DNA from: Segetibacter sp.
Lineage (GTDB): Bacteria; Bacteroidota; Bacteroidia; Chitinophagales; Chitinophagaceae
DNA: 56,666 nt
Assembly (NCBI GenBank): GCA_028288485.1
Contig: JAQBNO010000103.1
Span: 1-56,666 of the forward strand
Reading direction: 5' to 3'
This document shows, one piece after another, positions 1 to 56,666 of this stretch (its first letter is position 1; the number at the start of each line of letters is the position of its first letter). The notes beneath the pieces are model-generated. The model did no database searches, had not been told where the DNA came from, and saw nothing but the letters and a program-made list of their open reading frames with translations. A program made the position numbers and the translations under genes.

Positions 1-7
1 TAAATCC

Positions 8-237
8 CTTATAATCGTACCATAGTGGAATTGAAATTATTATCCACAGTAAGGTCAAATATTTTCGTATTTAACTTATAATCGTACCATAGTGGAATTG
101 AAATGCGATAAAGGAATTGTTAGCCGCGCCAACAGCGTCACTTATAATCGTACCATAGTGGAATTGAAATTCAATCTAATCTGCGCTTCTTTCGCCCGGT
201 ACTTTTTCTTATAATCGTACCATAGTGGAACCGTAAT
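8..237 (+). CRISPR. CRISPR array, trailer end (4 repeats, 3 spacers)
   Basis: Three identical 30-nt repeats lie at 8-37, 75-104 and 141-170, and a fourth at 208-237. Each begins CTTATAATCGTACC, and the first three end ATTGAAAT. The fourth matches through GTGGAA and then diverges to CCGTAAT, as expected of a degenerate terminal repeat. Spacers are 38-74 (37 nt), 105-140 (36 nt) and 171-207 (37 nt). Known type I and type III repeats often end in ATTGAAA(C/T), which becomes the crRNA 5' handle; this and the degenerate last copy suggest transcription on the plus strand with the leader to the left, outside the window. Bases 1-7 are probably the tail of another spacer. No cas gene is visible, so the subtype cannot be assigned. 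Confidence 0.95.
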
Positions 238-390
238 TTTGTAGCGATAATAGACACGCTACCGGTTTGGGTCTTATTAGTTCCTCAAAATTTCTGCTAC
301 CCTTTAAATAGGAATTGTTTTACGGGCTGAAGAAGTCCTGCAACTCTGCCTACTTCTTTTATTGTCGCAAAAGATGTGTACACACGGTAG

Positions 391-409
391 GTACAAGTGT
401 GCGACGCAA
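391..409 (-). repeat. Interspersed repeat end (L type)
   Basis: GTACAAGTGTGCGACGCAA is the reverse complement of the L-type end TTGCGTCGCACACTTGTAC, identical to the copies at 12575 and 22807. It is a single end with no partner seen nearby. Confidence 0.8.
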
Positions 410-657
410 GAAAATGTTTGCTGAAAGGAGATTCGAATCGAGGAAGTGATGGCTGAGCAGGACTAATATACCCGCCTGTTTTGATGCGCTGGTTTGAGCG
501 CTTTTGCCATCTTTCTTTGCACTCTAGTAGAGCATAAGATAGCAAAACGATTGTAAATACTACATCTGATACTTTTTCAGCAGGCCCTATGTACATGTTA
601 GTTAATATCAGTAAATAAGCAGTCAAAATAAGCTTAGGATTATTTTGACTGTAAACT

Positions 658-665
658 TAGATTTG
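658..665 (+). promoter_or_regulatory. Putative -7 box of the hydroxyproline operon
   Basis: TAGATTTG matches the Bacteroidota -7 consensus TAnnTTTG and lies 24 nt before the first start codon of the hydroxyproline genes. No TTG element at the ideal distance upstream is obvious, so the call rests on the -7 box and position only. Confidence 0.4.
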
Positions 666-689
666 TATCTATAAAGAAAAATAAAATAC

Positions 690-1667
690 ATGAATACTGT
701 AAACTGGCAAGGCGTATATCCCGCATTGCTCACGCCTTTTACTAGCAACGATTGCATTGATTTTACATTGTTTGAAAAAAATCTTAATACCGGGATTGAA
801 GCCGGTATAGATGCAGCGGTTCTTTGCGGCTCACTTGGGGAAGCAAGTACGTTAACTGCCGAAGAAAAGCAAAACTTACTTTGTTGTGCCAATGAAGTAG
901 CAAATGATAGAATTCCTGTGATCATTAATATTGCAGAACAGGCAACAAAAGAAGCAGTAAAAGCAGCCGAAAATGCTGAAAAGTATGGCGCCAATGGCTT
1001 AATGCTTTTACCCCCTATGCGATATAAAGCAGACGAAAGAGAAACCGTAATGTATTTCAAAACGATCGCCGCAAGCACTTCATTGCCCATCATGCTTTAC
1101 AACAATCCCTATGATTACAAAATAGAAGTTACTTTAGATATGCTTGAGCAACTTTCTGAAATTCCAACGATCCAGGCAGTAAAGGAATCTACAAGAGATG
1201 TAACGAATGTAACAAGGATAAAAAACAAATTTGGCGACAGGTTTAAAATACTTTGTGGCGTCGATACCCTTGCCTTCGAAGAGCTTGCATTAGGTGCCGA
1301 TGGCTGGGTAGGTGGACTCGTTGATGCTTTTCCCGCAGAAACAGTTGCCATCTATCGGTTAATGAAAGGGGGATATTATAACGAGGCCTTAAAAATATAT
1401 CGATGGTTTTTACCCTTGCTCGAACTCGACATTCACCCTAAACTCGTGCAATATATTAAGCTGGCTGCAACGCAAACAGGTTTAAGCAGTGAATATGTAA
1501 GGGCACCCCGTTTAGCAATAGAAGGAGTTGAAAGAGAAAAGGTGCTTGCAACAGTTAATCATGCTATCAATACAAGACCTTGTCTGCCCAACTATTTGCA
1601 GTTGGAAGTCCTGCAAAACGACGTAAGATTATCATTGGATGCAACAAGAAAACCATTACATGTGTGA
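690..1667 (+). CDS. DapA-family lyase, likely 1-pyrroline-4-hydroxy-2-carboxylate deaminase
   Basis: 325-aa class I aldolase-type TIM barrel of the dihydrodipicolinate synthase family. The Schiff-base lysine is K165 in IQAVKES, the conserved tyrosine is Y137 in MLYNNP, and the substrate-carboxylate loop reads GSLGEAST (47-54). In the family, members next to hydroxyproline epimerase and a D-hydroxyproline oxidoreductase deaminate 1-pyrroline-4-hydroxy-2-carboxylate to 2-oxoglutarate semialdehyde. The two following genes are exactly these, so this role is inferred rather than dapA or N-acetylneuraminate lyase. Cytoplasmic, no signal peptide. Family proteins usually end near residue 300; here about 25 extra residues follow NTRP, as if an older stop was lost. 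First gene of a three-gene set. Confidence 0.85.
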   Translation: MNTVNWQGVYPALLTPFTSNDCIDFTLFEKNLNTGIEAGIDAAVLCGSLGEASTLTAEEKQNLLCCANEVANDRIPVIINIAEQATKEAVKAAENAEKYGANGLMLLPPMRYKADERETVMYFKTIAASTSLPIMLYNNPYDYKIEVTLDMLEQLSEIPTIQAVKESTRDVTNVTRIKNKFGDRFKILCGVDTLAFEELALGADGWVGGLVDAFPAETVAIYRLMKGGYYNEALKIYRWFLPLLELDIHPKLVQYIKLAATQTGLSSEYVRAPRLAIEGVEREKVLATVNHAINTRPCLPNYLQLEVLQNDVRLSLDATRKPLHV

Positions 1668-1744
1668 CAAATAACATTACCAATATTCGTTGCAGTAATA
1701 TATTTTTTTTTGAGGCCGGCATAAGAACAGGTAGCCAGCTTTAC

Positions 1745-1850
1745 TTGCGTCGCACTCTTGTACGGCAGGAAGTAGCCCGAAGTAAAAAGCACCATACACG
1801 TTGGGCTTTTTCTGCCCAACATCCTGATGCTGTACAAGTGAGTGACACAA
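1745..1850. repeat. Interspersed repeat element 1 (inverted ends)
   Basis: Left end TTGCGTCGCACTCTTGTAC (1745-1763) and right end GTACAAGTGAGTGACACAA (1832-1850) face each other as imperfect inverted repeats, 106 bp overall. The interior has a perfect 7-bp hairpin, GTTGGGC/GCCCAAC, at 1800-1820. The element lies between the deaminase and epimerase genes. Overlapping open frames here are by-products of the repeat. Confidence 0.8.
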
Positions 1851-1955
1851 CGATGTTTAATTAATAACCAATGCCTGTTACCAAAAAAGGCTTCTTAAAG
1901 AAAGTATGTTAACTCGAAAGTCTCTTCCCCATTCATTTTTGCTATTCACATAATT

Positions 1956-2960
1956 ATGGCTTCAAAAAAATTCTTTTGTATAGATGCGCATACCTGTGGC
2001 AACCCGGTAAGATTAGTCGCAGGAGGTGGTCCTTTTTTGCGGGGAAATAATATGAGCGAGAAACGCCAGCATTTTTTAAAAGAGTATGACTGGATACGCA
2101 AGGGACTGATGTTTGAGCCCCGCGGACATGACATGATGAGTGGAAGTATTTTATATCCGCCACACGATGCTGCCAATGATGTAGCAGTATTATTTATAGA
2201 AACCAGCGGTTGTTTGCCTATGTGCGGGCATGGAACAATAGGTACCATTACCATTGCTATTGAAGAAGGTTTGATAACGCCAAAAAACCCTGGTGTGGTA
2301 CGAATGGAAGCACCCGCAGGTTTGGTTTTAATAACTTATACGCAACACGGAAATAAAGTAAAAAGTGTAAAGCTTGTAAATGTTCCTGCATTTTTAGAAG
2401 CCGAAGGTGTAACGGCGGAATGTCCTGAGCTAGGTGAACTGGTAGTTGACGTTTCTTACGGGGGTAATTATTATGCAATTGTAGATGTTCAAAAGAACTT
2501 TAAAGGATTAGAGCATTATACCGCAGATAAATTAATATCATGGGCAAGAGAGCTGCGTAAAAACATCAACGAAAAGTATTATTTCGAACATCCTGACGAT
2601 CCTACCATACATGGCTGTTCTCATATACTTTGGGCAGGTGCTGTGTTAGATGAAACTTCCACTGCCCGCAATGCTGTTTTTTATGGTGACAAAGCCATTG
2701 ACCGCAGCCCTTGCGGCACCGGTACGTCGGCCCGGATGGCACAATGGCATGCAAAAGGCAAACTAAGAAAAGGAGATGCTTTTATACATGAAAGTATTAT
2801 CGGCTCTAAGTTTATTGGTACTATTGAAGAAGAAACAACAGTAGCCGGTAAAACGGCCATTAGACCCGGTATTGAAGGTTGGGCGAGAATTTTTGGCTAT
2901 AACACTATCAGCATAGATGAGGAGGATGATCCGTATGCATTCGGGTTTCAGGTGATATAG
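1956..2960 (+). CDS. 4-hydroxyproline 2-epimerase (proline racemase family)
   Basis: 334 aa, full length for the proline racemase superfamily. Both catalytic cysteines are present: C90 in PMCGHGTIG and C253 in DRSPCGTGTS. Having two Cys distinguishes racemases/epimerases from the trans-3-hydroxyproline dehydratases, which have Thr at the second site. Converts trans-4-hydroxy-L-proline to cis-4-hydroxy-D-proline in the cytoplasm. The next gene, 35 nt downstream, encodes a D-amino-acid dehydrogenase, which supports epimerase over proline racemase. The ATG at 1956 opens directly into the conserved FFCIDAHTCGNPVR block, so the start is well fixed. Confidence 0.9.
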   Translation: MASKKFFCIDAHTCGNPVRLVAGGGPFLRGNNMSEKRQHFLKEYDWIRKGLMFEPRGHDMMSGSILYPPHDAANDVAVLFIETSGCLPMCGHGTIGTITIAIEEGLITPKNPGVVRMEAPAGLVLITYTQHGNKVKSVKLVNVPAFLEAEGVTAECPELGELVVDVSYGGNYYAIVDVQKNFKGLEHYTADKLISWARELRKNINEKYYFEHPDDPTIHGCSHILWAGAVLDETSTARNAVFYGDKAIDRSPCGTGTSARMAQWHAKGKLRKGDAFIHESIIGSKFIGTIEEETTVAGKTAIRPGIEGWARIFGYNTISIDEEDDPYAFGFQVI

Positions 2961-2995
2961 AGGGAAGTGGTAAGTTTAAGTATAAGAAGTAATAC

Positions 2996-4240
2996 ATGAA
3001 AGCAGTTATTATAGGCGGAGGAATTATTGGTTTATGTTCGGCATACTATCTTAATAAAAGCGGGTGGAATGTTACGGTAATAGACAAAACAGATCTAACC
3101 GATAGCTGCTCTTTTGGTAATCTTGGCATGATCGTACCCAGTCATTTTGTTCCTTTGGCAGCTCCCGGTATGATTGCCCAGGGTATTCGCTGGATGTTTG
3201 ATAGTAAAAGTCCCTTTTATGTCCGCCCTTCGTTAAGCACCGATTGGATCTCGTGGGGGTTAAAATTCATGAAAAGCGCTACCCCAAAGCATGTGGAAGA
3301 ATCTGCTGCTTATCTGCTTGACATAAATCTTTTGAGCAAACAATTATACGAGGACCTCGCTACTGAGCCAGGGTTTGATTTTGCTTTGGAAAAGAAGGGG
3401 ATTCTGATGTATTATAAAACAGAAAAAGTAGGAGAAGAGGAAATTCATCTGGGTGAGAGGGCCAGAAAAATGGGCCTCGATGTAGTATCGCTGTCGCAAA
3501 AAGAAGTGCAGGCTTTAGAGCCTGGTATAGAATTAAATGTTTTGGGTGCAGTGCATTACCGCTGCGACGCACACCTTCATCCCAATCAACTGATCCCACA
3601 ACTAATTAACCATTTGGGTAAATCGGGTGTTGCTTTCCAAAAAAACAGGTCGGTGGTTGCAATAGAAAAAGAAGGTAATAAAATAAAAAAAGTGATAACA
3701 ACTGCGGGTGAGTTTGACGCAGATATCGTGGTAATGGCAGGAGGATCATGGCTTCCGCATTTGACTAAATTGGCAGGTGTTCCAATTTCTTTAATGCCTG
3801 GCAAGGGATATTCCTTCACCTTAGATAAGCCGAATAAAAGACTACATATTCCGGCCATTCTTTGCGAAGCCCGTGTTGCTATAACACCCATGAATGGAAA
3901 AATGCGATACGGTGGAACAATGGAAATAGGACCGGTAAACAGCCGGATTAGTATGAATCGTGTGCGGGGGATTGTAGAGTCTGTAGGAAAATATTTTACG
4001 GACATCAATTTAAAAATGCCTGTAGAAAAAGACGTTTGGTACGGTTTCAGGCCTTGTACGCCGGACGGCTTACCATACATCGGTTATTCAAAAAAGGTAA
4101 GTAATCTTTTGATTGCCGGGGGCCATGCGATGAGCGGACTCAGTCTTGGGCCTGCAACGGGAAAAATAATAGCTGAGTTAGCAAACGGGCAACCAACGTC
4201 AGTAAAGATCGATGCTTTCGCTATTGAGAGGTTTTCCTGA
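2996..4240 (+). CDS. FAD-dependent D-amino-acid dehydrogenase, likely D-hydroxyproline dehydrogenase
   Basis: 414-aa DAO/DadA-type flavoprotein. The N-terminus has the Rossmann dinucleotide-binding motif IIGGGIIG (6-13) followed by an acidic residue after the second strand (VIDK). The C-terminal block GFRPCTPDGLPYIG and GGHAMSGLSLGPATG is the usual FAD/substrate signature of DadA-like enzymes. The inferred reaction is oxidation of cis-4-hydroxy-D-proline to 1-pyrroline-4-hydroxy-2-carboxylate, the substrate of the upstream deaminase; electrons probably pass to the respiratory chain, since DadA-like enzymes are not oxygen-dependent oxidases. Could alternatively act on other D-amino acids. Last gene of the plus-strand hydroxyproline set, convergent with the permease. 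Confidence 0.85.
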   Translation: MKAVIIGGGIIGLCSAYYLNKSGWNVTVIDKTDLTDSCSFGNLGMIVPSHFVPLAAPGMIAQGIRWMFDSKSPFYVRPSLSTDWISWGLKFMKSATPKHVEESAAYLLDINLLSKQLYEDLATEPGFDFALEKKGILMYYKTEKVGEEEIHLGERARKMGLDVVSLSQKEVQALEPGIELNVLGAVHYRCDAHLHPNQLIPQLINHLGKSGVAFQKNRSVVAIEKEGNKIKKVITTAGEFDADIVVMAGGSWLPHLTKLAGVPISLMPGKGYSFTLDKPNKRLHIPAILCEARVAITPMNGKMRYGGTMEIGPVNSRISMNRVRGIVESVGKYFTDINLKMPVEKDVWYGFRPCTPDGLPYIGYSKKVSNLLIAGGHAMSGLSLGPATGKIIAELANGQPTSVKIDAFAIERFS

Positions 4241-4340
4241 AAATGAGAGACCTTTTGTTATGTTTCTATTTCTCCATCTCTGCCAGGTACTTTCCGTTGT
4301 GATCTTCCTGCTTACGTTACTTCAGCTTGGGATGCGGGCT

Positions 4341-5759
4341 TTACAACGTAGCTGTAGATTTCTTTTTGCTATTCACCGCTATATAATAGATGGGCACACC
4401 TATGAGAGTGATAATTAAGCCGGGCCAGGTAAATTTTGGTTTATATACAATTAGCAAGGCGCAAAAACTAAGACCCATCAAAATATAAATTATTGGCAGA
4501 AACGGATAACCGAATGCTTTATACGGTCTTTCTACATCAGGCTGTTTTCGGCGCAGAATAAAAATTCCGACGATCGTAAGCATATAAAAGCAAACTACTA
4601 CAAAGGATATCATATCCAGCAGGTCGCCATATTTTCCACTTAAGCTCCATAGACATGCAAAGATGCACTGCACCCATAGTGCATAGGCAGGTACGCCATT
4701 TTTATTGAGTATGCCTGCCTTTTTAAAGAATAGTCCATCTTTAGCCATAGTGTAATATACTCTTGCCCCTGATAGTATCAGTCCGTTGTTGCATCCAAAG
4801 GTTGATACCATTATCATCAGTGCGATAATAATAGTACCGGCGTTTCCAAAAATAACTTCTGATGCGGCAACGCCTACCCTGTCTTTTGGAGCTGTAGCAA
4901 TATCATGCAATGGCAGTACTGCTGAGTAAACAAGATTAGTAGTTAAGTAGATAATAGTTACTATTAGTGTCCCTAAAAAAAGACTTAAACCGATATTGCG
5001 TTTTGGGTTTTTTATTTCACCCGCAATGAAAGTAACATTGTTCCATGAGTCGCTGCTAAATACTGACCCTACCATGGCTGCTGCAACTGCACCTGCAGCA
5101 GCCATGGTAGTATAACTTTCAAAACTCCCGTCAGTATTTAATTTGCGTAATGTCCATGCGCTCTGCCAGTTGTTTTGCCATACAGTTGAATCGGCGACTA
5201 AGAGTCCGATTACGATCAAAGCAAACAAACTCAGTATTTTAGTTAAGGTAAAAGTTGTTTGAATGATCTTACCACTTTTTACTCCACGTGAATTAATATA
5301 GGTAAGCAATACAATAACCACAATAGACAATAACTGAGCTGGTGATACTAAAAGAAAACCAAGATTTAGGGCTACTGTGTCCTCGCTTACCTGTGGAAAA
5401 ATGTAGGTGGTAAATTTTGCAAATGCGACGCCAACTGCGGCTATAGTCGCAGTTTGTATAACTGAAAAAAAACTCCATCCATATAAAAATCCAATAAGTG
5501 GGGTATAAGCTTCTTTCAAATAAACATATTGCCCCCCTGCCTTAGGATACATAGCACTTAATTCTCCGTAACTCAATGCAGCAGTAAGTGTCATAAAACC
5601 CGTAATAAGCCAAACGATCATTAGCCAACCGGCACTGCCGGTGTTACGGGTAATATCTGCACTTACAATAAAAATTCCGGAGCCTATCATGCTGCCCGCA
5701 ACAATCATTGTAGCATCTAGCAGACCCAATGATGGCTTAAACGAAGATGTATTACTCAT
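4341..5759 (-). CDS. APC-family amino-acid permease
   Basis: 472 aa with about twelve hydrophobic segments. The first membrane helix carries the GSMIGSGIFI substrate-binding signature of APC transporters (LAT/APA type), and the AALSYGELSAMYPKAGGQ loop follows. Inner-membrane, probably proton-coupled. Substrate cannot be read from sequence; its position between hydroxyproline genes and an AraC regulator makes proline, hydroxyproline or a small peptide-derived amino acid the best guess. Convergent with the dehydrogenase gene (100-nt gap) and divergent from the AraC gene (158-nt shared promoter region). Confidence 0.88.
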   Translation of the reverse strand: MSNTSSFKPSLGLLDATMIVAGSMIGSGIFIVSADITRNTGSAGWLMIVWLITGFMTLTAALSYGELSAMYPKAGGQYVYLKEAYTPLIGFLYGWSFFSVIQTATIAAVGVAFAKFTTYIFPQVSEDTVALNLGFLLVSPAQLLSIVVIVLLTYINSRGVKSGKIIQTTFTLTKILSLFALIVIGLLVADSTVWQNNWQSAWTLRKLNTDGSFESYTTMAAAGAVAAAMVGSVFSSDSWNNVTFIAGEIKNPKRNIGLSLFLGTLIVTIIYLTTNLVYSAVLPLHDIATAPKDRVGVAASEVIFGNAGTIIIALMIMVSTFGCNNGLILSGARVYYTMAKDGLFFKKAGILNKNGVPAYALWVQCIFACLWSLSGKYGDLLDMISFVVVCFYMLTIVGIFILRRKQPDVERPYKAFGYPFLPIIYILMGLSFCALLIVYKPKFTWPGLIITLIGVPIYYIAVNSKKKSTATL

Positions 5760-5836
5760 ACTTGTATGTCTATTATTTATATATCATTCTTAAATATCGA
5801 TTTTTCACTTTAATCAAAAATATTTTTAAAAAATTA

Positions 5837-5844
5837 TAAATTTG
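5837..5844 (+). promoter_or_regulatory. Putative -7 box of the AraC gene
   Basis: TAAATTTG matches TAnnTTTG in the very AT-rich permease/AraC intergenic region. A second match on the opposite strand (5815-5822, TATTTTTG read on minus) would serve the permease, so the two divergent promoters would nearly abut and could be controlled together. Confidence 0.35.
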
Positions 5845-5917
5845 GTCGGGTTTTATCTTTTTGTTTACTATTTTTATCCAAGATCGCTTGCATATAATTT
5901 ATTAAAATATCCATATA

Positions 5918-6817
5918 ATGAAAGTGATCCAATTTGCCCTACCTATAGTAAAAGATCATTCTATACACGTGCAGGAAGATAAACTGCCACACTTTTACGA
6001 ACATCTTCACCGTCATCATGAAATACAGATAACAATGGTAATAAGAGGCAAAGGAACACTTATTGCCGACAACGTTATGAAACCTTTTGAGCCAGGCCAT
6101 GTTTTTGTGCTCGGCGCTAATCAACCGCATTTATTTAAAAGTGATCCTGTTTATTTCAACCCTGAAAGTAAAAAAAGTGTTCACTCATTAAATATTTTTA
6201 TTAATCCCGCCGGTTTTATGACCACTCTGCTTGATTTTCCCGAAATGAGCAGTATAAAAAAATTTACTGAGTCATGTCTTAACGGAATGCAGGCTCCGGA
6301 AAATAAGCAAGAAGCAATTGCCAGTCATATTAGAAAAGTTATGGAGAATACCACAGCTTACCGGCTTTCCGCTTTTATCGAATTGATGCAGTTAATGGCC
6401 AATATGAAAGATTGGGATTATTTATCGGCCGGATCATTCGAATACGGTATAAGCGATACTGAAGGTTTACGTATGAATGATATTTACGAGTACACAATGG
6501 CAAACTATACAGAAAACATCACTCTCGAGCAGATTGCCGGAGTTGTTTATCTTACCCCTCAATCTTTTTGCCGGTATTTCAAAAAACATACGCTCAAGAC
6601 CTATACTGAGTTTCTCAATGAGGTTCGCATCAACGAAGCGTGCAAAAAGTTCAAGGGAGAGTTTCAAAGTATTTCTGCTGTTGCCTACCAAACCGGCTTC
6701 AATAATGCGGTTACTTTCAACAGGGTCTTCAGGAGTATAATGGGTAAATCTCCCAGCGAGTTCATAAAAGAGTATCATAAATATGTAGAAGCAGATAGCG
6801 ACCTACTCGTCATTTAG
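5918..6817 (+). CDS. AraC-family transcriptional regulator
   Basis: 299 aa. N-terminal cupin-like sensor (about 20-120) with HLHRHHEIQI and a GHVFVLGANQPHLF strand, and a C-terminal double helix-turn-helix (about 190-290) with ITLEQIAGVVYLTPQSFCRYFK and VAYQTGFNNAVTFNRVFR. Cytoplasmic DNA-binding protein. Its position, divergent from the permease and just after the hydroxyproline genes, suggests it controls that set and possibly the SusCD locus downstream. The ligand is not evident; hydroxyproline or an intermediate is an inference. Confidence 0.9.
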   Translation: MKVIQFALPIVKDHSIHVQEDKLPHFYEHLHRHHEIQITMVIRGKGTLIADNVMKPFEPGHVFVLGANQPHLFKSDPVYFNPESKKSVHSLNIFINPAGFMTTLLDFPEMSSIKKFTESCLNGMQAPENKQEAIASHIRKVMENTTAYRLSAFIELMQLMANMKDWDYLSAGSFEYGISDTEGLRMNDIYEYTMANYTENITLEQIAGVVYLTPQSFCRYFKKHTLKTYTEFLNEVRINEACKKFKGEFQSISAVAYQTGFNNAVTFNRVFRSIMGKSPSEFIKEYHKYVEADSDLLVI

Positions 6818-7020
6818 CAATAGAACACACAATGCTACTACGTCTTTTAGTTTTGCTGCTGGTTTTATCGCAGTCTGCGCCTGTATATTCTTCACATACA
6901 AAATCGCAACACCGAGTACGGCGGATTGCTTCTGTTCGCACTCGTTGTATTGTTGCACCATCACCCATTTGTTATCAATCTGTAATAACAACTCCGGTTT
7001 TCACAGCATCATCTCCAGAC

Positions 7021-7140
7021 TGTGCAAAAACCAGCTCTTTAGCTTTTATTAAAAAAACTTCAGTATTGATAAGCATTACAAATAAAGTAGTTAAAAAGAT
7101 AAAAAAATCAATACTTCATAGCTTCTGAGTTTTTGCACAC
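7021..7140. repeat. Inverted-repeat structure, possible small MITE-like element
   Basis: Perfect 11-bp inverted ends TGTGCAAAAAC (7021-7031) and GTTTTTGCACA (7130-7140) enclose a second inverted pair GTATTGAT (7063-7070) / ATCAATAC (7108-7115). The whole 120 bp could fold into one long interrupted hairpin. Origin unknown. Confidence 0.55.
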
Positions 7141-7357
7141 TGTGTCGTAGTGTCGCAATCACTCCATCGGCAGCATCTTTGGTCGTCTTTAGTTGTCATT
7201 TCTAAAAAGTCTTATTTTTTTCGCATTTCGTGCGGCTCCAAATTATTCCTGGGTACAGTTACAATATTACATCCAAAGCAAGTATCTCCTTTTTTATTCT
7301 GCAATTCACCTCATGCTAAAAGAGAAGGTGCTCCGATCCCTTGATTCTACGAATGTG

Positions 7358-7378
7358 CCTGCAAGTGACACAACAATG
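7358..7378 (+). repeat. Degenerate interspersed repeat end (R type)
   Basis: CCTGCAAGTGACACAACAATG resembles the R-type end GTACAAGTGAGTGACACAA with a short internal deletion. Weak copy. Confidence 0.4.
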
Positions 7379-7567
7379 TTGAATAAAGGGCTCGTGTGCA
7401 CCCACAAAAGAAATACCGGTAAGTATATAAGTAGAGATATTTTCTTGAGCGAAGAAATGAGCCGCCGCCGATAAATAGAACCTAAGTTATAACCAACTCT
7501 ATAAGTTACGGGTTAAAGTAAGCGTATTTACAGATTAAAATTACATTACAGATAATTACATGTAAAT

Positions 7568-7575
7568 TAATTTTG
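7568..7575 (+). promoter_or_regulatory. Putative -7 box of the susC operon
   Basis: TAATTTTG matches TAnnTTTG. If used, the susC message would have a 5' leader of roughly 210 nt that includes the palindrome at 7634-7650. No clear TTG element at the expected distance. Confidence 0.3.
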
Positions 7576-7633
7576 TACATTTTCTTTCAAATGCTACTTT
7601 TTATCGTCAATATGTTTCTTTTTTATTACACTA

Positions 7634-7650
7634 TGGTCAAAAATTGACCA
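7634..7650. promoter_or_regulatory. Perfect palindrome, candidate operator
   Basis: TGGTCAAAAATTGACCA has 7-bp arms around a 3-nt centre and lies about 145 nt before the susC start. The size and symmetry fit a dimeric regulator site, but it could also be a short RNA hairpin in the leader. Confidence 0.35.
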
Positions 7651-7792
7651 ACACTGGTTAATTTCTGTATAATTATTAGCAGATAGTCGTGATAGATTTG
7701 TTAAAGGATGTTGATGAAATATAGTTCTCGCTTTCACCCAATCCTCCTGTAAAAAGAATCGCCCTTTCAATCATTAAACTAAAAGATAATCA

Positions 7793-10700
7793 ATGCAAAG
7801 AGTTTTACTCATCTTCCTGTTTTTTGCTCTAGCAAAAGCGGAAGCTCAAAACAAAGTCATAACGGGAACCGTAAAAGATGATCAGGGCCCGCTACCAGAT
7901 GTTTCAATAGCAATCGAAGGATCTGCAACCGGAACCCGGACTGCTAAAGACGGCAGCTTTAGGATTGCCGCTTCTCCTAATTCTACTTTAGCGTTGTCTT
8001 TTGTAGGTTATCTGACAAAAAAAGTAACCGTTACCGAAAAGTCGGAGTATAGTATTGTAATGACACATGATGATAAAAAGCTGCAGGATGTTATTGTAAC
8101 AGCTTTAGGCATATCCCGTGAGAAAAAATCTCTCGGCTACGCAGCACAAACCATTTCCGGTGATGATATAAGTACGGTAAAAACCGGCAACATTGTTAAC
8201 GCTTTAAGCGGTAAAGCTGCCGGGGTTCAGATCAAGCGGAACACAAACATGGGTGGCTCCACTAACATTGTAATTCGTGGAAACAAGTCGCTCACCGGTG
8301 ACAACCAGGCATTGTTTGTAGTTGACGGTGTTCCTGTAAACAACTCCAACTTTAATACCTCGGGGCAGCAATCGAACAGCGGTGGATTCGACTATGGCAA
8401 CATGGCTTCAGATATCAATCCTGACGATGTTGAATCGATGACGGTTTTAAAAGGAGCAGCAGCAACAGCCTTGTATGGTTCAAGAGCTGCGAATGGCGCC
8501 ATTATCATTAGCACTAAGAAAGGTGCTAAAAGAAACAAAGTAACAATATCTGTTAACTCGGGTGTAACTGTAGGCTCCATCATCAAATCTACTTTTCCAA
8601 CCTTCCAGGATAAATACGGGGTTGGATATGGATCAGTGTACGGACCTAATGCGAACGACTTTTTTGTATCTGCAGATATTGATGGAGACGGCGTTGCCGA
8701 ATATCCTGTTACCCCGGGTAATACCTATGGTTCTTACGGCGCTCCCTTCGATGCCAACCTAATGGTGTATCAATGGGATGCATACGATCCTGAATCTCGA
8801 AATAATATGAAGAAGACACCGTGGGTAGCTCCTAAAAACGGACCGATTACTTTCTTCGAAACTCCGGTGACTACCACAAACAATCTTGCTGTAGCAGGCA
8901 GTAATGACATGGGAAGTTACAGGCTGTCGTACACGAACTTTTACCAAAAAGGTTTGCTGCCCAATGGCAATATCAAAAGAAACAACGTCGCGTTTAACGG
9001 CATTTACAAATTAACCGATAAATTAACGGCTTCTGTAAGCGGAAACTATGCAAACACTGCGGGACGTGGTCGTAATGAAACCGGTAACGAATCAGGCGGT
9101 AACGGGGGTAATGTTGTATCGGTTTTCAGACGTTATTGGGTTGCCAACGTCGATGTTCAGGAGTTAAAAGAAATGTACTTTAAAACCGGGAGGAACATTA
9201 CGGGTTTTACAAATGGAACAATCGATAACCCGTACTGGACCCGTTACGAAAACCAGGAGTCCGACGACAGAAGGCGGCTTTTTGGTAACGTAGGTTTGAA
9301 ATATAACCTCACCAACTGGCTAAATGTTGAAGGAAGGATTTCCTTGGATACCTACACCTTCTTACAGGAAGAAAGAAGGAACAACGGAACCCTCCCCGCC
9401 GTTGGACGCTACATCCGTAACAACGTGAACTTCAGCGAATCGAACTACGACCTGATGGTGCATTTCAACAAGAACATTTTAACCGACTTAAATGTGAGCG
9501 GCGTAGTTGGAACCAATATCAGAAGAAACGACTACAACTCCGTTTATGCTGAAACAAATGGCGGACTTGTGTTGAACCGCCTGTTCTCTTTATCTAACTC
9601 TAAAGATCTGCCTGCAGCCCCAGTAGAAAGAGCTGAAAAGATAGGAGTTGACGGATATTATGGCGCGGTTTCGCTGGGGTATAACAATATGTTGTACCTG
9701 GACGTGACCGGAAGAAGCGATCACTCTTCAATGTTACCTGCTGAAAACAGTACCTACTTCTATCCTTCTGTTGCCACCAGTTTCATCTTTTCAGAACTAA
9801 TTAAGAACACTGCTCTTTCTTATGGTAAAGTAAGATTGAACTACGCGGAAGTGGGCAGTAGCGGTCAACCCAACACGTTGGTTGACGTGTTGGAGAAACC
9901 TACACCTTTCGGATCTGCTCCTTTATATGCAGTAAGTGCAGCCAAAAGAAACGCAACGCTTTTACCCGAAAAAACCCAAAGCATCGAAGCCGGTGTTGAA
10001 ATGTCATTCTTTAAAAGAAGAATAGGAATTGATTTCTCTGTTTACAAAACCAACACGAAAAACCAGATCATGCCTGTAGCGGTTTCTACAGCTTCGGGAT
10101 ATGCATCTAAGTGGGTAAACGCCGGTGAGGTTGAAAATAAAGGCATAGAGGTAGCATTGAACGGCACACCCGTAAAAACATCAAAGTTCAGTTGGGATGT
10201 AACTGTAAACTGGGCCAATAACAGGAGTAAGGTTTTATCACTCTTTGATGGCGTTAACAACTTGCAATTGGGATCGGTAATGGGTGTTACGGTGAATGCC
10301 GCTATTGGTCAGCCTTACGGTGCATTAATGGGGACGGACTTCATTTATGTAAACGGACAAAGAGAGATCAACCAAACTACCGGCGAGTATAAACGAACCA
10401 GCACCTCCAACAATATTATCGGAAACATTACACCCGATTGGAATGGCGGTATCAGCAACAGGTTCGGCTACAAAGCCTTTAGCCTAAGCTTCCTGGTCGA
10501 TATGCAAAAAGGCGGCGACATATTCTCGTCCGACATCAGCACCGGTAACCGTTCAGGGCTTTATGATTATACTGCCGGAGTAAATGAACTGGGCAAGCCC
10601 ATTCGTAACTCATTGGCAAACGGAGGTGGAATTATACTCGAAGGCGTTGATGCATCGGGCAAACCCAATACGGTTCGCACAGCAATGGACAACTACACCA

Positions 10701-10990
10701 ACGCTTTGGGTAGCGTAAAAGCTCCACAGGCATACTTCATATTCGACGCATCTTATGTGAAATTAAGAGAAGTTTCATTCTCCTATAATCTGCCTACAAA
10801 ACTGCTTTCCAAAGCTAAAATAACAGCAGCGCAGTTATCGATCATCGGTTCTAACCTGTGGATCATTCATAAAAACTTGCCGTTCGCTGATCCTGAAGCA
10901 GGCGCTAGTTCGGGCAACTTACAGGGTGGCCAAACGGGTGTACTCCCAACAACCCGCGATATGGGTATCAACCTTAAACTTACATTCTAA
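7793..10990 (+). CDS. SusC/RagA-family TonB-linked outer-membrane transporter
   Basis: 1065 aa, normal SusC length. Signal peptide (about 1-18, cleavage near AEA), carboxypeptidase-D-like regulatory domain (about 22-95, VITGTVKDDQG to FVGYLTKK), then a TonB plug containing the SusC signature ending DGVPVNN and the block VLKGAAATALYGSRAANGAI, followed by a long beta-barrel that ends in phenylalanine (LKLTF). It imports ligands across the outer membrane with the SusD lipoprotein encoded 12 nt downstream. The six peptidase/amidohydrolase genes that follow suggest oligopeptides rather than glycans as cargo; no glycoside hydrolase is nearby. Confidence 0.96.
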   Translation: MQRVLLIFLFFALAKAEAQNKVITGTVKDDQGPLPDVSIAIEGSATGTRTAKDGSFRIAASPNSTLALSFVGYLTKKVTVTEKSEYSIVMTHDDKKLQDVIVTALGISREKKSLGYAAQTISGDDISTVKTGNIVNALSGKAAGVQIKRNTNMGGSTNIVIRGNKSLTGDNQALFVVDGVPVNNSNFNTSGQQSNSGGFDYGNMASDINPDDVESMTVLKGAAATALYGSRAANGAIIISTKKGAKRNKVTISVNSGVTVGSIIKSTFPTFQDKYGVGYGSVYGPNANDFFVSADIDGDGVAEYPVTPGNTYGSYGAPFDANLMVYQWDAYDPESRNNMKKTPWVAPKNGPITFFETPVTTTNNLAVAGSNDMGSYRLSYTNFYQKGLLPNGNIKRNNVAFNGIYKLTDKLTASVSGNYANTAGRGRNETGNESGGNGGNVVSVFRRYWVANVDVQELKEMYFKTGRNITGFTNGTIDNPYWTRYENQESDDRRRLFGNVGLKYNLTNWLNVEGRISLDTYTFLQEERRNNGTLPAVGRYIRNNVNFSESNYDLMVHFNKNILTDLNVSGVVGTNIRRNDYNSVYAETNGGLVLNRLFSLSNSKDLPAAPVERAEKIGVDGYYGAVSLGYNNMLYLDVTGRSDHSSMLPAENSTYFYPSVATSFIFSELIKNTALSYGKVRLNYAEVGSSGQPNTLVDVLEKPTPFGSAPLYAVSAAKRNATLLPEKTQSIEAGVEMSFFKRRIGIDFSVYKTNTKNQIMPVAVSTASGYASKWVNAGEVENKGIEVALNGTPVKTSKFSWDVTVNWANNRSKVLSLFDGVNNLQLGSVMGVTVNAAIGQPYGALMGTDFIYVNGQREINQTTGEYKRTSTSNNIIGNITPDWNGGISNRFGYKAFSLSFLVDMQKGGDIFSSDISTGNRSGLYDYTAGVNELGKPIRNSLANGGGIILEGVDASGKPNTVRTAMDNYTNALGSVKAPQAYFIFDASYVKLREVSFSYNLPTKLLSKAKITAAQLSIIGSNLWIIHKNLPFADPEAGASSGNLQGGQTGVLPTTRDMGINLKLTF

Positions 10991-11002
10991 AAAAGAAAAG
11001 TC

Positions 11003-12427
11003 ATGAAAAAATTATCTATAATTCTGTCTTTATTTTTTCTAGCCTCGTGCTCAAAAGATCTGGAATCTTTAAACACAAACATCAAGGACGCCACTTCAGC
11101 CTCCGGAGAATCATTCTTCAACATGGCTTCTAAAAACATGGCCGATGCCATGCATGGTATCACCTACGGATCCGGTGGTTCTCCCTGGGAAACAACAAGG
11201 TTACTTGCACAGCAAATCTCCTCAGTTACCTACAACGAAGGAACTACCTATTACTCACAATTCACCTGGACCAGCGTATACCGAGGCGTTTTGAAAAACC
11301 TGGACGAAAGTGCAAAAGTAACCGCAGCAACTCCTACCGTTGGCGCAGCAGGATTGGTAAGACAAAAGAACCAACTGGCGATAACCGAGATCATGACAGT
11401 CTTCGCTTACTCAACGCTTGTTGAATCTTTCGGTGACATTCCCTATAACGAAGCAGTTAATATCGACAATGTTCTTCCCAAGTACGACGAAGCAAAAACG
11501 GTGTACACCGACCTGCTGAAAAGACTAAGCACTGCTATCAACAATCTTGATGTTACAGGCAAAAGCTTCGACGCCGACATCATTTATAAAGGAAATGTGG
11601 CAAGCTGGAAAAAGTTTGCCAACTCCCTTAAACTGAAAATGGGCATGCGTATTATTGATGCTGATCCAACGCTTGGTTCAGCAACGGTGATTGCCGCCGC
11701 ACCTGGTGCATTTACTTCCAATGCCGACAATGCCGTTTTCCGCTACCTTGTTTCACCGCCTAATATGAACCCGCTTTGGACAAGCCTGGCTGTTGGTAAC
11801 AGAAGAGATTTGGTTGCAGCAAAACCGTTTGTTGATTTAATGAATGCAACCAACGATCCCCGTCGCCCCATATTTTTCACCAACGTAAATGGCGCTTATA
11901 TCGGCGCTCCTTCCGGTGTGGTTGTAACATACGAATCGTACTCTCGCTTTAGCGACAGGTTCTACCAACCCGATTTACCCGGTATTATTATGGACTATGC
12001 AACTGTTGCATTTTTGCTGGCCGAGGCTGCCGAACGCTCTATTATCAACACACCTGCAAGGGCCGCCGCTCAATACGAAAAAGCCATTACTGCTTCATTC
12101 GATTACTACGGCGTTGGCTCTTCTGTGGCTGAGTACTTAAAACAGTCCGAAGTGGATTATACTACAGCTAAAGGCAGCTGGAAAGAAAAGATCGGCAAGC
12201 AAAAATGGCTCGCACTTTTCAACCAGGGTTTCGAAGCCTGGACAGAATACAGACGCCTCGATTATCCCGCGCTGGCTGCTCCTCCCGGATCTTTCATCAA
12301 TGTTGTTCCTAAAAGATTAACCTATCCCATAAGCGAGCAAACCCTTAACGGCGCCAATTATAAATCCGCTTCTGCTGCCGTTGGAAACGACCTGATGACA
12401 ACCAGGTTATTCTTTGACAAATACTAG
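11003..12427 (+). CDS. SusD/RagB-family nutrient-binding lipoprotein
   Basis: 474 aa. Lipoprotein signal with lipobox LASC near residue 16, so lipid-anchored at the outer membrane. Sequence style (NTNIKDAT near the N-terminus, FAYSTLVESFGDIPYNEA, FLLAEAAERS, EAWTEYRR) fits the SusD-like lid family with TPR-type helices. It would cap the SusC barrel and bind the substrate. The 12-nt gap to susC indicates one transcript. Substrate specificity cannot be read from the sequence. Confidence 0.93.
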   Translation: MKKLSIILSLFFLASCSKDLESLNTNIKDATSASGESFFNMASKNMADAMHGITYGSGGSPWETTRLLAQQISSVTYNEGTTYYSQFTWTSVYRGVLKNLDESAKVTAATPTVGAAGLVRQKNQLAITEIMTVFAYSTLVESFGDIPYNEAVNIDNVLPKYDEAKTVYTDLLKRLSTAINNLDVTGKSFDADIIYKGNVASWKKFANSLKLKMGMRIIDADPTLGSATVIAAAPGAFTSNADNAVFRYLVSPPNMNPLWTSLAVGNRRDLVAAKPFVDLMNATNDPRRPIFFTNVNGAYIGAPSGVVVTYESYSRFSDRFYQPDLPGIIMDYATVAFLLAEAAERSIINTPARAAAQYEKAITASFDYYGVGSSVAEYLKQSEVDYTTAKGSWKEKIGKQKWLALFNQGFEAWTEYRRLDYPALAAPPGSFINVVPKRLTYPISEQTLNGANYKSASAAVGNDLMTTRLFFDKY

Positions 12428-12847
12428 ATAAGTAGCGGACAGCTAATATGAAAACAACCCCGGTAACCCATATGTATGGTCGCCAAATACAAGATGTGTT
12501 ACTCTTTCTCCAAATCATATTTTTATCAGATACAGTTTTTTGGGAGCCAGCCGCAGACCTGCCATCAGCTTTACTTGCGTCGCACACTTGTACTTTTTTT
12601 TTCACTAATCAGCAATCAATGTTGCTGAGCCAAGTCTTCGTTGCTGCTTTTTGGTTTTGGCGTACAAGTGAGTGACACAACGATGACGCCATAAAAAACT
12701 GCGGTTCGTAACTAAAAAAAAGTTTTCTTAAAGCAAACAGCATCAAATCACAAAATTATAGTTCACAGATCACAAACTCATAGATCCAAAATCAGAAATC
12801 TAAAAATCAGCGCTCCCAAAATCAGCAATCACAGATCATCCGTCAAC
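12428..12847. other. Intergenic region between susD and the first S9 peptidase
   Basis: 420 nt with repeat element 2 (12575-12680) and, at about 12740-12840, a degenerate micro-repeat tract built on variants of AAATCAGAAATC and ATCACAGATC. No gene supported. Confidence 0.6.
12575..12680. repeat. Interspersed repeat element 2 (inverted ends)
   Basis: Left end TTGCGTCGCACACTTGTAC (12575-12593) and right end GTACAAGTGAGTGACACAA (12662-12680), 106 bp, the same length and end order as element 1. The preceding bases CAGCTTTAC are also shared with element 1. The interior differs and includes an AGCAA-TTGCT type hairpin. Confidence 0.8.
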
Positions 12848-15247
12848 ATGAAAAAAACGTTCTCTATATTTTTATTCTTTTCTGTAAGTGTATCCTTCGC
12901 GCAGCAAAATTCCTCTTCGCTTACCGTAGAAAAGATTATGCGCGATGCAAAGTGGATGGGCGTTTCTCCCTCTAACCTGCAGTGGGATCAAAACAGCGGT
13001 ACTTTATATTTCAACTGGAACCCGGAAGGCGAAATCCGCGATCCGCTGTACCAGGTAACACCTGTTAATACGAAACCACAAAAAGCTACCGAAGCCGTAA
13101 AAAAAACCCTTACAAAAGGTGCTGTTGTTTATTCCAAAGACCGTTCAAAAGCGCTCTTTGAGCGTAATGGCGATATCATTATTCAGAATGTAAAAAGCGG
13201 GCAGGAAACCCCGCTCACAGCTACTACTGAAAAAGAAAGTAACCCGTTGTTCAGTAAAGATGAGAGCAAGGTAATATTTCAGAAAGCTGACAACTTGTTT
13301 AGCATTTCAATTGCAGGTGGAATGTTAACTCAATTAACCAATTTCAGCCGTGTTAAGAAAAGCAGCGAGCGGATGCTGTCTAAGCAGGATGAATGGTTAA
13401 AACAAGATCAGCTTTCTCTTTTTGAACTCATCCGCAAACAAGACAGAGACCAGAAATTAGATGAGGCAGAAAGAAAACTGGTTGAAGTAAAACGTCCGAA
13501 AGAATTGTACGTTGATGAGAAAAGTACGGTCAGTAACATCGCCATTAGCCCCAACGAAAATTTCATTACTTTCAGGATCAGCACGCAGCCCGAAACAAGC
13601 AGAAGCATTATTGTGCCCAACTACGTTACCGGCTCTGGTTACACTGAAGATATTCCGGGAAGAACAAAAGTAGGAGCAGTTTCACCCGTCTCCGAAAGTT
13701 ATATTTATGACCGGGGTCGCGACAGCATTTATTCTGTTTCGACCAGTGAAATACCAGGCATAAAAAACGTTCCGGAATTTTTAAAAGATTACCCGAAACA
13801 GTTTGAAGAACGCAGTAAAAAAAATGAAGACCGTAAGGTAACCATTAGTGCGCCAATATGGAGCCCGGATGGAAGTATGGCAGTGGTCAACATTATCTCG
13901 CAGGAAAACAAAGACCGCTGGATCATGAAACTCGACCTCGCAAGCGGCAAGCTTTCACCGGTTGATCATCAACACGATGAAGCATGGATCGGAGGACCAG
14001 GTATTGCCGGCTATTTTGGTGCGCCTAACATAAACTGGTTAGATAACAATACGATTTACTTCCAAAGTGAAGCCACAGGATATTCGCACATTTATGCAGC
14101 GAATGTAAACACCGGCGCAAAAAAACAACTCACTTCCGGGAACTACGAAGTGCAGACCTTGCGTTTATCAAACGACAAGAAAAACTTCTACTTCACCGCC
14201 AACATCGACCATCCGGGTATCACCCATTTTTATCGCATTGCCGTGGAAGGCGGAGCACCTGTAAAACTTACTACATTAAAAGGCGGTAATGAGGTAACGC
14301 TTTCACCGGATGAAAAATGGCTGGCAATCAGATACTCCTACACAACCAACCCATGGGAGCTGTATTTACAGGAAAATAAGCCTGGGGCAAAGCCAATACA
14401 AGTAACAAAATCGACTACGCCCGAATTTGAAAGTTATCGGTGGAGAGAACCTGAAATGATCACGTTCAAGAACCGTTATGGCTCTGATGTGTATGCCCAG
14501 GTGATGCGTCCATCAAAACCAGACGCCAATAAACCCGCTGTTGTATTCATACATTCGAATGGTTACTTGCAAAATGTGCACTACAATTGGAGTTACCATT
14601 TTAGGGAATACATGTTTAACAACATGCTGGTGGATAATGGTTATACCGTAATCAATATCGACTACACTGCAAGTTCAGGTTATGGACGGGAAACCCGTAC
14701 CGGCATTTATCGTCGCATGGGAGGAAAAGACCTTTCAGATTTAACAGACGGCGCAAAATTGCTGGTGGAGAAATATGGTGTAAATCCGAAAAATATCGGG
14801 CTATACGGCGGGTCTTATGGCGGCTTCCTTACCCTAATGGGAATGTTTACGGAACCAGATGTTTTTGCAGCCGGTGCAGCCTTGCGGTCTGTTACCGACT
14901 GGGCACACTATAACCCGCGTTATACAGCGAACATTCTTAATGAACCGGGCATTGATGAAAAGTCGTACAAACAAAGTTCCCCAATTTATTTCGCCGAAGG
15001 ATTGAAAGGACATCTTTTAATGACCCACGGAATTGTTGATGTGAATGTAAACTTCCAGGATATTGTACGGCTATCGCAAAGGCTGATAGAACTCGGCAAG
15101 AACAACTGGGAACTGGCCGTTTACCCTTTAGAGGATCACAACTTCGTTGAACCGTCGAGCTGGACCGACCAATACAAAAGAATTTTTAAACTGTTTGAAA
15201 CAACACTGAAAAAAGAACAACCGGTTATGTTAAGTAAAACAAATTAG
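12848..15247 (+). CDS. S9 family serine peptidase (prolyl oligopeptidase / DPP type), exported
   Basis: 799 aa. Signal peptide ending SFAQ (about 1-19), an N-terminal beta-propeller-like region (about 30-540), and a C-terminal alpha/beta-hydrolase domain. The catalytic triad reads S656 in YGGSYGGF, D731 in HGIVDVN and H764 in LEDHNF. S9 enzymes of this build cut peptides at proline or alanine from the N-terminus or internally; location is periplasmic or surface. Together with SusCD and the following carboxypeptidase and amidohydrolase it would trim imported peptides. Closest subfamily (DPP4 versus acylaminoacyl peptidase) cannot be decided by eye. Confidence 0.9.
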   Translation: MKKTFSIFLFFSVSVSFAQQNSSSLTVEKIMRDAKWMGVSPSNLQWDQNSGTLYFNWNPEGEIRDPLYQVTPVNTKPQKATEAVKKTLTKGAVVYSKDRSKALFERNGDIIIQNVKSGQETPLTATTEKESNPLFSKDESKVIFQKADNLFSISIAGGMLTQLTNFSRVKKSSERMLSKQDEWLKQDQLSLFELIRKQDRDQKLDEAERKLVEVKRPKELYVDEKSTVSNIAISPNENFITFRISTQPETSRSIIVPNYVTGSGYTEDIPGRTKVGAVSPVSESYIYDRGRDSIYSVSTSEIPGIKNVPEFLKDYPKQFEERSKKNEDRKVTISAPIWSPDGSMAVVNIISQENKDRWIMKLDLASGKLSPVDHQHDEAWIGGPGIAGYFGAPNINWLDNNTIYFQSEATGYSHIYAANVNTGAKKQLTSGNYEVQTLRLSNDKKNFYFTANIDHPGITHFYRIAVEGGAPVKLTTLKGGNEVTLSPDEKWLAIRYSYTTNPWELYLQENKPGAKPIQVTKSTTPEFESYRWREPEMITFKNRYGSDVYAQVMRPSKPDANKPAVVFIHSNGYLQNVHYNWSYHFREYMFNNMLVDNGYTVINIDYTASSGYGRETRTGIYRRMGGKDLSDLTDGAKLLVEKYGVNPKNIGLYGGSYGGFLTLMGMFTEPDVFAAGAALRSVTDWAHYNPRYTANILNEPGIDEKSYKQSSPIYFAEGLKGHLLMTHGIVDVNVNFQDIVRLSQRLIELGKNNWELAVYPLEDHNFVEPSSWTDQYKRIFKLFETTLKKEQPVMLSKTN

Positions 15248-15320
15248 AAGCAAACAAAGTATTCAGAAACTTCTGTGTTCGCTTTTGAACACTACATGAG
15301 AAAGGATGCGCGATAATATG

Positions 15321-15348
15321 CCGGTGAACGGATTGCGACGCAACGATG
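15321..15348 (-). repeat. Interspersed repeat copy, left of S10/amidohydrolase pair
   Basis: The 28 bases starting CCGGTGAACG and ending GCAACGATG match, as an inverted copy, 26 of 28 bases at 18737-18764. The inner part carries the L-type GCGACGCAA core. The two copies bracket the first S10 and amidohydrolase genes. Confidence 0.7.
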
Positions 15349-15501
15349 ATGCTATGAAAAACACTGGTTCGTATTCTAAAAGCCATGAATTAAAGCAGCG
15401 ATATTGGAGACAATAAAACGCACATCGGTCATTCTATTTCACTTGCTTACCATAACACGGCAAATTACTTTTCGATAATAATTCAAATTTTAACACCAGT
15501 A

Positions 15502-17037
15502 ATGATTGAACTAAAACGTATGAAAATTGCACAGATTAGAAAGGCGTATAAACTGGCCATTCTGATGGCTGTTACCATATCTTCCGTATCGGCTCAAACT
15601 ACGGTTCTCCCCGATTCTGCCGTTACTACCATGCACGAGGTAACGATAAAAGGGCAACGGGTTCCGTACAAAGCAACTGCCGGTATGCAACCTGTTTTTG
15701 GCGCAAAAGGCAACCCGATTGCAGGCTTGTTTTATACCTACTATGAGCGCACCGATGTAAAAGACGTTGCCACCCGACCTTTGGTAATTTCGTTCAATGG
15801 CGGCCCGGGCTCCGCCTCGGTTTGGATGCACATTGGTTATACAGGTCCGCGTGCTTTAAAGATTGACGCTGAAGGTTATCCCGTTCAACCCTACGGCATG
15901 CAGGACAACCCAAACTCTATTCTTGATATTGCTGATATCGTGTATGTCAATCCTGTAAATGTGGGGTACTCGCGACCAACGAGCGATACTGTTCGTAAGT
16001 CAACTTTTTTTGGCGTTAATGCCGACATCAAATACCTCGCTGAATGGATCGGAACATTTGTATCGCGTAAAAACCGGTGGGTTTCTCCAAAATATTTGAT
16101 TGGTGAAAGTTATGGAACCACCCGTGTTTCAGGTCTTGCCTTAGAGTTGCAAAATGCGCAATGGATGTACCTGAACGGTGTTATCCTGGTGTCGCCAACT
16201 TCATTGGGAATAGAGCGTGCAGGTCCGGTTGGTACTGCCAATATGTTACCTTATTTTGCTGCGACTGCATGGTACCATAAAGCATTAAGCGCCGATCTTC
16301 AGCAAAAAGACCTGGTAGATATGTTACCCGAAGTAGAGACGTTTACCATCAACGAACTCGCGCCGGCGCTGGCAATGGGTGGTTTTATCGAACCGCAAAA
16401 AAGGAAAGAAATTGCAGCCAAAATAGCTCATTATTCCGGCCTGTCTGAAAAGGTAATTCTTGAAAACAACCTTGCAATCAAACCCTCCTTCTTTTGGAAA
16501 GAACTGCTGCGCAGCAGAAGTTTTACAGTAGGACGCTTAGACTCCCGTTACCTTGGAATTGACAGGGAAGATGCAGGCGAAAGCCCTGATTATGCTGCTG
16601 AGCTTACTTCATGGCTGCATTCATTTACCCCCGCTATCAACTATTATCTAAAAGAAGAACTGAAGTACAAAACCGATCTGAAATATTATATGTTCGGACC
16701 GGTTCATCCATGGGCAAGAGATGGCGCGGAAGCAGATAAAACAGGTGAAAATCTGCGCCAGGCAATGGCTCAAAATCCTTACCTGAAACTGATGGTGCAA
16801 TCAGGGTATTATGATGGGGCGTGCGATTATTTCAACGCAAAATATTCGATGTGGCAAATGGATCCGAGCGGAAAACTAAAAGACAGAATGGAATGGAAAG
16901 GTTACCGGAGCGGTCACATGATGTACCTGCGTGCAGAAGACATGACTACCTCTAATGAAGACATCAGAAACTTCATTAAAAAAGCGACACCAAAACCAGG
17001 ACAGCCTGCAAAGTATAATGACACTAAAAATTTGTAA
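15502..17037 (+). CDS. S10 family serine carboxypeptidase-like protein (copy 1)
   Basis: 511 aa from ATG 15502; the ATG at 15520 gives a cleaner signal peptide (cleavage near SVSAQ) and is an alternative start. Alpha/beta-hydrolase with FNGGPGSASVW (98-108) as oxyanion region, nucleophile S203 in GESYGTT, acidic residue in GACDYFN and histidine in YRSGHMMYL: the S10 carboxypeptidase triad. It would release C-terminal residues from periplasmic peptides, and S10 enzymes can act at proline-containing ends. Thirty nt separate it from the amidohydrolase, so they are co-transcribed. By eye about three quarters of residues match copy 2 at 21258. Confidence 0.88.
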   Translation: MIELKRMKIAQIRKAYKLAILMAVTISSVSAQTTVLPDSAVTTMHEVTIKGQRVPYKATAGMQPVFGAKGNPIAGLFYTYYERTDVKDVATRPLVISFNGGPGSASVWMHIGYTGPRALKIDAEGYPVQPYGMQDNPNSILDIADIVYVNPVNVGYSRPTSDTVRKSTFFGVNADIKYLAEWIGTFVSRKNRWVSPKYLIGESYGTTRVSGLALELQNAQWMYLNGVILVSPTSLGIERAGPVGTANMLPYFAATAWYHKALSADLQQKDLVDMLPEVETFTINELAPALAMGGFIEPQKRKEIAAKIAHYSGLSEKVILENNLAIKPSFFWKELLRSRSFTVGRLDSRYLGIDREDAGESPDYAAELTSWLHSFTPAINYYLKEELKYKTDLKYYMFGPVHPWARDGAEADKTGENLRQAMAQNPYLKLMVQSGYYDGACDYFNAKYSMWQMDPSGKLKDRMEWKGYRSGHMMYLRAEDMTTSNEDIRNFIKKATPKPGQPAKYNDTKNL

Positions 17038-17067
17038 CCCCATTTCTTTACACCTCAACACCTTTCC

Positions 17068-18699
17068 ATGAAAATAAATTTCAAAATAGCGGCGATTCTG
17101 CTATGCTTGTTTTCGCAATTTGTTACTTATGCCCAGGACCCAGCGCCGATGAAAGCGCCTCCACGAAAAGAAGGTGATGGTCCGTGGAGTCAATTAATAA
17201 TTAGGGGAGTGACCCTTATTAATGGAACGTTAGCGCCGCCCCTGGGGCCCGTTGATATTGTTGTGGAAAACAACCGCATTGTCGCCATTCAAATGGTAGG
17301 TGCGCCCGGTTTGCCTATCGATGCATCCAGGCGTCCCAAACTCAAAACCGGTGGCAAAGAACTGAATGCTGAAGGTATGTATCTCATGCCGGGTTTTGTT
17401 GACACACATGCACACATCGGCGGAGCACAACAAGGCGCAAATGCGGAATATGTATTCAAACTTTGGATGGGGCACGGGGTAACTACCCTTGCTGATCCCG
17501 GTTGTGGCAACGGGTTAGATTGGGTACTGGAAGAAAAGGCAAAAAGTGCTAAAAACGAAATTACCGCTCCCCGGATAAAAGCTTACACAAGGTTCGGCCA
17601 AAAAAGTTCAACCCCAATTTCTACCCCCGAGCAAGCTCGTGCATGGGTTCGCGAAAACGCTAAACTCGGTGCTGACGGAATTAAGTTTGGCGGTGCTGCT
17701 CCCGAGATCATGAACGCAGCGCTCGACGAAAACAAGAAGCTGGGTCTTCGTTCTAAAATGCACCACTCACAAACCTACGTTGGTGGATGGAACGTATTAC
17801 AAAGTGCAAGAGCCGGTCTTACTGCCATGGAGCATTGGTACGGTTTGCCTGAAGCTTTGTTTGCCGATCGTACCGTTCAAAACTATTCGCTGAATTATAA
17901 TTACCAGAACGAACAGGATCGTTTTGGTGAGGCAGGAACATTGTGGAAACAAGCTGCACCACCTTACTCCGAAAAATGGAATAAGGTGATGGATGAACTT
18001 CTTTCGCTCGACTTCACGCTGTCTCCTACCCTCTCCATCTACGAAGCCAACAGAGATTTAATGCGTGCCCGTCGCGCGGAATGGCACGAGGAATACACTA
18101 TGCCTAAATTATGGGATTTTTATACACCGAGCTGGAACTCGCATGGTTCGTACTGGCATAGCTGGGGTACGGAAAAAGAGATCGAATGGAAAGAGAATTA
18201 CAAACTTTGGATGACGTTCATCAACGAATATAAAAACCGCGGCGGTCGTGTTACTGTTGGTACCGACGCCGGTTTTATCTACGAATTGTACGGCTTCTCC
18301 TATGTGCGCGAAATGGAATTATTACGCGAAGCCGGCTTCCATCCACTGGAGGTGATCAAAGCGGCTACGTTTAATGGCGCCCAATCTTTGGGCATGGAAA
18401 AGGAGATCGGCACTGTTGAGATAGGCAAGCTGGCTGACTTTGTAATTGTGGAAGAAAACCCATTGGCGAATATCCAAAGCATGTATGGCACGGGTACGAT
18501 TAAACTGGTTGAAAACAATGAGGTAGTTCGCAAAGGCGGAGTAAAGTACACCATTAAAGACGGAATTGTGTACGATGCCAAAAAGCTGTTGGCCGATGTA
18601 AAAAAGATGGTGGAAGATGAAAAAGCAAAGTCTGGATATAAAATTTTACAACCCGGAGTTGCAGACACTAAAGTAGGCACTACACGACCTGCTCAATAG
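17068..18699 (+). CDS. Exported amidohydrolase, prolidase-like (COG1228 type), copy 1
   Basis: 543 aa. Signal peptide ending near VTYAQ (about 1-23). Binuclear-metal amidohydrolase: HxH at H114/H116 (VDTHAHIGG), bridging lysine K206 (ADGIKFGG), H232/H233 (MHHSQ) and H256 (MEHWYG), catalytic D400 (VGTDAGF). The family includes imidazolonepropionase-like enzymes and, by prior characterisation of COG1228 members, prolidases that cut Xaa-Pro dipeptides. In this peptidase/proline context a dipeptidase role is the best inference. Second gene of an S10-amidohydrolase pair that is repeated at 21258-24805. Confidence 0.87.
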   Translation: MKINFKIAAILLCLFSQFVTYAQDPAPMKAPPRKEGDGPWSQLIIRGVTLINGTLAPPLGPVDIVVENNRIVAIQMVGAPGLPIDASRRPKLKTGGKELNAEGMYLMPGFVDTHAHIGGAQQGANAEYVFKLWMGHGVTTLADPGCGNGLDWVLEEKAKSAKNEITAPRIKAYTRFGQKSSTPISTPEQARAWVRENAKLGADGIKFGGAAPEIMNAALDENKKLGLRSKMHHSQTYVGGWNVLQSARAGLTAMEHWYGLPEALFADRTVQNYSLNYNYQNEQDRFGEAGTLWKQAAPPYSEKWNKVMDELLSLDFTLSPTLSIYEANRDLMRARRAEWHEEYTMPKLWDFYTPSWNSHGSYWHSWGTEKEIEWKENYKLWMTFINEYKNRGGRVTVGTDAGFIYELYGFSYVREMELLREAGFHPLEVIKAATFNGAQSLGMEKEIGTVEIGKLADFVIVEENPLANIQSMYGTGTIKLVENNEVVRKGGVKYTIKDGIVYDAKKLLADVKKMVEDEKAKSGYKILQPGVADTKVGTTRPAQ

Positions 18700-18736
18700 A
18701 TTTTTTATGTTAACCAACTAAAGCTGTCCGAAGGAA

Positions 18737-18764
18737 CATCGTTGCGTCGCACTACGTTCACCGG
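18737..18764 (+). repeat. Interspersed repeat copy, right of S10/amidohydrolase pair
   Basis: The 28 bases starting CATCGTTGCGTCGC and ending GTTCACCGG are an inverted near-copy of 15321-15348. The core TTGCGTCGCAC is the L-type end, but the usual CTTGTAC tail is replaced by ACGTTCACCGG. Confidence 0.7.
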
Positions 18765-18874
18765 CAAACCATTGGGCAGCTTTTACCATGTTCTGTTACA
18801 AAAGCAAAGTGCCTAAATCCCTTCTATGTATACATACAACTCCACCGCAAAAACAGAGCTTGTATAATTTTAAA

Positions 18875-21202
18875 ATGAAGATGAGCGTAACACAGATGAA
18901 GAGATTTTTTTTGTTTGAATTGTCCTCCAAAGCATCCTCGTTAGGTACTGTTCTTCTGTACACTTCCTTGTGTATAGCCCAGGGTACAAAAGAAGATTAC
19001 AGCAGGGCGGAGATGATAAAACAAAAGATGGAAAACAACATTTTCTATGCCCCCAAAACATTTTATTGGTTCGAAAACGAAAATAAGTTCTGGTACCTGA
19101 ACACTACCCCAAAAGGGAAAGAATTTATATTGGTTGACGTTGCCTCTAAAAGCAAAAAGCCCGCGTTCGACCAGCAAAAACTAGCAGCACGTTTAGCTTC
19201 AGTTTCCGGCAAACACGTTGAACCTTACAACTTGCCTTTCACCAGTGTTTCGTTTGTTGAAAACGGTAAAGAAATCGAATTCGAAGCGGCTGATAAAGTG
19301 TGGCGTGCCGATCTTGTTACCTACAACTGCACTCCCAAAGGCAGAGCAAATCCTGCACCATTGCCAAGGTTTGGCGAGGGCAGCGACCTCAGCAACACTC
19401 CCGTTTCATCACCCGATGGAAAATGGAATGCATTGATTAAAAATTACAACGTATATATTCAATCAGCCGGGAACAAAACAGAAGAATATCAATTAAGTTT
19501 CGACGGCTCGGAAGGCGAATATTACTCGTCAAATCTTCAGTGGGCACCAGATTCAAAAAAACTTGCCACCAACAAAGTAAGGCCCAACAAACCTCACATC
19601 ATCTATTTAATTGAATCTTCTCCTGAAGACCAGTTGCAACCCAAGCTCCATTCACGCAACTATTTAAAACCCGGTGATGCTTTGCCGCAAAGGCAACCCT
19701 CGTTGTTTATTATTAGCAGCAAAAAGCAAGCGTCCGTCGATCCTTCACTCATCAATTCTCAATACAACGTCACAAACCCCGTTTGGAGAAAAGACAGCCG
19801 CGCTTTTACATTCGAATACAACCAGCGTGGATCACAAATCTATAAAGTACTTGAGGTGGATGCAGCAGCAGGTAAACTGAAAGAACTGGTTGCCGAAGGA
19901 ACAAAGACATTCATCAACAACCGTAAAAAATACCGCTACGATGCCGACGATGGAAACGAGATCATCTGGGCATCAGAAAGAGACGGTTGGAATCATTTGT
20001 ATTTGTACGACGGCAATACCGGCAAAGTAAAAAACCAAATTACAAAAGGTGATTGGGTGGTTCGTAATGTGGTAAAAGTTGACGAAATCAACCGGACCAT
20101 TATTTTTGAAGCAAACGGGCGTGAAGCGGGACAAGATCCTTATCTCATTCAGTTATACAAGATTAATTTCGACGGTACCGGGTTACAGCCCCTCACTACC
20201 GAAAATGCAAATCACCTTACTACTTTCTCGCCTGATTATTCCTGGTTTATTGATAGTTACTCCCGTATTGATCTGCCACCTGTTATGGTAGTAAGAAGCG
20301 CTGTTGACGGCAAAGTGATCATGGAACTCGAAAAGACAGACACAAAAGAACTGCTGGCATCAGGCTGGAAAACGCCGGAAGTCTTCAACACAAAAGGCAG
20401 GGATGGAACAACAGATATCTGGGGCATCATCGTTCGTCCCAGCACTTTTAGCCCTGCAAAAAAATACCCGGTTATCGAATACATTTATGCCGGTCCTCAC
20501 AATTCCTTTGTTCCCAAAAGCTTTATCTCCGATCCGGCAGGGGGCGATTATCGTCCCTGGACAGAATTACATGAATTAGCCGAACTGGGTTTTATTGTAG
20601 TTCAAATAGATGGAATGGGTACTTCCAACCGCTCAAAAGCCTTCCACGATGTAAGCTGGAAAAACCTGAAAGACGGCGGCTTTCCCGACCGGATAAAATG
20701 GATCAACGCTGCCGCACAAAAGTACCCATACATAGATACCAGCCGGGTGGGCATCTTCGGCAACTCCGCAGGTGGACAAAATTCTGTAGCTGCCATGTTG
20801 TTTCATCCCGACTATTACAAAGTAGCGGTTTCTTCCTCTGGCTGCCATGATAATCGCATGGACAAGATTGGCTGGAACGAACAGTGGATGGGTTATCCCG
20901 TTGGTCCGCAGTATGCCGAATCTTCCAATGTTACACATGCACATAAGTTAAAAGGTCAGCTATTGCTTATTCTGGGCGAGATGGACGAAAACGTACCTCC
21001 TGAATCTACGCTGCAACTGGTAAACGCTTTGGTAAAAGCCAACAAAAAATTCGACTTTCTATTGGTGCCGGGCATGGGGCATTCCCTCGGAGGTGATTAT
21101 GGAGAACACAAACGAAGAGACTTTTTTGTAACCCATTTGTTGGGTGTACAACCACCCGAATGGGATGGACAGACCCGCCTTGCAACACGAACTGATAAGT
21201 AA
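18875..21202 (+). CDS. S9 family peptidase, dipeptidyl-peptidase IV type, exported
   Basis: About 775 aa from ATG 18875, chosen because upstream residues from 18788 are not signal-like; ATGs at 18881 and 18896 also remain possible. Signal peptide ends near LCIAQG. The N-terminal DPP-IV beta-propeller region is followed by a hydrolase domain with nucleophile GNSAGG, the acidic residue in GEMDENVP and histidine in GMGHSLGG. DPP-IV-type enzymes remove N-terminal Xaa-Pro dipeptides, matching a proline-peptide pathway. It differs clearly from the first S9 enzyme (12848), so the two have probably different cleavage preferences. Starts the second triad. Confidence 0.9.
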   Translation: MKMSVTQMKRFFLFELSSKASSLGTVLLYTSLCIAQGTKEDYSRAEMIKQKMENNIFYAPKTFYWFENENKFWYLNTTPKGKEFILVDVASKSKKPAFDQQKLAARLASVSGKHVEPYNLPFTSVSFVENGKEIEFEAADKVWRADLVTYNCTPKGRANPAPLPRFGEGSDLSNTPVSSPDGKWNALIKNYNVYIQSAGNKTEEYQLSFDGSEGEYYSSNLQWAPDSKKLATNKVRPNKPHIIYLIESSPEDQLQPKLHSRNYLKPGDALPQRQPSLFIISSKKQASVDPSLINSQYNVTNPVWRKDSRAFTFEYNQRGSQIYKVLEVDAAAGKLKELVAEGTKTFINNRKKYRYDADDGNEIIWASERDGWNHLYLYDGNTGKVKNQITKGDWVVRNVVKVDEINRTIIFEANGREAGQDPYLIQLYKINFDGTGLQPLTTENANHLTTFSPDYSWFIDSYSRIDLPPVMVVRSAVDGKVIMELEKTDTKELLASGWKTPEVFNTKGRDGTTDIWGIIVRPSTFSPAKKYPVIEYIYAGPHNSFVPKSFISDPAGGDYRPWTELHELAELGFIVVQIDGMGTSNRSKAFHDVSWKNLKDGGFPDRIKWINAAAQKYPYIDTSRVGIFGNSAGGQNSVAAMLFHPDYYKVAVSSSGCHDNRMDKIGWNEQWMGYPVGPQYAESSNVTHAHKLKGQLLLILGEMDENVPPESTLQLVNALVKANKKFDFLLVPGMGHSLGGDYGEHKRRDFFVTHLLGVQPPEWDGQTRLATRTDK

Positions 21203-21257
21203 AACAAGCCTGCAATAGTTTTTATTTAAAGAACATTAAAAAAGCGAAATAACACAA

Positions 21258-22754
21258 ATGAAACATCCGATCAGGTTACTATTATTATGTTTAGTTCTAT
21301 CAACTTCTTCCATGGCGCAGACTTTGAAGATCAATATGGATTCTGCGGTAACTACAAGCCATGCAGTTACTATAAAAGGGCAGCGTATTGCTTATACGGT
21401 CACCGCAGGTAAACAACCGGTTTGGGATGAAAAAGGCAAACCTATTGCCGGTCTTTTTTACATCTATTACGAAAAAACAGGGGTTACTGATCGCTCAACC
21501 AGGCCATTGGTAATTTCTTTTAATGGCGGTCCCGGCGCTGCATCCTGCTGGATGCACCTCGGTTATACAGGTCCTCGCCGTTTGAATATAGATGACGAAG
21601 GTTATCCCGTGCAACCTTATGGAATAAGAGAAAACCCCAACTCTATTTTAGACGTAGCCGACATTGTTTATATTGAACCGGTTAACACAGGCTTTTCAAG
21701 AGCAGCAAATGACTCTATCCCTAAGTCGAACTTTTTTGGTGTTAATGCAGACATTAAATACCTCGCCGAATGGATCAGCACTTTTGTAAGCCGTAAAAAC
21801 CGCTGGACTTCCGCAAAATATCTTATCGGCGAAAGTTATGGAACCACCCGTGTTTCAGGGCTGGCTTTAGAACTGCAAAACAAACACTGGATGTACCTGA
21901 ACGGCGTTATACTCGTATCTCCCACCAATCTGGGTATTGTTCGTACCGGCGCTGTTTTAGCTGCTAATATGTTGCCTTATATGTCTGCCGCTGCCTGGTA
22001 TCACAAAAGACTTCCAGCCGATCTTCAACAAAAAGACCTTACTGATATGCTGCCCGAAGTTGAAAAATTTACGATCAACGAATTGCTTCCGGCTTTGTCG
22101 ATGGGTGGATTTATCGACCCGGCAAAAAGACAGCAAATGGTAGCAAAAATGGCGCGTTACTCCGGCTTGTCAGAAAAGGTAATTTCTGAACACAACCTCA
22201 ATGTGCCCGTTCAATTCTTCTGGAAAGAACTGATGCGCGATAAGGGGTATAACATCGGAAGGCTCGATTCCCGTTACCTTGGCATTGACCGCGAAACAGC
22301 AGGCGAAAGACCAAGTTATGCGGCAGAAAACACTTCGTGGCAACACTCGTTCACGCCTGCTATCAACTATTATTTAAGGGAAACTTTGGGTTATAAAACC
22401 GACCTCAGTTATTACATTGCCGGTCATACACAATCCTGGGATCGTTTGGCTGCCAACACCGACAATACTGCAGAGAACTTGCGGCAGGCAATGGCGCAAA
22501 ATCCTTACCTACACTTAATGGTTCAGTCGGGCTATTACGATGGCGCCTGCGATTATTTTAATGCGAAATTTAATATGTGGCAAATGGACCCAAGCGGTAA
22601 GCTGAAAGACAGGATGGAATGGAAAGGTTACCGCAGCGGACACATGATGTACCTGCGTACCGAAGACTTAATTACTTCTAACAACGACATCAGAAACTTT
22701 ATTAAAAAATCAACACCAAAACCAGGAGAACCTGCAAAATATGCCGTAAGGTAA
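21258..22754 (+). CDS. S10 family serine carboxypeptidase-like protein (copy 2)
   Basis: 498 aa. Signal peptide ending SSMAQ (about 1-21), FNGGPGAASCW, GESYGTT nucleophile, GACDYFN and YRSGHMMYL, the same triad and spacing as copy 1. Conserved stretches such as FFGVNADIKYLAEWI are nearly identical between the copies, showing duplication of the S10-amidohydrolase unit. Follows the DPP-IV gene by 55 nt. Unlike copy 1, it is separated from its amidohydrolase by a 455-nt repeat-filled gap, which may uncouple their expression. Confidence 0.88.
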   Translation: MKHPIRLLLLCLVLSTSSMAQTLKINMDSAVTTSHAVTIKGQRIAYTVTAGKQPVWDEKGKPIAGLFYIYYEKTGVTDRSTRPLVISFNGGPGAASCWMHLGYTGPRRLNIDDEGYPVQPYGIRENPNSILDVADIVYIEPVNTGFSRAANDSIPKSNFFGVNADIKYLAEWISTFVSRKNRWTSAKYLIGESYGTTRVSGLALELQNKHWMYLNGVILVSPTNLGIVRTGAVLAANMLPYMSAAAWYHKRLPADLQQKDLTDMLPEVEKFTINELLPALSMGGFIDPAKRQQMVAKMARYSGLSEKVISEHNLNVPVQFFWKELMRDKGYNIGRLDSRYLGIDRETAGERPSYAAENTSWQHSFTPAINYYLRETLGYKTDLSYYIAGHTQSWDRLAANTDNTAENLRQAMAQNPYLHLMVQSGYYDGACDYFNAKFNMWQMDPSGKLKDRMEWKGYRSGHMMYLRTEDLITSNNDIRNFIKKSTPKPGEPAKYAVR

Positions 22755-23209
22755 ACCTGCATTAAAATTTTTATGCACCTGGCTAAATAGTTTCAATTGA
22801 ACATCGTTGCGTCGCACACTTGTACTGTTGCAACACAATGGGACTATGGACTATAGACCATAGTTCATCATAATGGCCTATGGACAAATGGATCACAGGC
22901 TATGGATAATCAATGTGCAATACCCGATATTCAAACGTGCCCGTTACACCTGGTTCTTCCACAAAGCATTGAACATTGAAAGTTGAGCATCGAATACTAT
23001 TCTTAAGTAAATGACATTGATGGAGCACACGCTATTGACTATTGACCATTGTTCTTCATTGCTCATTTCACTTCCTGCCGTACAAGTGAGTGACACAACC
23101 GGAGTCAGATTGAAAAACTGCCGCCGGTACAATAAAAATTATCAGCTCTTGAATTATCTGGCACAGCATATTCTGCCCTCTGAAATTTCTCATATCAACA
23201 CGCAACTTT
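22755..23209. other. Repeat-filled intergenic region between S10 copy 2 and amidohydrolase copy 2
   Basis: 455 nt, no gene. Contains element 3 (22807-23098) whose interior holds degenerate micro-repeats: variants of CTATGGACTATAG near 22845-22915 and of ATTGACTATTGACCATTG near 23030-23055. Confidence 0.65.
22807..23098. repeat. Interspersed repeat element 3 (inverted ends, long interior)
   Basis: Left end TTGCGTCGCACACTTGTAC (22807-22825) and right end GTACAAGTGAGTGACACAA (23080-23098), 292 bp. Inside the right end, CTTCCTGCC mirrors the GGCAGGAAG next to the left end of element 1, so the shared module extends inward. The interior is low-complexity. Confidence 0.75.
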
Positions 23210-24805
23210 ATGAAAAGTAATTTTAGAATTACGCTCGTTTTTCTCGGTGTTTTTTTACAGTTAAATGTGTTCGGCCAAATACAAAAAGCGCCACCGCGAA
23301 AAGAAGGCGAAGGACCATGGAACCAGTTAATTATACGCGGGGTTACACTTATCAACGGAACACTTGCGCCGCCACTTGGCCCGGTTGACATTGTGGTCGA
23401 AAAAAACAGGATCGTCGCCATTCAAACTGTTGGCGCCCCGGGGCTACCGATTGATGCGGCAAAACGACCAAAACTAAAAGAAGGTGGCAAGGAATTGTAC
23501 GCAGAAGGCATGTACCTTATGCCAGGTTTTGTTGACACACACGCACATATTGGCGGCACCGCACAAGGAACTCCGGCAGAATATGTTTTTAAATTATGGA
23601 TGGGGCATGGCATTACCACTATTGTAGACCCCGGTTGCAGTAACGGGTTGGAATGGGTGCTTGACCAAAAAGCAAAGAGTAATAACAACGAAATTACCGC
23701 GCCACGTATTAAAGCATACGCCCGTTTTGGATTGGGAAGCAAAACGGCCATTGCAACACCGGAAGAAGCAAGGGAATGGGTTAGAACTAACGCAAAACAA
23801 GGTGCAGATGGTATCAAGTTTTTTGGCGCCTCGCCGGAAATAATGACGGCAGCGCTTGACGAAAACAAGAAACTTGGACTACGATCAAAAATGCACCACT
23901 CACAAACGTATGTAGGCGGATGGAATGTGCTGAACAGTGCAAAAGCCGGACTTACTGCGATGGAACACTGGTACGGTTTACCTGAAGCAATGTTTACAGA
24001 CCGTACCGTTCAAAATTACTCGCTGAACTACAACTACCAGGATGAACAGGATCGCTTTGGCGAAGCAGGCCTCTTATGGAAACAGGCTGCTCCGCCATTT
24101 TCGCCCAAGTGGAACCAGGTAATGGATACGCTGCTGGCGCTTGACTTTACCCTGTCTCCTACTTTTGTTGCCTACCTTGCCAACCGCGATCTCATGGCAA
24201 TGAGACGTGCAGAATGGCATGAAGAATATACACTGCCTTCGGTATGGGATTATTATAGTCCGACCCGTGGTTCGCACGGTTCCTACTGGTTTAGCTGGGG
24301 AACAGAACTAGAAATTCAATGGAAAGAAAATTTCCGTCTCTGGATGGCTTTTGTAAACGAATATAAAAACCGGGGCGGACGTGTTACGGTGGGTACAGAT
24401 GCAGCGTTCATCTACAACCTGTATGGTTTTGATTACCCCTTAGAAATGCAATTGTTGCGCGAGGCGGGTTTTCATCCGTTGGAAATTATTAAAGCGGCCA
24501 CATTAAACGGAGCAGAATCTTTAGGAATGGCAAAAGACATTGGAACCGTTGAAATAGGTAAACTCGCAGATTTTGTAATTACAGAAAAAAACCCACTGGA
24601 TAACTTACAAACACTGCTTGGGACAGGAGCAATAAAGCTCGCAGAAAACAACAAAGCGGTTCGCGTTGGAGGAGTGAAGTACACTATAAAAGACGGCATT
24701 ATATACGATGCTAAAAAACTGCTGGCAGATGTAAGAAAAATGGTAGCAGATGGGAAGGCAAAAACCGGCTATAAAATAATTCAGCCGGGAGTAAAGCCGT
24801 TTTAG
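23210..24805 (+). CDS. Exported amidohydrolase, prolidase-like (COG1228 type), copy 2
   Basis: 531 aa, signal peptide ending NVFGQ (about 1-22). All metal and catalytic residues of copy 1 are kept: VDTHAHIGG, ADGIKFFG lysine, MHHSQTYVGG, MEHWYGL and VGTDAAF. Similarity to the copy at 17068 is very high along the whole length, so this is a tandem paralogue. Same inferred role: hydrolysis of Xaa-Pro or related dipeptides in the periplasm. It closes the second triad and precedes the proline oxidation genes by 170 nt. Confidence 0.87.
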   Translation: MKSNFRITLVFLGVFLQLNVFGQIQKAPPRKEGEGPWNQLIIRGVTLINGTLAPPLGPVDIVVEKNRIVAIQTVGAPGLPIDAAKRPKLKEGGKELYAEGMYLMPGFVDTHAHIGGTAQGTPAEYVFKLWMGHGITTIVDPGCSNGLEWVLDQKAKSNNNEITAPRIKAYARFGLGSKTAIATPEEAREWVRTNAKQGADGIKFFGASPEIMTAALDENKKLGLRSKMHHSQTYVGGWNVLNSAKAGLTAMEHWYGLPEAMFTDRTVQNYSLNYNYQDEQDRFGEAGLLWKQAAPPFSPKWNQVMDTLLALDFTLSPTFVAYLANRDLMAMRRAEWHEEYTLPSVWDYYSPTRGSHGSYWFSWGTELEIQWKENFRLWMAFVNEYKNRGGRVTVGTDAAFIYNLYGFDYPLEMQLLREAGFHPLEIIKAATLNGAESLGMAKDIGTVEIGKLADFVITEKNPLDNLQTLLGTGAIKLAENNKAVRVGGVKYTIKDGIIYDAKKLLADVRKMVADGKAKTGYKIIQPGVKPF

Positions 24806-24975
24806 CTGTCAAGTTTCCAGCACCCAGCTTCTTTCATCTTTGCTGATAAAGTGTTTACAAACTTTTGCAAATGATGTTGAAGTAAATTCAATTTCAAGAG
24901 TGGTATCACGATTCGTTGCTTCGAACGATTTACTTTTTTCATTTTGGTTATACTTAAAAAAAACAAATATTATCT

Positions 24976-26604
24976 ATGAGCTTAGGTTACTTCAGTTATC
25001 CTATTCCGGTAAATGAACCTGTTTTAAATTACGCGCCGGGAAGCCTTGAAAGAGCTGCATTGAAACAAGCATTGGCAGAATTGGGAAAAGAAGAGATAGA
25101 CATACCCATGTACATTGGAGGAGAGGAGGTACGTACAGGTAACAAAAGATCGCTGCATCCGCCGCACGAAAAGGATAAAATTTTAGGCTATTATCATTTC
25201 GGTGATGAGCAACACGTAAAGCAAAGTATCGACGCTGCCCTTGCAGCAAGAGAAGCATGGTCAAACACAACCTGGGAAACAAGGGCTCATATTTTCTTAA
25301 AAGCCGCAGATCTCATTGCCACAAAATATCGTCCCTACGTCAACGGTACAACTATGCTGGGGCAAAGCAAAACTGCTTACCAGGCTGAGATTGACAGCGC
25401 ATGTGAATTAATAGATTTTCTACGCTTCAATGTATATTTTTTAACTGAAATATATAAGCAACAACCGATATCGGGCCCCGGTGTGCACAACCGTACAGAA
25501 TGGCGCGGACTGGAAGGTTTTGTTTTAGCTGTTACGCCTTTTAACTTCACTGCTATTGCGGGTAATCTTCCTACAAGCGCTGCTATGTGCGGAAATGTTG
25601 TTGTTTGGAAACCAGCCGATACCCAGGTTTATGCGGCGCAAATGATTATGCGCATACTTAAAGAGGCCGGTTTACCTGATGGTGTTATTAATCTTGTTTA
25701 TGTTGAAGGAGACGTTTTAGGCAATGTTTGCTTTACGCATCGTGATTTTGCCGGCATTCATTTCACAGGTTCAACGCAGGTATTCAATACTATATGGAAG
25801 ACAATAGGCGAAAACATAGGTAAGTACAAGGGATACCCGAGAATTGTAGGTGAAACAGGCGGTAAAGATTTTGTAATTGCGCATAAAAGTGCAGATGTAA
25901 ATGTTGTTGTTACTGCATTGGTACGAGGCGCTTTTGAGTACCAGGGACAAAAATGTTCTGCTGCTTCAAGAGCTTATATACCAGATAATCTTGCTGAAGA
26001 AATTAAGACAAAGCTGGTAGCAGAAATGCAAACCATAAAAATGGGAAATGTTGAAGATTTCAGCAACTTTATGGGCGCAGTGATAGACGAAAGAAGCTTT
26101 GACAAGATCAAAAGATACCTTGATAACGTTGATGATAAAAGCACCTTTATTTTGGCTGGTGGAAAATGTGACAAAACAAAGGGGTTTTTCGTAGAACCCA
26201 CAGTCATTGAAACAACCGACCCTATGTATGCTACTATGTGTGAAGAGATCTTTGGCCCGGTATTGACCATCTATGCTTACGATGCGAACAAGTTTGAGGA
26301 AACGCTTGCAATGGTAGATAGTACCTCGCCTTATGGTCTTACCGGTGCAATTATCGCCCAGGACAGGAAAGCAGTTGAAACGGCAACCCAAAAGCTCAGA
26401 CACAGCGCCGGCAATTTTTATATAAATGACAAGCCTACAGGTGCTGTTGTAGGTCAACAGCCTTTTGGCGGCGGCAGGGCAAGTGGCACAAACGATAAAG
26501 CTGGAAGTATGATAAACCTTTACCGCTGGCTCAGTGCAAGAACTATTAAAGAAACATTTAATCCTCCAACAGATTACCGGTACACATTCTTGTCGGAATC
26601 ATAA
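24976..26604 (+). CDS. pruA: 1-pyrroline-5-carboxylate / L-glutamate gamma-semialdehyde dehydrogenase
   Basis: 542-aa aldehyde dehydrogenase of the P5CDH type that resembles the mitochondrial enzymes. Nucleophile C327 in YQGQKCSAAS, general base E293 in VGETGGKD, Rossmann motif FTGSTQVF (263-270), and the P5CDH-specific N-terminal stretch PVLNYAPGS (15-23). Oxidises glutamate semialdehyde, formed from proline by the next gene, to glutamate with NAD+. Cytoplasmic. Bacteroidota encode P5CDH and proline dehydrogenase as separate proteins, as here, rather than as fused PutA. Confidence 0.93.
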   Translation: MSLGYFSYPIPVNEPVLNYAPGSLERAALKQALAELGKEEIDIPMYIGGEEVRTGNKRSLHPPHEKDKILGYYHFGDEQHVKQSIDAALAAREAWSNTTWETRAHIFLKAADLIATKYRPYVNGTTMLGQSKTAYQAEIDSACELIDFLRFNVYFLTEIYKQQPISGPGVHNRTEWRGLEGFVLAVTPFNFTAIAGNLPTSAAMCGNVVVWKPADTQVYAAQMIMRILKEAGLPDGVINLVYVEGDVLGNVCFTHRDFAGIHFTGSTQVFNTIWKTIGENIGKYKGYPRIVGETGGKDFVIAHKSADVNVVVTALVRGAFEYQGQKCSAASRAYIPDNLAEEIKTKLVAEMQTIKMGNVEDFSNFMGAVIDERSFDKIKRYLDNVDDKSTFILAGGKCDKTKGFFVEPTVIETTDPMYATMCEEIFGPVLTIYAYDANKFEETLAMVDSTSPYGLTGAIIAQDRKAVETATQKLRHSAGNFYINDKPTGAVVGQQPFGGGRASGTNDKAGSMINLYRWLSARTIKETFNPPTDYRYTFLSES

Positions 26605-26756
26605 GTCGCTCAATCTTTATTTTTCAGAGCTTATTGCTACCTGGTAAAATATCGGCCTGCGAATACTATACTATCAATTGAAAATGCATGTTAAAGCACT
26701 TACTTTTTACTCCTGAAACCTCTGCCGATATTCGTGCAAAAATTCCATGTAATTCT

Positions 26757-27944
26757 ATGAAGATCTCGTTTGACAATACCGAAAATGCGTTCGCCTATAA
26801 AGCAGACAAAGAGTTGAAGTTGGCTCGTTTTCTGTTTGCTTCTATGGGTTTTCAATGGCTAGCAGATGCAGGGGTTCGGTTAACGCCGTTTGCCATGAAA
26901 ACAGGTTTGCCTGTTTTAGGGCTGATACGTAAAACCATTTTTAAACAATTTATTGGCGGCGAAACGCTTGAAGAAACAGCCGTAGCAGGAGATGTTCTGT
27001 CGAAATTTGGTGTAGATGTTATTCTGGATTACGGGGTCGAAGGCAAAGAAGGTGAGGCTAATTTTGAACATGCAACAGAAGAATTTATAAAGGCTATTAA
27101 TTACGCTGCAGGTCGTACCAACGTTCCGTTTATTAGCATAAAAATTACCGGTTTTGCACGGTTTAAATTATTAGAAAGATTACAGCAAGTGTCGCGTTTT
27201 GGCTCAGAAATACATGACAACGAAGCGGAAATAGGCGAATGGCAACGCGTAAAAGACAGAGTGTACAGGATATGCAGTAAAGCTGCAGAAAAAAATATTG
27301 GCGTTCTGGTAGATGCTGAAGAAAGCTGGATACAGGATCCGGTGGACAGGCTGACAATAGAAATGATGGAAATCTTTAACAAAGAGAAACCGGTTGTTTA
27401 CAACACTATTCAATTATATAGGCACGACAGATTAAATTTTTTAAAGCAGTCATACCGCATAGCACAGCAACAAAACTTTATATTAGGTGTAAAGCTGGTA
27501 CGCGGCGCATACATGGAAAAAGAAAGAGCGCGTGCTGCTGCCAGGCAGGTTCTGTCGCCCATTCAACTTAACAAGCAAAGCACCGATGCTGACTACGATG
27601 CCTCCGTTGAATTTTGCATCGATAACGTAGATAACATATCCTGCATTATTGCTACCCACAATGAGAAAAGCAACCTGAAGGCAGTTGAACTAATGGAGCA
27701 GAAAGCCTTGCCTTTTCACCATCCGCATGTGCATTTTTCGCAGTTGTATGGCATGAGTGATTATATCACTTTTAACCTTGCCAAAGCCGGTATTTCAGTT
27801 AGCAAATATTTGCCCTTCGGTCCCATTACCGATGTTATCCCTTACCTGATGCGTCGTGCCCAGGAAAATAGCAGCATTAGCGGACAAACAGGAAGAGAAC
27901 TAAGCCTTATTAAAAAGGAAATAACGCGAAGAAAACAACGCTAA
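26757..27944 (+). CDS. Proline dehydrogenase
   Basis: 395 aa from ATG 26757, which starts at the conserved MKISFDNTE block; the open frame reaches back to 26688 but those residues look unrelated. TIM-barrel FAD enzyme with the proline dehydrogenase hallmarks LVRGAYMEKER, KYLPFGP and PYLMRRAQEN (the RRxxEN substrate motif). Oxidises L-proline to 1-pyrroline-5-carboxylate, passing electrons to quinone at the inner membrane. Follows P5CDH by about 150 nt, completing proline to glutamate. Its stop overlaps by four bases the end of an SDR remnant on the opposite strand. Confidence 0.93.
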   Translation: MKISFDNTENAFAYKADKELKLARFLFASMGFQWLADAGVRLTPFAMKTGLPVLGLIRKTIFKQFIGGETLEETAVAGDVLSKFGVDVILDYGVEGKEGEANFEHATEEFIKAINYAAGRTNVPFISIKITGFARFKLLERLQQVSRFGSEIHDNEAEIGEWQRVKDRVYRICSKAAEKNIGVLVDAEESWIQDPVDRLTIEMMEIFNKEKPVVYNTIQLYRHDRLNFLKQSYRIAQQQNFILGVKLVRGAYMEKERARAAARQVLSPIQLNKQSTDADYDASVEFCIDNVDNISCIIATHNEKSNLKAVELMEQKALPFHHPHVHFSQLYGMSDYITFNLAKAGISVSKYLPFGPITDVIPYLMRRAQENSSISGQTGRELSLIKKEITRRKQR

Positions 27945-28222
27945 CTTTTGCTGACTATTGTGTTAGCATTGGAAGATATTGAAATAATATGCCCTGAACG
28001 TTGCTTATGCATAATTGGCAAAACGGCACGGGTTACTATCATAGGACCAACTAAACTCGTCTGTAATTGCTGTCCGATTTCTTCCTGTGTTAATTCCTCA
28101 AAGAAGCCTGCTATAAAGTTGGCGGTATTGTTTACCAACACATCAATCCTACCGAACTGCGCGTCGCTCACATGATAATTCAATAGGCAACAGCATAACT
28201 TCTCCTTTTTAACAAAAACCAC
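27941..28222 (-). pseudogene. Short-chain dehydrogenase (SDR) remnant
   Basis: The 93-aa frame holds only the middle of an SDR: GRIDVLVNNTANFIAGF, where the family has VLVNNAG, then the helix FEELTQEEIGQQLQTSLVGP, MIVTRAVLPIM and SGHIISISS. The N-terminal GxxxGxG cofactor motif and the YxxxK active site with the C-terminal third are absent. Homology is confined to about 27955-28156; the first 20 residues are unrelated. It is a decayed fragment, tail-to-tail with proline dehydrogenase. Confidence 0.75.
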
Positions 28223-28259
28223 TACTGCAAAAGGTACAGAAACACTACAACCTCTTTTC

Positions 28260-28292
28260 GTCGATTTTTTTTGTCGATTTTTTTGTCGATTT
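28260..28292. repeat. Short tandem repeat GTCGATTTTTTT
   Basis: Two near-identical units of 13 and 12 nt plus a partial third (GTCGATTT). Unit length changes by one T, typical of slippage. No function evident. Confidence 0.75.
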
Positions 28293-28393
28293 ACGTTAGG
28301 TCTGCTGATGTAAAGTTAAAAAGTAGAAAAGTGAGGTTCGTGTTACAAAAAGATGAAAATCAAAACGTTGTTGTAAACCTTTGTAAAAACAAA

Positions 28394-28419
28394 TAAGGAT
28401 TACATTGCTGTAATCCTTA
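28394..28419 (-). terminator. Intrinsic terminator of tRNA-Cys
   Basis: Perfect 11-bp stem (TAAGGATTACA / TGTAATCCTTA) with a 4-nt loop; read on the minus strand it is followed by a T-rich TTTGTTTTTAC tract. It lies 7 nt beyond the tRNA 3' end. Confidence 0.75.
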
Positions 28420-28425
28420 CTTCAG

Positions 28426-28496
28426 AGGTCCCGAGCGGATTCGAACCGCTGTGGAAGCTTTTGCAGAGCTCTACCTAGCCTCTCGGTCACAGGACC
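28426..28496 (-). tRNA. tRNA-Cys (anticodon GCA)
   Basis: Read on the minus strand: acceptor stem GGTCCTG pairs with CGGGACC, D arm ACC-GGT, anticodon stem GAGCT/AGCTT around the loop CTGCAAA (anticodon GCA), T arm AGCGG-TTCGAAT-CCGCT. The discriminator base is U, as usual for tRNA-Cys. CCA is not encoded and would be added after transcription. Confidence 0.93.
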
Positions 28497-28865
28497 ATTT
28501 ATGTTCAGATTGGAAAACCGGATGCAAACAAACCCCCTGATTTTCCGGCTGCAAAAATAGGGCAAAACGTTTAAACCAAAAACTGAAAATTAAAAATGCC
28601 ATCATTATCTCCCCTATTTTTGCTGGGCATCAATTGATTTTGCTGGAAATTAATGGCAGATCGCAGTAAAAGCTGCAAAGTGATTTTCCGGTAAAGTGAT
28701 TCGACCCCTGGGCTTTGCTCGGGGTAAAAACAGCCACGCTCTGTTCATTTACAAGTAAAGAGTTGAACTGAACGTAACACGATGATGACATAAGAAATAA
28801 AAGCGGGTATTAAAAAATATAAGAGAAAACCCGTACTAAAGCAACATTAAATCTGTAACAACGAT
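28497..28865. other. Intergenic region upstream of nucleoside phosphorylase
   Basis: 369 nt, presumably with the divergent promoters of tRNA-Cys and the phosphorylase. Near 28771-28788 there is a weak resemblance to an R-type repeat end (GTAACACGATGATG). No gene seen. Confidence 0.5.
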
Positions 28866-29741
28866 ATGGTAAAAATTGCAGAAAGTGAATTGATCCTGAA
28901 CAGCCGGGGAGCAATTTATCACCTTGACGTGCGGCCCGAAGAGCTGGCAGGAACTGTGATTACAGTAGGCGATCCGGACCGTGTAAAGGAAGTAAGTAAA
29001 CGTTTTGACAGCATAGAATGTAAATCTCAGCACAGGGAATTCGTTACCCATACCGGTTATTTAGGTAACAAAAGAATTTCAGTCGTTTCTACAGGCATTG
29101 GCCCCGATAATATTGACATTGTTGTAAATGAACTCGATGCACTGGTAAATATTGATTTTACTACCCGAACCATTCAACCTGAGTTAACGCATCTGACGAT
29201 TATCAGGCTGGGAACCTCGGGCGCTTTGCAGGAAGATATACCGGTTGATAGCATGGTAGTATCTACACACGGGCTGGGAATAGACAACCTGCTGAACTAT
29301 TACCGGCACGACAATAACGAGGAAGAGATGCAGATCATTCAGCAGTTTGTTGCTCATACGCAAATCAGCAGCAACTTTTCTCATCCTTATATCAGCACTG
29401 CAGGTTCTGGAGTTTTAAAGCATTTTGTGAATGGGTATTACCACGGAATAACCATTACCTGTCCTGGTTTTTACGGTCCGCAGGGAAGGGTATTGCGTTT
29501 AGGACTTACCAACCCCGACTTAATCGACAGGCTTTCCGAATTCAGTTTTGGACAGCACCGCATTACTAATTTTGAAATGGAAACCAGCGCTATCTACGGG
29601 CTGGGAAGATTGCTCGGACATCAATGCCTGAGCATAAGTGCAATCGTCGCAAACCGGATTAAAAAAGAATTCAGCAAAGATGGAAACGCTGCCGTGGCAA
29701 ATATGATTGAAAAATCTTTGGAAATAATAAGTGGAATGTAA
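28866..29741 (+). CDS. Nucleoside phosphorylase (uridine/purine phosphorylase family)
   Basis: 291 aa, NP-I family. Phosphate-binding VGDPDRV (33-39), the STGIGPDNIDI loop, RLGTSGAL strand and ribose-binding NFEMETSAIYGL near the C-terminus are all present. Catalyses phosphorolysis of nucleosides to base and (deoxy)ribose-1-phosphate in the cytoplasm, for salvage. Uridine phosphorylase is the likeliest activity given the similarity of layout, but purine specificity cannot be excluded. Monocistronic. Confidence 0.85.
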   Translation: MVKIAESELILNSRGAIYHLDVRPEELAGTVITVGDPDRVKEVSKRFDSIECKSQHREFVTHTGYLGNKRISVVSTGIGPDNIDIVVNELDALVNIDFTTRTIQPELTHLTIIRLGTSGALQEDIPVDSMVVSTHGLGIDNLLNYYRHDNNEEEMQIIQQFVAHTQISSNFSHPYISTAGSGVLKHFVNGYYHGITITCPGFYGPQGRVLRLGLTNPDLIDRLSEFSFGQHRITNFEMETSAIYGLGRLLGHQCLSISAIVANRIKKEFSKDGNAAVANMIEKSLEIISGM

Positions 29742-29862
29742 GTGCCGTAAATCGAGCGTAATCGTAAATAGCAACTGCGAAGAAACTGCGATTTACATTC
29801 GCGAAAAAACTTGCCACTGACCGCCAACTTGCAGTTAACAACCTGAAAAAGAATAATCCCCG

Positions 29863-30213
29863 ATGCTCAACCTTTCTCACCAAAAATCAGTTGTCTACCG
29901 GGTATCATTGAAGCTTGTAAAAGAGGTTTATAGTATCACTAAAAACATTGCGGCAGAAGAAAGCTTTGTGCTAAAGTCTCAACTTCGGCGCGCTGCAATT
30001 TCCGTATGTAGTAATATTGCTGAAGGATCATCCGGGAAACCAAAACCAGAAAAAAAAAGATTTTTTTAAATTTCAAGAAGTTCAGCGGTAGAAATAGATA
30101 CTCAGATTGAAATTGCACCTATAATTGAATATTTACAGGAAAATCAAATTGCAGAATTAGAAGCATACTTAGAAAGAGTTATTATGATGCTACGCAGCCG
30201 ATTGAGGAATTAG
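29863..30213 (+). pseudogene. Four-helix-bundle protein (S23/IVS family), frameshifted
   Basis: The first frame gives 68 aa with family features: SLKLVKEVYSITKNIAAEE, then LRRAAISVCSNIAEGSSGKP. It stops after an A8/T7 homopolymer run at 30052-30067. The family sequence resumes in another frame: SRSSAVEIDTQIEIAPIIEY and AELEAYLERVIMMLRSRL, ending at 30213. At least one frameshift in the homopolymer region separates the halves, so this is broken unless it is a sequencing error or programmed slippage. The family occurs as a free-standing small protein of unknown role and within 23S rRNA intervening sequences. Confidence 0.8.
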
Positions 30214-30445
30214 ATGGGGGAATAGGGATCGTTGATCGTAAAAGATCTTTGATCGCCCGCATCGCTAATCGCGAGGGAAGAACCAGGTGATTAACAATAA
30301 CAAAACAAACTGGCCACTACCGATTTAAAAACCCGCGATCTGCGATTTTAAAAATGTGCGAAGTAGGATGCAATAACTGGTGACTCACATTTCCAGACCT
30401 CGCGATGAACGATTTTAAAACTGGCGATTAACGCAACATAAAAAA
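30214..30445. other. Degenerate micro-repeat tract before dapF
   Basis: Several variants of GCGATTTTAAAA and GATCGTNNATCG-like units recur (about 30225-30270, 30320-30355, 30398-30432). No coding potential seen. Confidence 0.5.
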
Positions 30446-31231
30446 ATGAACATACCATTTTATAAATACCAGGGAACCGGAAACGATTTTGTTATTATCG
30501 ACAATCGTAAGGGAGAATACAGTCACCTGTCGAAGTCACAGGTAAAATTCATCTGTGAAAGGCGTTTCGGGATTGGAGCAGACGGACTGATGTTACTGAA
30601 CCTGAAAGAAGATTATGACTTCGAAATGAAATACTACAACGCCGATGGTGCCGAAAGTAGCATGTGCGGCAATGGCGGTCGTTGCCTTGTAAAGTTTGCT
30701 TACGACTTAGGCATTCGCAGAACAACTTATAACTTTCTTGCAGTCGACGGTCCTCACGAAGCTACTTTCGGAAACCAGGGCTGGGTGAGGTTGAAAATGA
30801 AGGATGTAAGTGAGATGGATGAAGACAATGGAAATTGTATTGTTGATACCGGCTCTCCACACTACGTTAAGATAGTAAACGATATAAAACACTACGATGT
30901 TTTTGAAGAAGGCAAACGTATACGTTATAGCAAAAAGTTTAAGCAGGAAGGTATTAATGTAAATTTCGTAGAGGTGGAACACAAGCAGATCTATGTGCGC
31001 ACATACGAGCGTGGCGTTGAGAACGAGACCTATAGTTGCGGCACAGGCGTAACTGCCAGTGCTTTGGCTTGTGCCCACAACCGGGGCTTCAACAGGGTAG
31101 AAGTGGAAACCCTTGGCGGAAACCTTGCTGTTGAATTTACAAAACTTGAAGACACTCATTTTAACGATATATGGCTTTGTGGTCCTGCCACTTTCGTTTT
31201 CAAGGGTGAAATAGAATTAAAGGCCTCATAA
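30446..31231 (+). CDS. dapF: Diaminopimelate epimerase
   Basis: 261 aa. Opens with the conserved YKYQGTGNDFV block; both catalytic cysteines are present, C74 in SSMCGNGGRC and C198 in ETYSCGTGVTA. Converts LL- to meso-diaminopimelate for lysine and peptidoglycan synthesis. Slightly shorter than the E. coli enzyme, as usual in Bacteroidota. Seventy-one nt before the CorA gene; no other lysine pathway gene is adjacent. Confidence 0.96.
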   Translation: MNIPFYKYQGTGNDFVIIDNRKGEYSHLSKSQVKFICERRFGIGADGLMLLNLKEDYDFEMKYYNADGAESSMCGNGGRCLVKFAYDLGIRRTTYNFLAVDGPHEATFGNQGWVRLKMKDVSEMDEDNGNCIVDTGSPHYVKIVNDIKHYDVFEEGKRIRYSKKFKQEGINVNFVEVEHKQIYVRTYERGVENETYSCGTGVTASALACAHNRGFNRVEVETLGGNLAVEFTKLEDTHFNDIWLCGPATFVFKGEIELKAS

Positions 31232-31302
31232 ATAACAGTAAGACTATCTTGCACACCACCTGTAGAATTATCTTTACAGAGTACAACCACTAGCATGTCT
31301 AC

Positions 31303-32253
31303 ATGATACAATATTTTAAAAACGTAAATAACCAGACTGTAGAAATAGACAAGCCCGAAAATGGAATTTGGGTCAATCTTGTTCCACCCTTTAAAGAAGA
31401 AGAGTTTTTTGAACTTGGAGAAGAACTGGAAATCCCGATAGAATTTTTAAGAGACTCGCTCGATATTGACGAACGACCCCGTTATGAAATTGAGGACAAT
31501 GTAAAGTTCCTTGTCATAAAAACACCTGCTGAAAACAATTCGTTTAACGACAGCGACGCCTTTTATATTACCATTCCCATTTGTATCATACTCACCCATA
31601 ACCATATTGTAACCGTTAATTCTTTCGATAACGGCGCCATTAAAAAGTTCCTGAATACTTTTCAAAAACGGCATCCCGATAAAAGGAACCTCATGGTGCT
31701 AAAGATCTTCGAAAAAGTGGTCACCAATTTTATGGATTACCTCAAAGAGATCAACCAACGGAGGAATTTACTCGAACAGAAGTTATACGATGCAAACCGT
31801 AACGAAGAGCTGCTCGAACTGGTTCGAATTCAAAAAAGCCTGGTATATTTTGTAACCGCACTTCGCAGCAACGAACTGCTGATGATGAAGCTGGAACGAA
31901 CCAATTTTTTAAGCTTAACCGATGACGAACGTGAAGAGTTAAGCGATTTAATAGTCGATAATTCACAGGCGCTTGAAATGGCAAACATTTATACCGACAT
32001 TTTAACTTCCACCTTAGATGCGTTTGCAAGCATCATTGCTAACAACCAAAACGAAGTTTTAAAGCGCCTTACCACGCTTACTTTAATCCTAACGGTTCCT
32101 ACCTTAATCGCCAGCATTTATGGTATGAACACCCCGATTCCTTATAAGAATTCACCCTATACTTTCTGGATCCCGGTTATAATCGCGTTTATCATATTAA
32201 TGGTAGCCAGCTTTAATTATTATAACCGAATTCGAAAAACAAAAGTCAAATAA
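31303..32253 (+). CDS. corA: CorA-family Mg2+/divalent cation transporter
   Basis: 316 aa. Large cytoplasmic N-terminal domain rich in charged helices, then two C-terminal membrane helices; the first ends with the signature IYGMNTP that forms the selectivity loop. Pentameric inner-membrane channel for magnesium or cobalt by family knowledge. The Nudix gene starts one base after its stop, indicating one transcript. Confidence 0.93.
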   Translation: MIQYFKNVNNQTVEIDKPENGIWVNLVPPFKEEEFFELGEELEIPIEFLRDSLDIDERPRYEIEDNVKFLVIKTPAENNSFNDSDAFYITIPICIILTHNHIVTVNSFDNGAIKKFLNTFQKRHPDKRNLMVLKIFEKVVTNFMDYLKEINQRRNLLEQKLYDANRNEELLELVRIQKSLVYFVTALRSNELLMMKLERTNFLSLTDDEREELSDLIVDNSQALEMANIYTDILTSTLDAFASIIANNQNEVLKRLTTLTLILTVPTLIASIYGMNTPIPYKNSPYTFWIPVIIAFIILMVASFNYYNRIRKTKVK

Positions 32254-32254
32254 T

Positions 32255-32737
32255 ATGATCAGTGTTCGTGTTTATGGTATTTTGATAGATAGCAAAAAGA
32301 GGGTTTTGGTAAGCGATGAGTTTATCCGTGGCAGTTATTATACAAAGTTCCCCGGTGGCGGATTAGAATTTGGTGAAGGCACACGGGACTGTTTAAAACG
32401 TGAGTTTAAAGAAGAGACAAATCTTGATGTAACTATCGGCGACCATGTTTATACGACCGATTTCTTCCAGATGTCTGCTTTCAATCCTGCTGACCAGATA
32501 CTTAGCATTTATTATTCTGTTCACACTACCGAACCTATTGGTCTTGTCACTAAAACAGCTTTATTCGATTTTGAGCCGCACCAGGTAGCAGACCCTACAA
32601 CTTCCTGCGAAGTTTTTCGCTGGGTAGAATGGAAAGACTTGAAGGAAGAAACAGTTTCACTTCCTATCGATAAGGTGGTCATTAAAGAGGTGAAAGCAAA
32701 AGCGGCAAGAGATGCGAAGTTGTATTCAATTCATTAG
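32255..32737 (+). CDS. Nudix hydrolase
   Basis: 160 aa. The Nudix box spans about residues 34-56: GGGLEFGEGTRDCLKREF followed by KEETNLDV, with all conserved Glu/Arg residues. Hydrolyses a nucleoside-diphosphate-linked compound; the substrate is unknown. Translationally coupled to corA (one-base gap). Confidence 0.9.
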   Translation: MISVRVYGILIDSKKRVLVSDEFIRGSYYTKFPGGGLEFGEGTRDCLKREFKEETNLDVTIGDHVYTTDFFQMSAFNPADQILSIYYSVHTTEPIGLVTKTALFDFEPHQVADPTTSCEVFRWVEWKDLKEETVSLPIDKVVIKEVKAKAARDAKLYSIH

Positions 32738-33135
32738 GTTCGCGGTTTCCGGCAGTTCTTCTTTTTGCGACGAACAGTAGAACTTTTTTCATCATCGTTG
32801 TGTCACTCACTTGTACTTGCAGATTCGCTACTGACCCTTTTCCCGCATTTATTCAAAGAGATTAAACTCATTCTACCACCGAATTTATAATAGCAAGTAC
32901 AGGAGCTACAATTGCGAAAAACTAGACAAGACCAACAATATACACCGTTTTGACTACAGACTTTTCTATTGTTTGAATCCTTGTTCTTCATTAATTGCAA
33001 AATTATTATCCCGACAGGCGGGTATTCTTATAGCTTCCCCAAATACTTGCATACTTACGTCCTATTTCTAATAATTTTGTTTAATGCGATTAGAAAAATA
33101 ATATTTAACCCTCACATTCTAGATATTAAACAACA
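32738..33135. other. Intergenic region with one repeat end
   Basis: 398 nt. Holds an R-type repeat end (32798-32816). A minus-strand frame of 65 aa (32803-33000) with several cysteines and YYKFGGRMSLISLNKCGK is open here but runs into the repeat and has no start context; not called. Confidence 0.5.
32798..32816 (+). repeat. Interspersed repeat end (R type)
   Basis: TTGTGTCACTCACTTGTAC, the exact reverse complement of the R ends of elements 1-3, preceded by CATCG as in other copies. No L-type partner is seen in the gap. Confidence 0.8.
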
Positions 33136-34593
33136 ATGGCTGTATTACGTGCGGAAGGATTAACGGTAAAACAAAACGGGCAAACCATTCTAAATAACAT
33201 CTCTTTTCGAATAGAACCGGGAGAACAATGGGCGATTACAGGACCATCAGGCAGCGGAAAAACGACGCTGCTAAAAACATTTGCGGGAAGACAATTTCAT
33301 ACCGGGCACATAACAATACATGAAGACAATCCTGCAGTAAAAAAGAAAGTAGTTTTAGTTGAACAACAACATCACTTCAAAAACCTTTCAAATACCAGCA
33401 ACTTCTATTACCAGCAACGGTTCAACTCACAAGACGCAGAAGATGCGATAACCGTTGAAGAAGACTTACGTAACGCCATTGCTAAGAATAAAGCAGCAAC
33501 TGAAGACTTGACTGAACTGGCAGAATTATTTGACATCAAAAAACTCTATACCGAGCGACTCATACAATTATCAAACGGTGAAAATAAGCGGCTGCAAATT
33601 GTAAAAGCGCTGCTGTTAAATCCGGCATTACTGTTACTCGATAATCCATTCACCGGTCTTGATGTAAAAAGCAGGCAAAGACTCGAAGAAGTTTTAGATA
33701 AGGTCGGCAAAAAAGGGATCCATATAATAATGGTAACATCGGTTGCCCACATGCCTTTTTTTATTACCAATGTGTTTTCGCTTTCGACTACCGGTTCTTA
33801 TTCTACTTCAGCAATAAAAGCATCTGAATGGAATGAAGCTCATGAAAAAAGTTCTTCTGCGTTTTCTTTTGACCATCAATTGTTAAAGGAACTTACCTCG
33901 GGCAAAAAGTATCCATCATTTGAATACGTAGTCAGGATGAAGAACGTGAACATTCAATACGATCACAAAATTTTAGACAACATAAACTGGGAAGTAAGAA
34001 ATGGCGAAAGATGGGCGTTATCAGGACCAAACGGCTCAGGAAAGTCGACATTACTGAGTCTTGTAAATGCCGACAATCCCCAGGCTTATGCTAACGAAAT
34101 TTACTTATTTGACAAAAGACGGGGAACAGGGGAAAGTATCTGGGATATCAAGAAAAAAACCGGCTTTGTGTCCCCCGAGCTTCACCTTTACTTTGAAAAA
34201 GGGACAAACTGCTTTGATGTAGTTGCTTCAGGATTATTCGATACAATTGGCTTATTCAGGAAAATAAATGAACAGCAGTCTTCACTTATTATAAAATGGA
34301 TGCAGTTACTTAAAATAGAACATGTGCGTCGAAAGTTTTTAAACCAGCTTTCCAATAGCGAACAACGCCTCGTATTGCTTGCACGGGCGCTTGTAAAAAA
34401 CCCGCCGTTACTTATTTTAGACGAACCCTGCCAGGGTTTGGATGACGAGCAAACAGCACTATTCAAAGCTATTATAAACGAGATCTGTATCACGGGAGAT
34501 AAGTCGCTCATTTATGTATCGCATTATACCAACGAAATTCCTGATTGTGTAACTAAATTTATCAGGCTGGAGAATGGAAAGAGGGTGGAATAA
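33136..34593 (+). CDS. ABC ATPase with two nucleotide-binding domains (ModF/PhrA-like)
   Basis: 485 aa, no membrane segment. NBD1: Walker A GPSGSGKTT (36-44), signature LSNGENKRL (145-153), Walker B LLLLDNPFTGLD. NBD2: Walker A GPNGSGKST (297-305), signature LSNSEQRL, Walker B LLILDEPCQGLD, H-loop YVSHYTNE. In NBD1 the catalytic Glu after Walker B is Asn (N170) and the switch-His position reads TS, so site 1 is probably poorly hydrolytic. The layout resembles ModF/PhrA, whose role is not well settled; no molybdate transporter genes are adjacent. Convergent with the symporter gene. Confidence 0.85.
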   Translation: MAVLRAEGLTVKQNGQTILNNISFRIEPGEQWAITGPSGSGKTTLLKTFAGRQFHTGHITIHEDNPAVKKKVVLVEQQHHFKNLSNTSNFYYQQRFNSQDAEDAITVEEDLRNAIAKNKAATEDLTELAELFDIKKLYTERLIQLSNGENKRLQIVKALLLNPALLLLDNPFTGLDVKSRQRLEEVLDKVGKKGIHIIMVTSVAHMPFFITNVFSLSTTGSYSTSAIKASEWNEAHEKSSSAFSFDHQLLKELTSGKKYPSFEYVVRMKNVNIQYDHKILDNINWEVRNGERWALSGPNGSGKSTLLSLVNADNPQAYANEIYLFDKRRGTGESIWDIKKKTGFVSPELHLYFEKGTNCFDVVASGLFDTIGLFRKINEQQSSLIIKWMQLLKIEHVRRKFLNQLSNSEQRLVLLARALVKNPPLLILDEPCQGLDDEQTALFKAIINEICITGDKSLIYVSHYTNEIPDCVTKFIRLENGKRVE

Positions 34594-34600
34594 ACATCTA

Positions 34601-36346
34601 TCACTTACTTTTCTGAAAAGGCTGATACGACAGTTGAAACACAAGCGAAAACATAACTACCAACAACGCTCCAACAGCATTCAACCATAAAAAGCTAAGA
34701 TTGATCACTCCATATTCATTTAAAAAAAACAAAGCAACAATAATAATTTCTGAAATGATGGCGCTCCAGAAAACAGCCTTACCCCCTACCCTTTTTACAT
34801 AAAACGCAACGAGGAATATGCCCAATATGACGCCATAAAAAAGAGAACCCAATATATTTACTGCTTCGATCAAACTTCCCATACGGTTGGCAAACTGGGC
34901 CACAATTATGCAAAAGATACCCCAGGCGAAAGTATAGATTCTCGATATTCGGTATTCTTTTTTCCCTAGTTCACCTTCATTTAACTCCGCGTCGTTTTTC
35001 GAAAACCGACGGTGAAAGTCGATCATGGTACACGACGCGAGGGAGTTTAATGCAGCAGCTATAGAACCCCATGCAGCAAGAAAAATGATAGCGATCAATA
35101 AACCGATAAGTCCGACCGGTAAATAATCGATCACGAAGCGGAGAAAGATATAGTTCGTATCGTTATTATCAGCAAGCGGCAATGCTTTTTTGATGTATCC
35201 TTTATATGCACCCCGTAACGCCTCCAACTGCTTATTATTGAGGGCCACACTATCCTTTAGTTCTTTTAATTTGCCAACATTATTTGCATGATAGGCATTT
35301 ATATAATCGCTACTTAATTCGGCCTGCTTCGCATTTTTTGTAACATATTCAGCTTGTACTAATTTAAGCGAATCTTTATAAACTGTCTGCTGTGCTTTTT
35401 CCTCAACAGCCCGGTTATGAAAAACGGGAGAAGGCTTAAATTGGTAAAAAGTAAATAGCAACGCGCCAATCAGCAGAATAAAAAATTGCATTGGAACTTT
35501 TACTAAACCGTTCATTAATAAACCAAGCTTGCTTTCGGTAGTGTTTTTGGCAGTAAGGTATCTCCCAACCTGGCTTTGGTCAGTTCCAAAATAAGACAAA
35601 GCAAGAAAAAAACCACCAATAACACCACTCCAGATATTGTATTTGTCTCTCCAGTCGAAGTGCCCCCCTTCAGCACCCGTTGTTATAACATTCAACTTAC
35701 CCGATGCTCCGCTTACACGTAGCGCATCTGCAAATCCGATTCCCGGCGGAAGCAGGTGAACAATCATGTAGCCGGCAAGGAACATTCCTATAAAAATTAT
35801 GACAAATTGAAGTTGTTGAGTATAAGCAACCGCTTTTGCACCTCCCGAAACTGTATAAATAATCAGTAATCCTCCCATTACAATGTTGGTAAGAAAAATA
35901 TTCCAGCCGAGTAGTGAAGAAAGTATAATAGAAGGTGCATAAATACTGATACCGGTAGATAGTCCGCGTTGCAGTAAAAACAGGAAAGAAGTAAGAATCC
36001 GCGTTTGGAGGTCAAACCGTTTTTCTAAAAATTCGTACGCGGTAAAAACCTTTAGCCTGCTAAACAATGGAACAAACGTGATACACAATACAACCATGGC
36101 TAACGGCAACCCGAAGTAATATTGAACGAAGCGCATTCCATCGGTGAAGGCCTGGCCCGGTGCTGAAAGAAAGGTGACTGCGCTTGCCTGGGTTCCCATA
36201 ATGCTGAGTAGCACCAGGTACCATGGCATGCTGCGATTGCTTAAAAAATAACCGTCTAAATCTTTTGAAGTACGGCTTTTGTATAAGCCATAAGCAATTA
36301 TTCCTAAAAGGGTTGCAATCAGAACGATCCAGTCAATACCACTCAT
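34601..36346 (-). CDS. Sodium:solute symporter (SSS family)
   Basis: 581 aa with about thirteen membrane helices; SSS motifs include the start IDWIVLIATLLGI, GTQASAVTFLSAPG (51-64) and FGTDQSQVGRYL (253-264). An extra hydrophilic, coiled-coil-prone segment of about 100 residues (302-400) interrupts the helices. Sodium-driven inner-membrane uptake; the substrate is unknown, though sugars/sialic-acid-like or acidic substrates are typical. Its ATG lies in an ATGA overlap with a 40-aa membrane protein gene upstream. Confidence 0.92.
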   Translation of the reverse strand: MSGIDWIVLIATLLGIIAYGLYKSRTSKDLDGYFLSNRSMPWYLVLLSIMGTQASAVTFLSAPGQAFTDGMRFVQYYFGLPLAMVVLCITFVPLFSRLKVFTAYEFLEKRFDLQTRILTSFLFLLQRGLSTGISIYAPSIILSSLLGWNIFLTNIVMGGLLIIYTVSGGAKAVAYTQQLQFVIIFIGMFLAGYMIVHLLPPGIGFADALRVSGASGKLNVITTGAEGGHFDWRDKYNIWSGVIGGFFLALSYFGTDQSQVGRYLTAKNTTESKLGLLMNGLVKVPMQFFILLIGALLFTFYQFKPSPVFHNRAVEEKAQQTVYKDSLKLVQAEYVTKNAKQAELSSDYINAYHANNVGKLKELKDSVALNNKQLEALRGAYKGYIKKALPLADNNDTNYIFLRFVIDYLPVGLIGLLIAIIFLAAWGSIAAALNSLASCTMIDFHRRFSKNDAELNEGELGKKEYRISRIYTFAWGIFCIIVAQFANRMGSLIEAVNILGSLFYGVILGIFLVAFYVKRVGGKAVFWSAIISEIIIVALFFLNEYGVINLSFLWLNAVGALLVVMFSLVFQLSYQPFQKSK

Positions 36347-36465
36347 GAAAAGTAATTAGTGAACCAAACAAAAAAGATAACCAAAACCAGTATAAACAAA
36401 ATCACAAAGTAGTACCAGTGGCTCCATTTTTTAAAAAGCGGAATTTGATCTGTTTGTTGTTTCAT
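36343..36465 (-). CDS. Small single-pass membrane protein (40 aa), symporter-linked
   Basis: Translation from ATG at 36465 begins MKQQTDQIPLFKKWSHWYYF, continues with one hydrophobic helix rich in V, I, L and F, and ends NYFS. Its TGA overlaps the symporter ATG (ATGA), so the two are probably translationally coupled. Too short for routine gene finding. Known SSS transporters such as ActP and PanF have small membrane partners (YjcH, YhdT); this one is not recognisably related but could play a similar part. Function unknown. Confidence 0.7.
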   Translation of the reverse strand: MKQQTDQIPLFKKWSHWYYFVILFILVLVIFFVWFTNYFS

Positions 36466-36794
36466 GATCAGCATTGTAAAAATTAGTTACCGGTTGCAGG
36501 ATAAGTTACACGTTACCAGTTGTCGGTTTCCGGTTTGGTTTATGAATGCCTGAGACAGTTGGTTTATGTCTGCCTGTTTATAAAAATTAATACTTGAAAA
36601 AGCCAAATAACGATTTGCTGACGAACACTTCCGCTATTCGCGGAACCGCCCAATCTGTTTACCCACGGCACAAGAGTGCGACGCAACGATGTTTCACCAT
36701 GAAATACAAATGCCGGTACCCAAAAGATGACAGTGATAGAGAAATCTGATGAATATCTTGTAATTCCGAATTTCCGGTTCTCACTACTCCCTCC
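36466..36794. other. Intergenic region with repeat end
   Basis: 329 nt. Includes degenerate ACCGGTT/CGGTTTCCGG units around 36490-36535 and an L-type repeat end at 36668-36686. The downstream genes on the minus strand may have their own promoter here. Confidence 0.5.
36668..36686 (-). repeat. Interspersed repeat end (L type)
   Basis: GCACAAGAGTGCGACGCAA differs from the L-type end (reverse complement) only in its first bases, and is followed by CGATG as in other copies. Confidence 0.75.
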
Positions 36795-36965
36795 TCACTC
36801 ATCCTTCTTACTTCCACCTGCCACCATGCCACTTGCTATCAAGCCCAGCACAAGGCCGAGCACCAGGCCGATAGCCACCTTCTTAATGGCAAAGCCAATG
36901 ATTAATCCTATAATAATAAGTACGGTGAAACTGATCTTTTTCCGCTGCCTGTACTGGTTAGCCAT
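36795..36965 (-). CDS. Small membrane protein (56 aa)
   Basis: Starts MANQYRQRKKISF, then two short hydrophobic stretches (about 14-27 and 30-46) rich in Gly, Ile, Val and Leu with GLVLGLVLGLIASG, and a charged tail KKDE. An upstream in-frame ATG at 36989 exists, but the chosen start lies one base after the stop of the deacetylase gene, which fits translational coupling. Glycine-zipper-like repeats suggest helix packing. No family recognised. Confidence 0.6.
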   Translation of the reverse strand: MANQYRQRKKISFTVLIIIGLIIGFAIKKVAIGLVLGLVLGLIASGMVAGGSKKDE

Positions 36966-36966
36966 G

Positions 36967-39570
36967 TTACTTGTTTTTGGGAAGTGCAATTAAATTAGCC
37001 ATCAAACGGTAAGCACCAGGCACCCCGGCCGGCAGTTGCCGGAACAATACCAGGCTTACATACGCAAAATTCCCTTTCCCGTATTTCGTAATTACAAGAC
37101 TTCCATTGCCTTCCTTCTCACCGGTATCATTCATACTAATCAGCTTTTCGTAATGCTCGTCTGACTGATCTACCTGGTAGGTACTCCTCTCCTGCACCCA
37201 ACCTTCAAAATCGTTGCCGGTTATTTTGTTAGGATAATTAAACGCGGGATGTTTTGGAAGGAGCAAATTTACCTTCGCATTCTCTTCCGTTACCCTCGAA
37301 CCAACGCTTATAGAAAACGGGTAAGGGCCTACATTTATCCGCTTCGAACCTACCTGGTTGCTCTTCATGTACTGAACAATAAGGTTTCCGCCATTCTCTA
37401 CATACCGGTTCAATACGTCGTTTCTATTGCTTAAATACTCATAAATATTATGTGCACGTACGCCAACAATGATTGCGTCGAATTGCTGAAGGGCCGCATC
37501 GTTTAAATCTGCTTCATGTAAAAACTTCACATCGTAACCCATTGCGGTAAGTGCATCGGGCACTTTGTCGCCCGCACCAATTATATAACCGAGTTTTTTT
37601 CCAACTGTTTTAATTTCAGCTTCAACTACCCTTAAATTGTCGGCATAGAAATAATTAAGGTAGGGAATATGGTCGTATTTTATCGTCCTTATATTCTGGC
37701 TGAAGCGTTGTTCTTTGCCCTTTACATTTAAGGCAAGCACCGGCTCTATATAATTCTTCTGACCTTTATAAAACACATCCTTTACTTTAACAGGAATTGA
37801 ACCGCCGACCCCTCTTTTAAAATCAATAGGTACATTTTTCAAGGCATCGGTGCCGCTGCCATTTTGGAGCGTAAGCGTTACAGGAACTTTTTCAGCATTA
37901 ATATTACTTACATAATTTACAAATAACGAAGGATTTGTAGCAGGTATTACACCCGTAAGTACTATTGTGGGAGAAATGGAAACAGTAACTTTTGGAATAA
38001 TGGTTAACGGCTCATACATCTCACCTTTAACAGGGTCGGTAAATTTGTTCTGTAATGGCCTTTCAACTTCAAAATCCTGCCCTTCTATTTGTATGGTAAA
38101 CTTGGCGATATAATTCGGTTTGTTCTGAGCCTCGCCGATATACAACGGGTTTTCCACGTCAAAATATCCTTGCTTCATTGGCTTTTCTAACCAATACGGC
38201 TGCGACAACCGAGCCTGGTCATCGACTTTAAAAGTATAATCAATGCTTACATTTTGATTTGCCGACAGCGTTATTTGAACACTGCTATCTAACATAGCTG
38301 ACTTTGAAGATGCTGCAAAAAAGAAAACATTGGAAGTATTGTCAGGCTTTACCTGCGCCAACCTTTGCTGCATAATTGCATCGCTCGAAATAAGAGAAAG
38401 CCTTTTAAGCAAAGCCCGCGAATTACTCCTGTTATTAAAGTTCATGCTTATTTTCAAACTGTCACCCTGAACAGCTGTTTCCTGTTGAGTTACTGCTTCA
38501 GCAAACAGCCCTGTGCATGCTTCAATTACCGCCTGTGTCTCAATAAGTTTCCTGTTTCTCCAGTTGCTTTCAGGCAAGGCCTTTATTGCATTATACAAAC
38601 TCACTAATGCTGGTACTGACTGTTCTGGCTTTTCAAAATCGTAGTTTTTAATAAGCTGGTTCAGCATAAGCTGAATATTGCTCCCCCCATTTACACGGTC
38701 CCAACTCGTTACTATCCCATCCATTAAGTCAGTATGGGGAGTATCGCCACCTGTAGTCGTAAAGTACTCATATAATGGACCTCTTCGTCTTCCACTGCCG
38801 GTTCCCTGGCTTTTGTGCATGCTACGGGCTTCGCCGCCAATTTCTCCATAACTTTTACCAATAAGCGGGTTAAGTACTCCTACATTTATTTTTAACTGAT
38901 CGTCGCTGGTAGTATTATTTCCACCACCGAAGTTAAAAGTGTTCCAGAAAATTCTTTTTGCCTGCCACGGTTTAACTCCGTATTTAAATTGTTCGGGAAA
39001 CCTGTTGGGATCTGCTGCTGCTGTAAAAGCCTCATCTGCTAAAATTGCTGAAGCGGCATGGTGACCGTGACCGGCTCTTTTATCGGGTGGAAAACGTTTA
39101 ATGATTACGTCAGGCTGGTATTGCCTGATGATCCATACCACATCACTCAAAATTTTATCCTTCCCCCAAATACGCAAAGCTTCATCGGCACTTTTGCTAA
39201 ACCCAAATTCGTAAGCGCGGCTAAAAAACTGTTCGGCTCCGTCCAGTCTTCTTGCAGCCAGTAATTCCTGGGTACGAATTAATCCAAGTTCAATTCCCTG
39301 CTCATTTCCAATAAGGTTTTGACCGCCATCACCCCTTGTTATACTAAGGTAACCGGTGCGGTATAATTTTTCCTTCGCCAGGTAAGGAAGCAAAGTATTA
39401 TTCTCGTCATCCGGATGAGCAGCTATATATAAAACACTTCCTAAAACGTTTAATTTTTTAAGTTGCATATACATATCAGCACTGTTAAAAGTTTCAGGCT
39501 GCTGGCTGTAGGCTGTTGAAAGCGAAAAGCAAAAAGCAATAACTAATAAACGGTATAAATTTCTGATCAT
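36967..39570 (-). CDS. Exported PIG-L (LmbE) family deacetylase, long form
   Basis: 867 aa from ATG 39570, which begins a good signal peptide (cleavage near TAYSQ); the frame reaches back to 39612 but those residues do not fit. The N-terminal PIG-L domain has AHPDDE (51-56) and HGHH (168-171), the zinc-binding motifs of N-acetylglucosaminyl deacetylases. A long middle region of beta-rich sequence follows, and residues about 650-760 look like a glutamine-amidotransferase-like Rossmann domain (GYDVKFLHEADLN, FDAIIVGVRAHN). Probably a periplasmic deacetylase of an amino sugar or glycoconjugate. First gene of a minus-strand set with two small membrane proteins and a symporter. Confidence 0.85.
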   Translation of the reverse strand: MIRNLYRLLVIAFCFSLSTAYSQQPETFNSADMYMQLKKLNVLGSVLYIAAHPDDENNTLLPYLAKEKLYRTGYLSITRGDGGQNLIGNEQGIELGLIRTQELLAARRLDGAEQFFSRAYEFGFSKSADEALRIWGKDKILSDVVWIIRQYQPDVIIKRFPPDKRAGHGHHAASAILADEAFTAAADPNRFPEQFKYGVKPWQAKRIFWNTFNFGGGNNTTSDDQLKINVGVLNPLIGKSYGEIGGEARSMHKSQGTGSGRRRGPLYEYFTTTGGDTPHTDLMDGIVTSWDRVNGGSNIQLMLNQLIKNYDFEKPEQSVPALVSLYNAIKALPESNWRNRKLIETQAVIEACTGLFAEAVTQQETAVQGDSLKISMNFNNRSNSRALLKRLSLISSDAIMQQRLAQVKPDNTSNVFFFAASSKSAMLDSSVQITLSANQNVSIDYTFKVDDQARLSQPYWLEKPMKQGYFDVENPLYIGEAQNKPNYIAKFTIQIEGQDFEVERPLQNKFTDPVKGEMYEPLTIIPKVTVSISPTIVLTGVIPATNPSLFVNYVSNINAEKVPVTLTLQNGSGTDALKNVPIDFKRGVGGSIPVKVKDVFYKGQKNYIEPVLALNVKGKEQRFSQNIRTIKYDHIPYLNYFYADNLRVVEAEIKTVGKKLGYIIGAGDKVPDALTAMGYDVKFLHEADLNDAALQQFDAIIVGVRAHNIYEYLSNRNDVLNRYVENGGNLIVQYMKSNQVGSKRINVGPYPFSISVGSRVTEENAKVNLLLPKHPAFNYPNKITGNDFEGWVQERSTYQVDQSDEHYEKLISMNDTGEKEGNGSLVITKYGKGNFAYVSLVLFRQLPAGVPGAYRLMANLIALPKNK

Positions 39571-39895
39571 GCCGCGAAGATAAAGGAAGATAAAGTTTGA
39601 ACACATGAACATCAGTATGTACAGGACGGTTTTTTCAAGTCTTTACGAAATACCAGCGAACACTCGTTTCCCAGCGATCCATTTTCTTTGAAATGCAATT
39701 TTCCTTACCGGGCTGTCATGTATGGAAAGTTAACGCAGAAACCAAGGCATTTCGCAATATTTCCGCTTTTACCCTAGCTCCTTTTTTTGGGTTTCATACA
39801 GCGGTTTTTTTGGCAGCTCCTGTTGTGTCACTCACTTGTACCGCATCTTTTCAGGGCGCATAGATCGACCAATCCAACCGTTTCGCACATGTAAA
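39571..39895. other. Divergent intergenic region with repeat end
   Basis: 325 nt between the deacetylase start and a small possible gene. Holds an R-type repeat end (39823-39841), preceded by TTTTTTTGGCAGC, which resembles flanks of other copies. No further gene seen. Confidence 0.5.
39823..39841 (+). repeat. Interspersed repeat end (R type)
   Basis: TTGTGTCACTCACTTGTAC, identical to 32798-32816 and to the inverted right ends of elements 1-3. Confidence 0.8.
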
Positions 39896-40132
39896 ATGAA
39901 ATCTACCGTTCATTTTCTATTACATTCATGCACAGGCTTTACTATACTCCTTAAGATAGAAGGAGAGGTTTCTCAACAACTAAAAGCTGCTACAATAACA
40001 GCTGCGAGGCAAAAGAATTTGACGTTAACACAATTGACCCCGTATAAAAACAATAGTTACTATCTTCGTGAACCTTTAGATAACGAAAAACTTATATTTT
40101 TTAATTCTAACATCCTGCCTGCAGCATTATAA
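39896..40132 (+). CDS. Small hypothetical protein
   Basis: 78 aa from ATG 39896 (the open frame reaches 39836, but that part lies in the repeat). MKSTVHFLLHSCTG, then alternating strand/helix-like sequence with GEVSQQLKAATITAARQKN and YKNNSYYLREPLDNEK. No family recognised, no signal peptide. The codon pattern is plausible but short; may be spurious. Confidence 0.35.
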   Translation: MKSTVHFLLHSCTGFTILLKIEGEVSQQLKAATITAARQKNLTLTQLTPYKNNSYYLREPLDNEKLIFFNSNILPAAL

Positions 40133-40252
40133 CGGAAGAATTTTATTGTATCAGTAAACATAATTTTTGAATCTTCGTGCCTTTTAAAGGAGTTGCGGAA
40201 CTGTTTTTAACGGGAAAGCGGCGGGGCTTTAGGTTTAATTACATCTAATTCT

Positions 40253-42883
40253 ATGAATCATACACAAGCATCAACATTTCTTGCCAGGGCTAATAATTGC
40301 TTTTACGTTTCTTTAGACCATAATCTATCCATACTAAGCGCCAACGAAAAGTTTTCCAATCTTTTTACTCCTCATGCAATAGAACCGGGGAAACCGTTTT
40401 TACCTCTTTTCGCCTTACCGTTACAGCAAAAGTGGAAAAATTGTTTTAGTAACAATACCACTCCGGATCGTAATCCACGGGCAGTGACCAACGCAGTAGA
40501 AGCTGGCATGCGAACGCTAAATATTGAGTGGAACATTTTTGACGTAATAAATACAGAAAACAAAAATACTGGTTTTGAAGTATTGGGAGTTTTGTTGCAA
40601 GAGCCTGCAGGTGAAGTGACGATAAATAAAGAATCTGAGCTAAACAATGAAAAATACTATCGTTCGTTATTCGACTATAACCCTAATAGTGTTTTTTCGT
40701 TAGATAACACCGGCAAGCTGATAAAAGTAAACAACGCTTTTACCAAACTGCTTGAATGGACCGAAGATGAGCTGCATCCTTCACCTTTAAATGTAATTTT
40801 TCGTGAAGATGATATTGAAATTGCAAAAGAATATTACCACAAGGCCCTTGAAGGAAATAGCGCGAATTATAGCGGGAACTTAATTACGAAGAATGGTAAG
40901 AACGTTGATGTTACTATCACTTTCATACCTGTAAAGGACAATGAAAACACAATCGGGGTTAACTGCAGGATTGAAAATATAACCGAAAGTGTTGTTGCGA
41001 ATAAAACGCTGCTTAAACAGGAAGAAAGACTTAAATCGGTACTTAGCAAATTAAAAAAAGTATTAAACTCTTCCTTAGATGTGATCTGCACTATTGACCG
41101 GGATGGAAAGTTTATTAAAGTTAGTGCGGCCTCAAAAAAACTATTAGGTTACGAACCCCGGGAATTAGCAGGTAAACACTTTATGGATTTTATCTACGAA
41201 GAAGACCTTGACAGGACATTTGAAGCTAATTTAAAAATACAAAGTGGCATCGCTACCACCAATTTCGAAAACAGGTACTATAGAAAAGACCGTTCCATTG
41301 CTGACCTCGTTTGGTCGTCGCGGTGGGATGAAGGAGATCAGAGGTACTACGCGATAGCAAGAGATGCCAGCGAGAAAAAAGCAAGCGAAGCGGCACTGAA
41401 AGCATCAGAAGAAAAATACAAGATACTCTTTTACAACCATCCGTTACCTACCTGGATTTACGATGTAGAGACATTTATGTTTATTGAAGTAAACGAAGCT
41501 GCAATTGAACATTATGGTTACAGCCGCGAAGAATTTTTGAAGATGAAGTTGCAGGACATATTAGTGGGACAGGAGGTTCAAAGATTTGAAAATTTACACA
41601 ACCAGGAAGGATTTCACCTGAACAGGCACAAGGATCTATGGAAGCACAAAAAAAAGAATAATGAAGTATTATATGCCGAAATAACTTCCAACTTCATTGA
41701 CTACCAGGGCAGAAAAGCCAAGCTTGTATTATCAATTGACAGAACAGAACATATAATAGCCGAACAGGAATTATTAAAAAGCAATGAAAAATATTACTAT
41801 TTAAGCGAAGCAACATTCGATGCGATATGGGACTGGGACATACAGTCGGGAGATGTTCAATGGAACGAGGGTGTAAAAAAGATGTTTGAAATGCCTCATC
41901 TTACAACCACAACCAAGGTGGATTGGTGGCTTGATAATCTTCATCCTGACGATCGTGCAAGAGTTGAAGTAAAACTACAGGAGCATATAAAAACCAATAA
42001 TTCGAATTGGGAAGATGAATACAGGTTTAAAATTGACAGCAACACCTATAAATATATTTTTGCGAGGGGCTATATCATTTTTGATGCAGCCAAAGGCCCG
42101 GTTAGGATGATCGGGGCTATGCAGGATCTTACCGAAAGAAAGAGGCATGAAAACACATTGCAGAAATTGAATAGTTCACTTGAAAAAAGAGCAAAAGAAT
42201 TGGCCGAATCAAATGCCGAATTAGAAAGATTTGCTTATGTTGCCTCTCACGACCTGCAGGAGCCTTTACGCATGGTGACCAGCTTTCTTCAATTGTTGGA
42301 GAAAAGGTATAAAGACAAGCTGGACCAGAAGGCTCACGAGTATATTAATTATGCCGTGGATGGGGCAGAAAGAATGAAAAAACTGATTTTGGACCTCCTC
42401 GAATATTCAAGGGTTAACAGCAGTAAAATTGAGAAGGAAGATGTTGATGTAAATGAAATAATGAACGACTTGAAGATCACGTATAAAAATATATTGAAGG
42501 AAACGGATGGCACAATCAACAACAGCGAGTTACCGGTTGTGAAAGGTAATAAAACACAGATACTGCAACTGTTTCAAAACCTGGTAGGAAATGCATTTAA
42601 ATACAAAAGCGACGAGCCCCCGGTTATTAATATCTCTTATGAAGAAGATAATGCTGCATATAAATTTGCCATCTCTGACAACGGAATTGGCATTGACCCT
42701 AAATTCTTCCATAAAATATTTATTATTTTTCAGCGGTTACATAACAGGGAGAAATATTCAGGTACAGGAATAGGCCTTGCAATATGTAAAAAAATAATAG
42801 ATAAACATGGAGGAAAAATCTGGGTATCTTCGACTCCCGGCAAAGGGAGCACATTTTATTTCACTTTGCCAAAATCCAAATAA
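40253..42883 (+). CDS. Multi-PAS sensor histidine kinase
   Basis: 876 aa, no membrane helix, so cytoplasmic. About five PAS-like units: weak one at 1-120, then about 133-255, 262-385, 387-505 and 510-635 (the last, FDAIWDWDIQSGDVQWNEG, is PAS_3-like). A short coiled coil leads to the dimerisation domain with the phospho-accepting His in FAYVASHDLQEP, then N box QNLVGNAFKYK, G1 DNGIGID, F box and G2 SGTGIGLAI. All catalytic motifs intact. This is the phytochrome-like kinase subclass, which commonly pairs with Rcp1-type single-domain receivers such as the gene 11 nt downstream. The signal is unknown. Confidence 0.93.
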   Translation: MNHTQASTFLARANNCFYVSLDHNLSILSANEKFSNLFTPHAIEPGKPFLPLFALPLQQKWKNCFSNNTTPDRNPRAVTNAVEAGMRTLNIEWNIFDVINTENKNTGFEVLGVLLQEPAGEVTINKESELNNEKYYRSLFDYNPNSVFSLDNTGKLIKVNNAFTKLLEWTEDELHPSPLNVIFREDDIEIAKEYYHKALEGNSANYSGNLITKNGKNVDVTITFIPVKDNENTIGVNCRIENITESVVANKTLLKQEERLKSVLSKLKKVLNSSLDVICTIDRDGKFIKVSAASKKLLGYEPRELAGKHFMDFIYEEDLDRTFEANLKIQSGIATTNFENRYYRKDRSIADLVWSSRWDEGDQRYYAIARDASEKKASEAALKASEEKYKILFYNHPLPTWIYDVETFMFIEVNEAAIEHYGYSREEFLKMKLQDILVGQEVQRFENLHNQEGFHLNRHKDLWKHKKKNNEVLYAEITSNFIDYQGRKAKLVLSIDRTEHIIAEQELLKSNEKYYYLSEATFDAIWDWDIQSGDVQWNEGVKKMFEMPHLTTTTKVDWWLDNLHPDDRARVEVKLQEHIKTNNSNWEDEYRFKIDSNTYKYIFARGYIIFDAAKGPVRMIGAMQDLTERKRHENTLQKLNSSLEKRAKELAESNAELERFAYVASHDLQEPLRMVTSFLQLLEKRYKDKLDQKAHEYINYAVDGAERMKKLILDLLEYSRVNSSKIEKEDVDVNEIMNDLKITYKNILKETDGTINNSELPVVKGNKTQILQLFQNLVGNAFKYKSDEPPVINISYEEDNAAYKFAISDNGIGIDPKFFHKIFIIFQRLHNREKYSGTGIGLAICKKIIDKHGGKIWVSSTPGKGSTFYFTLPKSK

Positions 42884-42894
42884 TAAACCAAACT

Positions 42895-43326
42895 ATGAAA
42901 AACATTCACATACTGTTGGTAGAGGATAATGAAGGTGATATTATATTAACGCAGGAGGCACTGTCTGATGCAAAAATAAAAAACAAAGTCTCGGTAAGCC
43001 GAGACGGAGAAGAAGCGATTAGCTACCTGAATAAGGCTTTGGAAGACCCCGAAGAACTGCTGCCAGATTTAATATTACTCGATATCAATCTTCCGAAGAT
43101 AGACGGCAAAGAAGTCTTGCATTATATAAAGACTACCCCTTCCTTTAAAAAGATTCCTGTGGTTATGCTAACCACGTCTTCCTCCGAATTAGACGTCGTG
43201 GATTCTTATAATAATTATGCGAATTGTTTCATTTCGAAACCTGTCGACCTCAATAAATTTTTTGATGTCGTAAGGATGATTGAAGATTTCTGGATAACCA
43301 TAGTTAAACTGCCCTCAAAAGATTAA
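42895..43326 (+). CDS. Single-domain response regulator (Rcp1-like)
   Basis: 143 aa, receiver domain only. Acidic pocket E10/D11 (LLVEDNEGD), phospho-acceptor D63 (LILLDINLPK), Thr/Ser switch in VVMLTTSS and Lys in FISKPVD. The GD after the acidic pair and the extended loop EDPEELLPD are Rcp1 features. Sits between two kinases, with 11- and 2-nt gaps, so it probably relays phosphate from the first. Confidence 0.93.
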   Translation: MKNIHILLVEDNEGDIILTQEALSDAKIKNKVSVSRDGEEAISYLNKALEDPEELLPDLILLDINLPKIDGKEVLHYIKTTPSFKKIPVVMLTTSSSELDVVDSYNNYANCFISKPVDLNKFFDVVRMIEDFWITIVKLPSKD

Positions 43327-43328
43327 AA

Positions 43329-45167
43329 ATGCAGCAAAGTCCACTACATATACTTGTAATCGAAGATAATCCGGGTGATTATTTGCTTGTAAATGAATAC
43401 CTCGAAGAAAGTTTTCCAAAGGCAACACTTTATCACACCGATACGCTACAAAAAGGAATTGACCTGATAGAAAAAGAACGGGTTGATGTGATTCTCTTAG
43501 ACCTTACTTTACCAGATGGAATGGGAATCAATTCTTTTCATTCTATAAATTCAAAAGCACCCCAGGTTCCCGTCATTATTTTAACAGGCCTCGGAGACAG
43601 GGAAATAGCCCTGGAAAGCTTAAAAGTTGGTGCACAGGATTATATCGTAAAAGATGAGGCAAACCCTGTTGTATTAACCAAAAGTATCCAGTACGGTATC
43701 GAAAGAAGTAAAATATTCGATCACTTAAAAAAATCTGAAGAACAATACAAATACCTGTTTCATAACAACCCGCTCCCGATGTGTGCTTTCGACAACCAGA
43801 CTCAACAGTTTTTAATGGTTAACGGGTCAGCAATAGAGCATTACGGATACACAGAAGAAGAATTCCTGAAGATGGGAATCAATGACCTCAAACCGCATGC
43901 AGAACAAACAAAACAACAAACTACATCGAATAATACCTCAGATATAAACGGGGGTGATAATAAGGTTGATTTTCATCACCAGAAAAAAAATGGCAATATC
44001 ATAGATGTTGAAATGGGCACCCACGATATTGTTATAGAAGGTAAAAATGCCCGTCTTGCAGTAATTCACGACGTAACTGAAAGAAATAAAGCAAAAGAAC
44101 AATTACGGGAAAGTGAACAAATGTTCAGGACAATTACTGAAAACTTTCCGAATGGAGCAGTGGCCATCTTAAATAAAGACCTTACCATTCTTTATATGGC
44201 CGGCAAAGAGTTTCACATCCAGGGCGCCAATGCCTCTTATTTTGAAAACACCATTTATACTGATCACTTTCATTCACCGGTAAAAGAAAGAGTGCAAGAA
44301 AACCTTATGAAGGTTTTTGAAGGAAAGAATAAGGTTTTTGAAGCAAGTTTCGAAGACTTAAGTTATATGGTAAGCGCAGTGCCTCTTTATGAAACAGGTG
44401 GCAACATCAATAAAATATTAATAGCATCACAGAACATCACTGAGCAAAAAAGAAATGAAACGGAAAAAGAAATGTTGATCGAGGAACTAACGCAGAACAA
44501 CAGCGATCTGCAACAGTTTTCTTATATCACCTCCCATAACTTAAGGGCCCCTCTTTCAAACCTTTTAGGCATCATTAAGCTGCTTGACCTGTCTTCGATA
44601 ACCGACCCAATGAATACATTGCTGCTTAAAAATTTCGAAGACTGTACTCTCCAGCTAAACGATACTGTAAATGACCTGATTAATGTACTGATCATTAAAA
44701 ATAATGTGAATGCAAAAAAAGAGAGACTTGATATAAGAAAGACTTTTGAAAGAGTGGTAAACTCAGTTCAAACAGCTATCGAACAAAACCATATGGTCAT
44801 TAATGCTGATTTTGAGAATGCTTTTGAAGTAGATTTTAACCGCAGTTACCTCGAAAGCATTTTATTAAACCTTGTTACTAATGCAGTAAAATATAGTTCA
44901 CCGAAGCGAAATCCTGAAGTAAATATCCGCACAGAGAAGACTGATGACGGAGTGAGGTTATATTTCTCGGACAACGGTCTTGGAATAGACCTTCAAAGAT
45001 ATAAGGACCGTATATTTGGGCTTTATCAACGTTTTCATGATCATGCCGACAGTAAGGGTTTAGGGTTGTATATTGTGAATTCGCAAATCAGGGTTATGGG
45101 GGGTGACATTGATGTTGAAAGTGAGGTGGATAAAGGAACTACTTTCATCATCACCTTTAAAAACTAG
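43329..45167 (+). CDS. Receiver-PAS-PAS histidine kinase
   Basis: 612 aa. N-terminal receiver (about 5-120) with phospho-acceptor D58 (VILLDLTLPDG) and IILTGLGD; PAS at about 135-255 (YLFHNNPLPMCAFD), a second PAS at about 262-385; dimerisation His in FSYITSHNLRAPLS, N box NLVTNAVKYSS, G1 DNGLGID, G2 DSKGLGLYI. The receiver at the N-terminus means the kinase can be set by another kinase, most simply the upstream one. Cytoplasmic. Starts two bases after the receiver gene. Confidence 0.92.
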   Translation: MQQSPLHILVIEDNPGDYLLVNEYLEESFPKATLYHTDTLQKGIDLIEKERVDVILLDLTLPDGMGINSFHSINSKAPQVPVIILTGLGDREIALESLKVGAQDYIVKDEANPVVLTKSIQYGIERSKIFDHLKKSEEQYKYLFHNNPLPMCAFDNQTQQFLMVNGSAIEHYGYTEEEFLKMGINDLKPHAEQTKQQTTSNNTSDINGGDNKVDFHHQKKNGNIIDVEMGTHDIVIEGKNARLAVIHDVTERNKAKEQLRESEQMFRTITENFPNGAVAILNKDLTILYMAGKEFHIQGANASYFENTIYTDHFHSPVKERVQENLMKVFEGKNKVFEASFEDLSYMVSAVPLYETGGNINKILIASQNITEQKRNETEKEMLIEELTQNNSDLQQFSYITSHNLRAPLSNLLGIIKLLDLSSITDPMNTLLLKNFEDCTLQLNDTVNDLINVLIIKNNVNAKKERLDIRKTFERVVNSVQTAIEQNHMVINADFENAFEVDFNRSYLESILLNLVTNAVKYSSPKRNPEVNIRTEKTDDGVRLYFSDNGLGIDLQRYKDRIFGLYQRFHDHADSKGLGLYIVNSQIRVMGGDIDVESEVDKGTTFIITFKN

Positions 45168-45173
45168 CTTCTT

Positions 45174-45599
45174 ATGGTAAACAAAGTTTTATGCATTGAT
45201 GACGACCAGATTACCCTGGTGCTTTGCGATATGGTAATAAAAAAGGCAGGATTTTCGAATGACGTTATTACCGCAAAAAACGGGAAAGAAGGGATAGCGT
45301 GGTTTTCAGCATACTTTTCAAAAAACAAAGACGTACCTAAACAAGATCCGCCACAAATAATATTTCTCGACCTTAATATGCCGGTAATGAACGGCTGGGA
45401 TTTTTTAGAAGATTACCTAATGAAGTATTCCGACAGGTTGCCTGGAACAAAAGTTGTTATTCTGTCATCAACCGTAAACCCGGAAGATTTCCTTAGAGCA
45501 AACAAGTATGAAATAGTGATCGACTTTATCAATAAACCGTTGACGACAGAAGGCCTGGTGGAATTAATGGAAAATGAACATCTCTCATCTTACTTTTAA
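45174..45599 (+). CDS. Single-domain response regulator
   Basis: 141 aa. Receiver with CIDDDQIT acidic pocket, phospho-acceptor D66 (IIFLDLNMPVMNG), VVILSSTVNPED and Lys in FINKPL. No output domain. Final gene of the four-gene phosphorelay set, 6 nt after the second kinase, and a likely phosphate acceptor for it. Confidence 0.92.
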   Translation: MVNKVLCIDDDQITLVLCDMVIKKAGFSNDVITAKNGKEGIAWFSAYFSKNKDVPKQDPPQIIFLDLNMPVMNGWDFLEDYLMKYSDRLPGTKVVILSSTVNPEDFLRANKYEIVIDFINKPLTTEGLVELMENEHLSSYF

Positions 45600-45735
45600 T
45601 TTTATGGTATAATGAAAAGCGAATTGCTTATTTTTTGTAGCCGGCATTATCCCCTGTTATCTGCATCCGTTGCCACGCTCGCTTCAAAAGCAGTTATTCA
45701 TGGCAGCCCGAGCGCTGGGTGAAGTCGAAGGGTAA

Positions 45736-45752
45736 CCTGGGCTTGTCGAAGG
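45736..45752. repeat. Copy of the CTTCGACAAGC-type dispersed repeat
   Basis: CCTGGGCTTGTCGAAGG is, inverted, a close relative of 47647-47665 (CCCTTCGACAAGCTCAGGG). Adjacent AGTCGAAGGGTAACC repeats part of the same motif. Confidence 0.6.
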
Positions 45753-45833
45753 TTCGCACAGGTGTATGATAAAGCTTTAATTGGCAATCGGCAAATTTTC
45801 CTGACTTATCCCTGGCCTCGTATAAATTATTCA

Positions 45834-45863
45834 CAAACCCTCAGAAATGAGGGTTTGCTTTTT
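45834..45863 (+). terminator. Intrinsic terminator before the PolX-like gene
   Basis: Perfect 10-bp stem CAAACCCTCA/TGAGGGTTTG with a GAAA loop followed by CTTTTT. It ends about 26 nt before the PolX-like ATG, so either it terminates the phosphorelay transcript or it attenuates the PolX-like gene. Confidence 0.75.
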
Positions 45864-45888
45864 ACCTTCACCCTCCTAAAACAATTGT

Positions 45889-47565
45889 ATGAACAATGCT
45901 GCCATTGCCGATAACTTTTCACTGCTTTCAAAATTGATAGATATTCATGGCGATGACAGTTTTAAAGCTAAATCTTATTCTGCTGCAGCTTTTGCAATAG
46001 ATAAGCTGACGGTACAATTATCTTCACTGCCAGCAGAAAAAATTTATTCAATTAAAGGAATTGGCCAGGCAACCGGTAAAAAAATACTGGAACAAATTGA
46101 AACCGGGAGGATCGCTTCACTTGACGATTACATTCTTAAAACCCCTCCCGGCATTCTTGAACTACTTAAAATCAAAGGGCTTGGGCCGAAGAAAATTTCC
46201 ACTATTTGGAAGGAGCTCGGTGTTGAAAGCATGGGCGAACTATTATACGCGTGTGAAGAAAACCGCTTGTCGCTTTATAAAGGCTTCGGAGCAAAAACAC
46301 AGCAGAATATACAAGACTCCATCCAGTTTTATATGGCCAGCCGGGGCAGTTATCTCTACAGCCAGATAGAACAGTTTGCATTCGCATTTACTGAACGATT
46401 ACTAAAAAACTTCCCTGCACACAAATTCCTCGTAACCGGAGATTTTAATCGCCATTCCGAGGTAATTCATAAACTGGAGTGGGTTACTGATGCAGCAACA
46501 GAAGTTCTTGAAGCTTTTTTTAAAGAACAGGAATATGAAATTCAAATAACAGGTGAAACATTATGGACACGCGGGCCTGAAAAGGTAGCCCTCGAATTTT
46601 ATGCTGCTCCAGCTGACAGCCTTATTAACAGTCTTTTTGAGCATAACTGTAGTAACGAATTCTTCAACGCATGGAAAGAAAAATATGGATGGAACGAAGA
46701 CGCCAGGTATGTTAGCGAGGAGCAGGTATTTCAACAACATTCTCTCCCCTTCATCCCTCCTTTTCTGCGGGAGTTGCCACACATGCTCGAACGGGCAGCA
46801 ACGCATTCTTTACCAAATGTTATTGAAGTAAAAGATATTCGCGGCATTATTCACACACATAGCGACTGGAGCGATGGCGGCGATACAATACAGGCAATGG
46901 CTGAAGGGGCAATTGCACGCGGACTTGAATATTTGGTGATCAGCGATCACTCCCAGTCTGCCTTTTATGCAAAAGGCTTATATCCCGACCGCATAAAAGC
47001 GCAACATAAACTGATCGACGAGCTCAACGAAAAATACAAACCATTCAAGATCTTTAAAAGCATAGAGTCTGATATATTGAACGACGGAAGCCTCGATTAT
47101 CCTGACAATGTACTTGCTACATTCGACCTTGTAATTACATCGGTTCATGCCAACCTGAAAATGAACCAGGAAAAAGCAATGTCAAGGCTGTTAAAGGCAA
47201 TTTCAAATCCGTACACTACCATTTTAGGTCATATGACGGGCAGGTTATTATTGAGCCGTAATGGTTACCCGGTAGATCATTTGCAAATTATAGAGGCATG
47301 TGCGGAACATAATGTGGTAATAGAATTAAATGCGCACTCAAGGCGCTTAGACATGGACTGGAGAAATATACCTGATGCAATTGATAAAGGCGTACTGATT
47401 TCTATTGACCCCGATGCGCATGCCGTTGATGCATTCAGCGATATTAAGTATGGCGTGCTGGTTGCACAGAAAGGTGGATTAACCGCAACACAAAATTTAA
47501 GCAGTTTTACATTGGACCAGTTCGAATCGTTCCTGGAAACCCAAAAATCGAAACGGCGGTTGTAG
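45889..47565 (+). CDS. polX: PolX-like protein: HhH region, degenerate polymerase palm, PHP domain
   Basis: 558 aa. N-terminal helix-hairpin-helix DNA-binding region (IKGIGQATGKKI about 49-60, LLKIKGLGPKKI about 91-102), a family X polymerase-like palm at about 150-290, and a C-terminal PHP phosphoesterase domain (about 320-550). The PHP metal motifs are intact: HTHSDWSDG, SDHSQSA, ESDIL, SVHANLK, HMTGR and DPDAH. In the palm, the catalytic GSFRRG...DxD motif is replaced: TGDFNRHSE then KLEW, so both metal-binding Asp residues are missing. The protein is therefore likely a nuclease, not a polymerase. Role in base excision repair is known for bacterial PolX and only inferred here. Confidence 0.88.
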   Translation: MNNAAIADNFSLLSKLIDIHGDDSFKAKSYSAAAFAIDKLTVQLSSLPAEKIYSIKGIGQATGKKILEQIETGRIASLDDYILKTPPGILELLKIKGLGPKKISTIWKELGVESMGELLYACEENRLSLYKGFGAKTQQNIQDSIQFYMASRGSYLYSQIEQFAFAFTERLLKNFPAHKFLVTGDFNRHSEVIHKLEWVTDAATEVLEAFFKEQEYEIQITGETLWTRGPEKVALEFYAAPADSLINSLFEHNCSNEFFNAWKEKYGWNEDARYVSEEQVFQQHSLPFIPPFLRELPHMLERAATHSLPNVIEVKDIRGIIHTHSDWSDGGDTIQAMAEGAIARGLEYLVISDHSQSAFYAKGLYPDRIKAQHKLIDELNEKYKPFKIFKSIESDILNDGSLDYPDNVLATFDLVITSVHANLKMNQEKAMSRLLKAISNPYTTILGHMTGRLLLSRNGYPVDHLQIIEACAEHNVVIELNAHSRRLDMDWRNIPDAIDKGVLISIDPDAHAVDAFSDIKYGVLVAQKGGLTATQNLSSFTLDQFESFLETQKSKRRL

Positions 47566-47646
47566 AGAGGCATGCATTCTGTCTCCACCGCCAACCCGAT
47601 TTGTTTTTTGCGATCCACATTGTAACAACCGATGAACGGATTGCGA

Positions 47647-47665
47647 CCCTTCGACAAGCTCAGGG
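47647..47665. repeat. CCCTTCGACAAGCTCAGGG dispersed repeat
   Basis: A near-palindromic 19-mer (CCCT...AGGG); it is translated as PELVEG in one reading frame, a pattern often met in short false proteins of Bacteroidota and other genomes. It is embedded in an interspersed-repeat remnant: GATGAACGGATTGCGAC before it, and GGCAACGATGATGCCCGG after it at about 47709-47726. Confidence 0.7.
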
Positions 47666-47772
47666 TAAACCGCCACGCTGCTATGAAAAACTGCCTGTGA
47701 ACCGAGCGTGGCAACGATGATGCCCGGAAATACCAATGCCGGTATCAAAAAAATAATAAATTCTACGGGCAT

Positions 47773-50208
47773 CTATTCTTCCGTTGCTTTCTTTACCTGT
47801 TTTGACTGCCTTATCCGGTAATTAAGCGTAAGGTTTATTTGACGCCTTCTCATTTGAGTAAATCCTTCGGTGAAAAAATTGGGGCCCTGCGTAATGTAGC
47901 GGTTACGGCGTGAGTTGAATACATCGAGTACATTAAAAGTAAGTGTACCATTGCCGTGGAAGACATCTTTGCTGGTGGAGAGATCCAAATAATACAACGC
48001 CTTTCGTGTACCCTGGGCAGTTTTTTGCCGGGCCTCATAATTTCCTCTTAACTGAACATCAAAATTTTTCGGAAACATAAACCGGGAAGTCTGGCGCGCA
48101 AACCAACTGTAGGTCGTCGCTTTGTAACTATTTATGATATTGCTGCCATCGATACTCGAATGAAAGAAATTGAAATTGAAGTCTAACTTCCACCATTTGT
48201 AAGGCGAATAACCGCTGGTGAATTCGGTGCCGAAAGATTTCTCCGATAAAAGATTTTCGGGCCTCGTAGTCGAATTGCCCTCGGCATTCACCCTCCTGAT
48301 ACGGTCTATTTTACCTTTTGTATCGCGGTAATAAATTGAAGATGTAAAGGTGCCTTTATCAAAATACTTGATATGACCCACTTCAAAAACATTGGTGAAT
48401 TCAGGGTTGAGGTCGGGGTTTCCACTGAAAAAATTGCGGCTGTCAGAAAAAGTCATATACGGACTAAGGTCGTCGTAAACCGGCCGCCTTACCCTTCGGC
48501 TATAACTTAATTGTATCGCATTCTGTTTAGCCAATTCTACCGTGAGGTGGGCACTGGGGAACAGGTTCATATAGTTTCTCGGATTAACCTCGTTCGTCTC
48601 AGCCAAGGTAGTTTTCACATCCGTATATTCAGCTCTCAAACCGGCCTGGTAAGATACTTTTTTACTTTTATTGCCCAGGATTCCATAAGCAGCATTTATA
48701 TTTTCGCGGTATAGAAAGTCGTTATCGAGCCCGGGAAGTGGCACAAATTCGCCGGAAGCATTTTTTTCTGTAACCAAAAAATCGTTTTCCATATTCCTGA
48801 AACTACTTCTGAAACCTACTTCAAATTTCCCTTCTTTGCCAATAGGTTTTGTATAATCTACCTGCATCAACCACAGCCTTTCAAACTCGTCGTTCGGCGA
48901 TTTCTGAATGATGGCTCTTGAAACCTCTTCGGAACCATTTGGGAGGAAAAAGTTCTGCGTATACGTCTGCCGGGAGTTTTCCCAGTTGTCTAAATATTTT
49001 ACTTCAGCAACCAATTCGTGGCCTTTTTCACCGAATGATTTTTTATACACCAACGAATATTCTGAGTTCTGCTCTACCTCATCTTCATTCTGGTTGCGGG
49101 TAGAAATGCTGTTGAGCTTTGAGATAGTGTTGTAATAGTCTTCATACCTGATGTCAGTAATGCGGTTAGCGTCTGCCCGGCGAAACAGGTACGAAGCAGT
49201 AAGCGTGTTGGTCTCGCTAAAATAATAATCCAGTCCGCCGCGGATGTTATTGTTAAAACCCGTAAGCATGCCCTTATTATTTTGCTTTAGGATAAACGTA
49301 GTGTCCTTACCATACACTTCCTGGTATAAAGAGCTTATTCCCGGTTGTCGCCGGTAGGCAATGCCGTAATTAATAAAGAAGTTGATTTTTTTATGGCGGT
49401 AATTCAGGTTTGCAGCACCGCCTAAATTAGTTGGATAACCGGTCGTCACTTCAAAAGAACCATTAAAACCTTGTCTTTTATCTTTCTTTAAAATGATATT
49501 TATAATTCCCGCCATTCCTTCCGCCTCGTACCGTGCAGAGGGATTTGTAATGATCTCGACCCTGTCTATCATGCTTGCCTGCAACTGCTGAAGGCCGCTT
49601 CCACCTTTAAAACTTACCAGGCCCGAAGGTTTTCCATCAATTAAGATCCGCACGTTATCGCTTCCCCTTAGTTTTACATTTCCTTCGGGATCAACAGAAA
49701 CGGATGGAATGTTGGTTAAAATGTCAGAAGCTGATCCTCCTGCATTGGCAAGGTCCTTTCCAACATTGAATATTTTTTTGTCGAGCGAAAGTTGCATCGA
49801 ACTCTTTTCGGCCTGCACAATCACTTCCTTTAAAGTGTTTGCTGCAGTTACCAATTTTATTATTCCCAGGTTGTGTGTTGAATGCTCTTTAGAAAGGGTG
49901 AATTCAGGAGTTTGGTATGATTTATAGCCCATGAAGTCTATTAGTGCGTAGTACCGGCCGTAACCTAAGTCAACTGAAAAATCGCCCGTTTCACTTGTTA
50001 CGCTTTCTTTTTCTAACTTTTTTTCGGGGCTTTTAAATATCCGGATGCCGGAAAAACTTAAAGGGGTAGCAGACAAAGAATCAGCAGTTTTACCTTTTAA
50101 AACTGCCCTTCCCTGCGATTGGGCATGGACTTGCAAAGAGAAAAAAACAAAACCGGGTAGAATTAGGTATAGTTTGCAACGAAATACCGACTCGTAAAAA
50201 TTCTTCAT
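47773..50208 (-). CDS. TonB-dependent receptor with carboxypeptidase-like N-terminal domain
   Basis: 811 aa. Signal peptide (about 1-29, ending QVHAQ), carboxypeptidase-regulatory-like domain (about 34-110), plug domain (about 125-245) with LRGSDNVRILIDGKPSGLVS and ARYEAEGMAGIINIILKK, then an outer-membrane beta-barrel of the OMP_b-brl_3 type. No SusD partner, so it is not a SusC protein. Substrate unknown; such receptors take up siderophores, cofactors or peptides. Convergent with the PolX-like gene. Confidence 0.92.
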   Translation of the reverse strand: MKNFYESVFRCKLYLILPGFVFFSLQVHAQSQGRAVLKGKTADSLSATPLSFSGIRIFKSPEKKLEKESVTSETGDFSVDLGYGRYYALIDFMGYKSYQTPEFTLSKEHSTHNLGIIKLVTAANTLKEVIVQAEKSSMQLSLDKKIFNVGKDLANAGGSASDILTNIPSVSVDPEGNVKLRGSDNVRILIDGKPSGLVSFKGGSGLQQLQASMIDRVEIITNPSARYEAEGMAGIINIILKKDKRQGFNGSFEVTTGYPTNLGGAANLNYRHKKINFFINYGIAYRRQPGISSLYQEVYGKDTTFILKQNNKGMLTGFNNNIRGGLDYYFSETNTLTASYLFRRADANRITDIRYEDYYNTISKLNSISTRNQNEDEVEQNSEYSLVYKKSFGEKGHELVAEVKYLDNWENSRQTYTQNFFLPNGSEEVSRAIIQKSPNDEFERLWLMQVDYTKPIGKEGKFEVGFRSSFRNMENDFLVTEKNASGEFVPLPGLDNDFLYRENINAAYGILGNKSKKVSYQAGLRAEYTDVKTTLAETNEVNPRNYMNLFPSAHLTVELAKQNAIQLSYSRRVRRPVYDDLSPYMTFSDSRNFFSGNPDLNPEFTNVFEVGHIKYFDKGTFTSSIYYRDTKGKIDRIRRVNAEGNSTTRPENLLSEKSFGTEFTSGYSPYKWWKLDFNFNFFHSSIDGSNIINSYKATTYSWFARQTSRFMFPKNFDVQLRGNYEARQKTAQGTRKALYYLDLSTSKDVFHGNGTLTFNVLDVFNSRRNRYITQGPNFFTEGFTQMRRRQINLTLNYRIRQSKQVKKATEE

Positions 50209-50396
50209 ATGGTAATTAAGGCCTTAAAAGTAACATGTTTTGAAAGAAAAACTTTCATTGGCAGGCTTATAATCGGTGTATTAGAGATGATGATTTGAAA
50301 AATAGAGTAACTCGTTATGATTTTACTTCCATAACAACATGTCCATCTTTTATTAAGAATTTAAAGTTTTCTTTTGATCACTGATTCTTTTAGGTC

Positions 50397-51263
50397 TTAC
50401 TTCTTAGTTTCAGCGCCATGTTTCATTGCAATAAGAAACTGGTAAGCCCTCTCGGTATTTCTAAACCTGTATTTTCCAAATTGCATTAAAGAAAAAAATG
50501 ATAAAATAAGAAAGGCTGCTGCTTCCAGCAACCGCTCGAGATGGCTGTCAACTGCTCCTTCCGCAATAAGTATTACCGCAATAATAATTGTAGCTATTAC
50601 AAGACTTCTAAAAAATTTCTGATCTGCCTCGAGGCGGTTTACTTCCGCTAATGCTTCTGGTTGAGATAAAAGCAAAACCCGCTTGGTCCATTGGTAAGTA
50701 TTAATGATTTCAATCTTCCTGTTATTTTTAAAATGCTCCCGGTTAGTAGCAGGCGCTGGATTTTGAATTGCCTTTTCGACGTTTTTTCGAACTTCCATTT
50801 TCCTAAAAAAAACCTTCATGATTCCTGCTGAGCCGCTAACCTGTTTTTGATTTCCCTTTTCAGAATCCTCCACGTGCTTTTCGTATAATTTCCTAAGAAC
50901 TTCATTATTATCGAATATTCTTTCTTTCAGTTGCTCATTTCGGAGGTACTCGTTTTTGATCTCCAGCGCAGTGAGGTACGTAAGGTCGAAATTCTTATTG
51001 TAATATTCCCTGGCACCCTTATCGTAATAATATTTATCCAACAGCCATGCTCCAATTGAATCTACCAAATGGCCCAGAATAAAAGCCGCAACAATAAAGA
51101 CAACACTCTCATAAGTACCAGGAATGGAAGAGAACAATTTACCATCCCCGAATAAATACGACTCAACTCTCCCCTGCAGGAAAAAGGCAAGCAATGAACC
51201 CGGTAACAATATGGCAAAAAAGTCTATTACACCAGCAAAAATTTTGTCAAGGGTAAAGTTCAT
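50397..51263 (-). CDS. Membrane protein of unknown function
   Basis: 288 aa, not recognised. Two N-terminal membrane helices (about 8-28 and 50-70), a charged cytoplasmic-type middle of about 140 residues with many Lys/Glu (KNFDLTYLTALEIKNEYL, KQVSGSAGIMKVFFRK), then two C-terminal helices (about 217-240 and 244-265) and a short basic tail. The helix pair-soluble domain-helix pair layout is symmetrical. No enzymatic motif is seen and no signal peptide. Stands alone between the TonB receptor and the aldo/keto reductase. Confidence 0.75.
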   Translation of the reverse strand: MNFTLDKIFAGVIDFFAILLPGSLLAFFLQGRVESYLFGDGKLFSSIPGTYESVVFIVAAFILGHLVDSIGAWLLDKYYYDKGAREYYNKNFDLTYLTALEIKNEYLRNEQLKERIFDNNEVLRKLYEKHVEDSEKGNQKQVSGSAGIMKVFFRKMEVRKNVEKAIQNPAPATNREHFKNNRKIEIINTYQWTKRVLLLSQPEALAEVNRLEADQKFFRSLVIATIIIAVILIAEGAVDSHLERLLEAAAFLILSFFSLMQFGKYRFRNTERAYQFLIAMKHGAETKK

Positions 51264-51848
51264 ATAATACGTTTATGAAAGTTGGTTGATTCAGCCTGAA
51301 TTATTTGTAGCTGCAAAAGCACTGGGCTTCAAGTTATAGCAATATTCCTGCTATTAAAAGCACTTCAAATTAATAATTATGGTTGAAACGCCTATGCCAA
51401 TGCATGGAATGGAACATATATGAAGATCTGCACCGAAGACGTTTATTATTACATCGTTACTCCTAACCGTAATCAGAACGTGTCTTCAGGATCTGCAGCC
51501 GTATTCAAATAAATACGGTTACAAAAAGAAGACTGCTATTAAAAAAGCAGAAGCTAGCAACAAAAGTACAAGAGTGCGACGCAAGAATGTATAATTATAC
51601 CTGTTAAGCCGGGCCCATCATTTCCTCCTTAAAATTATCATGGATACTTGCTGGCGGGGATAAGAGGTTTTTATGGGCCGGGCTTCATTACAACTATTTC
51701 GCGGTCGTTGCGTCGCACTCTTCAACCAGTTTTTCTCTATTGTGCATACCTTTATTTTTCTGGTACACAAAAGTAAAACCGGCCGTACTATAACTCCCGT
51801 GGTTTCGGGTTCGTGCAAACCGCAATACCTTTACTTTAAAAAAAGGTT
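51264..51848. other. Intergenic region with two repeat ends and a palindrome
   Basis: 585 nt, no gene supported. Contains L-type ends at 51566-51584 and 51708-51726 pointing away from each other, and between them inverted arms AAGCCGGGCCCAT (51606-51618) and ATGGGCCGGGCTT (51673-51685) with one mismatch. Confidence 0.65.
51566..51726. repeat. Interspersed repeat element 4 (outward-facing L ends)
   Basis: GTACAAGAGTGCGACGCAA (51566-51584) and TTGCGTCGCACTCTTCAAC (51708-51726) are both L type, with the GTAC sides outward, the reverse of elements 1-3. The interior carries a 13-bp inverted pair (51606-51618, 51673-51685). Confidence 0.7.
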
Positions 51849-52778
51849 ATGGACAATAAATTAACACGGCGTGATATTTTAAAACTGATCACCTGTGCAG
51901 GTACCGCTGCAATTGCTAACCCGTTATTGTCTTTTTCTATGCAAGATAACATGATGCTACAGCGTATTATCCCTGCTTCAGGCGAACGGCTACCAGTCGT
52001 AGGTCTCGGTTCATGGCTCCAGTTTGATGTTGGCACTGCTTCAGCAGAACGGGAACCGCTGAAAGAAGTACTGCGAAAGATGAATGAACACGGAGGCAGA
52101 TTAATTGACTCTTCACCAATGTACGGCAAAGCTGAACAGGTGATCGGCGACCTTGCAACAGAAACAGGCCTTGCCAATAAATTTTTCTACGCAACGAAAG
52201 TTTGGACAACAGGTAAACAGTCAGGTATAAGCCAAATGGAATCGTCGCTCAATAAAATGAAGCGGACATCAATAGATCTTATACAAGTGCACAATCTTAC
52301 TGACTGGCAAACACACCTCAACACATTAAAAGACTGGAAACAACAAGGTAAGGTGCGGTACACCGGAATTACGCATTATACCGTTTCGGCACATCAGCAG
52401 CTTCAACAAATTGTACAATCGAAAGCTGTCGACTTTGTGCAATTTAACTACTCTATCAGGGTACGTAATGCAGAAAAAAGTTTGCTGCCCGCGGCAAAAG
52501 ACAATGGCGTTGCAGTAATTATAAACGAACCATTCGAATCAGGCTCTTTATTCAATGCAGTTAAAGGAAAAGCGCTGCCGACCTGGGCAGCAGAAGACGG
52601 CATCAATAGCTGGGCGCAGTTTTTCTTAAAATACATTCTCTCGCATCCTGCAGTTAATTGTGTAATTCCCGGTACATCAAACCCGGTACATGTTGTTGAC
52701 AATATGCAGGCTGGCTACGGAAGGCTGCCAGGCGAAAAAACCAGGAAAAAAATGGTTGAGTATATTGAAAGTCTATAA
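51849..52778 (+). CDS. Aldo/keto reductase with Tat signal
   Basis: 309 aa. Twin-arginine signal TRRDILK (6-12) followed by a hydrophobic stretch ending LLSFS, so probably exported folded. Aldo/keto reductase barrel with the tetrad D87, Y92 (DSSPMYGKAEQ), K117 (FYATKVWTT) and H148 (IQVHNL), all present. NAD(P)H-dependent reduction of a carbonyl is the family reaction; a periplasmic location makes cofactor supply uncertain, as for other Tat-exported members. Monocistronic. Confidence 0.88.
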   Translation: MDNKLTRRDILKLITCAGTAAIANPLLSFSMQDNMMLQRIIPASGERLPVVGLGSWLQFDVGTASAEREPLKEVLRKMNEHGGRLIDSSPMYGKAEQVIGDLATETGLANKFFYATKVWTTGKQSGISQMESSLNKMKRTSIDLIQVHNLTDWQTHLNTLKDWKQQGKVRYTGITHYTVSAHQQLQQIVQSKAVDFVQFNYSIRVRNAEKSLLPAAKDNGVAVIINEPFESGSLFNAVKGKALPTWAAEDGINSWAQFFLKYILSHPAVNCVIPGTSNPVHVVDNMQAGYGRLPGEKTRKKMVEYIESL

Positions 52779-52904
52779 TCTTCCTTGTAAAAACAAGCAT
52801 TTCTACGTCACAATATTCTTTTAAGCCGCCTTCATAATTTTTCTAAATTATGATTTCATTCGGCTTCAATTCATCCCATTAATCTGATTGCATTTTTTAG
52901 TCTT

Positions 52905-52912
52905 TATATTTG
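52905..52912 (+). promoter_or_regulatory. Putative -7 box of the ankyrin gene
   Basis: TATATTTG matches TAnnTTTG, 20 nt before the ATG. A TTG at 52888-52890 is closer than the usual spacing. Confidence 0.4.
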
Positions 52913-52931
52913 CCCGCATTAAATCACGCTT

Positions 52932-53414
52932 ATGTCTTTAGAACAAACAGGGATTTTTGAAGCCTGCAGGCAAGGTAATGTAGAACTGGTTGAAAAATTG
53001 TACGCAGCAAACCCGGAAATCATAAATGCAGAAGATCATAAAGGATTTACTCCTTTAATACTTGCGGTATATAATAACCAACCCCAAATTGTTGACTTTT
53101 TATTAAAAAAAGGAGCTAAACTTGAACCCGGAGACATGGCCGGAAATACTGCGTTAATGGGAGTTTGTTTCAAAGGGTATAAAGAAGTTGCAGAACAACT
53201 ATTGGAAGCGGGAGCCGACGTTAACCAAAGGAACAGTAACGGGGCTACGGCACTAACCTTTGCAGCAACATTTGGTCACCAGGAAATCGCAGAAATGTTG
53301 TTGAAGAATGGAGCTGATATAAATATTCCGGATGCAAGAGGAAAGACGCCCTTAGATCATGCACGGATCCAGGAAAATTGGAATATGGTCGATTTAATAG
53401 AACAATACCAATAA
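52932..53414 (+). CDS. Ankyrin-repeat protein
   Basis: 160 aa, almost entirely ankyrin repeats (about four): KGFTPLILAVYNNQPQIVDFLLKKGAKL, MAGNTALMGVCFKGYKEVAEQLLEAGAD, SNGATALTFAATFGHQEIAEMLLKNGAD, and a capping repeat RGKTPLDHARIQ, shown here as short matches only. No signal peptide, so cytoplasmic. Protein-binding scaffold; partner unknown. In other bacteria similar small ankyrin proteins sit with catalase genes, but none is adjacent here. Confidence 0.9.
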   Translation: MSLEQTGIFEACRQGNVELVEKLYAANPEIINAEDHKGFTPLILAVYNNQPQIVDFLLKKGAKLEPGDMAGNTALMGVCFKGYKEVAEQLLEAGADVNQRNSNGATALTFAATFGHQEIAEMLLKNGADINIPDARGKTPLDHARIQENWNMVDLIEQYQ

Positions 53415-53490
53415 AGCGTACATTAATAATACTGCATTTCTACATGTTCAAATATCGCTAGTGGTTTTAAGTCGAACTTGAAATATCAGA

Positions 53491-53517
53491 GGTCAAAATG
53501 AGAACCTCGTTTTGACC
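53491..53517 (+). terminator. Hairpin after the ankyrin gene, possible terminator
   Basis: GGTCAAAA (53491-53498) pairs with TTTTGACC (53510-53517), extended inside by GAG/CTC. A T5 run occurs only 13 nt further, so it is a weak terminator or simply a hairpin. Confidence 0.4.
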
Positions 53518-53671
53518 GTTATCGGGATCATTTTTAGCGTATCATGAAGCGACAATTTTACGTTGACTTGTCAATAGTAACATTTCTACAAATAAACACG
53601 CAGCGCCGCTGTTCACCCTAATAGTAAATTAAATTAGCTGCGTTATACATATTCATGCAGGTCTACTTAAA

Positions 53672-54802
53672 ATGAAATATTATATCATAGCAGGAGAAGC
53701 CAGTGGAGATTTACATGGGTCTAATCTTGTAAAACAACTTCACCAATTAGACGCCGCTGCAAATATTCGTTGCTGGGGTGGCGATTTGATGGAATCTGAA
53801 GGAGCCACCCTTGTCAGGCACTACAAAGACCTTGCTTTTATGGGCTTTGTTGAAGTGATCATGAACTTAAGGACTATTCTGAAAAACATTAAGTTTTGCA
53901 AACAGGATATTCTTGCACATAAGCCCGACATTTTAATCTTAATTGATTACCCCGGCTTCAATATTCGTATAGCAGAATGGGCGAAGAAAGAAGGAATTAA
54001 AACAGTCTATTATATCTCGCCGCAAATATGGGCCTGGAAGGAAAACCGCGTTCATACGATAAAAAAGAGTGTAGATAAAATGCTGGTCATCCTCCCATTC
54101 GAAAAAGACTTTTACAGTAAGTGGGAGTACAAGGTTGAATATGTTGGACATCCTTTAATAGAAGTAATTGAGGATTATAAAGCAACCCATCCGCTCCTTC
54201 AGCACCGGGGTAAAAAAGTTATTGCGTTGCTTCCGGGAAGCCGCCAGCAGGAAATAAAAATCAAACTACCGGTTATGCTTGAGGTAAGCAAAGCCTTCCC
54301 GGAATATGAATTTGTAGTGGCAAAAGCGCCGGGGCAGGAAGACAGTTTTTATGAATCCTTTCTCGCTTCATATGCGAATGTTTCTGCCGCAGCAGGAAAA
54401 ACGTACGAAATATTAAACCAGGCAACTGCTGCTCTCGTTACCAGTGGAACAGCAACATTGGAAACGGCATTATTTGGTGTACCTGAAGTTGTTTGTTACA
54501 AAGGCAACCCTATCTCCTACCAGATTGCAAAATGGGTTATAAAAGTAAAATATATCTCGCTCGTTAATCTCATTATGGATAAGCCGGTTGTAAAGGAATT
54601 GATACAACACGAAATGACCACAGAAAACTGTATTGAAGAATTAAAAGATCTGCTTGAAAACCCTGTAAGAAAGAAACAGCTTGACCGTGATTATAAAGAT
54701 TTAAAGGACCTTCTTTCTTTAGGAGGCAATGCTTCAGCCAATGCGGCGAAAATTATTTACGACTTTGGTTCTATGGTAACAAAACGGTTGCACTCGCAAT
54801 AG
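53672..54802 (+). CDS. lpxB: Lipid-A-disaccharide synthase
   Basis: 376 aa, GT19 family. Begins YYIIAGEASGDLHGSNL, the LpxB N-terminal signature, with RCWGGDLMESEGA, QIWAWKENR, LLPGSRQQEI and TSGTATLETALFG, all at their usual spacing. Joins UDP-2,3-diacylglucosamine and lipid X to make the lipid A disaccharide at the inner membrane. Not next to lpxA/lpxD/fabZ as in Proteobacteria; the gene appears alone here. Confidence 0.95.
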   Translation: MKYYIIAGEASGDLHGSNLVKQLHQLDAAANIRCWGGDLMESEGATLVRHYKDLAFMGFVEVIMNLRTILKNIKFCKQDILAHKPDILILIDYPGFNIRIAEWAKKEGIKTVYYISPQIWAWKENRVHTIKKSVDKMLVILPFEKDFYSKWEYKVEYVGHPLIEVIEDYKATHPLLQHRGKKVIALLPGSRQQEIKIKLPVMLEVSKAFPEYEFVVAKAPGQEDSFYESFLASYANVSAAAGKTYEILNQATAALVTSGTATLETALFGVPEVVCYKGNPISYQIAKWVIKVKYISLVNLIMDKPVVKELIQHEMTTENCIEELKDLLENPVRKKQLDRDYKDLKDLLSLGGNASANAAKIIYDFGSMVTKRLHSQ

Positions 54803-55017
54803 CGGTGCACCAAATAAAGGCTTATCGTTTACAGCGGCACGGAACCGCATACCCAAGATGATGGTAAGGAACCGGTTATATTACAAAAAGCATTTCGTTT
54901 CGTGCTCTTAATTCGATCCCCTCTCCCATCCTTTAAGACTTCCATAAGATTTTGGGGTACACCTTAATATTCTTTTCACTTTTTCCGGCTCTGGTTTTGC
55001 TTAAGATGGCACATTGT

Positions 55018-56154
55018 ATGAAAAACATCACCCCCTTTCTTTTGCTGATCGCCTTATTTAGCGCGTCATGCAGCTCAACTTTACGCAGCATTTTCGGTAA
55101 TAAAACGGCACATGAAAAATATGCGAAAAAACTTGAAGACAAGCTCCCCGGCGAATCACCGGAATTGAAGCAGTGGCTTACAGTTTCTAAGAGAGCGTTG
55201 GAAGATGCACAAAATATTCAGTTGCCATACCGGCAAAACGGTTACTTCCATTCCGACCGCCCACATTCCCTTGGACTGCAGTTTAAAGCCAACTTTGGAG
55301 AGCGGATAACCTTCACCCTTACAAAAAAGGCAGGATCGCCTTTAGTCATCTTTGCGGATCTTTTTAAACAGGACGAAAAAGTCTCTCACCTGTTTTCGGC
55401 CGACACCAGCATTAACCAGTTTAGTTTAGATGTTGAGGAAACCGGCACCTATATTCTCCGTTTGCAGCCGCAATTGTACCACAAGGGCGAATACGGCCTT
55501 TCTGTTTCAGTAGGACCTTCACTAGGTTTCCCGGTATCCACCAACAAGGCCAGTATCGGAAGCTATTGGGGCGATAACCGCGATGGCGGCAAAAGGCTGC
55601 ATGAAGGGATCGACATTTTCGCGCCTAAACTCACGCCCGCAATTGCTGCTGCTGATGGTTCTATAACAGGGGTGAAGGAAGGAGGCCTCGGCGGCAAAAC
55701 GGTTTGGCTGAAAGTGAATGATAAAAAGACCTTTCTTTATTATGCACACCTCGACAAGCAATTGGTGCAGGAAGGACAATCAGTAAAAAAAGGTGAAACG
55801 ATTGGGCTGGTCGGCAATACCGGTAATGCTAAAAACACCCCTTCTCACCTACACTTTGGCGTATATACTTCCGATGGCCCTGTAAACCCATTTCCATTTG
55901 TAAACCGAAGTATTAAAACAGCCCCGGCAGTTCCTGCGAAAAATCTTACCGGCTTCTTAAGGCTAATTAAAGCACAAAAAACAGCTGCAGGTATTGTAAT
56001 CAAAGCGAATACAGACCTGGTGCCGTTAGCTGTTACTGCTAACGGATATCTTGCCGAACTTCCTGGCGGAAATATTATTCAAACGCCTTTTGCTTCTGTA
56101 AAGGTGTTACAGCAACCGGTAAAGCCGCAAATTCAAAGCGTGGTACGTTACTAA
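55018..56154 (+). CDS. M23-family peptidase lipoprotein
   Basis: 378 aa from ATG 55018, chosen because it begins a lipoprotein signal (MKNITPFLLLIALFSASC, lipid Cys18); an in-frame TTG at 54952 would add 22 unlike residues. Middle region is beta-rich. The M23 (LytM) domain starts about residue 185: HEGIDIFAP, YYAHLDKQ and SHLHFGVYT supply the zinc ligands (HxxxD and HxH), so the enzyme is probably active. Peptidoglycan endopeptidase in the cell envelope; N-terminal beta-rich domain may bind the wall. Confidence 0.88.
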   Translation: MKNITPFLLLIALFSASCSSTLRSIFGNKTAHEKYAKKLEDKLPGESPELKQWLTVSKRALEDAQNIQLPYRQNGYFHSDRPHSLGLQFKANFGERITFTLTKKAGSPLVIFADLFKQDEKVSHLFSADTSINQFSLDVEETGTYILRLQPQLYHKGEYGLSVSVGPSLGFPVSTNKASIGSYWGDNRDGGKRLHEGIDIFAPKLTPAIAAADGSITGVKEGGLGGKTVWLKVNDKKTFLYYAHLDKQLVQEGQSVKKGETIGLVGNTGNAKNTPSHLHFGVYTSDGPVNPFPFVNRSIKTAPAVPAKNLTGFLRLIKAQKTAAGIVIKANTDLVPLAVTANGYLAELPGGNIIQTPFASVKVLQQPVKPQIQSVVRY

Positions 56155-56277
56155 AAATAATGTACAAAAAGTGAATTTATGTGTGGCTTCCGTGCCTGTT
56201 TTGACGGTGTTTCCGTTATAGTAATAGTAGGAATATGGCACTTTTTACTGGTCTTTTTTGTACTTAGCAACCGTTCA

Positions 56278-56613
56278 CTATTCAACATCGTCCGCGCCGC
56301 CGCGGCACGCTTGTACGGTTTTACTAACTTCCGCCAACCCGGTAAAGTTGTTATTGTAAACAGTGCTTGAGTTACTTAATAAATTTCCATCGTCAGGATT
56401 AAAATAGCCTAAAACTTTTACGGTAAAAGTACAATTAGTAAAGCTCAGGGGCGAACTTACTGTACTCACACAGGTTTTACCTGCATCGTTATCGCCAGAT
56501 ACAATTTTCATATTGTTGAGCCTGGTGAGATCGAAATCACCGGTAATGCGAACGTTGGTAAGGGCAAGGGGAGCATTTTTGTTCATCGAAGCTCTTATTG
56601 CCTCAGCCGTCAT
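56278..56613 (-). pseudogene. Truncated exported beta/pentapeptide-like protein fragment
   Basis: 111 aa on the minus strand. LTNVRITGDFDLTRLNNMKI and SPLSFTNCTFTVKVLGYF resemble Bacteroidota proteins with short beta-helical repeats (GDLDLT-like, FxNCxF). The normal N-terminal signal peptide is missing: an in-frame stop occurs close upstream (about 56647). At the 3' end family resemblance fades after VYNNNFTG and the frame runs into a degenerate repeat end (56298-56316). Probably a broken gene; assembly edge effects are unlikely since both breaks lie inside the window. Confidence 0.5.
56298..56316 (+). repeat. Degenerate interspersed repeat end (L type)
   Basis: CGCCGCGGCACGCTTGTAC matches about 13 of 19 bases of the L-type end, mainly GCAC and CTTGTAC, and is preceded by AACATCGT as in the 22807 copy. 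Confidence 0.45.
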
Positions 56614-56666
56614 TGTTTTTTGTGCAATCCTTACTACCGTAAATTAAAAAGGGGATTTTAACTCCA

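Follow-up and report, generated by a model that had tools for sequence, protein, structure and literature searches.

Loci built around SusC/SusD (SusCD) pairs are known chiefly as sugar-feeding systems. In polysaccharide utilization loci of this type, SusC, SusD, a regulator and exported hydrolases lie in a row and form a substrate-specific uptake unit. We know of no link between RagAB, a SusCD-type pair of Porphyromonas gingivalis, and catabolic genes for proline or hydroxyproline (Hyp). The nearest analogue found to the locus described here is the collagen utilization cluster of Colwellia BB5, which spans ~21 kb and was postulated from metagenomic sequence (PMC7883544, available excerpt). 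The initial annotation of the locus had named no described system with such a gene set; this holds for Bacteroidota among the matches listed in the open-licence PMC literature, where none was found, but a similar idea has been published for Colwellia (PMC7883544, same excerpt).

The locus lies in Segetibacter sp. (Chitinophagaceae), in a window of 56,666 nucleotides that is the entire contig JAQBNO010000103.1, and all 15 genes named by the initial annotation are present as ORFs where it had placed them (Table 1). To judge from gene families and from neighbourhoods in relatives, these genes probably form a composite locus for feeding on peptides rich in proline and Hyp. The original proline/Hyp reading is thereby supported for a composite of parts, not for a single conserved locus: gene order is not kept in relatives, and a SusD of >60% identity occurs in 2/394 family genomes, the host's own included. 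The window combines parts that distant relatives gather into two recurring clusters. GC3 is 0.42–0.46 from SusC through AHb, and 0.34–0.39 in the Hyp genes, APC, AraC, P5CDH and ProDH. A repeated intergenic sequence was rejected as a regulator site, with 431 copies in the genome.

Table 1. Genes of the composite locus, with window coordinates and the basis of assignment.
Feature	Position	Strand	Basis
DHDPS-family protein, candidate Pyr4H2C deaminase (Hyp pathway)	690..1667	+	Pfam DHDPS 190.8 bits, under DapA cut-off 206
4-hydroxyproline 2-epimerase (HypE, Hyp step 1)	1956..2960	+	NCBIfam equivalog PRK13971 587 bits vs cut-off 376
FAD-dependent D-hydroxyproline dehydrogenase candidate (Hyp step 2)	2996..4240	+	Pfam DAO; under all NCBIfam cut-offs shown
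APC amino-acid permease	4341..5759	-	Pfam AA_permease_2
AraC-family regulator	5918..6817	+	Pfam HTH_18
SusC TonB-dependent transporter	7793..10990	+	TIGR04056 583 bits
SusD-like_2 protein, lipoprotein by eye	11003..12427	+	Pfam SusD-like_2
S9a, DPP-IV-type peptidase, signal peptide by eye	12848..15247	+	Pfam DPPIV_N+S9
S10a serine carboxypeptidase, signal peptide by eye	15502..17037	+	Pfam S10
AHa, metal-dependent amidohydrolase, prolidase-like fold	17068..18699	+	Pfam Amidohydro_1
S9b, DPP-IV/prolyl-tripeptidyl-peptidase-like	18788..21202	+	Pfam DPPIV_N+S9; start codon uncertain
S10b carboxypeptidase, S10a paralogue	21258..22754	+	Pfam S10
AHb amidohydrolase, AHa paralogue	23210..24805	+	Pfam amidohydrolase
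L-glutamate-gamma-semialdehyde (P5C) dehydrogenase (P5CDH), extra copy	24976..26604	+	TIGR01236 771 bits vs 614
Proline dehydrogenase (ProDH), extra copy	26688..27944	+	Pfam Pro_dh

The window HypE is adjoined by members of the DAO and DHDPS families, for whose exact functions no equivalog model was met. HypE neighbourhoods were scored in 40 stretches fetched within the family and 14 from other genomes, counts that related species inflate. Within the family, a DAO-family gene lies ≤9.5 kb from HypE in 34/40 neighbourhoods and a DHDPS-family gene in 33/40. KGSADH, the final enzyme of the Hyp pathway, is found inside the Hyp clusters of relatives in 29/40 cases and is absent from the window; the proposed complete degradation would need a KGSADH coded outside it, for which the host genome has candidates (G000:C86, 61%; G000:C54, 49%). 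No S10, ProDH or P5CDH gene was found in the family HypE neighbourhoods, nor an amidohydrolase gene ≤9.5 kb from HypE (0/40); the same holds for the HypE neighbourhoods of other genomes (0/14). The Hyp and S10/ProDH modules lie apart in every other genome examined with the exception of G139, where an amidohydrolase (68%) adjoins a Hyp cluster that also holds SusCD and APC. The suggested tie of the whole locus to Hyp was borne out in part, through S9b, APC and AraC homologues within some Hyp clusters.

An S9b homologue (54%) lies within four Flavobacteriia Hyp clusters. The sole S9b homologue at E≤1e-60 sits in the Hyp cluster in five genomes (G230, G234, G235, G236 and G223), as does one of four in G109; the best matches lie outside Hyp clusters in G226, G228, G232, G022, G139 and G229. 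Among the other-genome neighbourhoods, S9b occurs in only 4/14 and APC in 2/14. APC, which may mediate Hyp/Pro uptake across the inner membrane, is present at ≥55% identity in 5/40 family HypE neighbourhoods, with homologues of 76–77% in two Dyadobacter Hyp clusters and of 66–68% next to SusCD and DUF885 in Parapedobacter. The AraC family (≥30%) is represented in 16/40 HypE neighbourhoods and in 3/18 S10-amidohydrolase modules, including those of Dyadobacter (49%) and Pontibacter (48%).

The adjacent SusC and SusD genes and their co-directional hydrolases, with export read by eye, make up a SusCD-type utilization locus. Homologues of the pair occur in G109 (SusC 75%, SusD 69%), ordered SusC-SusD-S9a-AH-S9b-S10 without Hyp genes or ProDH in the stretch read, and in Flavobacteriia modules (SusC 61–63%, SusD 56–61%). 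In the amidohydrolase modules of Cytophagia and Parapedobacter SusC is only 24–33% identical, and the Cytophagia modules carry a SusCD pair that is distinct and only distantly related. Two Parapedobacter genomes combine window-like SusCD, S9b, APC and DUF885, and in one of the two S10 joins them: the order is SusCD-S10-S9b-SusCD-S9b-APC-DUF885 consecutively in P. koreensis and APC-DUF885-SusCD in P. luteus. SusD homologues at 46–49% were rejected as extra members, the locus peptidases not being adjacent to them in G133, G288, G023 and G144.

Tyr usually follows the active-motif Ser in S9 enzymes, from which the GNSAGG motif of S9b departs. The best solved-structure matches are btDPP4 for S9a, which has a 71% copy in the G109 locus, and 2d5l for S9b (1.2e-53). 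A tandem duplication of the S9-S10-amidohydrolase trio was ruled out for S9, as S9a and S9b share only 24% identity over 447 aa; the S10 and amidohydrolase genes are paralogous pairs (S10a vs S10b, 75% over 481 aa; AHa vs AHb, 79%). S10b, at 85%, is closer to its G109 copy than to S10a. Residues S203, D438 and H472 of S10a are invariant across 16 aligned sequences and, by motif, presumably form the Ser-Asp-His triad. In AHa, H114, H116, K206, H232, H233, H256 and D400 are likewise invariant in 16 aligned sequences, and we take them to be the metal-binding residues of COG1228 prolidase/carboxypeptidase amidohydrolases. The predicted model of AHa (pLDDT 72) is nearest in fold to the Xaa-Pro dipeptidase 2qs8, with the arginine/lysine carboxypeptidases 3be7 and 3mtw also near; AHa and AHb match the Xaa-Pro dipeptidase model NF051886 weakly (77 and 67 bits vs cut-off 500).

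Modules that pair S10 with an amidohydrolase occur repeatedly in Flavobacteriia, Cytophagia and Sphingobacteriia. ProDH or P5CDH stands beside 13 of the 18 amidohydrolase loci with S10 at ≥60%, against 0/61 loci below the S10 cut-off, which include L030 (S10 50–54%, without ProDH); 80 loci were gathered and 79 scored, L070 being left out as its amidohydrolase was uncalled as an ORF. Scoring was limited to the window's own gene families, and kinship among species inflates the counts. The proposed tie of S10, amidohydrolase and SusCD to proline catabolism is supported in more than one class. Neither ProDH nor P5CDH adjoins the module in the stretches read from Sinomicrobium, Pontibacter, Parapedobacter and G109, and three copies of ProDH but no S10 module were found in Pontibacter ruber (G241). 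Because 61/79 amidohydrolase genes lack a close S10, the amidohydrolase appears to have another or wider role. S10 as carrier of the whole locus was ruled out by 12 of the 15 other S10-matching genomes (eight at 54–73%, four at 37–40%; G032 and G051 on short contigs), in which neither SusCD of the window kind nor an amidohydrolase adjoins S10; in G015 a weak S9-like gene (27%) does so.

The window ProDH and P5CDH are in-lineage duplicates of the host's own genes. The host has two ProDH copies, and in a tree of 24 rows the window ProDH is sister to the host's own C1 copy with support of 100/99; the second P5CDH, on contig C161, is 88% identical. Nine module ProDH copies occupy three places in this tree, where well-supported branches force at least three label changes, a pattern for which one gain and two losses could formally account.

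Together, these genes could form a feeding route. Oligopeptides would cross the outer membrane via SusCD, exported S9 peptidases would remove N-terminal di- and tripeptides at proline, S10 carboxypeptidases would trim the C-terminus and the amidohydrolases would split leftover Xaa-Pro-type dipeptides. Pro and Hyp would then enter the cytoplasm via the APC permease, the former being converted to glutamate by ProDH and P5CDH. Hyp would be converted by epimerase, D-Hyp dehydrogenase and deaminase to alpha-ketoglutarate semialdehyde, finished by KGSADH coded elsewhere in the genome. The three parts probably have different histories: a Hyp cluster, a SusCD-peptidase block with a distinct base composition and relatives in distant classes, and the duplicated ProDH and P5CDH.

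A chance juxtaposition, in which the Hyp operon, a SusCD-peptidase locus of general purpose and the duplicated ProDH and P5CDH have no joint function, is improbable. In its favour, the full arrangement was met in this window only, the modules are separate in other genomes read and the parts differ in base composition; yet ProDH/P5CDH adjoin S10-amidohydrolase genes in several lineages with differing ProDH ancestry, the AraC family stands beside both kinds of module, and Parapedobacter unites APC and S9b with SusCD and S10. General oligopeptide feeding, with SusCD and peptidases handling many peptides and proline just one product, is somewhat less improbable but still unlikely. It would fit the breadth of the S9 and S10 families, the stand-alone S10 homologues of relatives and the carboxypeptidase folds near the amidohydrolases; it sits less well with the recurrence of proline catabolic genes with the S10 module, as scored on the window's own families, and with the closeness of both S9 enzymes to DPP-IV-type peptidases.

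For a composite locus feeding on Pro- and Hyp-rich peptides, two kinds of natural substrate come into question. Collagen has a high Pro and Hyp content, which counts for a collagen or gelatin substrate. GH127-family (PF07944) genes, however, occur in 18/40 family Hyp clusters (vs 0/80 amidohydrolase loci) and GH51 in 4/40, which would not be expected for collagen and, in the case of GH127, favours plant or algal Hyp-rich glycoproteins over it; other-genome clusters carry GH127-family genes in 5/14 cases. No M9 collagenase was found among the window's 15 proteins, nor any match in the host genome and 21 others, a result weakened by equally blank control genomes. Collagen or gelatin is unlikely, despite the similar logic of the Colwellia cluster (PMC7883544, excerpt). 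A plant or green-algal Hyp-rich (extensin-like) glycoprotein, stripped of its sugars by arabinofuranosidases coded elsewhere in the genome, is a reasonable if tentative candidate: besides the enrichment in relatives, the host has seven GH127-family genes, and GH127 HypBA1 is part of the Bifidobacterium Hyp-arabinoside system (PMC7263609, excerpt). On the other hand, the 15 window proteins include no glycosidase family (Pfam/NCBIfam), none of the host's seven genes lies beside Hyp genes in stretches of 2.9–4.2 kb, PF07944 spans GH127 and GH146, and the family has other activities, such as 3,6-anhydro-galactosidase and aceric acid hydrolase (PMC5698469, excerpt).

More broadly, and as a tentative proposal, Bacteroidota may hold undescribed modular proline-peptide loci (SusCD, S10, amidohydrolase and recruited ProDH/P5CDH) and partner Hyp-glycopeptide loci (Hyp catabolism, S9b, GH127 and DUF885) for plant or algal Hyp-rich glycoproteins, with the window a rare fusion, perhaps under one AraC regulator. 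A repeatable Pro/Hyp peptide-feeding signature would allow predictions of which Bacteroidota degrade structural proteins, extensins and collagen among them, and would give testable functions for exported S10 peptidases and amidohydrolases. Hyp-GH127 clusters would couple, within one organism, degradation of the protein in plant cell-wall glycoproteins to that of their sugars.

Compared with SusCD polysaccharide utilization loci, the window carries peptidases and genes for amino-acid catabolism where those loci have glycosidases. RagAB, likewise a SusCD-type pair, is implicated in protein uptake (PMC11817032, excerpt). The Bifidobacterium longum and Xanthomonas systems direct GH127-type enzymes at arabinosides attached to Hyp, a role also proposed for the clusters of relatives, but use the sugar, with no Hyp catabolism or SusCD described in the available excerpts (PMC7263609, PMC6085000). 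The Colwellia BB5 cluster, from a gammaproteobacterium, differs in containing KGSADH, M9 collagenase, PPIases and a proline dipeptidase and in having P5CDH elsewhere; SusD, S9, S10 and amidohydrolase, all features of the window, are not named for it in the excerpt. Common to both are peptidases, a TonB-dependent receptor, a transporter, Hyp epimerase and proline utilization genes, and the Colwellia cluster also holds D-Hyp dehydrogenase and deaminase, for which the window has candidates (PMC7883544, excerpt).

The 15 genes that the initial annotation had reported at 690-27944 are all present according to Pfam and NCBIfam (see table), and their assignment to proline and hydroxyproline (Hyp) metabolism was judged a good guess. 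The proposal that they form one conserved locus for uptake and complete degradation of proline- and Hyp-rich peptides did not hold, as relatives show two recurrent modules, apart; in this strain these modules stand side by side. The window takes up contig C36 from end to end. The AraC-SusC spacing is 975 bases and the intergenic gaps from SusC to ProDH (proline dehydrogenase) are 12-455 bases. Downstream of ProDH lie tRNA-Cys and genes for a nucleoside-phosphorylase-family protein, DapF, CorA and NUDIX; the locus therefore probably ends near 27.9 kb.

Features of the window, with position, strand and basis of assignment
Feature	Position	Strand	Basis
DHDPS-family, 4-hydroxyproline epimerase (HypE), FAD DAO-family enzyme, APC permease, AraC	first five genes from 690	minus (APC permease)	Pfam/NCBIfam
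SusC, SusD, S9a, S10a, AHa, S9b, S10b, AHb, P5CDH, ProDH	after AraC, to 27944	plus (all)	Pfam/NCBIfam
Repeat copies	1745-1851, 12575-12681, 22807-23099		
Repeat single ends	near 391, 32797, 36668, 39822, 51566, 51708		
881-aa protein with PIG-L deacetylase domain (outside locus)	36967-39612	minus	
Sodium:solute symporter (outside locus)	34601-36346	minus	

By eye, peptidase S9a, both S10 carboxypeptidases and both amidohydrolases (AHa, AHb) have signal-peptide-like N-termini and SusD a lipoprotein-signal-like one; the start codon of S9b is uncertain. Identity is 75% over 481 residues between S10a and S10b, 79% between AHa and AHb, and 24% over 447 residues between S9a and S9b. Alignment of 16 sequences each shows that S203, D438 and H472 of S10 and H114, H116, K206, H232, H233, H256 and D400 of the amidohydrolase are kept. 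The predicted amidohydrolase structure (mean pLDDT 72) is nearest to the Xaa-Pro dipeptidase 2qs8, with arginine/lysine carboxypeptidases (3be7, 3mtw) and a prolidase (3n2c) in the same list; these predicted-fold matches do not discriminate between specificities. The nearest solved structure to S9a is btDPP4, and those to S9b are 2d5l/2eep, annotated as putative dipeptidyl aminopeptidase IV, which we take to be P. gingivalis prolyl tripeptidyl peptidase. KGSADH, the last Hyp-pathway enzyme, is absent from the window; candidates of the Hyp-cluster type lie on contigs C86 (61%) and C54 (49%) of the same genome, with no Hyp genes alongside in the stretches read.

Conservation of gene order among related Chitinophagaceae was not borne out. 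SusD matched in 6 of 394 family genomes (E<=1e-120), exceeding 60% identity together with the peptidases in two, the strain's own and G109; the remaining four (46-49%) lack the locus peptidases. Of the eight same-genus genomes listed, not one has the SusD, and S10 gave no match in any of nine. G109, from another genus of the family, has the order SusC75-SusD69-S9a71-AH80-S9b70-S10b85 (figures are % identity to the window protein), with no Hyp or ProDH genes within the 34 kb read. The genes running from SusC to AHb have a GC3 of 0.42-0.46, and the Hyp genes, APC, AraC, P5CDH (P5C dehydrogenase) and ProDH one of 0.34-0.39. These patterns fit a history, which we infer, in which a SusC-AHb block of separate origin lies between a Hyp cluster and duplicated host genes.

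The window also carries an interspersed repeat, bounded by the inverted ends GTTGTGTCACTCACTTGTAC / GTACAAGTGAGTGACACAAC, that resembles a MITE or REP element. It has 431 copies in the strain's genome (<=1 mismatch) and is shared by all nine genus members searched, own included, at 1 to 693 copies each; the four genomes searched from other families lack it.

An AHa scan yielded the best 80 named loci (<=10 kb per flank), in which BLAST was used to score counterparts of the window proteins; 79 have a recognised amidohydrolase (L070 was dropped). S10 at >=60% occurs in 18 of these, accompanied by ProDH in 12, P5CDH in 5, either in 13, SusC in 13, SusD in 13 and AraC family in 3, against 0, 0, 0, 4, 1 and 0 in the other 61, which take in L030 (S10 50-54%, SusC 32%, without ProDH) and two loci with S10 at 33%. 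Enrichment of ProDH or P5CDH with the S10 module gives a Fisher p of 3e-11, on related rows that represent about two to three independent cases. The module occurs with ProDH or P5CDH in Dyadobacter, Larkinella (whose ProDH lies just outside the fetched stretch, adjoining P5CDH), Maribacter, Flagellimonas/Muricauda/Allomuricauda, an Algicola bin and a Flavobacteriaceae bin, and without either in the fetched stretches of Sinomicrobium, Pontibacter and Parapedobacter; six module genera fall in Flavobacteriia, Cytophagia and Sphingobacteriia. Module SusC is 61-63% identical to that of the window in Flavobacteriia and 24-33% in Dyadobacter, Larkinella, Pontibacter and Parapedobacter. Since the SusCD pair varies between lineages, S10, amidohydrolase and ProDH are the constant parts. 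The amidohydrolase itself is ~69-79% identical across the best 80 loci, 61 of 79 having no close S10 (among L026-L099, e.g. L027-L029, L048, L062, L089).

ProDH is present in all 29 genomes searched; the matches in G161 and G231 fall at identical places, as if the two were a single assembly. Two copies occur in the strain's own genome, G226-G229, G232-G234 and G236, three in G235, and one in the S10-module genomes G109, G225, G230, G237, G238 and G239; among ten named amidohydrolase genomes without the module, nine have one copy and G241 three. In a tree of 24 ProDH proteins, nine module copies occupy three places: five from Flavobacteriia group together, those of Dyadobacter and Larkinella lie inside a larger set with Chitinophagaceae copies, and the window copy is sister to the genome's own second copy (support 100/99). 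Well-supported branches force at least three label changes, for which one gain and two losses is a formally possible account. Because module ProDH falls in three places and the window's ProDH and P5CDH (second copy on C161, 88% identical) pair with the genome's own second copies, proline catabolism may be read as repeatedly recruited to the same peptidase module.

The Hyp module recurs separately. HypE matched in 94 of 195 family genomes, and 40 neighbourhoods were fetched, with one representative of each protein family named by Pfam. Within 9.5 kb of HypE these contain DAO (candidate D-Hyp dehydrogenase; 34), DHDPS-family (candidate deaminase; 33), KGSADH (29), GH127 family (18), AraC (16), SusC and DUF885 (7 each), SusD, APC and aldose epimerase (5 each), GH51 (4), M24B aminopeptidase P (3), and S9, GH27 and DUF5695 (2 each); S10, amidohydrolase, ProDH and P5CDH are each absent from all 40. 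The same four are absent from 14 Hyp clusters in genomes reached via named loci, which hold DHDPS (14), KGSADH (12), DAO (11), AraC (11; 30-42%), DUF885 (9), SusC (6), GH127 (5), S9b (4) and APC (2). G234, G235 and G236 share the order DHDPS-KGSADH-HypE-DAO-S9b53-GH127 with DUF5695 and DUF885 (three DUF885 on the other side in G236), and Dyadobacter G226 and G228 have DHDPS-KGSADH-HypE-DAO-DUF885-APC76/77.

GH127-family genes, at times with GH51, GH27 or aldose epimerase, mark 18 of the 40 family clusters (L128, L129, L131, L132, L133, L135, L136, L137, L141, L145, L146, L148, L152, L154, L155, L156, L164, L167) and define a separate candidate cluster for the use of plant Hyp-glycoproteins. 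DUF885, an uncharacterised family, recurs in Hyp clusters (7/40; 9/14) and adjoining SusCD/APC (L129, L134, L142, L149, L162, L163, L179, L183, L185, L186, L222 and others), which suggests a peptidase role. In Hyp clusters of Flavobacteriia, and in two of the family, DUF5695 proteins adjoin S9b and GH127 (L145, L147, L185, L186, L191, L192, L224).

Some genes bridge the module types. S9b matched in 16 of 22 genomes searched (E<=1e-60), and the sole match lies inside the Hyp cluster in G230, G234, G235, G236 and G223. One of four matches in G109 is in its Hyp cluster (49%), the best (70%) being in the SusCD locus. The best match has neither module alongside in 20 kb in G226, G228 and G232, lies with GH127, DUF5695 and AraC, distant from HypE, in G229, and is ~11 kb from an amidohydrolase in G003; in G022 (42%) and G139 (39%) match and HypE are on different contigs. 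G139 also has a 68% amidohydrolase ~10 kb from HypE, directly after DAO, with SusCD, DUF885 and APC (74%) in the same stretch. Parapedobacter koreensis (G238) has a contiguous SusC57-SusD53-S10b66-S9b65-SusD57-SusC59-S9b61-APC68-DUF885 row, 44-54 kb from HypE, and P. luteus (G239) has DUF885-APC66-DUF885-SusC51-SusD54-DUF885, with S9b60 further along.

Among the matches listed in open-licence PMC literature, there is no published Bacteroidota system with the window's gene set. Related capacities comprise the predicted degradation of Hyp-rich glycoproteins with GH127 in Latescibacteria (PMC4454575), the SusCD-type pair RagAB of P. gingivalis, implicated in protein uptake (PMC11817032), the activity of B. 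longum HypBA enzymes on Hyp-linked arabinosides (PMC7263609), further GH127 activities in other bacteria (PMC5698469) and a proposed collagen utilisation cluster in Colwellia BB5 (PMC7883544).
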